From contig NADL03000604.1 in NCBI GenBank assembly GCA_002205965.3, forward strand, positions 1,488,001 through 1,552,000: a DNA stretch of 64,000 bases. The letters run 5' to 3'. The notes under the pieces are model-generated. The model worked only from the letters and a program-made list of their open reading frames with translations. It was not told the DNA's origin and made no database searches. The stretch is from Kappaphycus alvarezii (lineage: Eukaryota; Rhodophyta; Florideophyceae; Gigartinales; Solieriaceae). Positions 1 to 64,000 of the stretch are shown piece after piece. Positions within the stretch are counted from its first letter, which is position 1; each line of letters begins with the position of its first letter. The position numbers and the translations under genes were made by a program.

Positions 1-3000
1 ATCAGAGTCAACCAGTCACTCGGATATTCCCAATTAAACCCCTCCAACTCGATTTCGTATGGTTTCCTTCTTTTCTCTCGATTCGTGTGCCTGAAACCCA
101 GCATTCTCTTTCAGAATTGCAAGGTCAGATACAGATAATGAGTCTTCCATAGTGAAGTCTATCACAATGTATTCGGTAGCACTGAGAATTATGCCTTCTA
201 GATTTAGAGTTTATGTTCACCCGGAAATAGTTTTGACTTTTAGAAAGCTGCCTGGAATTTGCCAAATTCTGAAAAAAAATTCCGCAATCCACCAACTTTT
301 CATGTTCAGTTAAGAGCCTAATGGGGCTACCAGGGATACCAAGATAAAGTATACATGTAAACGCACAATAAGTTTCATTAATAATTCTGAAGAAGGCTCC
401 GTTCTCCGTAAAAAAAGGGAAGAAGATATAATTTTACTATCGTTGAGATCAGAGAATATCATCAAAATCACTTTTGCACCGAAAATGGCAGAAGATGTAA
501 AGTATAGTTGCCGTAGTTTGTTGTACCATGAGACGACAAGAGAAAGGGATGGGGATATAATATACGACAGAGGATGTTTGTAGTTCCTTTGGGATGGTTC
601 CGTGCCTCTACTCCTGCAAGAAAAAGTGAGCTGGTTATGTTTTTGGAAGTCTAAGTAACTCCCAAATTGTCGAGCACCTTTCGGGAAAATGCGCCTTTCC
701 TTGGATTTGTAACCTCTACCTTTTTAATTTTACTTTACCGGATACTACATACGTAATTCAAAACATCAATTTTTTCTTTTCGGGACTTTATGATTACTTT
801 TGATTTTTACAAATTTGTAGTTTTTTTGAACTACGTAGTCTTTCCCATTTTTTACCGCAAAATTTTGACTAATTTTATTTATCATACTCATAAAAGGAAA
901 AATACTGGAAGAACAAACTTTCTTCCCCTTCTACACATTGCGTTCATCCAAAAAAATTAACCAATGCCTAAGTCTATATTGCCCGACACTGAAACCTTCT
1001 ATTCATTTACGCACACCTTGATTTTCTGGTAATTCAAAATAGTATCCCCGCAAAATAAATAATATACAATCCCGTGGTCCGGAAAGAATTATATGATACC
1101 CACTTAGTGCTATTCCATGGATTAAACAGTGATTGAAATTCGCGTTCTCATTGTGAAAAACATTTCATGTTTTTCTTCAAGTTAAACTGATCTATTGATG
1201 TACGCTACCTTGTTTGCAAAAACTTCCTGACTGATAAGTGTAAATATAAGCGTATCTTGCTACATTTCAACTCCAAAATTTTAGGAAGAAAAATACATGA
1301 AAGAAAATTCAAGGCCCGTAATCGAACCCGGAGAACAAAATCTATGTCAATTCTGCATGAATTATTTTGCCACCGCTGATCTTTGTTCATGAGTAAGACA
1401 GAATATATAGCGACAGAACTGCATAAAATTCATTTTCTTCTTCCCTAAATTAAACATAACTAACTAATTTGAATAAAGATAATTAAAATGTTTAACATAA
1501 TGCCTGAAATTCATTTGACTTCTATGATATATCTTTACTCTTCTGCAGATAAATGGTCTTCAAGCAAGTTCTTCAAAAAGCTTACTAACCAAAGTTATCC
1601 TTTAAGAAGAATGCACTTACGAATATCACGTATATTGGACAAATCTTGAGTACTAAGTTACAGGAGAAGTCGCTGGACGACTTTACAGTGCAGTCTTTAC
1701 ATAGATAGAATTCTCAGCAGGAAAAGGAGCTTACCTGATCGGTTGAAAATTAACAACCACTATTTCGAAAAAGCGGAGTGAGATGATTGATCAGTTCCCT
1801 TTTTCCGTTATATTATGCCTTAAATAAGTAATATAGCATTTGATTGGATAAATCAATCAATAAATTAGCGATGGATGACGAATGGTAATTTTTAATCAAA
1901 AATTGTCGGATCTTCTGCCAGCACGGGTATAAAAACAAAAGATATTAACTGACTTGCAATGATCCGACTTAAGTTAAACAAGGTAGTAGAAAATAAATAG
2001 ATGAATAAAAATAACAAAAAGGGTTTCTAAAATAGTTTGCAAGAGATCTGGACCAAGTAAAAACAGCGATCAGGGCTTTCAGTCAAATGTTCTGGAACTC
2101 TCGTAATATCTAACGTCGAATTATTAGTAAAGCACTTGGAAAAGGCTGAGAATGACTAATCATATTGTATTTTAAATTTTAAGGAGCTGTAAAGTGATTG
2201 CATAAAACACTACTGACAATAAATCTAAAGTTGTTGATGACTTATTTCATTAACTAGCCAGTGGAAGATACCTAAATAATGTAATCAACTGTCTCTTAAC
2301 ATTCAGGCAATTGTGAAGTAATTGCAAAGCGTTGTATGCATATACTCTCTTGAAGCAAGTAAAATATCCTATTTGTAGTTTTCTGTTCACCAAAAAACTT
2401 CTTTGTAAAAATGGAAGGATTTCAAATTGAACATTACTGAAAAAATGCAGAGAAAATAGATAATGAAGTTCTAAAAACCCGAGAGATATGTTTATGCAAT
2501 ACGCAAACAATAGACTCTATAATTAAGTTTCACGACTATTAAGGCTTCAGAATATTACTGTACACATTCTTGAAATCATTTTTCTTCAAAAAATTGGAGA
2601 CTACCTAACATAGAACGAGCTTTGGCAGAAGAAATTGTTTTGAAATTATTGAAGAAGAAAATTTCTAGTTACGAAGGGAGAAAGTGAATTTAAACCGAAG
2701 GAGAATCGAGCAGTTCTGCTAAAGTATCAACTTTAACGTATCTTGGGGGAATATTTATTAAAAGAAAGTTGATATATCGTCATTTTTGCGTATTATTGAA
2801 AAACTTATGTCGTTAATAGATGCAATCATTTTGATATATCTAAAGAGAAGTTGAAGAGGAAATAGTGAATGGATGTTTCAAAATGTGGAACTAATAAAAC
2901 TAACATTTCGAGAGCTCTTGAAACCAGCATGTCTTTTCTCGCAACACCATTCTCGCATTTTTCCTACGAAATTAAATATTCAGAATTCATGAAGGTCGTT

Positions 3001-6000
3001 TCGAAGGATAAGGTGAAGCTGAATGCTGATTTACAGGATTTTTGAAAAAAAGTAAAACTACATCATTCTTATGATGTAAGAGTGTTTGCAGAACTTCACT
3101 TTATTTATTTCTTTCCCCAATGAGTAAACACTTTTTTTGCTTGAGATATTCTTTATTTAGTTTACATTGATGGTAAACGTGTTCGAATTTGTTGTATTTC
3201 CTAGTGTTCTTGCAACAAATTTATAGGATTGCAGTCTTATTGGTAAGCTTTCCTCTAATAATTTTTTCCGAGCACTTTCGAAAATAGTTTCAGTTCCTTG
3301 AAGCTGCCCAGCAAAAAGGATTCCCATACCATAATCACTAACTACTGTAGATATTTTAGGGTATTAGGGGGAAAAAATCTTGTCTTAACTTGAATAACCC
3401 TAAATATCATAATAATGCTGTATCTCGTTGCCTATATAATATTTCATTCGCGTTGAAGAATTTTGAGAGAAAAAAACCACTCACCAGCGAGCAACCTAAG
3501 AAAGGACAAGGAAGAGAGAAGGTGCTGAGCAGCCCACAAGTTATATTCAACCATTTACCTAAAATATCACGAGAACAGTAATACATGTTCTCTTCTGGCT
3601 TCTGTTGTGATTCTTTTCTTCTAGAGGACCTGATAAACAAGTAAACAGCAAAAACTCGCAGGTGTTTGTTTTTCATTTTTTTAAATCAAGAACTGCATGT
3701 GTTCGAACCTTTTCAAAAATTGTTTAATTACTTTCTATCCCGAAATTGTCCCCGAGAACGGAAAAGGTTATCTTAAGAGGTACCAAATGTTCAAATGGCT
3801 CATCAAGGTTTAGAGATATGATATGATGATGCGTGAAATGGCAAGGGACTGGGTTTATCAAGGCATCAGCATGCATTCATATATTTCCAGGTTAAACGCA
3901 TCAAAATGTTAGATACGGTTTGAATTTACTGCACGCGGTAAATGCATACACGGTAACGGGCCAAGAACTTCATTCAAAATATAGTAAACTGCAGTGCAGT
4001 ACAGGAGAAGGAAATTTGGCAAGGAATACTAAATTATTCAAGAAAAAATGTATATGCAACTAAATGGTCCTTAAATTTACCTAAAGATAAGTTTTGGACA
4101 ATTTGAACGTATCTCATTGCGGATAAGTATCAATATTTCATAAATTGGCCAATTTTGGTATTTTGGTATTCTTTTTTTGTGAATTTATATAGAATTTTTA
4201 AGCACCTTAATGTGTAAATATGTAAAAACGGCACGAGAATCACTGTAGTCCTAAATAATCTCCATGGAAATATTCCGTTATTACGTATTCCCACTTTAGT
4301 ATTTTGTTTTATAACTTCAAATACGAATAAAGCGTAGATTTCTTATCGATTTATCACATATTTTGCCGAAAATAACATTTTTCTTCCCCTTGTCAAAATA
4401 TTAAATCAGCCATGACTTTTGGTTTGAAGTCGATCTGATGCGGATTTAGAGGCGTCCTGACGAAATAATATTGCTACAATTTGAGACTCTTACCTAATTT
4501 AGTATAAACAATAGAGTTATTTGAGATGGCTACATACTATGATTACATATTTTGGCTTTAAGCTTAATTTTCAGTCCATTTGTGCATTTCAGTCAACTTC
4601 TCAAGATAATTTTTTCATCAGAATCATGGCAGGGTATTAAAATTTTCAATATCTTGAAAAGTTTTTATCTTAATTTTGAGCTGATTTCATTTATTTTACT
4701 CGTCATAGTTGACAACAAATGAGTCAAAATTTGTTCTTATTGCGAAACGTACGAGATTTTTGAAAGCATAGAAAACTGACTGCATATAAAACGTTCCTAC
4801 ATAACATTCAATTATTTATAGTTCAAAATTAAATTGATTTTTTATATAAATTTAGGAAGCGATCAAGACGAATCCGGGTATTGCTCTGTTTTATTTTATT
4901 TGTATATATTTTTTAAAATATAGAAAGGAATTTTAATGTTCTTGAGCCCTTTTGAAACACTTTTGGCTTTTATTTACCTAAAAAGTACATCTTCCACGAA
5001 AACTTTTACTTCAGGCCTTGGTGAATTTTTCAAAACGCAAGAAATCTAAAATATTTTAATATATATACATCAAAAATGATTTTATAGATCGTAAAAATGA
5101 TCAATTCGATGGTAGATGCCATATTTGAGTTGTGTTCTGTAATTTTTGAGTGTCAATTCGTCGTCATTTCCGTTCATTTGGCTTCCAATGTTATAAAATT
5201 CAGTTAAACAAATTCGTAGTAATAATTTTGTATACATTACATACGTTGAGGTGCAGTATATCCTGGTAATTTCATTAATTTATTAGTTTTGAGTCCTTGA
5301 GGAGGTATAAGACCATTACCTTTCGACTAATTTAATTTTATTCACCTTAAATATTACTTTAAGCTCCTTAAAAGTTCCCATTTGAATTTTATTTCAAATT
5401 TTAGGTGCTATACCAAAAAAAGTTATGATTTTATTTACCTTATATAGTCATTAATAACATACCAACATATTAACATAGTCTGCAACACCATATGTTAAAG
5501 GAGAAATACTCAACTAAATGGTGTGAATATGCGGAGAATGCTATATTTTTTTTGAATTATAGTGATGCAAAATTGATATGTTCAAATCAAGTTTGACAAC
5601 GGTAATTGATTGCGATTCTCCAACTGACTGACTCCTAGTTTTGTGTGCTTTTTTTGTAATTCTAACCACCTCCGACCCTTTAAATCGATAATGTTAATTA
5701 CAGTTTTCAAAACATTTTATTCAAGTCATCTCAATACATAGCGCATTGAGCTGCGCAGAATTGATCTAGCAAAGTTTGCGACGATTTGACGTAGGTCAAG
5801 AATTTTATGCGATTTTTGAATCAGGAAAGAAGGAACTGGATAAATCCACAGTTTATTTCTATTGAAGGAAGGAAGTCCACTTTTTAGACTATGTTTGATT
5901 TTAATAAACTTTTTCCAGCTTGCAATCACTCTATTTCAACAATAGCCGAAGAACAGAGCATTGAGATTGTTCGCAAGCATATTGGAGCATGAAACGAGTA

Positions 6001-9000
6001 ATGAAATGAAAAGGTAGATATTAGTGTGTTTCCAAGCGAATGAATTATCTTTTACGCACGTATCGTGATATTAGATACTAAATGAAGGACAAAGTTTCAG
6101 ACTACCTCACAATTCGCATCGAGTTACACTGATTTCAGAGAACGTTCTCTGAAAGTATCACAACGGAAGAAAATGGTGCATAAATGGGATATCCTATTAG
6201 TGTACTAAGCTCCAAAAGAGATGCTTGAACTTCGATTTATTCGAGGCTTTCCTTCAGAACTGACGTATTCTAACTGAAACCTTGACAGAGGCCGTCACTT
6301 TAAGTTCCCGTTATTTTTTCCAATTTAAATCTGAGGTGATTTCACTTCTTGTCTCAGTCCTAAAACTGGAGAAAATTATTGAACCATCTGAAGAGCCCTA
6401 TTTATCCTACTAAAACGGTTCTTTCATCTGATGAGAGGGAGAAATTTGCTTTCAAATATGGCCCTAGCTCTCATTGTTTTACGCAGGATCAGGGCCACTC
6501 TGCGTACTCGCATAAAAAAATTGACCCCGCATCGTACGCACATTGAATTTTTTCTCTCTTTTATTTTGATAACGAAGTTATCAAAATTCCGCCTCGCTTC
6601 TGTCGCCCCGCTTCTATCAATTTTTTTGATATCAATTCATAGGAGAAACTATTGCAATTTAATGATATTGCCTGTGGAATATCCTGTCCTCGTAAAAATG
6701 TTTACCTCTCCCCAAGTAGAGATATTTTATACCGCAAATTGCACATCAACTTGAAGCTGCCCTTGCATAATACGTAGATTTATCAAGAAGCTGATTGAGT
6801 TAGTATCCCTCTTTTGAGAATTTCGTAAATAATTTCCAATAAATGCTGGTAATGAGCTTCCATGGCCTGTTTTGTGCTTTCTATAACTTCTTTTAGAAAC
6901 ATTATGGGGGATTATGTCAATAAATACTTTATTTATTGGCTCTCTAACGGTTGAATTAGCACATACTTCAGCTGAATTTCCGCTATTATTCCATTTATAT
7001 CCTTGCCTTTTACATGATTTACGTACTTGCCTCTTTTAAACTCTATGTATTATGTGGAGATATGTTAAATTCATTTCAACAGAAAAACATCAGAAAATAT
7101 ATCGACAAAAATACCTCTGCGGTACCTAAAATATTTCCAATTTCATTTCTCAGCTTCTGATCTTTCTAGTCGTGTTATGAAAGACACCGATACATATAGA
7201 GGCTGGAAAATGAAAATTGAATTTACGATGGTATTAAAGAGCCAATCAATTCATTTTTAGCATTGAATAGTGAACAATTTAGGTTATTACTATTTAGTAT
7301 CGGTTCATTTCACTGCTAAACTTTATGTAAACACTAAAATAGGGAGAAAGGAAGGGAAATAGTTGCACACGTTAGTGATGAAAAAGTTCCATTACACAAA
7401 AGTGATATTATTATCATTTTATGACCAACTTTTTTCGTAAAATATCACGTATTCATTTTCGCGTATTATCAATGCTTTGGAGAAGATTTTCGCCGAATTA
7501 TTTCTCTGGGTTCAAATATTGTTTTAATCCTTTCCGACTTATCGATGATTTCCCTCAGTTACATCACGCCATAAATACTGCTCTAATTCTATGTATTTTC
7601 TCCTTACATATAAAATTTTTTGGTTATTAAAGTCATTTATGTTCATTTGAGCTCGAATAGACCGAAAATAATTTGAAAATATTGCATATATCTCTTTCAA
7701 ATCAAGTACATTACATTACTTACTGTTCTTTTGCTGTAAATTAATTTTCGTACCTTTGAACTTTAGAGGATGAAAGTACACCTTTATTACACAAAGAATT
7801 CGTTTTATATTTCTTTCAACATCAGACCATGCGAGTTCATTTGATTGGAATTCTACTTTTCATTTCATTCCATTTCTTTTTTCCGATTATTTCAGTTTCC
7901 TCTCCTCCATTGCTTCCCTTCAAGATATGATGGGATGAATTGCACATGAATTCTCCGTATTTCGTCAAAGTTCCCCTTATAGGTTTCTTCCTATTCTAAT
8001 ATATTCGAATACCATCTTCTGGGGAAATATTCGAGTTGCTGATTTCACTCCACAAGATTTTTTCCTCGTAGAACTTCTTGCTCCCGATGTAATCGTGAAG
8101 AAAATTATCAATATGATATTTGCCTCAAACAATTATCGAGGTAAACTTATGCATTATATTGAATAACTTCTTTTGTCCTTTTTCAAATATTCGATTTTAA
8201 TTTACTGTAAAAAATAATCCCGTATAAGGGTAAAAGACCCAAAAAAAACTAATAATTTCTATCATATCTTCATTTCTTTACATATTACTAGATTAAAGAC
8301 TACATATTACACAAGGGAGAAATTTTTAGCTATAAAACTAAAATATACTGCCCCAAAATTCGATCTTGAATCATCACAGAAAAGTTGTTGCTTGTTCTCT
8401 GTACTTTAAATATGAAAATTCAGGGAAAAACGCATCTACATTTCTAAAGAGCTATGATTTTTCAGATTTTACGATCGATTCGATCATAATCTCCATTATT
8501 TAAGCTCCAATAGACACACACATTGGACTATTTCTTGGTAATTTCTGACCATTCTAATGGAGATGGTAAAGTTGGTCTTCTTTTACTGCGAATAACTTAA
8601 TTTTTCCTAGGAACCTTGGAAAAAACAACGATATGAGTGAAGTACCGATTACAATCAAGTAAACTGATAGTTAAAATGTCGAATGAAATAGTATAGTACT
8701 CTGTAAATATTAGTCATTTCCGTTCACTTTTTCCGTGTCAGTGCTGCGCTGGTGTCCATATATCGCATTATTCCCTCTATTCTGCTGAACTAGGAGATAA
8801 ATCCTTATTACCGAAGCTTTTCAGTGTGTAATTTCGAACGAAACTCATTCATACTCTTTCTGAAAAAAATTCTTTACAGTTTTACACCGCGATAAGAAAT
8901 TTCTTACACACTGTTAGTATTTAAACCAAACCATCAAACGCCGTAGGCTTCACCTTTTTCAACCATATGAAGTAGTTGCCATAGTTGTAACATAAAATAG

Positions 9001-11150
9001 CTTCATTTGATTTGGACTGGCTAGTGATGAGCAAAGAACACCAGTGATTCAGAATTGTGAAAAATTTGAGTGCACAGACATAGGGATGCCTGTATTGCTT
9101 CTTCACATGATGAGCAGTTTGTACTAAATAGGAACTATTCCCCTATGCCTTACATTTTTGTTAGGGTCCACAATCGAGAAGCGAGTAATTAAAAAATGAT
9201 TTTATTGAAATAGAAGACTAATAGAATGAAAATATGACTAGCTGAGAATTTGGTGAGCTTTTTTGTTAGCTGAATCTCCTTCCTTCTTTTTTCGCAGTTT
9301 TTGAGCCCGGATAGTCCTGAAAAAAAGTATTGGCATGAAAATTGGCCTCTACATCTTCTATAAAACCAAGTGAAACGTTCATATTTGGATACTAACAAAA
9401 TTTTGGGGATTCTTGCTTCATTTTCTACTATTATTACTCGGAACAATTTTGATCTAATATATCCTTTTTTGAGGCTTAACTTGTGTATATTGCACCAATA
9501 ATAATTTACGTTTATTAAGCTTATTTTGGTAGCTATTATATTTATATTCTATATTTTCCCTACTTTGAGTATTCTAATCTGCATCATAACATATTCAATT
9601 TATAAAGCCCTCTAATTCGTGTTTAGAAGCTTTTTGGAATAAGTTAAATAAATTTCCATCCTATTGGGCCATAATTTTAACAATATCAGTAATCAATGTA
9701 GGACCACGCGTCGTTCATTTTCAAATGGGAACAACATTATATTGATTCTAATTTAATAATGCTGATTAATTTAGTTGTACATTCCTGTTGTTTTCACACA
9801 ACCTTAAATTTATTTAGCATTTACTCCATATGACATTTTTTTAATTTTCGTAGGATTTAAGAAATGTGCCAAACACTTTTCATATTAATCTAACCGATTT
9901 AAGTTACTAGATTTACTGAAAATAGATTTACTAAAATGTCATATTTCGGGTAAAATAAATGGAAAGTTTTTGAAAGAAACCTACATCGTCACCAGAACGT
10001 ATATCTTAGTGCAAAACATTCATTAAGACAATGAATTACATTTTCTTGTACTTTTTTATCCTAAAATGGCTCAAATATTGCCGCTCGATTGCTACCCTTT
10101 CCTTCCATATGCGTTAACTCCAAACTACAAACCATTACTAGCATTGCAAATACTTCTGATGTTTTCCTTATGTGATTATAATTTGAAGCGCTGGTTACAG
10201 CAAGTTCAAACTGATGGTACAAAACCATTGAGTTACATTCAATTCAAGGCTGGTGAGATAACTCATTCGTACGTGTATTTTGAGAATCTGCACATACGAA
10301 TTCTTGAAAAAAAATATGGCCGTCATTCACCAGACTAAACACAGACAATATAGAATAAAAAATGTACACAGCCGAACAAATAAATTATCAACTGATATGT
10401 TGTCCTGAAAAAGAAAAGTTGCGAAATTATTAATTTATCTGCCTACAATAATTTCTCGTGGAATACTGGTAGAAACTCAATAAACTCTCTGATCCCTTAA
10501 TATACTTTGTATGTTAAAATTAGGGATCACATAAGTTCACACATATCCTCTTTATCTTCCCTTAAACTTCCTACATCTTCTCACTTGAAGGCATCGACCA
10601 TAAATTGGTATTAATACCAATAATTAGTATTGGCCAAGCCATTTGCGAAACCGTACAATGCATCGAAAACTGTAGATGTATTATTTGATTGCTGCCTTTC
10701 TAAACATGCGATCAATGCTCGTTTTAAAGTGTCACACTTCATGGCTATCCATAAAAAAGACACTGCACCGTAGACTAAAGTTTCTTTGAACTACGCTTTA
10801 GTTTGGATACGGTATTGTGTGACCTCACGCAAAAAACAAAATTGGTCTCAGAAACCAGGGCTAAAATACTCAATGAGGTTTTCCAACTTTATCAACCTAT
10901 TAAACTCCAGATCTAAAGAGCAGTTTCCTCGCTTTTAAGGCTCGCCACATGTTACAATATGAAAAGAGATTTCCATGTTCAACACTACACGTTAAAATGT
11001 GGAGAAGAATTCCAAAGTCTGCGAATAAAACATGATCCCAATTGTCAGAGTATAATAATGTGAACAAGACGCCCATACAGTTTAAATAAACATATAGAAG
11101 AAGGCTGGAATGGCCAGTGTGTAACAGTATGGACTAAAGTGTGACCTGAC
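1..11150. other. AT-rich, gene-free block
   Basis: I see no supportable gene here. Open frames are short (at most about 107 codons, at 6431-6754 and 10066-10338), rich in F, I, L, K and S, and have no recognisable domain. Base composition is strongly AT-rich with many A and T runs, and I found no obvious tandem array. It contrasts sharply with the GC-balanced segment that starts near 11.2 kb. Confidence 0.7.
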
Positions 11151-11252
11151 GTCCTGCATGCAAAACCTGATCTCCTGTGAACTTAATTTACAATACAGAG
11201 CTTTAATTCAGCGTTTTGATGCGTCGCAGTACCTCCACTTTATCCGCTGGAC

Positions 11253-11626
11253 CGCACCAGACCGGATAATAGCGCTGTACGGCATACCGGCGGCACAGAC
11301 TTTTTTGATGTCACTATCGTCAACCCATTGGCACCCTCGCTCAGGAGAGTGGGCGCCTTTAACCCGCTGACCCCAATGTGGCGAGAAACGAGAAACTGAG
11401 AAGGAACGCTTCATCGCGAATTCCGCTAGAGGTAGGCCTGTTCCTGTTCCCATCTCCATCCTAGGAGGTTGGCACTCGGACTCCTGCGCGCTGCTAAGCG
11501 AGGTCGCACGCAATGTTGCAGTAAAGACTGAGGAAAGAGTAAGGCAGTCCTTACTCAAAGGCACGCCGCAGCGGCATCAATGTCCAATGCAGCATGGCTG
11601 ATGGCTGGTCTCCAGCCCAGCTTCTA
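11253..11626 (+). pseudogene. Retroelement C-terminal remnant with RLE-like nuclease domain
   Basis: This is a decayed C-terminal piece of the recurrent retroelement family of this window. It has RPD, then about 14 residues later DFFDVTIVNPL, which fits the PD-(D/E)XK layout of restriction-endonuclease-like (RLE) domains of R2-type non-LTR elements. A conserved tail follows: GRPVPVPIS, GGWH, EVARNVAV, then an RHAAA...NAAWLMAGL ending at TAG 11624-11626. The reading frame changes near 11370 and again near 11560, so it is not translatable as it stands. The 52.4 kb copy is clearly related and better preserved. The RPD/DVT alignment is visible; the nuclease assignment is inferred from family knowledge. 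Confidence 0.6.
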
Positions 11627-12190
11627 GGGTGATCTGTGCGCGCTGCTGATGACTTTGTGTGAATGCTTACAGCCATTGCGCTTGTTCCCTTAGGGAACAA
11701 CTGGCGTCACTTTAGGATCACTTTAGGGAGCGTAGTTCCTCCCGCATGGCTGTGTCGGTATGCCCTTTTGAGTTGATTGCGGTTGTCTGGAGAGCTTTAG
11801 GATAGATCGAATATGTATTCCAAGTGTAAAACACCCAAACCTTTCTCCTTTAGGAAATAACCTTACTTGCCGGATATTGAACTACCCAACCCTGTTCCCC
11901 TCATCCATTGCCGATAGTTGAAATGAATAACATTGCCAACTTCTAGATTACTGTACCGTTTATCAGTGTTCTAGGCGCACATGAAATGCATTCCACGTTT
12001 TTGACCCGCTCGACATTTCTGAAATAATCGGAGGTTCAAAAGCGCGCAAACATAAGCTTTTCCATGACGAAAGGCCCGTTGCTAAAGTTTCAAGGTTTCT
12101 GCTTGCGCAGGCAGCTCGGACATGTATGTGTAGAGACTAATATCTGCTCTCGATATTCTACAGTTTGTGTTTTGCTTTCAATTTCTTACT

Positions 12191-12240
12191 ATTAGCCAGC
12201 TTGTCTGTTAGAATAAATGAACCCCCGTGTTCCCCCTTTA
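12191..12240 (-). repeat. Dispersed copy of the 27.3 kb repeat unit
   Basis: Read on the minus strand this contains AACACGGGGGTTCATTTA followed by a tract that reads CTAACAGACAAGCTGGCTAAT. It closely matches the tandem units at 27317-27434 (gggaacacgggaggttcatttactgtaacagataagctagctgat). A weaker relative lies at 12505-12543. I see no coding potential in the match. Confidence 0.6.
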
Positions 12241-12314
12241 TTAATGTCTGCATACATCTTACAAAAGAGAAGAAAGGCAGTGCTCCCTTCCTTCACTAAC
12301 ACATAATACCTTAC

Positions 12315-12338
12315 CTCGACTGTCTTTAAACAGTCGAG
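12315..12338. repeat. Perfect 9-bp inverted repeat
   Basis: CTCGACTGT and ACAGTCGAG are exact reverse complements separated by 6 bases (CTTTAA). The site could form a small hairpin or bind a dimeric protein. Nothing nearby shows which, and there is no gene within 2 kb. Confidence 0.6.
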
Positions 12339-12339
12339 A

Positions 12340-14180
12340 TTGTTATGGCACTTCATTGCTGATCATAAGCAGTGAAAGACTTCTACGTATGGGAGCTGGT
12401 GCGCACCTGCTGCACTCCATCTTCCAACTAGAGAACAATAGTAACAACCAGCAAAAAGAATTACGAATAGAAAGTGAATTGAATGAGATGCCTACTGGTA
12501 ACAGAAAGGGGGAAAAGGGGGCGTTTTGTTTACTAAGACAGATGTATTGGCTATCACCCAATCAAGTTGCATTTCTGAGTGTTACGTTGGTCGCATAAAT
12601 TGAGAAACCTAAAAGAAACACGCAAGGCCACCCAACACACAGACTGCATTGGACATAACTGCTGTTGCAGTCGTGCCTTTGCGTCAGCAAGCGTACTGTA
12701 AAATGCGATGTCCCGGCTTTCCAAGTCTCCTGGGCCATGGCAGCGGGACATTGCACGCCACCATGGCTCTCTCCTGATTGCGCTTGGCAGATTAAAATTT
12801 GCACCGCAGTTTCTGACTTTTTTTTGCTTTGTTCGGAACAGTGCGCTTTTTAAGATGGACGTGGCCTGCGGGATGATTCACGATGCATGAATTGGTGAGA
12901 GGTTTGCCAAGTACGCCACTGCGCTGTGACTTGTTTGGAAGAGGCATACTGCAGCTGCACGCCTGGTGACATTCCAATCTGTAAGCGAATCAGGGCTGCA
13001 TGAGTGCAAAACCCTGGTAGCGTGGGCTGACATCGAAACACGGTCACCAGACGGTAAGTATCGGGACCTCGCAGTGAAACTTGGGTTTTCAATCTTACAA
13101 CGGGGCGCAGACAAGAACACACGTATTGTCTGTCCAATATGTGTAGTTAAAATGGTGATCAAGTCTCGAGTTTGCGGGAGCAAAGACACGGGGTGGCTAT
13201 CGAATCTGATAAATATCCGACTGTGCGAATAAAGTTTTGAGCAGTGTTTTTATTTGTGGGAGCCAATGTGTGGCGCTTGAAATGGGGGTATACAGGGAAA
13301 TGAAGAGAGGATCAGGGTGTTGAATGGTTCGGTGTGTTTGTTTTTGTGTGGTCGAATTACACGACATGAAGACTATAAACTGTTGGGAACAAAAAAGTGA
13401 TCGAGAGTGTCAACAGGACATTTGTTTTGCCCCTTATTTTGTGCACGTTGGTTCTATTGGATGGTGCAAAGTAATACATTTGGAGCTTGTCCCCGAGACC
13501 CAGTCCTGAGAGTGTTTTTGCCAGGCCGGGTTTGAAACGGTATGCTGGGTTGGTTGTAAAATACATCTATTATTTCTGTAAGCACTCGCTGTGGGGACTT
13601 GAAATACATCAAGTGGGTGTTTCAACACACTAGAAGCAAGTATTGAGAGGATGGGCAACCTGACTAGATACTCTCTCCAACCTTGCTATGTTCAAGAAAC
13701 ACTAGCCAAAGTTGCAAGGTGGGATATCTGTTGCAAATAAGAATTACCTTCATGGCACAGTATACACGAATAAAGTAAACTGACCAATGCAGTGCGAGAA
13801 TGGGTTACCTGAATTTGGCAGTTCATCATTTGCTGTTGTTTGACGTGTGACACATGCACACGAGCTTGTTGTTGCGTTGGATTAAAGGGTTGTGTATACT
13901 GTATCTGCGTAAATGATGGCGGTGGGTTGTGTTTTTTCAGGATGAAGATGATTGCAGTGGCCCGTAATGAATTCGGCAGGTGGAGCGGCGTGTATTGTGG
14001 CTCATCAGATATCTGTACTGTCCACAGTTGAATGCATAAACGACCGGTGCAATGGTGTCAGCGGAAATCTGCAGCAAGAGATTGACAACAGACTGGTAAG
14101 TTACGTACAGGATGGCACCTTTCATGCTTTCATACTGTAAGTAAATCATCACTCAAATCAATCAACTGCTGCCAGCAGAA
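12340..14180. other. GC-balanced intergenic stretch, no assignable gene
   Basis: Several overlapping open frames of 60-103 codons occur on both strands (for example 12966-13232 + and 12878-13189 -). None shows a domain, and the frames conflict with each other. The composition is that of the gene-bearing compartment. An undetected small gene or an old element is possible; I see nothing that decides it. Confidence 0.4.
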
Positions 14181-14181
14181 T

Positions 14182-14255
14182 CTACTGTACGCTCTAGGGT
14201 ATGGTACAGTTGCGATGTACAGTACTGTACACTACACCATACTGCAGAACCGGAC
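14182..14255. repeat. TACTG/TACAG pentamer array (distal, upstream of KH gene)
   Basis: The core at 14217-14232 alternates TACAG and TACTG, putting GTAC every five bases. Related words (actgtac, ggtacag, catactgcag) flank it on both sides. It lies about 1.15 kb upstream of the KH gene start and is the same motif as at 14.81, 22.2-22.9 and 53.07 kb. Confidence 0.75.
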
Positions 14256-14379
14256 CTGAAAAATAATCCTCCAGCGGAAACGAAAACTCTTGTAACTGTT
14301 ACTGAACAGTTCCGCTCCCACTCTCCAAAGGCAAGCAACCAAAACCCAGCCACGCAAACTCAAGATAAGTAAAGAGTAA

Positions 14380-14763
14380 AGATTCTCTCTAACATTTCAA
14401 AGCCCAATCCCACACGCCAACCCACACCAGCCCTTCCCCCCACCCCCAACTCACCCCCGCCATTCCGCCCACCACATACGAATCTCTGCAACCCTCAAAC
14501 CCCACATCGCACTCTACCCCTCCACACGCGGCGGTGTCATCACCTCGACAAACCGGGCGGTAACAACTTCGGGGATCACCAGGCGGGTATACGGTACTCG
14601 ACATGCGTATATTCCTCTCACTGTTGCAGGGGTTAGGGAGGGTGCTTGCGCCGCACACGGGTTGGTGCCATGCGGTGGGGCGTGCATTAGTGTGACAAGT
14701 TTGCGCTCCGGGCGGCGAGATGTGGCTGAGTGTGTTTGCTTGGGCGATGCTAAGCCACCTTGA
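14380..14763 (+). CDS. Possible coding tail, uncharacterised
   Basis: This frame is open for 127 codons without an ATG and ends at TGA 14761-14763. The first part is Pro/His-rich and reads like C-rich filler. The last roughly 85 codons (ALYPSTRGGVITSTNRAVTTS onward) have a balanced composition that could be a real C-terminus. The opposite strand is also open, with a Gly/Trp-rich translation. No family is recognised. It could be an exon, a fragment or chance. Confidence 0.15.
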   Translation, partial: RFSLTFQSPIPHANPHQPFPPPPTHPRHSAHHIRISATLKPHIALYPSTRGGVITSTNRAVTTSGITRRVYGTRHAYIPLTVAGVREGACAAHGLVPCGGACISVTSLRSGRRDVAECVCLGDAKPP

Positions 14764-14813
14764 TTTTGCGGAAGACGGGCCGGAAATGATGGAGCCAAGT
14801 GTTGTATGAAAAG

Positions 14814-14840
14814 GCTATACAGTACAGTACAGTACACTAT
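14814..14840. repeat. TACAG pentamer array (proximal, upstream of KH gene)
   Basis: Four consecutive TACAG/TACAC steps (tatacagtacagtacagtac). The array sits about 560 bp upstream of the KH start codon at 15404. Between them lies C-rich, pyrimidine-biased DNA (15040-15400) that is probably the 5' leader or promoter region. Confidence 0.75.
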
Positions 14841-15403
14841 ATCCTGTGCATTGATTTGAATTCAATTGTACGGGTTGTGTAGCTGCTGTACCGTTCAGCC
14901 TGTGCATTCTTGTGCACACGCTTGACTGCAAAATTCCCACATGCCTTGCTGATGCAAGTGGCCGTCCAAAGGTGCCCCGCAGGTCCTGTAGCCAAGCCAT
15001 ACGACATACGCCAAAGTACCGAAAGCCACAACATCATCCCACTCGTCACGCTGCCCCAATTCCCATTCGCGAATGCCTCCCTCCTAAATTCCAGCCAAAC
15101 CCTTTCCCCGCCGGTCCCCCCTCTCATCATAACCGTCCCAGAAAAAATCACCGCATCCCCACACTCCACCCTCTTTCCAAAGGGCCCACCCGCCGCATCA
15201 TGTCACAACTCACACACACTCAACTCACCCAAATAACCGCCCCCCCGCCCCGACCTCCAACTCCCATAAAACACCCTCCCTCAAAACAGTTCCCTCTCCG
15301 CCATCCCCCCTACCCCTCTCCCCAACTTCAAACCACCCCTCCATTCCCCGCTCTCACCCCGCCTCCACCCCTCCCACCCCTGTCACCCCAAATCCTCTCC
15401 CCA

Positions 15404-18120
15404 ATGGAGTCCATCTCCGCCCACAACACCCCGACCTCTTCCGATCCCACCGCCCGTGCACGTGCCATTGCAAATTCCTTCCGGGAGACCACGCCTCCAA
15501 AGACTACAACTCCCTCCCGTCCTCCCATTTCCGCCACCCCTTCCTCACCGCCTCGTTCCCCCACTACGGCCCCGTTTCGCACCCCTCCCCACCCCCTCGC
15601 TCTCACTCCCGCTTTCGTGCTTCTTCTCATACTCGTTCTCCTGAAAACTCCCATTCCGATTCAATACCGCAAAGACACTCTACTCCCCCTTCCAAGCGCC
15701 GTTCCCCAGATTCCCAGTTTCGAACAGACCCGCCGCGCCGTGTCGCCAGGAGGGTTGACGCCTCCGCGTCTCCGCATTATACAGGCGATCGACCGGGCTC
15801 AGAGAGTTTACCAGAGACTGTCGTTGATGGCGCAGACTCGGCAATTGACGCCGTGCAGTCGGAGCCCCGTCATAGTAGGGCCAATTGTGATATTGATGAT
15901 CCCGATTATCCAAAGTGTCCGCGCCGGGAATACTCGGCTTCGAACCGCCGTGCAAGGATGGACGATCAAACTAGAGACGAGGTTATTGTTCCATCAGAGG
16001 CTGTGGGCTATATTATAGGCAAGCATGGCGAAACGATCAAGGCTATTACAGGGTCTTCTGGTACCATGGTTGCCATGGATAAGTACTTTCCGGGGCCGGA
16101 CCGCAAGTTTGACATCACGGGTTCGCCGGCCGCGGTGGCGCACTGCAGGGAGATGATACTGCGCAAGATTGAGGTGGTCAGAGAACGAAACCATGAAAAT
16201 AGGTCCAGCACCCCGGGCCAGGAGTTTCGCCGAGGGCCTCCAAGAACTCAGTCAAGGTCCAGCGGTCACATGGACGACTCGTATGAGATGTGGATCCCGC
16301 AGCATAAAATTGGCATGATTATCGGTTCCGGCGGCGGCAACATCCGCTCCATCAACGACCGCTCCGGCGCGCTGGCCACCGTCGTCAACGACCGTGTCGA
16401 CGGCGACCGCAAACTCGTGCTCATCCAGGGATCCACATCCGCAATTCAGCACGCAAGGCAACTCATCATGACTTGATTGAAGGACCTCCAGCGGCTGCCT
16501 ATTCCAGACCGCCCCCGCATCGTGAGGAACGGTCTTACCGCGACGTGGCGGACAGGGAAACCTCACCCTTCGAAGATGAGGGCAGCTACGCACCAAAGTC
16601 AGTCTACATTCCGCGCGCTTGCGTCGGGCAGGTGATTGGAAAAAACGGGTCTATGATCCGCCAACTGCAGGCACGAAGTCGCGCCGTAATTCGTGTCAGT
16701 TCTGACGAGGAGAGTGGCGACAGTCCGGACCGCCTTGTGACCATCTCGGGCCCTCCCCGCGTGGTTGAAACGGCGCACACAATGATCATGAAACTCATAG
16801 ACCGCGGCCCTGCGGAAAACGTCGACTCCCACTCCGACCGCCGCGAGTCCGACACCAACGACTCGCGCCAACACTCCGGGACCTACCGTCGCCGTCGCGG
16901 CCCTGTCGAACAGACATTCAGCCTCTCCGCCGAGCACATCGGGCTTCTGATCGGCAAAAACGGGGTCACCGTCAACGACATCCAGAACCGCTCCGGTGCC
17001 ATAGTCGAAGTAACCGGCAAGCACGAATCAGAGCGAGAAAGCTCAACCCGCCGCGTCTCCATTGTCGGCACAAAAGCGCAAGTCAAAATCGCGCGCATTC
17101 TTATCGAAGAGCGTCTAGGACTGGACGACTCCGATACCGAAGTTGCAAACGACGCCGCCAGTCGCCTGGTGCGTATCTCCGAGGTCAGTGACGCGCAAAA
17201 GGAAAACCGTGGAGATAACTCACGTCCATCGCACACAACATCGCCCGACAAACCCGCCGACACCAAATCAAGAGACACGGCGCGCTGTCAAACAGTCCCC
17301 TCAACCAACGCCGCCCAAGACACCCCTGCCGCAACACCGCCCACAAACACAGGGCCCCACAGGCCGCCGCCGCCGCCACCACCACCGCACCACCGCCGCC
17401 ACCTGCCACCACGACAACGCCACCAATGCAGTAACCAACAAACCAACCACGGCAGCACCAACAGCAGCGCCAACAGCAGTTTCAGCAGCGATGGTACCTA
17501 TGGGCGGGGCGGGTGCGGGATTCAAGGCAGGCGCAGGCGGAGCGGGCGGACCTGGGGTAGGCGGTGGATTCGCCGCCTACCCAGGGGCGCCCTTCCTCGG
17601 AGGCCCAGGCGGATTCCCAGGCGGTGCCGCATTCGCACACCCAAGTGGCGGCCCCATGTTTGGCGAAGGCGGCGTGATGCACTACGGACAGTTTGGACAA
17701 GCGCCAGCACATCTAGCCGGAGGAAACTTTGGAGCCATGAATATAGCAGGGGCTGGTGCACAAGGCGAGCAAGCCAAGACGGGAGGTGAAAATAAGGAGG
17801 CGGGCGAAACAGGCGGCGCAGGAAAGGTTGGTGCTGGTCATGGGCACCCGGCTGCGCACGGGTTCTATGGGTATCCCGGACCGCATGGAATGATGTATGC
17901 GGCGCACCCGCCGCATATGTTTGGCGGGTTTGGATTCGGTGCAACACCGCCTGGTGCGCATGCGGCACCTGGTGCGCAGGCGCACTTTGCGGCGGCTTAT
18001 GGTGGGCAAGCGGGTTTTGTGCAGAATGCGGTGAAGGGACAGGAGGGCGAGGCGCGGGAGAAGGTAAAGAGTGAAGAGACGAAAGGAGGTGAAGGTGGCA
18101 AGGTGGAGAAAAACCCCTGA
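15404..18120 (+). CDS. Four-KH-domain RNA/ssDNA-binding protein
   Basis: The product is a predicted sequence-specific RNA or single-stranded DNA binder with four KH domains, an arrangement like FUBP/KSRP or other multi-KH regulators. The N-terminal 180 residues are Ser/Pro/Arg-rich and disordered. KH1 (about 15979-16175, GKHG at 16018), KH2 (16288-16473, GSGG at 16324), KH3 (16602-16803, GKNG at 16638) and KH4 (16917-17118, GKNG at 16953) each keep the GxxG loop. A Pro-rich linker and a Gly/Ala/Pro-rich tail (17480-18120) follow. The start is ATG 15404 (MESISAHNTP); the end is TGA 18118-18120. The frame changes near 15.6 kb, at 16473 and around 17.36-17.44 kb; every change fits a single missing base, giving about 906 residues. 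Short introns are an alternative, but I see no convincing splice pair. It converges on the TPR gene. Nuclear mRNA or transcription regulation is inferred. Confidence 0.85.
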
Positions 18121-19453
18121 GATTTGGACGGGACTGGATGGTATTGAAAATGGCATTACAGACTGCGAATGTAATTCTATTTCTATTTGTTTGTTCAAGT
18201 TCGGCTCTGATCGGTATCAGGGCTCACTTTTATTTCACCAGCTTCTTAAGCGTATAATATTCGGGTTTTTTATGTTTTTTGTTGTATTTGGTGATTTTAT
18301 GAAGTCGCGTGATTTGACATCGACATGAGTTGATTGTCTTTTTATTGGTGTACACGTGTACTAATTTCTTAACTTAACTATTGACTATTTTTTTTTGAAG
18401 GAATCGGTTCAAAAAAATTATACAAATGTGTTTGTTTAAGTTTTCATAATATTTTGATGTTTCTGTACAATTCGTGTAATCCACGAGTGTCTTTGGCGAA
18501 ATATTTTGGGTCTCGAATTGTTTCTACTCCTCCAGTAGATTGGAAACTATCGGCTTTCTTCAAATCGTACCTTGAACTATTCTAGGACAAGTGTTTCAGT
18601 TTGCAGCAATTCTGTTTCACTGTGTAGCATACTGGGCCAGGTCCTCAACATACGACACAACTGACCACTACGATATGTAATATCACTAATATCAACACAT
18701 AGAGGTACGCGGTCTGGAGGCAACATGAAATAGCTACGCAGCACATGTCGTTGATTGCAAACAACCGCCATCGGCTACATGCCTACTACAGCAATTCTCT
18801 CCCAGATTTATCCAAACATGTAGCGGTTTCTAAAGCAAATGCACGTGGTCAAACTTTGGTCTCAATTTATGCCGTCAAGCAAACAACCGCTTCAAGGTTA
18901 AACCGTATATTCCGTGAACCTCCAGCACCGATCGCCGCCCAAAATCTCAGACTCCATGCATGATTTACGTCATCTGCATTTCCCCATTTCTCATCCCTTG
19001 AAATTCTCCGCCTCGATCACATCCATGTAGCAACTTCTCACATTACTTTCCCTCCGCTTTCAATCACATAACCTCCACAATCCCAATTCCAACCATGGCC
19101 CACTTGCCAAACGTCCACCTCGACAACCACCAAATTCGACCGTAACTTAACTTCGCCCGAATGACAATTCCTGGCATAACATTAAACAAGGCGCACAAAA
19201 GGGTAAACAGGGCATGAAACAAGCATACACAGGCTTGACGCTGCCAACTAACACATATGTACAACGCCGCCCTCCCTTGAACCACCAAATCACACATTCC
19301 CGGCACAAAAGAAGGACCGCCACTGCACATACAGGTTAAACAAAACATCGCGAGGGAGACACGACATTTACATCCATTACCGTACTCCGATTAATTCTCC
19401 CTCCAGTTAGCCTCAAGTCGCTCCGACCGCCCCCGCTCCCTCACCCGCCCCCG
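18121..19453. other. Intergenic region between convergent genes
   Basis: It presumably holds the 3' UTRs of the KH gene (+) and the TPR gene (-). It is AT-rich just after 18120 and more balanced from 18.9 kb. Open frames are under 95 codons and show no domain. I see no array or repeat in it. Confidence 0.5.
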
Positions 19454-21614
19454 CTAGTACAAATGCCGCGTGTACATCCGAGAACTACTATCTCGTCCGG
19501 CCTGGCACTCCCACGCCGCAAACCCTCTTCCCGGCAATCCACGTTCCTCTCTCTGCTGTCTCGCCCTTGCAAACAGCTCCCCCGCCTCTTCATGTTTCTC
19601 CAACTTCATCTTTGCTTTTCCAATCGCCTCGTCGAGAAAGATGTCCAGGTGCGTGCAATGCTGTAACGGCGCCTGTCCCCATCCCTCCTGTTGCATCCAA
19701 TCCTGAATCAACCTCTGCCCCGACGCAAAGTATGCCAGCGCCTCGGAGTATTCTCTCCGCCGCATATGCACGCTGCCTAGCGTTCCCAATGCATCCGCGT
19801 AAATCGGCATATCCTTGAACCCGAGGTCTGTGAGTAGCGTCAACGCACGGCGGACAGAATGCATCCCGCCGTCGTGTCTCCTTTTGCTATTGAAATCGAT
19901 GCAAGGTTCAGAGTGATGCACACTTGAAACGTCGACCGTTCGAATCTCCCCTCATCCAGTGTTTTCAAAGCTTGCACCAGCAATTTTTTCGCCTCTTCAA
20001 ACTCGCGTTGACTTATGCGAAGCTCTGCCAACAGCAAAAGCGCCAATACAGAAAACGACAATGGGAATGCAGTGTTCCTGTTGTCTGCCATCATGGCGAC
20101 GGCCTTTCGTAGCGTGAACTCAGCCTTTTCGAACAAAAACACGTCAAAGTATGCCTCTCCCATCGCCAGCAATATCCGCGCCTCCGCCACGGGAGTGCAC
20201 AGCTGTTGGTGGGGAGAAGCCCTTATTTCCCTCACCACCGGCCGATAAATTTCGAGCCTCTGCTTTGCGGGGACTGAATATCGCATCACCGTCGCGCCGT
20301 TTGCCAGAAATGTCGTTAGCAGATGCATATCCCGCATGTCACGGCACATATGAAGCGCGACATCCACATTTTGTCTTTCTACGTCATACGCCCTCATTGC
20401 GCTTAGCCGCTCTTGCGCACCGCAGTATAGAGACGTCATTTCCAGTTGCTGAAGCTTCTCGGAGTAATGCAGCACAAACCTCTGTCGGGCAGCAGAGGCA
20501 CCGTCGCAGGATTCATTTGAAACTAAACTCTTAGTTATATCATTCAGTTCGAACCTTGCCGACGGTAGTTTGCGTATAAAGTTGACATCCACAAGCGGTT
20601 GCAATGTTTCCGCATTACGTGCCATCTCCGCATGCGGTTCGACTCCCATGACCTTCAAGGCGGCATTAGCATCGAATGAGCTAACGAACAAAATCAGGTG
20701 CTTGAGGCCCTCCATGACACCTCTGGGAAGCGCTGCAAGCCTATGATCCAAATCCTGCCTCAAGAAGCGCCGAACGCCCGCACTTCTCGGTTCCTCGGCG
20801 ACTGAGTTTGTGCGCTCATTACCTCCAACAGTGAGAATATCAGCGAGTAGTTGGGCCTCATCGTTGTCGTCAAATCCAAGGCTTTCCTGCTTTCCCGACG
20901 CGGCAGACGGCCTACCTGCAACTGCAGACAGAAAGGGGCCAGCACCGGAATTTGATCCCCGGATTTGAGCGCCCGAAACCGGAGGATGAAGGATAGCACC
21001 TTCAACACGGGGCACTGAACCTCGTGACGCAGGATATTTCTTAGAATCCGGGGCCGATTCCAGTGTTTTCTCGATGGTAGCAAGGATTTCCTCCGTGGAC
21101 ATTGAGGGCGTATCGGCGACGGTAGAAAACACGGAATTTGTCTGGGATGCAGGATTGGTTTGGTAAGCGGGGTGGTGGAGTGGTCGGGGAGATAGGAAAT
21201 TGGACGAAAGGCGGATTCAGCGGTTGTCAATAGCGGACGCGTGGGGTGCGAAGCGAGCGGCGGGAGCGAGATGCGTAATGAGGGCGCCGACTTGGAACTG
21301 ATTGATAAGGGGGCGGTTAAGGGTAGATTGGGGGGCCGCACCGCAGGATGTGCAATGGGTGGGGCTTGGGATGTCGGTTGACATGCGCTGTGCGGCGGCG
21401 GGCGGCCGGCTTGTTTGGCGAGCTCCTTGAGCTGCTTCTTTCGGTGATAGGAGCGGTTCTGACGCATGCGTCTCTTGATGACGGATCCTTTGAGGCGACG
21501 CTCGTTTTCGGATAATTCCGAGTCTGGTTTTGAAAAAATGTAGGTGGGTGGGCGACCTGGGCGGCGCTTGACTGGTTCCTGGTCGGGTCTCTCTTCATCT
21601 TGCTTTTCGCTCAT
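19454..21614 (-). CDS. STAND-like TPR protein with basic, AT-hook-like N-terminus
   Basis: A product of about 720 residues. The first 70 residues carry an AT-hook-like RRPGRPP and a long basic stretch (KRRMRQNRSYHRKK) resembling a bZIP basic region, then a Ser/Pro linker. From about 20750 down to 20300 the sequence matches the helical region that follows the NTPase in NB-ARC/STAND proteins (RFELNDITKSLV; later YDVERQNVDVALHM). About five TPR-like helical hairpins follow to the end. No P-loop or NB-ARC kinase motif is visible, so it is probably not an ATPase. The start at 21614 (MSEKQDEERP) is preferred to an upstream ATG at 21962, whose extension looks non-coding. The stop is TAG 19454-19456. 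Frame changes near 21172 (CCCC run) and 19865 each fit one lost base. It may be a chromatin- or DNA-associated scaffold; function unknown. A pentamer array lies 0.6-1.2 kb upstream. Confidence 0.7.
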
Positions 21615-22194
21615 TTCATTCCTGCCGCGCTGGTGCAAAGTCTTGAAACATACAACGGTCTTCTCGTGACAATTTGTGATGGCGTACATAAGCCAACTTT
21701 TTGACTTTGGTGTGATGGGGGACGAGAAGGAGTCGTCTCTAATAACTTGTTGTTTCGAGACATGGTCAAAGCAATTAAGATGGGGCGAGGAACGTGGGAG
21801 ATAGTTATTTGGCACCGTGCGGTTCTGACAATTTCTACCCCATCGGAAGTTGTCTGACGGATCTCTTTGGCTTGAATCGTTGGTTTGATCCATACATCCC
21901 CAGCAAGCACTGTGCCGTACAGTAGAAGGCATGAGACGCGAAAGGAGGATAATTTCTACCAAGCAGAGTAGAATTGGAATTTTATCTATTCCCCGATAAT
22001 CGTTTATTCGTTTTATTTTAATATGCTACTTGGTATGTATGTATCAGTGTGAAATTCAACATATATTTTAGATATCTGTGCTTGCGTGTCTGCTTTTTAT
22101 TTAAACCTGAATGAAATTTTCAAGTAAAACAAAACACAATCCACGACGTTTTCAAAATATTCATTCTGAAGCTTACAGTAAGTCCAACAATATA

Positions 22195-22856
22195 TTACTA
22201 TACTATACAGTACTGTCCTATACCAGGGGGGAGGTGGTGACCTTTTATATATTGCGGGGGCTAGCTTCCGACATCCAATCAAAAACTTTTCTTAATTCAC
22301 TCGAGGGCACTGTCAGAGCAATCATGTACAGTACTGTACAGTACAGTATAGTGCCGTATTGTACAGAGGCTTTGGCAGGACTGTACAATGCTGTACAGTA
22401 TAAGATTTTCATGCTCACCCAGTTTTGCCATGTACAGTACTGTATTGTGCTCCAGGTGATGGAGTAAAAAAGGTGTCTATGTACCGCGCTCTTGTGCCCT
22501 ACATGTACTGTACAGTACTGTACTGTACGCTAAGCAAATCACTTTTGCTCATACTGCAGTACACTGTACGCGTCTACCGTCCTTGCTGCCACAGTACAGT
22601 GCAGCATGGTCTTACAGTAGCATTCTTCGGTTGCGGTGTAGTGTAGTAGTGTACTGTACTGTACAGTACTGCACAGCCAATGTTTTACGTATGATAAGGA
22701 AAACGGTTTTCCTCAGCAACGACAAGCTGCCGCCTTTCCTCAATTACCTTCGAAACGCAATCAAATGCAACGGATTGTTATCCGTTTGTTAAGGCTTCCT
22801 TGACGACATTCCCGGCAACGATATAATGCACTGTACTGTACAGTACAGTACAGTAA
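22195..22856. repeat. Major cluster of TACTG/TACAG palindromic arrays
   Basis: At least eight blocks of alternating TACTG and TACAG (22198, 22323, 22378, 22432, 22504, 22555, 22590, 22650, 22829) are separated by 30-150 bases of unrelated sequence. Each block puts GTAC at 5-bp steps and is self-complementary, so hairpins are possible. It lies upstream of the TPR gene start (21614, minus strand). The frames open here only because the repeat itself lacks stops. Confidence 0.85.
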
Positions 22857-22859
22857 TAA

Positions 22860-23499
22860 TCATCAACCTCACACACTTTTTCGCGTGCCCCCACGTAAGG
22901 TTAGCCATTGGTACGATTGTGTGTTTATGCAACGATAATCTCGCAGATTAACTCGTTACCAATAAAAGGTCCTCTTGAAACGATAGGCAACTCACGCAAC
23001 AACCGACGCTCCACTCTGTGAGTCAAAATGGCATTGCTTTACCAAAATCTAAGCTTCACTACCTTAGGTACAGCTCCTCTCGTTGTGCGTACCTGGGTAC
23101 TGTTCGTCAATCCCAATTCAAACTGACTTGAAATCCTACAACTTTGTTCCCCATGCCTCGTTGGAATACAAACATGAAATGACCGGAAATGAATCCCAGA
23201 TGAATTCCAGAGCACCCGCAAAACAAAAGTTCCACTCACCCAAAGCCCACATACTGTATTAATAAATGTGTACTAAAACAACTTTGCCTGCTGAAATCTC
23301 CCAGACATTTCGCAAACCTTATCATCCGTTAAGGTGACGGTGTGGAAACCGCTTCGGTAGCCGACGGGACCATGGTCCAAAATGGAAACATACACTAACT
23401 GAGTCTCGACATAACTTTGGCTCACTTTCAAGAGTGCAGCGCGTTGCATTGCCTACATTTTCTTCTCGCTTTATTGAAAGGCGAATGCAACCCAACGTT
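22860..23499. other. Intergenic, nothing assignable
   Basis: Mixed composition with frames below 80 codons and no recognisable repeat. The region could be part of the same unit as the open frame at 23500-23718. Confidence 0.35.
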
Positions 23500-23718
23500 T
23501 CAAATGGCCTCGAGCAGACCACTTGCACACGGTGAGAGCTCTTGGTACGTGGTACGGCCACTTGAGCCTCCCGATCTACAGATATGTGCCAGCTTCACGA
23601 GTCGGCAGACATCACCGTTGAAAACAACCTCAGTGCCATTCTCGAGCGTAAATCCTTTAGGATCTGCCGCAACAGTTGCGGTGTCGTTTTTTTTTGTTGC
23701 AACTGGAATAAGCCTATA
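23500..23718 (-). pseudogene. Orphan coding-like segment, family not recognised
   Basis: A minus-strand frame open for about 71 codons, with no usable start, ends at a stop at 23500-23502. The translation is well balanced (GFTLENGTEVVFNGDVCRLV, then KLAHICRSGG, then YQELSPCASGLLEAI) and looks like real protein rather than chance. The plus strand here is also open for 140 codons but gives a biased, hydrophobic product. I do not recognise the family. A fragment of a mobile-element protein is the likeliest source given the surroundings. Confidence 0.25.
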
Positions 23719-23839
23719 TCAATTTGTACCTTATTTTGAAGCAGGTGTCAAAATAAAGGGAATATCATTACAAAAATTTCCGCCTTTCAGAAAAGCAATG
23801 CAGTTTACATACAGTACAGGGTATGTATCTCAACAATAA

Positions 23840-24971
23840 AGCTCAACTGCAAACAGAAATTTCTACCGACGGAAGCATCCACCACGCTCTGGATCTTCCC
23901 TCCCGATTTCTGCCATGTAAGTCATCCTTTAGTGGACCGAATTTCCCCCATAGGTCCACATTTCCTTGAAACATTTTCATGCACTGTCACATCTTGCTCA
24001 CCACCTGAATACCTTACATAATTCCTTGTGTCATAATTTTCTTGCATTTCTGATGCAGCACTCTTGCCCATCTTGACATTCCATACCTGTTCCGCTAATA
24101 CTCCACGACAATTCTAGTCACGACTAAAACGCGACCGCAGCTGTTTATCTTCAAGGGCGTCTATCGGACCCCCTTTTGCGATCCTTTTCTGATTATCTTG
24201 CGTGTTTAGATCCACTGTCTCCCGACCCCTCTGTCGCCTGCGTCTGGTACACAAAAGTATCGCTTGTTATCAACTTGCAATCCTGCACTTACTCCACGTA
24301 CATGTCCTCGCTTGTTATTTGCCAGCCTTCCATGAAAGTTTCATGCACAAATTCAGTCCTCAACCCTCAAACATGCATCAGATTTTTTTCACCATCTCGA
24401 AACTCTGCTATATACCGAATCCTCGTGCTTGGGAAGAATGCAGGTTGCAATTGATAGACTTGGTATAGATACCTCCAGTGTAATCATGATGCAGAGTGGG
24501 TATTAGAATTGCAACAAGTGCCTGCAATAAGATCAGGTACCAGCATGGAAATGCAAAAGGTACGCAAAGAAAACACACTCATTCCCAACAAAGCATCACA
24601 CACAGGACCGCAGCGAAGCTCGCTCACTTTTTGTATCCACAATTTTGCGGAAGGTTTTCCGCAGGAACCTTCCATGGAACTGCTGCAAGGTACCACTAGC
24701 TCGTACGTGACTATCCCTTTCAGAACCGTTTAGTTATGTTATGTAAGCTGATCTGCTACCCTAGTAGCGTTATCTTCCGTTGACGCGTGGAAAGACTGTG
24801 AAACAACACGCTGCGAACCCATTCAGTTCAAAATCCTGACTCAAAGGCAACAGACCGGTGGGTCGCTATCAGGAGATTCTATTTCCATTGCGTTTATGTC
24901 GCTTACCATTTGCTGTGCCATTGTAAATTTTCTTGCATACCCCTATGATCCAAATTAGCACCAACAGACAA
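23840..24971. other. Intergenic, nothing assignable
   Basis: Both strands have frames of 60-92 codons around 24.2-24.7 kb with no domain and conflicting overlaps. Composition is balanced. Confidence 0.35.
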
Positions 24972-25011
24972 CAGGCCCAATTAAATCTTTAAATAAACGT
25001 CCCAGTTCCCC
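24972..25011. repeat. Copy A of a 40-bp dispersed repeat
   Basis: It shares 26 consecutive identical bases (from CAGGCCCAATTAAATC) with 53020-53045, and most of the next 14 bases. The other copy abuts the pentamer array upstream of RRP4. This one has no array after it. Confidence 0.75.
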
Positions 25012-25799
25012 CCAGACAACATAGCCCTCAAGGCAGCTTTTAGTCAGGAGTCAAAATAAATATTCAACACACCAAAGAAAAGGTTTTATTAGTTTTTGCT
25101 GGCCGAGAGATCAAAAGGGCTATTATCTTTTTTGCTCTCCATGAATAAACCCAGCGATTTTTTTCTGTATGCAACCGTGGCATCTAAAGCTTTCTTGTTT
25201 CCAGATTCAGAAAAAAATGATATGACAACTCTTATTGCAAATGACTACATGTACAACTATAACTACAGATCGGAAGAAGCCTTCGCGTTTACGACTCACT
25301 ACAAGAGGGGACAATTTATTCTCGAATAACAGGTTTCCAAGTAGAGGTCCGCCAGATTCCGTTCACGTCACACAATTAACTCTTGTCGAGACGCACATTA
25401 GGCTTTGATGTAACGCTTTATATACTGCGCGTGCATTTACATTCAGCTGGTGTTCTCGCATATCCATACTTTCAAAATAGTGATTAAGTTCCTAGGATTG
25501 TACGTGTCCACCAAGTTTTCACGTCCAAAGGAATCGTTCTCAGATACAAACTGGAAAAGGACGATTTCATACGACAAAACAGATTCAAACTCCTCCGCAA
25601 AGCTTCTCCGTTTTGTCATAGCAGGTCCTCCATTCGTCCGCGATCCAGTCACAAAGATTGAATTATCATGGATTTCCTCCATTATTCCTCACGCCTGCTT
25701 TGTGTTCATTTTCGGGATTACTGACTTTATCCTTCAAATAATAGTATATTCCGGGCCACAACCGACCATATCTTTCAAATATTATCGCACCCCACATAT

Positions 25800-25940
25800 T
25801 CGCCCATAGCATATTAGCAGTAACCTTCAATGCAGCTGTTTTGCTTGCTGGCCTCCCCTGTACTTGCCAGTAGAATGAAATGCCATCAGCGCTATCTCAA
25901 CATTTCATGTACATGCACACCACCATACAAGTTGACTTGG
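25800..25940 (+). pseudogene. Retroelement C-terminal stub and 3' end
   Basis: In frame, a tail reading HSILAV...NAAVLLAGLP ends at TAG near 25872. It matches the C-terminus of the 27.5 kb element (opposite strand), and the match continues about 60 bp into the 3' flank (atttcatgtacatgcacac and caagttgact). Only the extreme 3' end of the element is present, as expected for a heavily 5'-truncated or decayed non-LTR copy. Upstream sequence to 25450 is open but not clearly related. Confidence 0.55.
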
Positions 25941-26099
25941 GATCAGCCAGCATATCTGTTACTGTAAATGAAACCCAATTGTTTTCTCAATATTGGCTAT
26001 AATCTCCATACTATGACATGGTATATCCGAAGTAAACCACAATGTAAAGGACAGCATTGAACTTTCTAATTGCTGCGCACGACAGCAAATCATCCGGAG

Positions 26100-26180
26100 G
26101 TAAATTAGGTGGTTTACTTAATTTTCCTGATAAAAGAGGTAAATGGGGTTAAATGGGGTGGTTTACTTAAGTTTCCTGAC
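26100..26180. repeat. GGTGGTTTACTTAA repeat, left copy
   Basis: It holds two GGTGGTTTACTTAA words separated by aaatggggttaaatgggg. The same words recur in reverse complement at 26730-26815 and in looser form at 30000-30062. The left and right copies form an imperfect inverted repeat around roughly 550 bp, like the ends of a small non-autonomous DNA element. Confidence 0.6.
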
Positions 26181-26729
26181 AACAGGTTACTTTACTGCGA
26201 GTCTTACAAAGGTTGGGAGCCTAAAAATGAATCATCCAGTGAATGATTCCTTGATTTTTGTACACAAAGAGTGTTCATGAAGAAACCAATTTTTGGAAGG
26301 CCGAAGAATTGACCGCCCTTATTTCAAGGACTATCACCTTGGAACATAGCTACCAGCTACTTTTTAGCTAGTGGTAATGCTCCCTTATTTGTATTGTGGA
26401 TACTTCCACATGGTTTGAACGCAAGTCCATCAGACTCCCAACCCTCGCACCACTCGCAGTAAACCAACTCCATTTAATTTGGTCTTGAGTGAGTCTTAAT
26501 GCCGCAACGTGCAAGTTAGTATGTTCCAGAGAACCTCTGCTCTCATGGTATCTCCGTCCCTACGCAAGTTAGGCCTCTTTCCTGTTATGTCTAGTTCCAC
26601 CCTGTTCCCCCAATCTACCAGTCATCCGTTTCAGTATAAACCCAATTTCCAATTTGGTTATGATAACTCCATTTAATTTAACAACTCTTAGAAGGAAATT
26701 TAAGTATACCAACCCATTCAAGTAAACAC

Positions 26730-26815
26730 CTAAAAACTCCATTTAACCCCATTTAAGTAAACCACCCATTTAACCCCATTTACCGTAACATTTAAGTAAA
26801 CCACCCAAACATACC
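26730..26815. repeat. GGTGGTTTACTTAA repeat, right (inverted) copy
   Basis: The words TTAAGTAAACCACC and CATTTAACCCCATTTA appear twice. This is the reverse complement of the motif at 26100-26180. No transposase frame lies between the copies. Confidence 0.6.
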
Positions 26816-27247
26816 CCACTCTCCGAGTATATCAGCCGCTACAAAAATTAGGCCTCGTCTCCGTTATCTCTAGCTCACCCCCACCAACTGTACCATTGAT
26901 CATTCACAATAAAGACCCAATTTACTCCCACTCATTTACTCCCCTGGAACAGTGGGAAATGGGATGTGTGTTTACTGCCAGAGTAAGGAAGTCTGAAAAC
27001 CTGGGGAATTTTGGAGGTACATATAATATAAAAATACCCCCGCAGCATTTTTGGAGTGAAACAGTCTTTTCATGTAATTTCAATTAGGAATAAAGAAACG
27101 CTCCTCCAATTGGGACGCAACAGCGTTCAAGATTGCTAAAATTACGTTACCTTGTCAAGAAGTGATAAAAATGTTTGCTGTACATAAAAATATAATTCAC
27201 TACCTCTCCCACGGAATAACGGTACCTTGAAGATGAGAACAAACTGA

Positions 27248-27434
27248 GAAGGGGGACAGGGGGAATTCGTTTACTGCAACGGAGATGTTAGCTAAAACTC
27301 GCAGAATGGCTGTCAAGGAGGAAACACGGGGGGTTCAATTACTGTGACAGATAAGCTGGCTGATATCCAGTCAACTGGGGAACACGGGAGGTTCATTTAC
27401 TGTAACAGATAAGCTAGCTGATAGCCGGTCAACT
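27248..27434. repeat. Three tandem units of a 55-60 bp repeat
   Basis: Units start near 27248 (degenerate), 27317 and 27377. The core is a G-rich run, aacacggg, then ttcatttactgtaacagataagctagctgat. Units two and three are closely similar and end in tccagtcaact or gccggtcaact. An inverted single copy lies at 12191-12240. The array abuts the 3' end of the retroelement at 27.49 kb, so it may belong to that element's 3' region. Confidence 0.7.
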
Positions 27435-27491
27435 TGAGTAGTTGTGTGCATGTACATGAAATATTGGGGCAGGCGCTGATGCCACTTCACT

Positions 27492-29070
27492 CTACCAGCA
27501 AGTAGAGGGGAGGCCAGCGAGCAAACAAGCCGCACTGGGGGTTACTACCAATGTGGAGTGTCGCTGTTAGGGAATACCTTGCGCTTTCGAAACCCGTTCC
27601 ATCGTACGACTGCCGACGGTTCTCACAAGCTCCTCGACGACCTCGAACGTCGCCAGATGCCAGCTTCCGGGCGTTGAGATGGGGACAGGAACCAGCCCGC
27701 TTGTCCGCAGCAAATCAGCAAGAAATCGTTGGTATTTCCGCTTCTTCTCCGCATGGGCTGTTTTGAGGCTCGTGAGCGGGTTAAACCTCTTCGCTCTGGC
27801 ATAGGAAGGGGCAGATGGTGGACGGAGGTTACGTCAAAATAGTCCACGCCACCGGCGGCTCCCGTCGCCTTGGTATCCGGCCTCGTCCTGTGTTGGAAGT
27901 TTATCCGAGGCTCAATGTATGGACGTTGGACCGCCTTTTCCTGGCCATTTCCAAGGAGAGTCACCTGGTTGTTATGACGAGAACTGCGCTTACAGCCGTA
28001 AAGATAATGCAGCAAGTGGTCCACGTAGATATCGAGCATTTCAGGTCACCCTGCCTTTGGACAAGGAGTACCGGGGTAAAGGCGTCTGGAAGATGTACTG
28101 GAACTAAACGGAGAAACCCTTGCTTTCGATATGTGTGCTCTAACCAGGGCACGATGCTCAGGGGACCAATCCTTTGGCAGCGGGTAGGGACATACTGGCG
28201 CGAAAGGCGCGGGTGCGGGTGTTGCCGAGCTGCAGTACCTCTTGCACAGCCGCTTGAACTGCATTTTTGAGCTTCTTTTGCAATGTAGGGTTGGAGGAGG
28301 AGAAGTTGCTAAACGGAAGTCGGTCCGAGGGTCGGCAAGGGGCGCTCGATGTATTGAAGGCAGCGATAGCATCCTTGTATTGCGTCAGGTCTTGAGCGGG
28401 GGGCGGCAAAAACTTATTACACAGCTGATGCGAAGCGGCACTAGACGCAGGAAACGAAGCGGCCGCAATGTCCTTCGCAGAGGTTAGGCCGATTCCCAGG
28501 GTCGGCTTTTTCTCTTCGAGCGATTTGACGGGCAATTGGAACTCGTTGAATATTGAGCCGTCAAGCACTCTACCCGCTAGTGTGGGAGCAGAATTTTCGA
28601 TTAGGCCGTCGAAATATTCCGCTCCCTTCCGTGTGCAGGAGGCCGGCGCGACTTGCAGAAGATAGCCCACTTTGTACACCCCAAAGCAGTTACGAAGTGG
28701 GGGTGAAACCCTTACGGCGGTGGGAACATGCACTCAGAGGCGCCGAGGAGGGGTAGGATAGAAAATAATCATAAAGACGCCACGAAAGAACCTGGCCAGC
28801 TTGCATGTCGTACAGGCAAAAGGTGAAGGGGGTAACGAAATCGTGAAACCTGTGATGCAGAGGGGCATTACGGTGCCTCGCGTCGTTGGCGGCAAGGCGG
28901 CGAAGGAACTGAAGGCCTTCGGGCCCGAGGGCACCATAGATGTCGATGCCTACTGTAATAAGCAGGATATCATAGGAACGGCAACACTCCCCGCTACGAA
29001 GTAATTGGAATGAAGCCTGTGCATTTTCAATCTCCATAGCTGCACCTAGGAAAGGCTCGAGGCCAGTCAA
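27492..29070 (-). pseudogene. Decayed RLE-type retroelement (RT thumb to C-terminus)
   Basis: This minus-strand remnant is the longest copy of the family. In order it has RT C-terminal/thumb-like segments (29070-28700, ENAQASFQLLRSG; 28700-28450, VYKVGYLLQVAP and LPVKS...LGIGLTSAKDIAAA), a zinc-knuckle-like stretch ending in VDHLLHYLYGC, the RHN motif (SSRHNNQ, about 27970), then RPD and GGVDYFDVTSV (about 27880-27810). The tail LVPVPIST...WH...ELVRTVGSRTME reaches a TAA at 27567, and matching sequence continues to TAG at 27492-27494. The frame changes several times. An RNA-templated retroelement with a PD-(D/E)XK nuclease is inferred from the family; none of the catalytic RT core (YxDD) is present. 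Confidence 0.6.
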
Positions 29071-29689
29071 CTTGTGTGTTAGTGCGCATATACATGAAAT
29101 GTAGCGGTAATCACGTAGGGAACTTCACTCATCAATTTCAGATATACCCTCCAAGAGCAAACCACCCAAACCTTTCCCCTCTTCAATTTCCAACTGTAAA
29201 AACCCCCAAAACTGTTGTTACAAACGGAGAAAAGGCAGGTCCCAGGGGATTCCTATTGTTCCCAGAGGAACTATCTTCAACACGATTGATAAAATTGTGT
29301 TTACTACACCGTTGATTCTTATTACTTCTGCTTTTTTTAAAAGGCATGGTTCTAGACTGGATTGGTGAATAAGTACTAATGCTAGGTGTTATCCTCTCCC
29401 ATCCGGAGTAGTAAAGAATGCAACAAGATCCGCAGTAAACCATGACTTTCGCACTTGCATTCCATGAGACACTGACAAGCAATAAAATAGACTCAAAATG
29501 ATTCCATGAATCGTTGTGCAGTGACATCGTCAGTGTGCGGCATCAATTCAGTAAACACACATGTTGACTAACTACAAAATAGCCCATTCGGCATTACAGT
29601 GTAATCAATTTTCGACGGCGGCGTCAGTGGGATGACATGACTCCGATCGCAGATCATTGCTTTCACAAAAACTTTACCTCTTACAGGAA

Positions 29690-29735
29690 GTAGAGGGAGG
29701 CCAGAAAGCAAACCCAAACCGATGTAAAACTCATT
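29690..29735 (-). pseudogene. Remnant of a retroelement C-terminus
   Basis: Minus-strand GLGLLSGLP and its DNA (aagtagagggaggccag...agcaaac) match the C-terminal coding and stop region of the 27.5 kb copy. The 3'-flank sequence expected after it (gtcaacttg, acatgaaat) is instead found near 29062-29105. About 550 bp of other DNA therefore separates the two parts, suggesting a later insertion. Confidence 0.4.
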
Positions 29736-29768
29736 CCAGTAGAAAGCTAACACGATCAACAATCTATA

Positions 29769-30010
29769 CTAGAGTGTCGATAGAAGGCCCGTCAGCAGAC
29801 AAACCGTGAAGGATACTGACAACGGCGAGTGTTGCTGCGGAAGAATGACTCGAACCTTCGAAAACTGTTCCATTGCGCGACTGGCCACGGTTCTCGCGCT
29901 CTCTGTGACGACAGAAAACACCTTCAGGTGGCACCTGTTTAGCGTTGAAATGGGGACGGATACTAGCCTGTTTCTCCAAGGCATAAACGCAAGGAGGGGA
30001 ATTGTTTGGG
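29769..30010 (-). pseudogene. Retroelement C-terminal remnant
   Basis: An open minus-strand frame reads RLVSVPIST, ESARTVASRAMEQ, then LPQQHSPL and CLLTGLLSTL before the stop at 29769. This aligns motif by motif with the 52.4 kb copy (RLVPTPIST, VARNVAVRAMET, QRHAAA, CLLAGIEPAL). The nuclease part upstream is replaced by the GGTTTAC-type repeat at 30.0 kb. Confidence 0.55.
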
Positions 30011-30062
30011 TAAATGGGTGAAATGTTTGGGTAAATGGGGTGGTTTACTTGTTTGGGTTGGT
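30000..30062. repeat. GGTTTAC/AAATGGG repeat, third copy
   Basis: It contains gtttgggtaaatggg twice and ggtggtttact followed by gggttggtttac. It is a looser version of the 26.1 and 26.75 kb repeats and truncates the retroelement remnant next to it. Confidence 0.5.
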
Positions 30063-31028
30063 TTACGGCGAGTGGAAGATAGGATGAAAGTTCCGTTAGC
30101 CTGTGCAGTATGGAGGCGGCGGAGAAAATCACTATCGTGAAAAAGGGGCACTGTAGAATGGCGGCTGAAAAATATCGCTAGGAAGTCTTGGTATTAACTG
30201 AAACGTTGGCGAAAGAACTTTTACTGTATAGATTTGAGAGGGCTTTCAGGCCGCAGGTCCCGTCTGAATGTCAGGTAGATGTGAGTTTGCGCATTTTCGG
30301 TGACTCAGCATGACGAATGGAAAGATTTAATTATATTTGTTATAATGCAGCCTGCTTCTCAAGTCTGACATTTTTCTTTCGATTCTGGAGCCCACGCCTC
30401 TCTCAAGGGGGAAAATATACGTGCTTTGCTGCTTAGCGACCATGATGGCTGTGTCCCGAGCAAAGGCATATCTACGTCACTTACAAGAATCAGACTTTCT
30501 CTATTGGTCTTTTTGCAACCGAAACTTTGTAGGAAGGGGGAAATTTGGGCTGTTTTCAATCCATGAAAAATATGATCAGCTGTTCCCTGAGGGATGTCTT
30601 GATGTGGGTAAAGGATTGTAATGTAAGGTATTGGCGGGAAGCCGTCAAAACGCTAGAAAGCTGGCTGGAGGCCAGCCAACAGGCACGCCGCATTGCACAC
30701 TTTGTATGAAGTAGCGCTTACGGGCAACTCTGAAAAAAACATGAAGGTTTTTCCTTCCTTAGGTTGGGTTCTGTGCTGATAAAAAAGTTGAGTCGGGTCT
30801 TCCCTTCACCAGCTCGCGCGCGGCCACCCCAACACTTATACACAGCACTGCAACTGTAATCTAGCTCGGGCATGATCCCTAAGTTCTGCCTGCTACAAAA
30901 AAAGGTATACAGCTACCGTCAATATTGAGGGAAGTTAATCTTCAACATTCATCGAACTCCAAACCCAATCCCTCCACAGCGAGTCTTCATTGAAATTTCG
31001 TCGTTTTCCGCTCCAGCCCCGGGCAACA

Positions 31029-31213
31029 TGTCGTCGGATGCCGTCAAATACACTTACACCCGTCTATTTCGTTTCTCCTACAGATTGAAATGTCGCTGCG
31101 GCTGCGATTTCGCTTTCCAGATCCCATTGATATCTTTGTCGAAAGTGCCGCCACTTTTCGCCCATGTAACACGTTAGACGACCAGAAAATGGCGAGCAAG
31201 GAGTGAGTTTCTT
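31029..31213 (+). CDS. Possible short two-exon gene fragment
   Basis: ATG at 31029 (MSSDA) is followed by GTC AAA and, 42 bp later, by a pyrimidine-rich stretch ending CTACAG. If that is an intron, the frame continues as a balanced segment (SLRLRFRFPDPIDIFVESAA) to TGA near 31213. The unspliced frame is also open for a while. The product is under 60 residues and I do not recognise it. It sits at the edge of an AT-rich block. This is a weak call based on local composition and one plausible acceptor. Confidence 0.2.
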
Positions 31214-31219
31214 TCGAAA

Positions 31220-32195
31220 GATGCTGTAAAGTGGCGCTGAATGGCTTTCGTCAAGGTTTCTCGTCCGCGGTGCGTCGTATCGCCGTCAAATCCTTCTGTA
31301 ATGTTCTTAATTACGATTGAAAAGGCATTGTTTCAAGCTGTGGATGCCCTGATCTGCAGGACATTTTGGGGAATTTCTGGTTCTTCTCTACATTGTTTCA
31401 CTTGTTCTCCCCATTTATTTCAGTACCCAAGAACAACAGACCTGCAGTTACTCTCCGTTTCTACCGTCTACAATACTTTTTAGTTCGAAAAGAACCTGTT
31501 TTGGATATTCAAACTCAATAATAAACGATACTGCAATACGATGGATGAAGAAGATGGATTAGGTAGCCTTACATGAATATACAAGAAGATAGTAGAAATA
31601 TTCTTTAAGAGCCGGAACATGAATGGATTAACCCTTTCTCATATCAATCAAAATAGACACTAATATTCATGAGGAAAATGTAGAACATAACAGAAACAGT
31701 CTTGCACTAGAGAATTTTTCACATGGGAAAAAGAGGCCTATACTACTAGCTAACTACCGCAGTTTACTTTTACTGTACAATAATAGCAATTTCTAACATA
31801 TAAAACTATTATTTTTATCTATCTGGTAGCTACAAATACAGAATACACAGATACCTGTTGCTGTATTTGGAATTAACTCTCAAATTTCATCCATGAGGAC
31901 TTTAGTTAAATCAATCATCTCTCTGGATGCACGACAATAACTAAAAACTTAAATATATGACAGAATGCAACAGAACGAGAAATTCACGGGTTATGTCTCT
32001 TATTTTCAGATCTTGCCTCATGTTGAGGTGACGAAGCGAATTAATGCTCAAAAAGAGTTCACGAAACAATAGCCAGGATGCGAAAAGTAAAACCAAGCAA
32101 TACGCGATTGCAGAATGTAGGCGCCACAACGATTCATGTGGTATAGGCTTCTGGAGCTCTTGTGTGAGCCTGACATTACCACCCCACCTACCCAC
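31220..32195. other. AT-rich, nothing assignable
   Basis: No frame above 84 codons and no repeat recognised. Confidence 0.4.
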
Positions 32196-32200
32196 AGCAA

Positions 32201-32314
32201 TGGCACAGCCGTTGCTAAACCCGTTGCTGCGCAGCGTGGGCGCTTATTTGCAGCAAAATTTGCGGGTTCTTAGGGTTGCTCACAAGGAAGAGGAGGAAGA
32301 AAATTCCGGTTGAT
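32201..32314 (+). CDS. Short GC-rich open frame, unknown
   Basis: ATG 32201 opens a 37-codon frame (MAQPLLNPLLRSVGAYLQ, then an acidic EEEEE end) whose base composition is well above the AT-rich surroundings. A CCCACAG just before it could be a splice acceptor. It could be an exon of a small gene or chance. No family recognised. Confidence 0.2.
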
Positions 32315-32757
32315 CATCTGGTAGGCAATGGGGGGCAGGAATAGAAGTATGCGTAACCGTGAAGACCCAATTCAAGGATGGAATCTGAGCTCTGCGGACT
32401 GCACAAATGTTGAGGTGGAAAACCAGTTCCGGAGGACGTCATTGAAGACCGGGCCTGACTTTTTCGCTCTAAAGCGGCAAGAAACTTAGAAGTACAATTC
32501 AGTGTCCATGGAACCTCTCCCACAAGAGCAGGTCTTGTTGTCTTGCTACTTGAATATCTTCTGTATCAATTCATGAGATGGCTGAATGATTTCATTAGGC
32601 ACAAGAAACTATCTCAAAGCTAATTTGGTTTGGCAGACATGTACAGCTTTGTATCAGTTCTCCTGCTATCCAACATGACAATATTTAGCTTTGAGAGGAC
32701 CATTGAATTGTGTAGGCAGATGGGCCACATCACACCGTCTTTAGAGAGTGTCGCCTT

Positions 32758-33084
32758 GTGGAAAGGATCAAGTCATACTTTCCAACTGGAAGGGGAGATA
32801 ATGGGGTTGAAAAATGGATTTCACAAAGGGACGAGATGCGACAAATCTCTCAATTTGAGAACTTAGCATTTCGCGAGAAGAGGAAAATATTTCTTTCAAC
32901 ATTGCAGCTGCTTGCTACTCTCGATGAAGATCTGTTCAGAACGAGGGCTGCCGATAATCAAGTGAAGCCATTGAGCAACCGCAAGGTTGACAAAGAAGGG
33001 CACTCTGGAGAAGCCCGTAGGAATAGTTTATTTGGAAATTTTTTGGTGAAAAAGAAAGATTCTCTCTTTGTATCAAATAAGTAA
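32758..33084 (+). pseudogene. Coding-like island in AT-rich DNA, unknown family
   Basis: A frame of 108 codons reads as ordinary soluble protein, with a stretch LLATLDEDLFRTRAADNQVK, then SNRKVDKEGHSGEARR. The upstream part (32630-32760) is open in another frame. The charged, helical character and isolation suggest the relic of an element-encoded or captured gene. I do not recognise the family and assign no function. Confidence 0.3.
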
Positions 33085-36000
33085 AAAGGGTTTAAATTCA
33101 GCCGGGAGGCTAAACTCTTCGGTCATTTCGAACTTTTCGTTTGTTCGATTGGATTCAGATATGGAATCCCTATATAAAAGATAACAGGAGTGTATAAGTA
33201 AAACAAACACTGAAGAACTTCACAAGGCACTAGAAAAGTAGAACAGAAGATGGTCAGGTCGATACGATGTGATTTCATTTCCAAGTTATCCCAGCGGTAC
33301 TTATCGATGGTCGCCTACCATAAAAAGCCATAGTCATATAAAACGTAGAACGGGCGTAGCGGATAGAGAAATTGATTCGATTATATAATTCAAACCGTAG
33401 AAAAAGGTTTAACATGTAGGAACTTGTTAGTTTTTGATTTAATATTCCTTCGCGCAATCTCGGAGATTTGTGAACCTTTTTTGAGACTGAAGTGCGTCGA
33501 AAATAGGTGTAAATCGTTTTCACATGGAATATTCTCCTAACAATAATGCCGACAGAACTAAAATTCGTGGTCTTAGAGTATCATTATTGATCTTAACTGA
33601 CCAAATCACAACGATGAATATCTCTTTCAAGACATGCTAATTTGATACAGCGATAATTATTACGCAATGGTTCATAATAACATTAAACTGTTTCAATGCT
33701 TGAAGGCGATTATGTAGTATTGTCTCAAACTTAAGCCTGAAAAACTGGAGAGATGACTAAATTGTTCCAAAATGGGTTTTTAGAGCATTAAAGACTCAAC
33801 GAGGGAGGCAAATACAGATAGAAGTCTAAATCTCTGCAAAAAGCTTCCAAATGTATTCAGTAGGGGTAATGCGAAGAAATTATGCAATCTTGAAATCTTT
33901 TTCGGTATATAAATTGTAAATAAGTGTACCCACACGATTATAATTTATACCCAACAGAACATGATAGTTCAATGTATTTATACCACGCTCCAGTTATGAC
34001 TTGGAGGCATCTCGTATTTTGATAAAATATTTACAAGTGCAGAGGCTTTGCCTAGTCTCTCCTAGCATATCTGTAAAAGTTCTCGTTCCCCCTTTTTTGG
34101 CCTTGATCGACGGTTCAATTTCAATATTTTCATTACCATCGGATCGAAAATTGTCGAAGCAGCCAAGAAAAGTGACTATGAAGACATAAGATTTTACCCT
34201 GCCGAATAATTTGGATATAAGTGTAAATAGAGGAGAATCTGGCAGTATTCAAGAGCTATAAATCTATGAGATAGGTCAGTATATCACATAAAACCACTAG
34301 AAGGCGTTAATGAGGAGACTTTAAACTTGTTATCAGGTAAAGTAATCGCAATAAATTGTATAAATACCACAAGGGACTACATTTATCCTTTTAGACAATT
34401 TCCTGCTCGAAAAAATACTTTGGGGTTCAGTAAGGTGTATGTAGAGGGACCATCAGTAGAAAAATTGAAGTTTAGGTTGCCATGAAAAATTAATCCGTTT
34501 CATATACTACGGAAGCACAGGTTTATGAATTACATGGACCGATAGAATGCGATTTTGACCTTTTCTTTCAACAAAAGGTTTTAGAACAGCAGTTTTACAC
34601 AGGACGCCATCTGGGACGTCATGATGTGAATCTTTACTAATACTGGCAATATGAAATTTCACCATATCACAAATGAGTGACCAATTTTACTCAGTATCTA
34701 AACCAGAAGACTTGGCAGTTGATTCATTGCATTTAACATCCTTTGAAAAGAATTAAACTGCAGTTTCCAGCCATTCTTTACAAGCAGGGGCCAATTGCGA
34801 GATGAGTATGTCTTTCCCAGAAGCTTCAGTAAGATCGACCTCAAAAATTAACAAAAATATCTCTTTTTGATATCTGTGGCATCTGAAACGTGGGTTTTAT
34901 AGTTATTGCCCAAAAAGTTTGGCTGAAAGTACTCACATAGGAATAATGTTCTGTTCCTTGAGCTTCTTTCGTCTTTCTTTGTGATGATCAAAAAAACATA
35001 AAACGATGACTAAACATTCAAAAATCTGAACCGTGTGGAAGATCCGACAGTGGTTCTGCAGTTTCCAATTGGATGCATCACATTTAGAACAATAATTCGA
35101 GTAACGTGAGTCCTTATATGACCTGAAGGGCTCAAAGACAACGAAACATGCTGAGTACTATCCTCGAAGGCATTAATATGTGCTATTTAGGTCGGTTTGG
35201 AGTGGATTTTGAGTGTACTGCAGTAGTCTCATCTCAATTAAATCTTTAACGAGAGTTGTATCAGAAAAATATCTTTCCTAAACGACCAAATGAATCCTGA
35301 GTAGTTTCTGAAAAGGCTGTTGGATTGTATTCATGAAAATGCTGAACGAGTGATTAGAGGTTTTGCCCTGAACAGTTGTTCTTGGAACAGTTCTGAAACC
35401 CTTGTTAAGCATTTTGGGGCAATCTATTCTCTGATTATCTGTCCTGATTTTTAGGAGATTACTAAGGGAAAAGTTCATTGGAACGTTACATCCAAAATGT
35501 TCTAAACACTTTAAGAAGGATAAAGACGAAAAGTTTCAGAGTAACTTTTTCAAGAGGCTTTATTGCATCTTTGAACTGTTCGAATGTAATTAAATTCAAC
35601 GTATTAGCGTATTTCATGCGCATTACAATTATACATAAAGATAGTCTGCCCTATTTTGAGTAAATGAGCGAAGAGATCGGATTTAATGCATGAAAAGTTG
35701 ATCCAGGCAGGAATGTTAATATTAGACCTTGAAATCCCCCGCTGAATATTGACTAATTTATCCGCTGAAATAAAAATATTTGAATATCTTTTGACCTCAA
35801 TTTTACTTGTGAGAATCTCTCTGTTTTATTCTGAACCGGGGGGCGATCTTTAGTACAGGTAGGAATTCAAGATCGAGTCGCAGAATCTGGATTATTGAGG
35901 AATCGAATTGTGTTGGTACTGATTCCTACAAAACAATCTAATAAAAAGTCGAATGAGTAGTACAAATAATCAGTCCCGAAGAAAATATTCCTAATTTCAT

Positions 36001-39000
36001 GAGGAGATCAAATATTTAGTGCTCAGGAGCAATATTCATATTCCTGTGAGTCAGAAAAGGGTATTTAGCGATTACAAAATCTATGCCGTTTAGAAGAACA
36101 CTTTGAAAGTTACTATGTCCCATGAACTTTTGCACGGCCGTGAAGCATGCGTCAGGCTCCATCTAAAGAAGGAAAAGTACCATACATGAAGCACTGGGAG
36201 TTTGATTTTGTCGAGTTTGGTCACGTTAAGTTTCAGGAGATATTTACTGGCAGACTAACTTTATTTTATACGTTGAAAAATAATTATCTGTCATTTTCTA
36301 GTAGAAAGGAGTAGCAATAGGAATATTTATTATGAGAAGCACAATTTACAATGCGACCAAGCACCCGTACAGCAAAAACATGACAGCCCGAAAGAGAAGA
36401 TTAAAGTCTAAACTGACAGTTGCATTGTAACTGCACCGAAAAATATGCGCATAAATTCATATGATGTATCGTAGAGTAATATCACAGGGTGTGGAATTAT
36501 TGTAGGCAATTTTTTTGATTGAATAACGAATCTTTTGTTCAAAAAAATGCTCACAGTGCAGAAGGAGGTTCGAATCTAATGTTTACCATTTAATTCGATA
36601 AATATTGCTGGATTTGAACTCATATCCTCTTATTTCCATGACGAAACAGTTTTTTGAGCTGTGAGGTTTAAATAGACGTTACACTTTAATGATGCTCCAA
36701 GAGTAGCGGAAAAGGGCTCTTAGGTGTCAGAAGCTACAAAAATGTGTTTGGGGCGTGTAGCTGTTGAAACTGTTACAAAAATATCATCAGAGAATTCATC
36801 TTCCAATCTCAACTAAACAACAGGCACAACATACCCCTCCAAAAGTCAACGACAGTCCACAAAATATAAGAAAACACCGAAATCGAATATTGAAGCAAAA
36901 GAATCTTGCCCTCGATCAGCAAAAGTACAGAAAACCCCTACATCCACAAGGATGGGAGCCAACTGTTGAAAGATTATTAAAACTTTTTAACAAAGATACA
37001 AATATTACACGTGAGTGCAAGAAGTATCTCGGTCAGTGCTTTGTTGTTGGGTTTTCACAGCACAAGATAGATTAATTTTCATTCAAATATTACTGTCCAG
37101 CGATCTATTCGTCCAACGTTTCCTCAGTAATATCATAATATAACTTTTAAACGCAAAAAAATCCTTGAAAAAACACAGAGTTGCCATTTTACTGATAAAA
37201 ATGCTACCAAATTTTACAATAATTTCGTACGCATAGAAATAGTTCAACTTCTTTTCTCCATATAAAGATTTTTACATAGTTGAAATGGGCAGTAATGTGA
37301 GTAATACAACAAGAGCTTGGTTGAAGACAATTTTTGATCGCATTGGGCGGCGCAACGAATTTCAGTAGAGCTTTAATCAAACGTTAACTCGCCGAGCATA
37401 AAGGATATGCCAGTATTTTATGCAGATATATATGATTCCTGCTAAAAATATATATAATGGAACCAGTGAAACAAAAAAAGTTTACTCAGCGCATGATTAA
37501 GTGATGTGCTACAGAGGTCTAGCAACTTTTGACCCCAAAGATTTTGTGACATGGATTGAAAATTTTATCGTAGAAACCAAGTGGCTGCTTCAGAATTTTA
37601 AGAGCGTAGCTCTCTCCTTTAATGAATCGAGCGCTCGTTGAGTTTACCAGGTTTCGAAAATAGTGAAAGAGATTGGACTTTTAAGGGTCAGTCATCCCAT
37701 CCATGCGTTTAATCCCTCTCAAAGCTCTCGGTAATTCTGGGTTTCATCTTATGAAAGCTACTTAAGCACTTTCTTGAAATAGAGAAGAAGTATTGAGAGA
37801 AAAATATCTCTCAATGACTTGACTACCTTTCGCTATACTCTGTAATAAACAATTTGTTGAGCAGCTTCAAGTGCTAGCATCTGCTATTGTTTTGTGGCAT
37901 TTGGTATTTGTATTCTAAAATTATAGAAAATTTTGGAATTAATGCTGCTTAGCTGCCCTGACGGATTTGCCCCGAGAGAAAAAAAGCATACCAGTTTTTA
38001 AATGTGTTCCAAATCCAACGTTATTAAGAAAAATGATATTAAAGATATAAGAAAAGAAAAATACACAGCAGATTACAGAAAAAATTGCTAAGGTAAGATC
38101 GTGAAATCATTCCGATTGGGACTATCGAAACAACAAAAGGTGCGTCATTGACCTCAAAATCTTTTCCTTAAGCATTATGAGAGCTGTCGTCCATGATAAG
38201 CACGTATTGTATGTAAGGCTTTAAGAGACGCAGTTTAGGGGTGAAAATATTAGGGGCTAATAGGAGCATGATACAAATATAAACGCTCAAAAGAGCCATT
38301 ACGGTAGCTGAGACCGGGGCTAGATGACTAACGACAAAAACCTCCGCGACATGAAACTTACTAAACGGGATCGCCACAATAAGGCAAGCTTGTGCGGAGA
38401 TACAAAATCTCAATCAGCTGGTAACCTGGTTGAGATGTCGTGAAATTGATTATCATTATAATGCATTTTTAGCTACAAGAAAAACACAAATGGGACTTTC
38501 AGTGTCCAGTTTTTGGCGAAAATTATGACTCATTTGAGAGTAATGAATGTGAGTATGAGTAAAGAGTATGGTCATCTTCATTTAAATGTTTCCTATTTCG
38601 TTCAAAACTTTTAATATACAAAACTAACATCATTGAGCAGATCTGTGCAAGTAATGAAACTGCCTTTGAAAAGATTTTCAGTTCGTTAAATGTTTGAAAC
38701 CGTCACTTTTTCACTTCGGTACTGGTGTGTGCATTTCAAAGTGTATCCGTTGGGTAAGGTGAACGGTACAACTATCCTCAATCAACTTAGAAGCTCTAAG
38801 TTTCAACATTTCGTAGGAAGGATTACTGTACTCAGAATATTTTCAATGGAGTTAGTTTGCAGCAGCAAAAATATTCAATTTTTCTTTCATTGAAATGAAT
38901 TGACTCCAAAAGCCATTTGAAATATGAATAGTGAATGAATAAATTTTATTTCCGTACATTTTTCGAAAAAGTAAAAAAATGGAGAAAGCGTAAACATTGT

Positions 39001-39148
39001 AGGACTGCGAAAATGAGCCATTTGGACAAACAATTTGAAAATGTGCTTGCGTTTTTTTATTGATTTTCTAAATTCCGAAAAATGCCGATCTCTCTCGGTA
39101 TATTACCGTTTACGGACGTTTATGATCAACAAATGAAGTTTCTAATGC
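33085..39148. other. AT-rich, gene-free block
   Basis: Only short frames are seen (36764-37075, 103 codons, Lys/Gln/His-rich, is the longest and has no domain). No arrays or elements are recognisable. The block resembles 1-11 kb in composition. Confidence 0.6.
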
Positions 39149-39382
39149 ATGAGTTCTACTCATTCTCCCACACCGTGTCTCAGGCATAAATCCCTGGATG
39201 ATCTCCAACAACGTTCGTTGACGCCTCATAAGCAGAACATCTCAGCTACACTTATCCGCTCCGAGTCTACAGGACCTCTGGAACTATTAGATGAAGTGGT
39301 TGAAGAGCGAGCAGCACTACGCAGAAATTTCGGCTCTCAAATAATATATGAGCACTATGGTGAAAAGACAGCCTTTCTCTAA
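39149..39382 (+). pseudogene. Coding-like island, unknown family
   Basis: Seventy-seven codons from an in-frame ATG read as balanced protein (SLDDLQQRSLTPHK, ELLDEVVEERAALRRNFGSQ). GC content is higher than in the flanks. Downstream to about 39730 other frames remain partly protein-like but with stops, as in a decayed gene. No family recognised. Confidence 0.25.
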
Positions 39383-39759
39383 TTCCATGCTTTTCAGGAT
39401 GCAAGCAGACGCAGAGGGATTCTATACAGGAAAATGTTTTCTACGGCTTGACTTTGTATTGATTAGAAACAGTTCTTTGATTTTATTAGTAATAACTACG
39501 ATGCTAGGAAATTACGGCGCCCTAAGTTTAGAGCGAAGGTTGTGACCTTCGAAATATAAAAAACCTAAAACTTAAAGGCTCATGGGACTTTCTTCGGAAA
39601 TTTTTTGGCATCTGTGAGCCCACTGTCGTGTGAAACTTTTCAATATTGATGGATTCGATGTCCAAAACCGTCTAAGAAGATTTTGACAATGTTTGGAGCA
39701 GAATGGACTATGAAGAGACGTTAAATAAATGAAAAGGGTTAAAAAAATTCGTGTAAGCT

Positions 39760-40980
39760 CGATATGCAGCAGAAATTACATTTCAGTCGTACAATAGGCC
39801 TAGTGGTAATATAAAAGCAAAGAATAAGTACTCTAGTGATGAACAGGAGCTCTAAAATTTTAAAATTGAAGTTCTGGTCGTTCCTGTCGGTTTGCTAATT
39901 GGTCTTGATTCATTATATCCGAAGTAAATCGCTTATATTGATTTTATGCAATTTTTGAATAGCATAAGGTGTAATTCAAGAAGAGAAATGCAGGGATAGA
40001 GATACAATATAGAGGAATCAGAAGTTTTTAGTACAGTGGGTTTCGAGCATTTTTTTCAAAAAAATGATACCAGTGGGGAACAGAGTTTTTGAAAAATGTG
40101 TACTTGTTAAAAACATTCATAATAGTGAGATTTAGATGGATGAATATGCATTTAGCTAGAAATTAATTTAAGACGGAAAATTATTGGGGAACGCCTTTGG
40201 AAGTTTATGTGAGTAATGGATTGTTCTTTCCGGTAAAAACAGGGTGGAAAGAAAAGCCTTAAAGTGCTATTTTAGTAATTTTTGGCCTAACATACAAACA
40301 AATTTTGTTTATTCCGCTTCGTGCCTCCAACCAACTTTTGAGTAACTGATTGAATAAAAAGAATTCATAAAATTGAAGATTGGAATGTTAAGAATAATGT
40401 AAAAGCTCAAGAAAAGTGTCGAAACAAGGGTTGTAGAAGGATCATAATGGACATACAGTGCCGGTCTCTAGTGAATGCCTGAAATCCTCTGATGCGGAAG
40501 CTGTGGAAGAATGAGTATTTAGGTATTTTATAATGCTTCTAAAATGAGGTCACTTATTGGTTAATGAATTTTGCTTGCGCTTGAAGAAATTTTCAAATAA
40601 ACTCGTACTCGTGACTATAACCCATGATCCCAAAAATAGTGAAAACTGTATCTCATGATTGCAACACAGCAATTACGCCGACTGACCAGGAAATTTAAAT
40701 GTGGGTATTAAGGTACACCCTCATACTAAATGCCGCCGATGTCCATGATCACTGTGTTGATGCTGGTGCTGGCTCGGCATCAGCACTAGCATCACCATCA
40801 AAGTCAACATTAACATCACTTTAAGAGATAACCAACGGCCGTTTAAAGGACTTTTCACAACACCAGTGTGCAGAGAGGCTGTGAAACTGGAAGATTTCCC
40901 TGTTATTTGTCTGCAGACGACAACATGACGTCAAACACATATATTCCAGTTTCGCATCAACGGCAGCTCTGATTTTCGTT
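39760..40980. other. AT-rich to balanced, nothing assignable
   Basis: The left end of Harbinger copy 1 probably lies in 40720-40990. I could not find a convincing terminal inverted repeat matching the right side of the cluster. Confidence 0.4.
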
Positions 40981-40992
40981 GCGAACAAAGTC

Positions 40993-42030
40993 ATGTCCCT
41001 CCGAGGGAATGTTGAGAACATGCTGCATCGCAGCAACCGGATCAGCTTATCCAACTTCACCTTTAGTTTTAACGGATTCAGTAAAAAGGACTGTCTCAGC
41101 CTCTTCGTATTTGGAACAGAGCACATTGTCCAAGTGATGTATGTCATTGACTGGCCTCTATCTCACATTGAAACCAGACCTGAACGGTACGTAGTCAACT
41201 CCATGCTTGTTAGTTGTACCATTTTAAGGAGATTGGCCACACCGTCAAGGTAGATGGACTTTGAGACAATATCTGGGAAGCACTCTTCACAGTTAACAGA
41301 GATTTTTTGCGAAGGCTTGGAGTGGCTCTTGACAACGAGAAATAATCTTTTGACAGCTGGACTATCCCAATAATTTTTCCAACAGCGAGCTGCCTTACAC
41401 TCCGAGTGTACTCAATCAAGGGTAAATGGCCTCAACAATTGTGTGAGCTTTATAGACGAAACAGCGATTGGAATTGCATGCCCGAGCGGCTCATATATGA
41501 TGCAACTCGTTGTATACAATGGTCACAATCGCAAGCACCCAATTAAGTTTCAGACAGTGACGGGAACTGGCGGGCTGATTCTACACGCAATTGACCCCGT
41601 CGAATGGCGACGTCTCTGCCCGACTCTGTGGTTTCGGAGTGAACTCGAGCAAAAATTCCCTGAGGTGTTAGAATGTGGTACTGTCAAATATTGCCTTTAT
41701 GGGAATAGCAGTTACAATAGACGTCGGTTCCTTGAGGTGCCGTACAAGGGCAGTTACTTAAAACCCTATCAACCTGCGTTTAATAGAAGAAATTATGAAG
41801 GTGGAGTTACAATCGAATGGATCTTGGAGGAGATCAAGGCCATTTTTACAGCTGTCGATTTTAAGCATAAAATGAAGGTGCTGGAATCACCATTTAGTTC
41901 TCTTTACCTTGCCACTATGCATTTAGAAAATGTGCGCAATTGTTTTTACCCGCAACAAACATCTAAATACTTTGGTTACAATCCCCAATCATTGGAGGCG
42001 TACTTATCCATCTCCAAAGAGCAACAATAA
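40993..42030 (+). pseudogene. PIF/Harbinger transposase, copy 1 (inactive)
   Basis: A DDE transposase of the PIF/Harbinger superfamily, which would catalyse cut-and-paste transposition. It is one continuous frame of 346 codons interrupted by two stops: TAG at 41251-41253 (position expected to be Trp, in RRLATPSR-stop) and TAA at 41371-41373. An N-terminal helical region is followed by the catalytic core: FIDET keeps the first Asp (about 41455) and YNGH(N)RKHPIKFQ is typical. The second catalytic Asp is replaced (YCLYGNSSYN, where copy 2 has GDSGYN), and the TIEWILEEIK box keeps the Glu. It cannot be active as it stands. It converges on its accessory gene (42057, minus strand). Confidence 0.8.
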
Positions 42031-42056
42031 ATCAAGGAATGGATAAATTGGTGGAG

Positions 42057-42640
42057 TCAATTTTCGTTATTTCCAAACATCTCCATCATCAAGCGAAACT
42101 TCGAAGTTCTAGCCCCTGATTTGCTTTTACCGCCTCTCGAAGCTCTTTTCATTCTTTCTTTCTCCTTTACTTCCATTTCCAGTTTCGCTTTACCATAGGA
42201 GAGTTTCTTGAGTTCATTGAAAATATTTTCATCTCCCCTGAGCCCCCCGCGACACGCTGACATTTTCGCGCACGGCCACCGGAAGACTCCGCAGCACCTT
42301 CCGTTCCGCTATCCCCATCCGTGTTCGCCGTCTTTACGCTCGTTGCTATGCTCCTTAATTCTCTCTCCACACGCTCTTTTTCATCACCATCAAGTTCCTT
42401 CGCCGCTCTTTCATCTGCGCTTCTCTTCGCGTCGATGTCGTCTCGTGCCTCCCTTCACATCATCAGCAGCTCATAAATCTCGCCTACTTCTCTCCCTACG
42501 CCCGAACGGACCTGATCCCGTTTTTTTGACTTGTCGAATGATGGTTGCAAGCGCCTTTAGCGATCTTGTACGCATTTTCCAGTAACGGGCAATCTCTTGC
42601 GTGGGGTTGCATTCGCCCGCTTACTAGAGATATTACGCAC
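42057..42640 (-). pseudogene. Harbinger accessory protein, copy 1 (decayed)
   Basis: This is the second protein of the element, the partner that in Harbinger elements is a Myb/SANT-like DNA-binding factor. From 5' to 3' on the minus strand it has a short AYKIAK relic of the SANT-like region, then SGVGREVGEIYELLMM and an in-frame TGA. A charged segment (KRSADERAAKELDGDEKE) and a final coiled-coil ending SKFRLMMEMF follow. These parts align with the copy at 43027-43835. Most of the SANT core is missing and the frame changes once near 42.2 kb. The last codon is at 42057-42059, only 27 bp from the transposase stop. Confidence 0.6.
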
Positions 42641-43026
42641 CAAATATGAGAAATGTCGTGAGACAAAATTCTTGAACACGTGGCAACCTGTAAGTCGTAT
42701 TGCTGAGGTTCTAAAGTTGTGCGTGACGAAACATGCAGAATTGTGCGTCGATAGAGAAGTGCCGTGAGAAAATCGGTGCACACAAAACGCGGGAACAGCT
42801 GAAGCCGAACGCTTCCTTCGTCTCAGTCACTAATGCCGAGGCATGTCAGATCCTACGCCTGCTCGCAGTTTACGGCCAACGCCATACTCTAGCCAAACTC
42901 CCCTTCCCCCTATCCCTAGCTCCATACCTCTGCGCAATCCCTCATCCCTTTCATAATCACAGCAAGCTGTCTTCGAGACGAGTACTACCGACGTTCATGC
43001 AGCACACAAGCTCGGCCGCCGGTAAC

Positions 43027-43835
43027 GTTTCTCAAGCCAAGAAGACCTCGTTATCATCCGGGAAGTCGCCGCAGCGAAAGCACACATAGCGCCGAAAGGC
43101 GAAATAAGAGAGCGCTTTAAAATTGCTACGGCTAAGGCCAATGCGACTGAGAGGCTAAGCGATGCCGTCACATGGAAGTCCATAACGGACAGGTACAAGC
43201 GACTGCAAGAGCGTTTTGACCGCTATTATAGGATGGAGACTTGAATGACTGGGGTTGGTGGGGAGGTAGGGGAGGCCGAGGAGCTCCTGAGCATAATGCG
43301 AGATGATCATGGAAATTTTGAGGAGAGGAGAGGCGCAAAACGGCAGAAAAAAGTGGACGAAGAGGAGCGGAAGGAGCGACTGGGAGCCGAAATTAGAAGC
43401 CATGTGACACAACAACGTACTGCAAGCAGTGAAGATGAAGTCTTCCAGCTTCTGGATGATGATGATAACGTGCAGGACACCAGTGTTGGAAGCAAACCGG
43501 GGAGTGCACGGACGAAGTGGAAGCCGGGACAGATTGGGACGATTGAGAATGAGACTGCTAGGTTCACTGCGACCCTGGAGGGAGGTGATGCCAGACGTAA
43601 TGAAATCGAAGCGCAGCGTCTGGCGTTGGACCGCGACAGGTTTGAAGAGGAAAAGATGGAGCGCGAGCGCGCTCGTACTGAACGACGACAGAAGCGAGAA
43701 TCAGCTCAGAAGACTGAACTCGAGAAGTTCAGGATCATGATGGAATTTTTTCAGCAGGCGACAGGGCGCAATACTAGCAATGGTGGGCGCGGGGGTCAGC
43801 CCCCAATGGATTCCAGCTCCAAGGAGACGCTCTAA
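43027..43835 (+). pseudogene. Harbinger accessory SANT/coiled-coil protein, copy 2
   Basis: A Myb/SANT-like domain reads RFSSQEDLVIIREVAAAK, then TWKSITDRYKRLQERF (43027-43230). An in-frame TGA follows at 43242-43244, then SGVG-type TGVGGEVGEAEELL, a highly charged middle (EERKERLGAEIR) and a long coiled-coil (43620-43740) ending KFRIMMEFFQQ. Without the TGA the frame is continuous for about 268 codons. The TGA may be a CGA-to-TGA change, or the ATG right after it may start a separate shorter protein. It converges on transposase copy 2 with a gap of only a few bases. Confidence 0.65.
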
Positions 43836-45134
43836 GTCCTCCGCTCGCTGCAGACTTTGCGCTCGCTGCTTGCTGCGGACTTTGTGCTCGCCGCTCGCTG
43901 TAATCGATTCAGGATGACGCCCGCGCCGGGATTTTTCTCAACTAGCCCATCTGAGTGAAGGTAACCTTTTAGAGTGGGCGGACTACACCAGAAGTACTTA
44001 GAGATCTGACTGCCGTAAAAGCAAGTCCTGAAGTTGGCCAGCAGCATCGTAGCTAGATACATAGTTCCTACGGGGGATTATAATATGCACAGCTTGCGGT
44101 AAAATTCCATTGTTTTCTAATAGATTTTGAGCTCTTTGAAGAAACACTCGACTGTTATCCGCCCTCTTGACATCGCGAGATTAAACGCTCGTTGGTCCGC
44201 GCTAAGCGCACATCCCTGGAATGGCACTTGAAGGTACACGTGCTGATTATACCCGCTGTCTCCGTACAAACAATACTGTTTGTTGCTCAAGTTAAGGCAC
44301 TCTTCAAGCTGCTGGTCCAATCCGGAGCGAGAATATAGCGTCCAGTCATGCCTCTTCCCTTTATACGGGTCTCTTCTACGGGTCCATATCCGTGCAATAG
44401 CAGCCCATCTGGGCGCACAAAGGCTGGAACTTCAGCGCATAGAACCTTTTGTGACAATCATACACAACTTGTTGTAGAACCTCCTGACTTGGTCGCGCGA
44501 TCCGTATCATTCGTCCCGCCAATAAAACCAATGCAGTTATCGAGCCCGTGAGTCTTGCGATTGACTGCCTCAGCGTAAAATTCAGCGCGTTGCGCAACAA
44601 ACGGTGCATGTAACGGCGACTTCACAAGATGCTGATACTCGTCCACAAACGCATCCATTGTTTCCCAGAAGATTTCCGATAGTTGAGAGGCATACTTTCT
44701 GAACATCTTTTCGCGATCTGTCCACCTGTATGGCGACGCGAGTCTGCTGAGCAGTACAAAAGTTGCTAGAAGTGGTCCGCAAGTGTACCGGTTCAGTGCT
44801 GTGAGATATAATTCTGCTTTCGTGCATATGATCGGCGCTAAAGTCTGTATATCCGCTATTTGAAAGCGAAAGTGCGACAGACATTCCTGCTCGGAGAGGT
44901 TACGAAGATCTCGATAAACTTACTAGCATAAATACTGCTGTTGCGTCGCAGAAACGTGAAGTAGTTCCCGTGATGATGGTAGAACCGCTGAAAATCTATC
45001 GCGAGGAAATCGGATGGGACATGCGTCCAGCGGCTTCTGCGTTGAATCAGGAAGAGAAGAATTGAGCGCCAGTTCTTTACAACCCGAATGGCAGTAGTCA
45101 TCGTAAGGTTGTATAGGGTCACTTTTGCCACCAT
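43832..45134 (-). pseudogene. PIF/Harbinger transposase, copy 2 (inactive)
   Basis: Begins MVAKVTLYNL at 45134 and runs about 430 codons to 43832. The N-terminal part has the conserved DFQRFYHHH and FLRRNSS stretch. A helical region (ASPYRWTDREKMFRKYASQ) leads to the catalytic core. The first catalytic Asp is lost (CIGFIGGT, where copy 1 has FIDET). The second is kept (YCLYGDSGYN) and the last box is TVECFFKELK. The frame changes near 44880, 44500 and twice near 44400. It lies in opposite orientation to copy 1. The two copies have lesions at different catalytic positions and differ in sequence, so they are not a recent duplication. Confidence 0.8.
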
Positions 45135-45215
45135 TATGAGTGCTGTACTACCGGGAGGAAGAGAGTGGCTAGGAGGGCTAGGATTATAATACTCCCGCAA
45201 ATGAGTTTTATACAT

Positions 45216-46380
45216 TGCGTAACCTCAATTCTGAAGTTGCCTTAAGAGAATTCTTTACACCGAAATCAACATCGCATTTACTGAAGCATTTCTGAAACTT
45301 GCCAGAATTCTTTCAGTGCGTAAAATCTGTACTGTATCAATATTCTGTACTACAAAATCTGGTTAAAATTAACGCTAAATAGTATTTGAAAGTACCGCCA
45401 ACCCGAAAAGGCGGTAATACTACAGTAGTGATATAAACTGTGTCAATTGCACCAAAATAATCAAATACTAACTAACTGTAGCCCACATCCCTGAATTTTT
45501 CTACGGCGTCACTTCTTTCGATCTTCCCTTTCCAGCTATCCAGCCCCTGCAGAAAACCCCTCCTCGAATTTCTCCTCGATTGACCAAATCTTCCCCTGCC
45601 GTCAAAAAGCTGCGCTCCTTTTTCCAGCAGGGGGAAAAATTACCGGTAGCGAATCATCGTCAACTGTGAAGCAAATGGACTCTCTCTTTGCCCATTTCAA
45701 GCAGGTAGCCTGAAGGCGATGCTTTCGTGAATTGAAGTCTGAAATGGGACTGAAAGGAGGTAAGTGAAGAAAATTCTTTATTCGGATTTATCGTTCACTG
45801 TACTAAAATTAACTGCAGTTTCTGATGCACGATCGAATTTGCTACAAGTTATGGGTACTATGGACACAGCGGGAGATGAAAACTCAGAAGAAGGTGGAGA
45901 TGACTTCACTTTTTTGAAGTCAATGCGAATAAGCATATCTGGAAAAGTTAAGTCTACCGTTTCATTCAAGCTGCCGTTCAAAGTCTAATACTTCATCGAA
46001 GATAGGCATTTTGAGGCTGACGCGACATGGAAACGCGTGTGTTGTACTTTGATCTTCGCGCTATCGAGGATCAGTCTTACGAAAAAGGGCTTGGAAGCGA
46101 GGGTGTTTTACTAGGGTAGGTATGAATGCGTCCGCTCGTATTTGAATTTGTATTGCTTGTTTTTGCTTAATGATTACCAGTGATTATTTTTGTATTAATG
46201 TTGTTGTAGCAACCGCTAAACGTTTAGAACTTGGAAGCCACCCTGCGTACTTATGATTGTAAAGCTACTTCGGTGTGCGGAGCGCGCGAAGGAACTGAAT
46301 AACTGTGATCTAAAATCTTGAATTGTACTAACCCATATCATTTTTTAGTTGTGGGCCAAGTGCCCGAAACCGACTTGCCC
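45216..46380. other. Boundary between Harbinger and copia remnants
   Basis: It contains a few TACTG words (45325-45356), an ACCGCC...GGCGGT inverted repeat near 45398 and, from 45480, sequence that may be the start of the following element (leader or gag N-terminus). I could not define an LTR. Confidence 0.35.
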
Positions 46381-46383
46381 ATA

Positions 46384-47450
46384 AGGCCCAAATTCACTTG
46401 GGACCATAAATTTCCTCCGCGTATTGACGGAAAGGGAGATCAAGAAGAACATCGTGACGCAGTTAAGCTTTGAAAGCAATTCCACAATTTGCTGCCTGAA
46501 TCGAATAGTAATAAGATTCCTGAAGCACTCCAAGCTGTCATTTTGGAGTCACAACTGTATGATCGGGCTAAGGACCTATGCTCTGACATCTGGCATGATT
46601 AACTTACTGTCGATGGAGCAGTAGAAACAGTAGTTGGTAAGATTTACCAGAAGGACGCTCTGTATATCACGAGTGAAGCATATCGCTCGTATTAGCACTA
46701 TAGAATACGAAACGTGGAAATAAGGAAAGCATGAAGAACTTTTAATCTAGATTTTCTGCTGAAGTGGCTAAGTTTAATTCTATTTCCAACGAAACAAAAC
46801 TACCGGAATGTATTACAGCTTTAATGCTGTTGTCAACCTCGAACTTTGATGACTCGCAGCGTGTATCAGTTTTGGCTGCCGCATCACCGTCAGGTGATAA
46901 TTTGACTCCGCAGTCGTTGAATGATAAATTTTTGAAAGCAGTCACTTACCAGTCTGTCGCTTCTATTATCAAGCATTGCGACAAATCTTTGAATCAAGCA
47001 GCTGGCAAAGCTCCGCTAAATGCTAGCGCAGCCGGAACTAGTCGATATCGCGGCCCGACCATGGCAATGGAAGAGGATTCGATAATCGGTCTCCTCCAAC
47101 TAGCAAGTTTCCGTGCAATAAGGGTGGAAAGCATGGGCACTGGAAAGATAACCACAGCGCTGATGGATCTTTGACATCGCATGTACCGTCGTATGACACA
47201 CAGGAGGAGGCTCTTGAAAATCAGAAGTCATACCATATTCGATCCGGTAACAAAGGGTCATCCTCAATAGGCCACAAGAGCGGCGTACATGGAAAGCAAA
47301 GGGCTGTTCCATTCAAGAGAGCTACCTTGACCAGATTCTCAGCTAAGTGCCAGAACGCTGATGTAGAACGTGGACCTCTCGTCGACAGCGGAGCATCATA
47401 TGCTGCTATCGGACAGGTGGAACTTAATTTGCTTTCTGAAGATATGTGAC
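46384..47450 (+). pseudogene. Copia-type gag and protease (decayed)
   Basis: Gag-like sequence starts PKFTWDHKFPP at 46384 and continues through LPESNSNKIPEAL, ESQLYDRAKDLC and a second part at 46764 (KFNSISNETKLPE). Stops include TGA at 46471, where a Trp is expected. A zinc-knuckle-like stretch (CNKGGKHGHW, about 47115) has its first Cys replaced by Ser. The protease motif VDSGASYAAIG lies near 47385, followed by a stop at 47447. The order gag - knuckle - protease - integrase is that of Ty1/copia. Confidence 0.6.
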
Positions 47451-47763
47451 TTAGTACGAATGCCAAGCTTGATGATATTCCTCTTTACTACGAATAATTC
47501 TAGGATTCATTGTGATAACGGCACTGTCTGACGGAGGAATTCCCGTCCGCATTGCCCACGTTGTAATTGAAAGCTCTTGACAATAGGTAATTGGCCGCCA
47601 TGTCACTCGGAAGGCCAATATTGAGAATATTGATAAGAACACACTGGTATTTCTATCTGGTAATGAAAGGAAGGATATATCGCTTGTCGATCATGAATTT
47701 CTCTGTTACATTCCTCTAGATCTCTTTGGATTCCAAAGCACCAACTGATCAATCTTTTCATGT

Positions 47764-48792
47764 ATGTCCACAGTTACGCTTGTCAACTCAAAGTGGAAGG
47801 ACGTCAAGAGTGTTATCGACAAAGTGCACAAGCACGTGTGCGGGCATGCAAGCCACAATGATCTCAAGATGCTGCTAGAACGCAATAGGCTATGGAACGA
47901 AGCTATCGCTTCCTATGTCAGAAACCTAATCGAAGGCTGCAGTGCTTGTAGAGCTACTTATTTTTTGCAGCCAAATCGCAAAGTATCTATAAGCTCTCTG
48001 TCGAATAATTTTAACGAAGTTGTATGCATAGATCATCTCTTTCTTGAAGATAACTGTCTATTGCACTGTATGGACCTCGTAAAGAGGTACTCAGCTGCAC
48101 TTTTTGTGGAAACTACTGTATTGAAAGAAGCTATTATTGGATTTGAAGCTTTTTGGATCTCTCAATTTTGGTACCTAGATGCAATTCGTGCTGACCTTGC
48201 TTTTCACAAAGGTGAGTCCAAGGCCAATTCTGATAGGCTTGGTATTCCGCTTCAACGCGTACCAACTCGCCGACATTCGAAGGATGCCATTGACTCTAAA
48301 CACAACATTATTCACAGCATATTTATTCGCCTCAAGGAAGCAGCAGGGTCTGAGTTTGATCCTGCTCTGGCATCGTACCAAGCCGTGACCATTTCGAATG
48401 ACTTGTATGGAAATGATACCGTATCTTCGTTTGAATTGGAGAAAGGATTTACACATCCAATTACTTCCAAGCCGTTGGATCTTACAGTTCCTCATGATTT
48501 ACGCCAAGCTGGTGATGAGCTTCAAGCACGGAGGAAATTGGCTTTAATTCTAAAGTCAAAAGATGTACCTGAAGTTCCTTTTTCCGTATGTAGTATAGTG
48601 GAGATCTATCAGAAGCATGACAATGAGAAGAGGGGTAAGTGGTATGAAGCCAAAACCATTAGGTCTCTTGACAAGCATGCTCGTGTTATAAAAGTTCCTG
48701 GAAAGAATGGTGGCTGAATTACTGTAGCTTTTGAAGACTCTCGTGCCCTCTACGAAAAGAAAGCTTTTCTGAACTTGTACAAGATGGACTAG
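47764..48792 (+). pseudogene. Copia-type integrase (decayed)
   Basis: The HHCC zinc region (HKHVCGHASHNDLKMLLERNR with CSAC after it, about 47830-47955) precedes the core. Core residues visible are Asp in CIDHLFLED (about 48030) and Asp in IRADLAF (about 48190). The position where a Glu is expected before SKH is Asp (DAIDSKHNII, about 48295). TGA at 48715-48717 breaks the frame after GKNGG; the same frame then continues to about 48780, where a one-base loss moves it to the next part. Inactive as it stands. Confidence 0.6.
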
Positions 48793-49445
48793 ATTCCCTA
48801 TATGAAATCGTGAATGAATACCTCGATGGCACCAACCAATCCTCAGAGCAATCATCAGTTACTAGTCCAGATGCTGAGCTGCAATCGGAAGAAACTGATG
48901 ATATCTATGCCGACTTTCCCGAACCAGTTGAGACTGCAGAATCTAATGTCACTGATTTCTGCTCCGATACCAATCATGTACCGAATGTGGGCGATAGTAT
49001 TGAAGTCTATTGGCCCCTTGACGAAAAGTTCTATAGTGGAACCGTCCATTCGGAAGAAGGCGATGGAGGTATGAACATCCACTACGATGACGGTGATAAG
49101 GGTTGCCTTGATATGAGTAAGGAGACTTGGAACTTTATTGAAGCAATACCTGCCAGCTCCAGCACAATGTATCCTGAACAATTGGAAGTCACCAGCACTG
49201 AGAGTACAGTTCTCTCTGCAATGCTCGAGCACTTTGGAAATAATGAATTTCTTAGGCATCATGCTCAAGGCTTTGAGCAGTACCCGCTTGTGAATGCACA
49301 CAATGCAGAGGAAGAAACGTTCTTGAAAACTGCACGTCCAGTTGCGCATCTTAAAATTACTCCAGGTTCGAAGTTCATCAACAGTCACGCGCTTTATAAT
49401 ATTAAGCAAAACGATGACCGGTCACTGAAGCTGAAGCTCGTATAG
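48774..49445 (+). pseudogene. Tudor-like domain segment of copia polyprotein
   Basis: An open frame of over 200 codons links integrase and reverse transcriptase. After an acidic spacer it has VGDSIEVYWPLDEKFYSG, then IHYDDGDKGCLDMSKETW (48984-49142). This is the pattern of Tudor/Agenet-type folds (VGxxVxVxWPxDxxFYxGxV ... YxDGDxExLxLxxExW) known from chromatin readers such as PDS5-like and PTM proteins. The segment ends with TPGSKFINSHALYNIKQND, the start of the RT region. A role in targeting insertion to modified chromatin is inference by analogy with chromodomain-bearing gypsy elements. Confidence 0.65.
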
Positions 49446-50220
49446 CACCATATGGAAATGAAGACGACCCGAGAAATTTTTTAAGTAAGGACTGTACGAT
49501 ATGTCCACCAACAGGACTTAGGATACTAGAATCTATTTCGCGTCGCTTCAAGGGACAATCTACAAAGATGATGTAAAGGCTGCTTTCTTCAAACTGGTGA
49601 AGCGCAACAAGATGTATATGTTCGACCACCAAAGGAAAGTTCTATGAAGCCCTCGCATCTTTGGCTATTGTTGACCGAAGCCTACGGTCTGGTCAGTGCC
49701 AACGCAAAATGGCAGAACCAATCAGACCAGCTTAATGGAAATTGGAATGACACAGTCAGCTCATGTACCGCAACTGTTCTTTATGAAGGAAGATATTAGG
49801 TTGGTAGTTTTGGTGGAAAAGATAGTTGATCATCGGGGAAAATGATCGAGCTGAATCATTCGTCGAAAAGTTTGGCAAACGCTTCAAATTTGGGGACGTA
49901 AATCATGGTCCTGGAAAACTTCGATACTTGGGAATTAACAGGATTCAGAATGGTGACTAAACGATCAAAACTGATGCCGACAAAAAAGTAGAAGCTGTAA
50001 CGGAATATCCATTCTCAAGACAGCGTCGCAAGCAATTTGAACGGCCATTGAACCAATGAAAAAATCTGTTTTCGCATCGACGAATAGCTCTCTTGGCTGG
50101 ATTGAAACAGCTGCATCACCTTTTTGCTAGTTTTATTCAATTTCCCTCCAGCAGAAAGCACTTGAGCTGAATGTCTGTCATCTCGTTGAACAGATCAACA
50201 ATGCGGAAGCTAAAAGAGCT
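49430..50220 (+). pseudogene. Copia-type reverse transcriptase (decayed)
   Basis: RT begins with EARIAPYGNEDDPR and CPPTGLRILESI and reaches motif A (KDDVKAAFFKL, about 49570), with frame changes near 49433 and 49560 that each fit one lost base. Further on, LRYLGIN (about 49925) and TIKTDADKKVEAV (about 49965) are later RT/connection motifs. Stops are frequent after 49645 and no catalytic YxDD is intact. No RNase H and no 3' LTR could be recognised before the AT-rich block. Confidence 0.5.
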
Positions 50221-52411
50221 TAGTACTACATTTGCTGATCTTTATTTTTTATCGGTTTATTAGATCTTTACGTCCATAATTTCGTCTTTACGTAGCATCG
50301 ACCAAGCAGCAACAGAGATGGTGAGGGGTTTTTTATCCTTTAATAAAGGTCTTGTTTTCTTTCGCAAACTTCCATATTCAAAATTTTACTGAGAGCTATC
50401 TTTTGTTTACTGATATATCAACAGAGAGTGTGGACAGGATGGGTCATAGGGGCAAGAAAATAATTCAGGTTGACAAGGTCACTTATTCAATGTAATTGAA
50501 ATTAATGACTTGGTAAATCATTTATCCCGGACAGCAGTGGACTTTACCTAATTTTTCCATGCTTTCTGCTTGTTCAGTGCGTTTCCTGATTTTTTGACCT
50601 TAATGGACAACGTAGTGATCATATTTTGTTCCGCCGTCATGAGTTATAACCCCAGGAAAAATAATCTTTCAGATTCTTAATTGGACTATTAAACGATAAC
50701 TGTAGTCCAGTAGCTGGTTTTGACATATTCCAGTAAGTTGGTTTTAATATAATCCAGTAAGTTGGTTTTAACAGAATTTACAGAAATCAGTAGTACACTG
50801 AGGCCTTTATTGGTCAAATCAGACCCAATAGAAAGCTGTTCGAATAATCATAGGAGATAAGTATGTACTTCTGTTTACATATGCCTCTGCGTCCTCAGTT
50901 CCCAAAAACGTTCAAAATCGTTTTTTCTTCGCCTTAAACCCGATTTTTTTGGAAAAATTAACGTATTCATCTCTAATTATCTTGTTGGTACAATAAATGC
51001 TCCTTAATATGCGATACGTCTCTGTTATTCATTATAACCGTTTCAATTCGCTTGTGCTTCGAAGATCTCCTTCCGAATTTTATGAAGGATAATTCCTAGT
51101 CTATTTACTGACTTCCTTTCAACTGAAGACCTTCACTGCACCAGATTACATATTGATCTTGTTCCTTTTTTATTTTTCGGAAGATGCTCCTAACGATAGA
51201 ATGATTCATTATGCCGCAAATCAAGAATTTACGGTGCATTGAGATTTCCCAATCCCGAATTGCGCGACAGATGCAAAGCGATTTTTCTCCCAAAGTATGG
51301 TCACTGACACCTCCTTCTTCATATCCGTAAATACCCAATTCTTGACTGAAGCCGTGACACTCTTTCACTTACTCATGTCGGTGAATGAAACTTCAATTTC
51401 AATGGACCGACGATCGCGATAAAATGGGCACAGCACAAGTTTCTATGGTAAAAATCTGAGTGCCTTTTTCAGTGAGCATTACACCGTTTCATGTTGAGTA
51501 TTGGTTTCTGTCCATCAAACAGAGTTGTTTCCGGATTCAAAAGTGTGAATAAGGATCTATAAATGGCTTCATAATAATATTTTTAGCCTGGTACTGGAAT
51601 ACCTGGGGAATATTTTAGAACCAGATACGTTCCTGATAATTATTTTCGTTGCACTTCTGCGATTTTAACAATCATTTAGCCCATATTAAAGCTTTACACC
51701 CATAGTTAAGGTTAAATACACCCGACGACCTGTAACCACAAGTATGGAACAAAATGCGAAAAAAGGCAACCGAAGCTAAAAGCAGAGAACAGTTATCCCA
51801 TATTTATGATCGGTGAGACAGAGAACAGTATAGTCGGGAACAGTAGAATAGAGAGCATCAGGAAGGATAAAGATCGAACTTTAGGTACAACTGTACTGCG
51901 GTAGCAGACGATTGATCATTCTGGAGGTGTGAGTAGCGAATCAAGACACCTTGGTTAGATACCAAAAAATATAGATCTCAGAATGTGCCTAGGACAGAAG
52001 TACCATAAGCTGGAAAATGGGGGAAATTGGGGTGATTTAATGATTGGAAAATAGGTTAGCCTATGTTCCAAAGCGCATCAAATAATTGGTACAAAGTGGT
52101 CGGCATGGTGGAACTAGGAAACGGAATTAATACGGTTCGAACTCGCTAGAGGCTGGCTCGAGCCCAGAGAAGTGCAGAGTATTACCCACATGGAACGATA
52201 CATACAGTATGTATCTTCAAATAGTCGCCTAAAATTTAGCACCTAGCTTAGGTGCATCTTGTTAAACCATTGTATACGATCTTTGCATAATAAGTCTGGA
52301 ATTGTTTCCAATACAAATTTATTTCACAAAATCAGTGTGCATGCCCATAGAAAAACGATGTCTGCTTTCCATGGTCTTGACACTTTCGCCTAGTATTTAT
52401 TTAAATCACTT
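50221..52411. other. AT-rich stretch
   Basis: Nothing assignable except a small tandem repeat at 50706-50776. It may hold the eroded 3' end of the copia-Tudor element. Confidence 0.4.
50706..50776. repeat. Three tandem 23-24 bp units
   Basis: Units start at 50706, 50729 and 50753, with core TCCAGTAAGTTGGTTTTAA. The first unit is the most diverged. No coding capacity. Confidence 0.8.
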
Positions 52412-52851
52412 TACGAGGCAGCCCGTCACCCGGCCATCGAGCAGCGACAGGGGCTTCACCGCCCAAGGCCGGATATCCAGATAATGGGTAGCAACGGAGG
52501 AACGGACTTTTTCGACGTCAAGTTCGTCAATCCTCTTGCGCTCTCCAATAGGAGAGTGCGTACTTTCAACCCACTCACCTCCCTCAACGCAGCCATCTCC
52601 GCCAAACGTAGAAGGTATGAACCACTGCTCGCGACGGCTGCTAGAGGAAGGCTTGTGCCTACTCCAATATCCACCCTTGGAGGCGGGCACCCAGACGCGT
52701 ACGAGGTGCTAACCAGTGTCGCGCGGAACGTGGCCGTTCGAGCGATGGAGACCTATGGAAGGTTAGAGCGGTGCTTACCCAAAGGCACGCTGCCGCGGCC
52801 GTCATGTCCAACGCGGCATGCCTGCTCGCTGGCATTGAGCCGGCCCTGTAG
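52412..52851 (+). pseudogene. Retroelement RLE domain and C-terminus, best-kept copy
   Basis: An open frame from 52412 reads AARHPAIEQRQGLHRPRPDI, then GGTDFFDVKFVNPL: RPD and D-V-K in the spacing of a PD-(D/E)XK nuclease. Next come RVRTFNPLTSLNAA, a basic helix (KRRRYEPLLA), GRLVPTPISTLGGGH and VARNVAVRAMET. Near 52775 the frame must move by one lost base to give QRHAAAAVMSNAACLLAGIE and TAG 52849-52851; the uncorrected frame runs on to 52870. No RT or zinc knuckle precedes it, so this is a 5'-truncated copy. The family match to 11.3, 27.8 and 29.8 kb is clear; nuclease activity is inferred. Confidence 0.65.
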
Positions 52852-53019
52852 GAAAGGTCATGTAAAGTAGTTTTACCCATCAATGACGACTTATGCCGAA
52901 TAACGCATTAGCGGCGTGGATATAACCGACCACATCTTCCACGCATTAGAATAACCCAAAAATTCCCCCTTTGCTAGAGTAGGCATTGGTGAAGCCCTTG
53001 CCGGGTTGTGTCTGTTTAG

Positions 53020-53060
53020 CAGGCCCAATTAAATCTTTAAATAAAGGTCCCAGTGCCCCT
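53020..53060. repeat. Copy B of a 40-bp dispersed repeat
   Basis: Matches 24972-25011 over 26 identical bases and then loosely. It directly precedes the pentamer array upstream of RRP4. Confidence 0.75.
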
Positions 53061-53066
53061 CCGTAA

Positions 53067-53127
53067 TACTGTACTGTACTGCACTGCAGGTTCTGTACTG
53101 TACGTACTGTACTGTTGGTACTGTACG
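53067..53127. repeat. TACTG pentamer array upstream of RRP4
   Basis: Blocks of TACTG repeats (tactgtactgtactgcactgcag, then ctgtactgtacgtactgtactg) end about 285 bp before the RRP4 start codon. It is the same motif as upstream of the KH and TPR genes. Confidence 0.8.
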
Positions 53128-53411
53128 GCGGGGAATCAAATTCCTAAGCTCATCACGCGAAGTTGTATCTGGTCGTCTCTGGCGAACGCCATCATGTCCT
53201 GTACACCTGTGCACGTGGCGACGTGGACCACCCGTTAGCACTTCGCGTCGGTTCCTGCACTGGACCCGCGATACTAATGCAGTAAAGCTGTACTGATCTA
53301 CAGCACCTGTCCGTGCAACTACAGGTGGTAGCCAGCACAACGTACGCTCAATGTCAAGTCACGCTCCCCGAGACGGCCAAGAATTTTGGATCTTTCCTCG
53401 TTATTTTCACA

Positions 53412-54301
53412 ATGAACAACGATTTGACCATGCGCTCAAAGCTTGCCGTTGTGCGCCCCAACCCGCGTCCCGACTCTCTCGACGCCTTGTCTCGTCTATC
53501 CCATGTCCCCATCACGCTGCCTGGCGCAACCATTCCTACTGAAGATTTGTCGGTTCGTGCACGGGCACATTGCTTAGCACCACCGCGGAAGGTCGCGTGC
53601 TCACTGCCACGGTGGCAGGGGTTATTTCACGCGTGAACAAACTTGTTATGGTCCGCCCATTGCGCACGAAGTACGTCCCTGAAACGGGTGACGTGGTTGT
53701 GGGTCGGGTGATTGAGTTGTCAACCAGGCGATGGCGGCTTGACATCAACGCCGCAAAATACGCAACTTTGCTGCTATCTGCTGTTAATCTACCGGGTGGA
53801 GTGCAGCGCCGTCGGACACAAGCCGATGAGTTGAACATGCGCGCCTTTTACAAAGAAGGGGACCTGGTCAGTGCGGAGATACAAGAGCAATGGGATGATG
53901 GCACCGTGGCTCTGCACGCACGATCCTTACGCTACGGTAAACTGATCAACGGTACATTCGTCTCCGTCCAACCGGAGCTGGTGAAGCGAGCCAAGAAGCA
54001 TTTCCACCGACTCCCTTGCGGCGTACACGCAATCCTTGGGAACAACGGCTTCATCTTTCTTTCAGAGCGCGCAGAGGAAGGATCTACAGCCAAGGGTGGT
54101 GCACAAATGCGTGAGCAAGTGGCGCGCGTCAGAAACTGCATCGTAGCGTTGGATATGGAATTCGTTGCCATCAGCCCGGATACAATAACCGACGTGTATG
54201 ACACCTCGATCACAAACAACATTCGCCTCATGGATATGACCAGACCGGACGTCGCAAAAGCGATATGCATAGGAGCCCATGCCATGCGCAACCAGGCTTA
54301 G
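53412..54301 (+). CDS. Exosome complex subunit Rrp4
   Basis: This is a cap subunit of the RNA exosome, which binds RNA and feeds it to the 3'-5' exonuclease core in nucleus and cytoplasm. The N-terminal domain is followed by NKLVMVRPLRTKYVPETGDV and GRVIEL, opening the S1 domain (53636-53940), with the signature VNLPGGVQRRR (about 53785). A KH-type domain has GNNG (54038-54049). With ATG 53412 (MNNDLTMRSK) and stop TAG 54299-54301 the product is about 296 residues, close to human EXOSC2; ATG 53430 is an alternative start. Near 53560 the frame moves by one base, explained by a GGG run read one base short, restoring ...RGTLL. The gene is essential in model eukaryotes, so an artefact is more likely than a pseudogene. 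No introns seen. Confidence 0.88.
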
Positions 54302-55375
54302 CGCTACCAGCTACCATCTCAGATGCGACGCCGTGGTTCTTCTGCGCAGCTCGAGAGTCAAGAACACTGGATATTACCTTGTCTTCCGACTCACTGTTGG
54401 CTATCTCTCGAGCCATATAGCCCACCATGAGCTTAGACCCCTCGACCCACTACGCCCCCGAAGAACGATCGGCACATGTTTGACAACCCGTCGCCAGGAT
54501 ATCACAAATTGATTCCACCGCAGTACGTGTTCAGAGCCGTACCTGCTCCCCACAACTGTCGCGCGCCTTCACGGACATCTATGTGACAAAACTAAGGAGA
54601 ACAGATCGCCGACCAGCGAACGCTAACCGCAGACCCTCATGCACATAACGTCGCACCTACCAGCTGGTGCCTCCACCCACCACTTCGGCCCAAGCGTCAT
54701 CTGGAATGGCCGCACGTTACATCGCCCTCGTTGCGAAAGGTACCAACACCGAAACCCGCACCATATTGAATTTTCACTGCTCCCGGCAAGCATCACAGCC
54801 ACAAAGCGTTGGATTTGGATGCCATGCCAATAAACATAAATTGGCGGTCCATGTGTGGGGATACTTGAGCTTGAACCTCTGTGTTTCCGCCAGCGCTACC
54901 CTCAAACACCGCTCTTGAGCCCTCGATGGAAGAAGCATAGCGTATGTGCAGTGCACCGCAGCACAACATGTAACGGTTTCCACTAAAGCCATTGTCGCAT
55001 GTACTGCGTCCCCAGACATTGTTCACCGAGAGTACCTCCCACAAGAACGTCCACGACACGGCTGCCACTACCTATCCGAGCCATCATCCCGTCACTGCCT
55101 CATGCCACGCCCCTCAGCGCCAAGCCTCCGCCCCTGCCCAGTCACGCCCCGCTGCCAACCCACAGCGGTCGTCCTCACCGTTCTCTTCCCCCTTTTAGTC
55201 TTGGCAGACGAAAACGTCTTGTTATGTCCAGGCTGGGACCTCAACTGACGCATGTAATCTCAAGTTGACACGATAGTGACTCTGGCTTCTTGCAATCTTC
55301 CACCGCCGCCGCCACCCCCCCCCCCAGACGGTGGCACCGCCACTTCCGCTGCTCAAGGGGACAGATTACATTACA
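54302..55375 (+). other. Region downstream of RRP4, possible Pro/Ser-rich coding
   Basis: The translation around 55050-55260 is rich in Ser, Pro, Ala and Arg (HAPQRQASAPAQSRPAA; SLGRRKRLVMSRLGPQLT) but switches frame, and no start is evident. A polyproline run lies at 55302-55330. It could be the N-terminal half of the next predicted gene. I cannot support exact ends. Confidence 0.25.
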
Positions 55376-55759
55376 ATGAATACCTCCACAATCCCCTCGT
55401 GCCCAAATGCGCTTCCTTTTACCCTGGAGATTCTCTCGTCCCCCCTTCGTTCCTCAGATGTCTCTCCCCCTATTCCTGCCGCATGCGTTCAAAGTGCCAC
55501 CTTCTCTCGTCCCTTCCTTTCGGCAGCTAGCCAGATTGACGCTGCCATTACTGACGACATTTTCGAGGCTGCATATTTTCCCTACCGTCGTACTCCAGAA
55601 GGCTCTCCATCCGGAATCCATTCGCTGCCTCGAGAGAGGCCAGGAATACTCCCTCAAGTCCAGCATCTGCTAATCACGGGTTGGGAAACTGGGGTGCACC
55701 ATGGTGCCAGAATCCGCCCACCAACAAGAGAGAGAGACATTTACTCATTACTTATGTAG
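55376..55759 (+). CDS. Hypothetical protein
   Basis: From ATG 55376 (MNTSTIPSCPNALPF) the frame runs 127 codons to TAG 55757-55759. Composition is balanced (AASQIDAAITDDIFEAAY; RRTPEGSPSGIHSLPRERPG), unlike the C-rich surroundings, which argues for real coding. No domain, signal peptide or membrane segment is visible. It may be the C-terminal part of a longer gene starting in the Pro/Ser-rich stretch upstream. Confidence 0.3.
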   Translation: MNTSTIPSCPNALPFTLEILSSPLRSSDVSPPIPAACVQSATFSRPFLSAASQIDAAITDDIFEAAYFPYRRTPEGSPSGIHSLPRERPGILPQVQHLLITGWETGVHHGARIRPPTRERDIYSLLM

Positions 55760-56078
55760 AGTGTGCACCGACTGACCGACTATTCAGTTAAGAGCTAACT
55801 GGATGGACCAAATCGGTCACGTGCAGTTGGGCTCGCAACAGGATGGCCATAGCCACCGACGACAAGGCGCAACTGACACGCTGGTAGATGCGCGTGCGAA
55901 TAGCAGCGTCCGAGGTGCGGCATTTCCTGGCGATACGAGGATCAAACTCTTACATAGATAACAGTCTCCGGAGAACGGGAAGCGAGGGAATCAAGAACCA
56001 GGCGCTGGAATCGGAAGCCAGGGTCGCGGGAGGGCTGGGGCGGGGGCACCAGGCGCTCAGTCAGCTTGTATTGTAGGT

Positions 56079-56538
56079 CTAGGACCTTGTGTTGGTGCGG
56101 GCGGGCGGCAGCCCCAGCAGCGACTTGCGTTGCTTTCGTGAAGACTGCTTAAATTGGGACGTCACGGCGACGTCACATGCGATATGCCGGTCCGGGAAGC
56201 CGACTTCAGGGTCACAGGGGGGCTGCACGAGAATGTCGGCTGGCCTTAAGTCCGTACCCGGGACGAGATTCTTAACTTCAAACTCATAGTCCACGTCGGC
56301 GGAACGTGCGGACGGAGTTGTGGCGCTGACCGCGACCAAACTCTGCGCAGCGGGCTGCGGCATGATCATCGTGGACGCCTAGGTCTTGTTGGCAGTGGTG
56401 GCATTTCAAGGGCAAAGAGTCTGTGTACAACGGGAAGAACGATTTGCGCCATTCGGGGACCTCGATGCCCACTTGACGGTCAGTCCCGCCAATCCAGTCG
56501 TGCAATGATATTGGCCTGTTTGGCGTGTATGACCGCAC
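56079..56538 (-). pseudogene. Zinc knuckle plus RLE domain of a second retroelement lineage
   Basis: On the minus strand, LHDWIGGTDRQVGIEVPEW leads to a knuckle with CHHC, then DDHAAARC, then RHNSVR (about 56420-56350). After a one-base frame change come VPGTDLRPADILVQPP and ACDVAVTSQFK (about 56245-56150). This is the CCHC - RHN - RPD...DV order of R2-type C-termini. RPADIL differs from the RPD form of the other copies and the second half is DVAV rather than DV(T/K), so this is a different lineage. It ends at a stop at 56079; similar-looking sequence continues downstream in another frame. Confidence 0.5.
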
Positions 56539-56539
56539 T

Positions 56540-57172
56540 GTGCGAATGGCCTACAACTCCCCGCTTGGCAATTTGTCAGACATCGATAGTCATGATAGGC
56601 TGCATGCTCCCCATCTGTACTTCCTCAGCATACTACCCTACTCCCCTCTTGGTTGTCCCCTCCATGCGATCTGTGAGGCCAAGGCCCTCCGTCCTCTCAC
56701 TCAATGTGGCCCAACCCGGTGGCCCTGACCTCCCGTTTCTCCCCCTTCTCGGATAGCATAAGCTGACATACTTAGATGACTACCGAAGCAAGACTGACCG
56801 GGAACGGGTTGGCAAGTGGGTTTGTTGGCGTTTTTTGGAGGGAATTGTGCAGGCAGAGAAGGCAGAAAGATGGGAGAAAGAAGACGAATAGGTGGGTCCG
56901 AGTGGCGTTACAGTACCATCGGACAGAGGTTAATTTGATCGCTCATGCACCTGCTGGCAGTAAAACAGTAGGAAAGAAGTTTAATGCGTTCAGTATCTAC
57001 TGTGGAAGAGGATTAATTGATTTTGACTTCAGGCTCCTCAACAGGGGAAGAATCGGCAGCAGAGGCAGGTACAGTAAAGGAGATTTGTAAAGGAGATTTG
57101 AGAAATTAAATATATCTGTGGAATCTGTACACTATCGTGAGCCGGTCGAGGGTATTTTCTGGGATTCATATC
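56540..57172. other. Intergenic, nothing assignable
   Basis: Open frames at 56505-56756 and 56776-57090 (83 and 104 codons, +) have no domain. A duplicated taaaggagattt lies near 57074-57100. The RT part of the element at 56.1-56.5 kb would be expected here but is not recognisable. Confidence 0.35.
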
Positions 57173-57321
57173 GGAACGTAGACCGTTGGCTCCCTTTACA
57201 TTTGCTGTTTGTCGACGGCGGCTTGCTTTTTGTGCTTTAATGTTCTAAGACAGCCTGTCTTGGGTGCTTTGTATGGCGCGATTTGGTCCAAAGTTTTCTG
57301 ATTGTCTTGGGTGCTTTGTCA
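57173..57321 (-). repeat. 3' LTR of copia element
   Basis: It matches the 5' LTR at 61674-61775 over its outer part (gaacgtagaccgtt to cttgggtgctttgtca). It is about 48 bp longer because a 17-bp word (tgtcttgggtgctttgt) occurs twice, at 57256 and 57304. In element orientation the LTR starts TGACAAAGCACCC. A short purine-leaning stretch (ggggac) precedes it. Confidence 0.7.
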
Positions 57322-57409
57322 GTCCCCAGGGAAAACGTTAGATCCGAATCGCGTTGGTCAGGTGGTCCATTTGTGGCTTGTGGCAAATCTCGCTCGTCGC
57401 TTGGTGGGG

Positions 57410-60085
57410 TCATTGAGGTTGTGCGATGAGGCTTGGCGGCAGTTGATGGTGGGGAGCGGTGTGAGGTGCATCGAGGCTGAGTGGCTTGGTGAGGATATCG
57501 GCGATGTTGTGGGCAGTTGCGATGTGGTTGACGGTCACTTTTTTCTTGTTGACGTGATCGCAGAGGTGATAGTATGGTACATCGATGAGCTTGCGCCTGT
57601 TTGTGGGGAGTGACTCGTTTCCACATGGATCGCAGATTTATTGTCGATCAGTAGCTTCGCTAAGTTTTCTGTGGTGATGCCGCAGTCGCGGATGAGCCGT
57701 CGGAGCCAGGCAGTCTGTTCCACTGCGTGAGAGGCGGCGGTTTATTCGGCCTCGCAGGTAGATTTTGCTACCATCTGCTGTTTCGCACTGGTCCAAGACA
57801 CGGGGATCCCCAGGACGTGTGAATGGTTCCCGTGCGAAACTTGCGGTCCTTCGCATTTGCGAGGTCGGGATCACTGTAGCTGACAATAAGGGGGCCGGTT
57901 TGCGGTGAATCGTCGCGTTTCTTGTGCAGGATGCCGTGGTGCGCGGTATGTTTGAGGTACTGGAGTAACCACTTGAGGAGGCGGTTGTGGTGTTGGGTTG
58001 GGCAGTGCATGGTTTCTGCGATGCGACTTACAGCGTATTGGATATCTGGGCGGGTACTGTTCGTCAGATTGCAGGGGTCGCCGAGCGTCTGTTGGTAGTG
58101 ATGTTTGCGTTCTGGCGTTAGTGTAGGTGCTTTCTCTGCTTCCGTCCGGTTCGCATTTTTGGGTAGTGGGGTGGAACGGGTCGTGCACTGCGTGAGGCGG
58201 GTCTTGTGGGGGAGGGATTGGATAGTGTGCGGTTGTGAGATGTGGATACGGCCTTCGGGTGAGGTGTTGATGTGCCATTTGAGGTACGTGGTGGGGTGCC
58301 CGAGGTCGGAGATCTTGTATTTTTGACGGACGTAAATAGCTCGCGGAGGAGGCGTTTGGAGGGTGAGACAGGTAGTAAATCGTCCATACTGACCGCTTCA
58401 AGGATGGGGTCTCCCTTGTTGGTTTCGATGAATAGACAGGGGTCGGTATGGCTTTATACATACCCGTGGGCTGTTAGGGAGCTTATAAGGCCTTTGTAAT
58501 ACGTGTGGGCCGAGGGATATATTCCGCAATGGTTGCGTAGGTGGATTCCTGTATGATTAGGGTGGCGTCGTCCTCCGTTGAAGCGAGGTTCTTCCTTGAT
58601 GAACACTGGTGTGGTGTGCGAGTACTTTTCGAGGAGGTATGCCGTTGTGATATCAAAATGACCGACATGCCAGCCATTTTATGCGGCGAGAGCCAGTAAC
58701 AAGCGAACTGTAGTCTTCTCGGCCATATAGGAGGTTGTATAGTTGGGATCGTAGTGAAGATATGGTTGCGTCTTGTCTCCTGGTACCGAGCAGCGGGCTT
58801 TTCTGTCGAATGTTAGATTTGGAGAGTGTTTGTATCTGTAGGGCTTTTTTAGCGGGATGACCTTCACGTCTCGCGGTACTTGATTGTTGTGGATCCACAG
58901 AAATGTGTTCTCCCGTTCTAAAGTGTCGAGCTCCTTTTGGTGAGCTGTTGCCCATGCTTCTGCATCAGGGTAGGTGCGTGCTTGGCAGGTGGTTTGAGGC
59001 GGGTCTGGGAGGCGCTGCGGAACAGAGTTGAGGGCAAGGGGGTCGTGAGCGAGGGGTCTTGCTGGGTGTTGTACGGTTTGAAATCCACGGCGCGTGCTTG
59101 TAGGCACTCATTTGTCGGTGGGTGCCAGACATGTATGATGCTGTCATCAATGGGGTGCATGTAGCGGACCAGTTCGGCTCGGGTATCCAGTTCGGATTTC
59201 TTTTTGTGCACCGGAATGTAGCCGAATTTGCCGAAGGTGTAGAGTTTCTTGATCTGGGGTGTGTGATTGTGCCAGAGTTGGAAGGGGAGGTGCCTTTGGT
59301 TGAGTGGATCATGATGTTGTATTTGAAAACGACATCCTTGACAGCGCCTTCCCAGTATTCAAGTGGTATTCCCGCGGTGCTGAATGCATCCCTGGCAGCG
59401 TTCATGATGGTGAGATGTATGCGCTCAGCCTTGAGTTCTCTTGGGGTTGATATTCGGTACGCTTCTTTAGTGTGATACCGTTGCGCTTGTAGAGTTCGAG
59501 GAGAGGGAGAAAGAAGTACTTTTTGGCATTGTCCACGCGTATGAACTGAGGGGGAGAGCCATGGGTGGTGTTGATTATGGCAAATTGGGTTAGGGTGAAT
59601 AGTTCGACTTCATGTCTCGTTTTGAGGAAGTAGATAAGTATGTAGCGGCTTTGCGCATCAATGAATGTCATGAAGTGGAGGCTTCCGTGCTTGGACGGTG
59701 GCTTGATGGGTCCTCAAGTGTCACTGTTGGTGTATGCACCCACTTGGTATGTTTTTGTTTTCAGTTGATGTGCAGCTTTGACAAGCTTGTCGTTTCGACA
59801 CGGCTGGCTGGTGATGGGAGGTGGGGTTTTTTGGAGTGCATAGGGGATGAAGGGGATGATTTTATTTTTGTCCATACGTTGGATTGCACGTGGCGGGGCA
59901 TGATTGAGTATCGAGTGCCATTTGTGCGCGAGTGCTATTTTTTGTGTTGGGAGTGAGGGGAAGCGGGATTCTGTGTTTTGGGTGCGTTTGCCGTTGAGGT
60001 GTTTTGATGATCCGTATCTGTACTCGATTGGGTTGAGTTGATGTGCTGTGTCTGGTGTCGGGTCTGGCGGGTGTGGGACGAGCAA
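57410..60085 (-). pseudogene. Copia pol: integrase, reverse transcriptase, RNase H
   Basis: GAG-pre-integrase (KIALAHKWHSILNH, about 59960) leads to integrase: FIDAQSRYILIYF (Asp, about 59660), IRVDNAKKY (Asp, about 59540), then the PQENS box. TGA at 59714 replaces an expected Trp. RT follows with TAHQKELDTLERENTF (about 58950), FDITTAYLLEKY after a TAA at 58679-58681, another TAA at 58454-58456, then SMDDLLP, where SMDD occupies the YxDD position. RNase H has YSDPDLANAKDRK (about 57880), EQTAWLRRLIRD, LLIDNKSAIH (about 57650) and the end HIATAHNIADILTKPL. Frame changes near 59400, 59200, 59100, 58300, 57750 and 57595 all fit one lost base each. Confidence 0.7.
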
Positions 60086-61448
60086 TGAGGGGGGCGTTTC
60101 TGACTAACGTTATCCTTGGTTTTGTTTTACGCAATGATATGGATGGCGTAGTGGCTATGCGAGCTTTGGGTTTTGCGTAGCCGAGGTCGTGTATGAGGTA
60201 GCTACTCTTCTCTGTGTTCCACTGTGCGAGGGCGATGGGCTGGAGTCCTTTCGGGGTGCGACGGGTGAGGACGGCATAGTCGACTGTGAAAATGATGGGT
60301 CCGGATACCTTCGCCACTGAGCGTACGGATAGAAGGTCGGTGCAGAGGGACCGGCTGGAAAACGCCGTGACAGTGATCCGGTTACTCTTGGTCAGCTGAA
60401 GGGTGGTTGGGCCGGTATGGGTGCATGCGGAGTCAGTATTGGTGGCTGTTGCGAGGGGGATGGGGTAGGGGAGTGTCTGCATGTTGTGTGAAGGTTTCGT
60501 GAGAAGGGAAGGGTGGGCGCCTGAGTCCAGTGCGAACTTACGTTCTTCGTTGGAGGACTGGGTTTCGGCGTCCTCTCGGTTGCTGACGAGCTGCTGAATT
60601 TCTATGGCGATTTCACTGTAATCGATGGCTGCTTGATGTCCGACTGCCTTGGGCTTCATTTGTTTGGGGTGGTTGGGGTCTCTGAGCTGTGCGTCGGTGT
60701 GGCGGGGATTCGCAAAGCCGAGTGCGAGGTGGTCCTTGCACGGGTTTTGCATGCTCCTGGCTGGTTTGGCATTGGAACGGGGAGTCCGGACTTGGCGCAG
60801 GAATTCAGCGAGCGTAGCGTCGGTGGTGTTCTGCATCGTAGTGGAGGATGAGGGTCCGGCGTCGGAAACGGTCGTAAAGGAGCTGATTTCGTTGAACTTG
60901 GGGACAAAGTCCTTCGAATCGGAAGGACTGGTGGTGGTGAGTTGCATGCCGATGGGCGCGCTACGCGGGTTGTGTTTTAGTCCGTCGATCATGAAGGACA
61001 CGGTGGTGGCTGGATTTTCTATCTCAGGGTGGTGGGCAGCGAGTATCTTGGCCCGCATGGCCTCATGAGTTGTGAGATAGTCGACGATGTCTTGTCTGTC
61101 TTGATACTTGGCGTTTTCGGCGAGCTGCTTGAAGTAGCGGTGATCGCTGGTGCGGCTGGTGTCCAGGTATGTCTAGAAGTTAGTCATGAGCTGGTAGGGC
61201 GTGATCGGCTTGCCAGGTTGGATGAGTAGATTCGTGATGTCCGTAGGAATGGACCCTATGAGGGCGCACATGAGGATATCCCTTTCGGCTTCGAAGGTTT
61301 TGAGGAGTGCTGGATCGGTGGGTTCGGGTGGGTCGGAGGTGACGTGCTCTTGAGCATCGATTGATGCGGCGGCTCCACTGAAAGAGATGAGCCAGGGGGC
61401 ATAGTTGGATCTATCGAGTTTTGGAATTTGCGGTATGCTGATGTTCAT
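60086..61448 (-). pseudogene. Copia gag and protease
   Basis: ATG 61448 starts MNISIPQIPKLDRSNYAPWL, the usual N-terminal pattern of copia gag (L-x-x-x-NY-x-x-W). TAG at 61173-61175 interrupts after LMTNF, where a CAG would continue the frame into TYLDTSRTSDHRYF. The frame then runs without a break through a Ser/Thr/Pro-rich part to the protease motif FALDSGAHPSLL (about 60530). No canonical CCHC knuckle is visible. Near 60.1 kb the frame moves to that of the integrase, needing two lost bases or one gained. Confidence 0.65.
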
Positions 61449-61673
61449 GGTTGCTGGGGGTGGCCGGGTGTTTCGGGTGTAGGGGAGGTTTTTGTCAGTT
61501 GAGAACAGCTTGGCGAGTGGCAGAAGCTCGCGTAGGTTCTCTGTAAAGGGGGGGATTGTGCCCGTCTGTATGCGCGGGTGGCGCGAGGTGTTGCTTGGTT
61601 AATGGTTGGGGTTGTGTTGTTAAAGTTGGGGTTTTGTCGATCGTCGTGGTGCATTGTTGCCCATACCCTATCT

Positions 61674-61775
61674 GAACGTAGACCGTTGCTTCCCTCTACA
61701 TTTTCTGTTTGTCGATGGCGGCTCGCCTTTTGTACTCTAATGTTCAAAGACAACCTGTCTTGGGTGCTTTGTCAA
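61674..61775 (-). repeat. 5' LTR of copia element
   Basis: About 102 bp, TGACAAAGCACCC... to ...TACGTTCA in element orientation, matching 57173-57321. The sequence after it (gatagggtatgggcaac) would be the primer-binding region but does not match the usual plant-type initiator-tRNA site that I know. Confidence 0.7.
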
Positions 61776-63534
61776 TTTAATTGGAAGTTTGAATATTCTC
61801 GAGAAGTCGTTTAGCTTAGATCTAGAGGTAATTGTTTGCGAGGAGTAGAGATAAGCATTTATCTTGAAAGAATCTTATCATTATTCTTTATCGTCCTCAT
61901 GATTTGTTGTAATTCGTTTTATGGAATATGTTTTGTCTTTTTTTGACTCTGCGAGTAGACAAAAGTATATTTAAAGTCATTAAAATTCTTGCTCCGGTAC
62001 ATACCAAGTAACTTAGGATACAAACTCAAGACAAAAACATGTAGTTCTGAAGTTAAAAGTCGACTTCTGACGTTGGGAGCGTTTCAGATACGTCTAGTCA
62101 CGGAAGAACGGTGGTAGGGCCTGCTCATTAAAAGCCCACTTGTGGGACCTTGGTCTTGTGACCTTACCCGCCTCTCTGTACCCTCGTAACTATACTACTG
62201 TAGCACTTTTGTCGCTTTTGATATCAAGGTTTTGAGATAATGGGTGCTTGGATTTTCATCATCGCCACTTAATCAATATCAACAAGCAAGTCTACCGGTT
62301 TAATTTCGCACAAAATTTACCGCAAGGAAGTTGGTTAACTTCGCATAATGCTACTTCTACCAAAACTGTTCTGCATCAAATAACTACTGTCAGAGTCAAG
62401 ATAGAACATGGTTAACATAAACATGACTCTCCGTTTCATAAAATAAAACTTACTTAATTATTACTGTGTGACTCTTTGAACAAGTTAGTTGCGTTTGCAC
62501 TTTTCAATGGATAATCCTTGGCACATAACAATGGGATCCATGTTTCGGCTGCTCAAAAGAATGTACACATTACGATCTCTGTGAATTTTGTCTCTTTTCC
62601 CTCTTCTTGAGGAATTCATTTTTTGTTTCGTATCTAAATGTGCATATTTAACATAGCTTGCAGTCAGGAGGTTTCCTTCCCCGGAATAGTTATATTTCGA
62701 ACCCATCTGTGTATCTGCATATCGCTAATGATAATTTTAATCTTGGTGGACACCAAAGTTTTGATGGCTAGGTCATTGACGCATTTTTGTACTAAAGTTG
62801 CATCGTTCACAAATTCAAGCCGATAGGGAAGTTATAGTAGCATCTATTATATTTTATTACAACAGAAAAGGTTCCAAAATTTGGTTAGGATCGAAATTTT
62901 TGGAAAATAAGTATCCGAGGATCGCAAATCGACTGCATCTTTTATGGGAATTAACTGATACCAAATCGGATATTTAAATTCTGTGACAATGTGAGACCTC
63001 GTTTGTTTTGCGGATGAAATTCGGGTACCACTGTTCCCTATCCGTTTATCTGCATTTCTGGTTGTTATCGTTTTCTTTTGGCGCGCCAATACTAGTTCCT
63101 TAGGCTCATAGAATCTTAACATCGTGAGGAATCTTACAGGGCAAAAATGGGATCAACGGAGGGATCAACGGAAAATAAAATCTCTCACTACCCAGGATGC
63201 GACTTGTTGCAGGCGCATAAAGTGCTACAGTAGATGTTAACGGACAACGGCGATGGGGTGGAATTGAAAGAAAAGTTATTGCTCTAGTAACTAGTTCTAA
63301 AGGGGCAGACTTTGAAACCTCGCCTAGAGGATAGAGAGCTGATGGAAGGTTTTTGGTTCGATTATGACTCCAAACTTGGCTCCGTTTCCTGAAAGAAGCA
63401 ATTTATTCAGCTTTTATTTATTTTTTCCAAACTAAAATCTCAGTAAAACTACTAAATGAGGCAAAAAAATCAGGAAAAAATTCATGTGGACGCAGCAGAC
63501 TTTACAAAAGATACTTGGTAGAAAATAAACAAAT
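61776..63534. other. AT-rich, nothing assignable
   Basis: Frames are below 92 codons on both strands and show no domain. I recognise no repeats. Confidence 0.5.
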
Positions 63535-64000
63535 CTACTTCTCAAAATCTTTGTGCTCTAGATCAGAATCTAGCAATTCCATCAAGACATCATATGTATC
63601 CGTATATTCTCCACATGTACCCGTTAATGGCGTACGACTGCCTGCCTCTTCCTGCAACGAATCTTGCTCACTCAAAGCCCCTCCAACCTTATTCATGGCC
63701 GAGGAGCACCTAATCCATCTAATTTGTTCATTTCTCTCCCATATGACCCGGTTTCGTATCTCCCTCTTCATCTCCGGACTCCTAGACCTCCTCTTCTCCA
63801 CCATCAGATTCGCCTCCGCCCTCCTCTTTTTCTATCCACTAGATCAGTTCCGGGTCATCCACTACTCGAAGCACTCTCCTGCCTAACCTTCTTCCTCTTC
63901 CGAGTTCCCCCACCATGTCCTTTGTTTCGATCTCTACTACATGACGAGCTCAAAGCTCCGTCAAGCACTCACTTTTTTGTCGGCGGAAGAAATCCTCTAC
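63535..64000 (-). CDS. Possible partial gene at window edge
   Basis: On the minus strand, three frames in turn have charged, protein-like translations: RKRKKVRQESASSSG, then an acidic ESDGGEEE, then from 63804 KRRSRSPEMKREIRNRVIWE to a stop at 63535. The last part is 89 codons and ends DVLMELLDSDLEHKDFEK. The frame switching and stops suggest a decayed or error-containing gene running in from the right. No family recognised. Confidence 0.25.

Follow-up and report, generated by a model that had tools for sequence, protein, structure and literature searches.

The 64-kb stretch of Kappaphycus alvarezii DNA analysed here (the window; contig NADL03000604.1, positions 1,488,001 to 1,552,000) carries open reading frames (ORFs) for a KH-domain protein, a TPR-like protein and the exosome protein RRP4, together with arrays of a short repeat (Table 1). 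An initial annotation had claimed TACTG/TACAG arrays at these three genes, and the arrays are real: 10 overlapping matches to the 15-mer (TACWG)x3 (W, A or T) were counted in the window, compared with 0 in 100 order-1 Markov simulations, and the word TACWGTA occurs 57 times, compared with a mean of 4.8 in 100 order-1 Markov runs. The two pentamers had been regarded as distinct and complementary; they are one lattice read from opposite strands, and the unit is therefore (GTACW)n. The dense array described at 14.18-14.26 kb is present but weak, consisting of 2 units plus single words, and the words set aside as stray elsewhere in the 64 kb are themselves over-represented. Five 2-unit runs were found, one of which (at 23810) lies outside the places named in that annotation.

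Table 1. Arrays, dispersed repeats and ORFs in the window (., no strand)
Feature	Position	Strand	Remark
TACTGTA and 2-unit array TACAGTACTGTA	14183..14229	.	TACTGTA at 14183, array at 14218
(TACAG)3TA, 3-unit array	14818..14834	.	
KH-domain ORF, with the first arrays upstream	16653..17789	+	PF00013, 1.5e-22
TPR-like ORF	19840..21102	-	weak TPR matches, below Pfam cut-offs
Cluster of arrays and single words	22174..22855	.	
4-unit arrays of this cluster	22327-22348, 22506-22527, 22834-22855		
3-unit array of this cluster	22652-22668		
Other sites of this cluster	22174, 22206, 22394-22400, 22433-22444, 22613		
Dispersed repeat piece before the 53.07-kb array	52966..53059	.	many listed copies stop near the array start
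Array/cluster near RRP4	53067..53125	.	sites 53067, 53072, 53096, 53105, 53119
Second dispersed repeat piece, past the array	53167..53287	.	query 268-388
RRP4 exosome ORF	53648..54301	+	PF21266, 4.5e-33
All runs of at least 3 units	14818-14832, 22327-22346, 22506-22525, 22652-22671, 22834-22853, 53067-53081		

Distances from arrays to genes depend on the gene models chosen. The first arrays lie 0.37 kb from an unassigned ORF at 15200, or 1.8 kb from the KH ORF; the 22-kb cluster lies 1.1-1.75 kb from the start of the TPR ORF (21102, minus strand), and the 53.07-kb array 0.5 kb from the ATG of RRP4. The search with the 53-kb region, in which query 67-160 corresponds to the first dispersed piece, gave 3202 first-look candidates, of which 40 were scored. 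For the 22.15-22.9 kb cluster, a search that skips very common words returned a single diverged homolog over the full length (C586:854270-854926, 75%) and ten short matches to the lattice; a copia origin of this cluster was rejected, just one full-length homolog having been found. Clusters of the word do occur at three copia loci (L005, L007 and L014), in LTR-like stretches with 12- and 24-bp tandem units that contain TACWGTA; the repeated units, TACTGTACTTCG and CAGTACACGTA, suit enhancer repeats.

Abundance and placement of TACWGTA

The arrays are genome-wide and not particular to the three host genes: the 336-Mb genome contains 19,099+19,225 occurrences of TACWGTACWGTACWG, compared with 1+3 of the reversed control, and extrapolation gives roughly 11,000 arrays of at least 3 units. 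The elementary word is TACWGTA, which still heads the over-represented 7-mers once arrays are masked (142 compared with 41.6). Among the 64 TA-NNN-TA words its two forms lead, with 130 and 93 occurrences, the next reaching 48, and it remains the top word without the three copia loci. The motif is nearly all-or-none and hardly graded, 15 of the 20 one-mismatch neighbours having observed-to-expected ratios of 0.68-1.38 and the other five ratios of 1.5-1.8. The identity of W is near-random: in adjacent units it is the same in 14 cases and different in 17 in the sampled loci, and the same in 92 of 158 on contig C1. In the first 1.02 Mb of C1, 40 of 58 arrays mix A and T spacers, which, like the enrichment of isolated words in the masked 7-mer count, bears out the early view that this is not an ordinary microsatellite. 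Pure arrays on C1 exceed expectation (18 compared with 10.8 of 58), and slippage therefore contributes. Twelve allelic or overlapping loci were left out of the masked 7-mer, adjacent-W and TA-NNN-TA counts and of the array-site tally; L080/L081 were left out of the latter two, and the copia loci out of part of the TA-NNN-TA counts and all of the tally. Five overlapping loci were dropped before one further count, and none of the counts includes the viral loci L047-L079. In viral contigs, 33 stretches matched a 20-mer of the lattice and were taken as sparse background.

Enrichment of TACWGTA sites upstream of genes is suggestive. At 18 RRM genes, 40 sites lie within 1.5 kb before the RRM domain compared with 7 after it, whereas 63 control words gave 220 before and 195 after (sign-flip p 0.021; 9 genes compared with 3 and 6 ties, sign test p 0.073); one locus per gene was chosen by hand, and distances were measured from the RRM domain. 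Site density is 1.48/kb before RRM domains compared with 0.58-0.78/kb in random loci. The proposed placement upstream of genes thus gains modest support, but the arrays are not limited to it and are also present in TE-rich random loci. This occurrence, the hardly graded motif and fixed bases that diverge about as the flank does speak against the dedicated promoter, origin or boundary element that had been suggested. Between alleles, the fixed bases changed at 21 of 216 positions compared with 174 of 1289 in the flank (p 0.15), and judged by these alignments they are not significantly conserved overall. A<->T swaps between homologs were found at 6 of 41 W positions compared with 29 of 779 A/T columns of the flank (p 0.006), and at 0 of 137 fixed A/T positions compared with the same flank (p 0.015), a pattern that would suit constraint on the palindrome and would not be directly predicted by scars.

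A likeness to SBP-type binding sites had also been raised. Sites of SBP-domain proteins have a GTAC core, a feature common to both. Unlike in systems with such proteins, a genome search that ignored introns gave no match to the SBP domain (PF03110) over cut-off and 3 at E <= 1, the best of which (E 0.032) contains stops, and the SBP reading was rejected.

Tc1/mariner elements and allele differences in the lattice

Tc1/mariner transposases are abundant in the genome: a DDE_3 search gave 1153 first-look candidates, and all 150 that were scored passed the cut-off. One recent 1.5-kb family, with the terminal inverted repeat (TIR) TACACTGGTGACTGATGCC, sits in the lattice. CWG stands directly outside 16 of its 33 exact ends, which may include allelic copies of the same insertion, compared with 1.57 expected (p 4e-13), and the full TACWG outside 14 of 33. 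Of the 11 complete pairs of ends, 4 (C515, C587, C609 and C622) have CWG on either side, compared with a base rate of 0.54%. Direct reading of the flanks in C609 and C55 placed both insertions at a TA of the TACWG lattice. The corresponding empty-site queries gave, for C55, three near-full-length homologs (72-75%) that are 24-26 bp longer, and, for C609, one partial homolog (query 1-210, 82%) that is 9 bp shorter.

The terminus of this family, the sole one with ends read, is CAC inside the TA, not CWG, and by the footprint rule its expected scars are therefore CAC/GTG. These (TACACGTGTA) number 9 in all, 7 in copia loci and only 2 outside, and they were rejected as scars of this family. The transposase element of L016, which has DDE_3 with a weak HTH_Tnp_Tc3_2, was also rejected as the owner of CWG ends: its inverted repeats span roughly 529-762 and 3240-3451, and sites 1064 and 3345 are not their ends. 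A search of the sample for CWG-anchored inverted repeats gave 15 hits, which are copia palindromes and fragments of the lattice, compared with 2, 10 and 5 for control anchors; none of the 27 hits from a general search of the sample for TA-flanked TIRs pointed to a convincing CWG family. A donor family with CWG ends was thus not found in the sampled loci.

At 22394..22400 in the window, TACAGTA stands against a plain TA in the homologous contig C586 (GTGTA-----TAAG), an exact 5-bp difference. This clean TA/TACAGTA allele pair (TGTACAGTATAAG compared with TGTATAAG) sits in an array-rich place, and the position of the gap is that given by BLAST, MAFFT placing it elsewhere. Among 19 five-base insertions listed, those of TACWG type are this clean single-site case and two in or beside arrays, which could be slippage; the remaining homolog pairs showed no TACWG differences of 5 bp. 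Allele differences of unit size were found inside arrays.

Origin of the arrays

The published excision footprints of the transposon Sleeping Beauty are exactly TACAGTA/TACTGTA. Sleeping Beauty and mariner elements insert at TA, are cut 3 nt inside their ends and leave footprints identical to the overhang. The word found here shares with them all 7 bp, the A/T ambiguity, the flanking TAs and, by mechanism, the TA target and 3-nt overhang. Sleeping Beauty scars have been described singly, in contrast to the head-to-tail stacks here, whose CWG-ended donor is missing from the sample. With a probability of roughly 0.5, TACWGTA represents Tc1/mariner excision footprints, and the arrays footprints stacked by repeated visits. 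Insertion at TA would duplicate the TA, and excision with a 3-nt stagger would leave the terminal trinucleotide between two TAs. With CAG or CTG ends, the overhangs would pair except for a single A:A or T:T mismatch at the centre, repair of which to either base would give TA-C(A/T)G-TA, each cycle of insertion and excision adding exactly TACWG and a new TA. We infer both excision as the writer of the words and the kind of family that did so.

If the transposase preferred TAs flanked by CWG, a scar would draw insertions more readily than the site it replaced, and arrays would therefore grow, with W random, and accumulate at hotspots, which are plausibly regions of open chromatin upstream of genes. 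In human cells, enhancers and active transcription start sites are favoured by the zebrafish Tc1 element ZB. A simulation without target preference yielded 182.5 singles but only 1.2 doubles, and hence next to no arrays, whereas a strong preference for CWG-TA-CWG, with hand-chosen weights, came near the observed size spectrum. The best reading of the arrays is as stacked footprints that double as preferred landing sites, rather than as promoter code. It is a tentative extension that the landing pads are self-reinforcing, scars beating virgin TAs as targets and each further insertion adding one 5-bp unit. Array length would then count past jumps, and thousands of such counters, crowding gene-upstream DNA, would shape where transposons live without hitting genes.

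The transposons may instead have landed in pentamer repeats that existed already, microsatellite-like and kept by slippage, which served them as a hotspot without being written by them. This is unlikely, although the CWG outside 16 of 33 ends needs target preference alone, and the excess of pure runs, the unit-sized allele differences within arrays and the CAC termini of the TACACTGGTGACTGATGCC family all fit. Mixed W in 40 of 58 arrays argues against it, a change of A to T at one position not being slippage, and it leaves unexplained both the isolated TACWGTA as top 7-mer after masking and the clean TA/TACAGTA pair. Quite improbable is a reading of the arrays as clustered putative promoter sites at which a dimeric protein would bind the palindrome TAC-W-GTA; copia would have co-opted these sites, and transposons would land there because promoters are open. 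The excess before RRM domains, the repeated TACTGTACTTCG and CAGTACACGTA units and the free A<->T swaps at W, set against 0 of 137 at fixed columns, agree with it. Opposed to it are one-mismatch words mostly near expectation, the lack of significant overall conservation, transposon ends exactly in lattice register and the lack of an SBP domain over cut-off; moreover, 7-bp sites overlapping every 5 bp could presumably not all be bound simultaneously. Very improbable is the spread of the arrays by larger transposable elements, which would have carried them round the genome within LTRs or other dispersed repeats. The clusters in copia loci and the 53.07-kb array between dispersed pieces would be explained, but not the 22-kb cluster with its one full-length homolog, nor the rank of TACWGTA without the copia loci.

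Transposon footprints have so far been known as single scars, and the literature searched contained nothing on stacked Tc1/mariner footprints, nor, for Kappaphycus or red algae, on such arrays. If the stacked-footprint reading is true, footprints reused as targets would record past jumping in countable form at thousands of sites; they would also give short tandem repeats a new origin and explain simply why such repeats gather near genes; enriched palindromic promoter words need not be transcription-factor sites. Pineapple MITEs associated with microsatellites (PMC8449440) are, by the title of that report, a similar case of small DNA transposons with short tandem repeats, from which the arrays here would differ in that the repeat unit equals the excision scar.

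The TACWG lattice and its elementary word

The array positions given by the initial annotation were borne out on re-inspection of the window, which contains 57 copies of TACWGTA (W is A or T; simulated mean 4.8) and 10 overlapping (TACWG)x3 matches (0 simulated). TACTG and TACAG constitute a single lattice, (GTACW)n, seen from opposite strands. When the 16 four-base palindromes were compared in 217,867 bases, triples spaced 5 bp apart numbered 24 for GTAC and 0 for each of the others. Genome-wide (336,021,096 bases, 884 contigs), TACWGTACWGTACWG occurs 19,099 times in the forward and 19,225 times in the reverse direction, whereas the reversed pattern, used as a control, gives counts of 1 and 3. 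On contig C1, the 100 forward places listed fall within the first 1.02 Mb and group into 58 arrays, with 17 of 57 gaps shorter than 1 kb versus 3.1 expected.

After removal of 12 allelic or overlapping loci, leaving 275,524 bases, TACWGTA was counted 223 times versus 136 for the next palindrome of the same W-centred form, and it was still the top 7-mer once lattice runs were masked (142 vs. 41.6). With copia loci excluded, TACTGTA (112) and TACAGTA (81) head all 64 TA-NNN-TA words, the next having 45. Fifteen of the 20 one-mismatch neighbours lie at 0.68–1.38 of expectation, the exceptions being TACCGTA and TACGGTA (33 vs. 17.9 expected, each), TAGAGTA (37 vs. 21.0), TACAATA (57 vs. 35.5) and TACAGTG (46 vs. 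30.0). The flanks of isolated copies hold little information, G at −1 excepted. TACWGTA thus behaves as an almost all-or-none word, bounded by TA on each side, unlike a graded protein-binding motif. Its W is close to random: adjacent units have the same W in 14 cases and a different one in 17 in the sampled loci, and the same W in 92 of 158 cases on C1, where 18 arrays are pure versus 10.8 expected. Slippage therefore contributes but fails to explain the mixing of W, and the initial annotation was right that this is no ordinary microsatellite.

Tc1/mariner elements and their landing sites

According to passages of PMC4378557 and PMC3432063, the consensus excision footprints of Sleeping Beauty are TACAGTA and TACTGTA; both words are found in the algal arrays. 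Sleeping Beauty and mariner elements target TA and are cut three bases inside the element, the overhang becoming the footprint (passage of PMC7827188). Tc1/mariner transposases are abundant in the alga, with 1153 first-look DDE_3 candidates, and all 150 of those scored exceed the cut-off. Two nearly identical copies of a recent family of ~1.5 kb, on contigs C609 and C55, have the common TIR TACACTGGTGACTGATGCC, the outer part of which is repeated further inside, an arrangement like that of IR/DR elements. Their flanks read ...TTTACTG/TA-element-TA/CTGTACTGTACGG and ...CTATTG/TA-element-TA/CTGTACAGTAGCGG, both copies being inserted at TA within the TACWG lattice.

Among 33 exact copies of this TIR genome-wide, 22 form 11 pairs ~1.5–1.65 kb apart. 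CWG was observed immediately outside 16 of the 33 ends (8 CAG, 8 CTG; absent at 17) versus 1.57 expected from its frequency beside TA sides in random loci (4.75%; p = 4e-13), an excess that would be weakened, but not removed, if some ends are allelic copies. TACWG lies outside 14 ends, and CWG lies at both sides in 4 of the 11 pairs (base rate 0.54%, p = 3e-7). For this one Tc1/mariner family, landing in arrays has good support. In a single case on C1, a DDE_3 match stops 361 bp short of an array (Table); in the family whose ends were read, the domain lies 364 bp from the end of the TIR. Separately, sampled locus L016 contains a Tc1-like transposase ORF (DDE_3, weak HTH_Tnp_Tc3_2) between long inverted repeats.

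Probable stacked footprints and competing explanations

How might such arrays arise? Most likely, they are stacked Tc1/mariner footprints doubling as landing pads. Insertion at TA followed by excision would add TACWG and a fresh TA; two CAG overhangs would anneal with a single central mismatch, judging from the passages of PMC4378557, PMC3432063 and PMC7827188; and a transposase favouring CWG-TA-CWG would revisit its own scars. A simple simulation of 150 events, with five weight sets chosen by hand, gave 182.5 singles and 1.2 doubles under no target preference, and 137, 7.2, 4.5, 2.5 and a tail under weights 5 and 200, near the observed 121, 8, 5, 7, 0, 1, 1. The zebrafish ZB element inserts into open chromatin in human cells (passage of PMC7913693), and such a preference would also place arrays upstream of genes. 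The promoter element proposed initially is not proven, and stacked footprints are preferred. We infer that the arrays are written by excision; for landing and writing together, the probability is about one half. A single TACWGTA scar is already known, and its stacking, scale and reuse are the part for which no account was found in the literature searched.

The TIR family read has CAC inside TA and by the same footprint rule is therefore expected to leave CAC/GTG scars; the corresponding word, TACACGTGTA, is rare outside copia loci, being concentrated in L007, L014 and L005. The CWG scars may have been written by another or extinct family or, alternatively, array-lodged elements may be excised one TA further out, carrying CWG off as their end. 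Nine homologous pairs were compared, with sites present in six: 21/216 fixed positions, 8/41 W (A↔T in 6), 174/1289 flanking and 872/21,225 more distant positions had changed. In A/T columns only, A↔T swaps affect 6/41 W, 0/137 fixed and 29/779 flanking positions (p = 0.006 and 0.015), and are thus concentrated at W, which also suits TAC-W-GTA as a constrained palindrome; the fixed bases show no significant conservation overall (p = 0.15). Nineteen five-base insertions were listed among related stretches, three being TACWG rotations, all in the pair of the window and contig C586. Clean allele pairs lend thin support to footprint gain, with one single-site difference (TGTACAGTATAAG vs. TGTATAAG, window 22394, same pair).

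The assembly has diverged homologous copies of several loci (C586 and C600, and other contig pairs), with BLAST identities of ~94–98% over RRM loci and 75–85% where arrays lie, a pattern that would be expected had both haplotypes or subgenomes been retained.

Placement relative to genes and other repeats

At 18 distinct RRM genes, merged from 30 loci, 40 TACWGTA sites lie within 1.5 kb before the RRM domain and 7 after, versus 220 and 195 for 63 control words (sign-flip p = 0.021; 9 genes vs. 3, 6 ties, p = 0.073), a contrast weakened because the downstream side is probably richer in coding DNA. Random loci have 0.78 sites/kb, or 0.58 without L016; by comparison, the mouse genome is said to contain more than 300,000 such words. 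The Argonaute gene of L009 (PAZ and Piwi above cut-off, ArgoN slightly below) has a site 0.3 kb upstream of its open frame.

In copia elements (RVT_2), site clusters adjoin the polymerase ORF, partly as 12-bp (TACTGTACTTCG) and 24-bp (GACAGTACACGTATGCCACATAGG) tandem units holding the word or part of it; the cluster-bearing stretches are probably LTRs. The window cluster at 22.15–22.9 kb has one full-length homolog at 75% plus ten short lattice matches, and the 53.07 kb array is flanked by two dispersed repeat pieces. In the joined flanks of the C609 insertion (query 186–283), copies of another dispersed repeat start a few bases from the array; arrays thus also adjoin ends of other repeats, as at window 53067. 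At least 30 equal-score RRM matches among those listed, mostly spaced ~4.2–4.3 kb, constitute a tandem gene array.

Table. Coordinates of features on genome contigs (C) and in sampled loci (L)
Feature	Location	Remarks
DDE_3 match	C1:114319-114669	
Array beside DDE_3 match	C1:115030	
Inverted repeats	L016:529-762 and 3240-3451	~230 bp, 73% alike
Tandem units, copia, LTR-like	L007:2900-3000	
Tandem units, copia, LTR-like	L014:700-790	
Tandem units, copia, LTR-like	L005:4130-4390	
Argonaute	L009:5823-8767	two overlapping open frames; CAP-domain frame nearby on opposite strand
RRM tandem array	C539:478129-588889	two halves, opposite strands; at least 19 matches
RRM tandem array	C352:1677-23135	at least 6 matches
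RRM tandem array	C148:173292-204583	at least 5 matches
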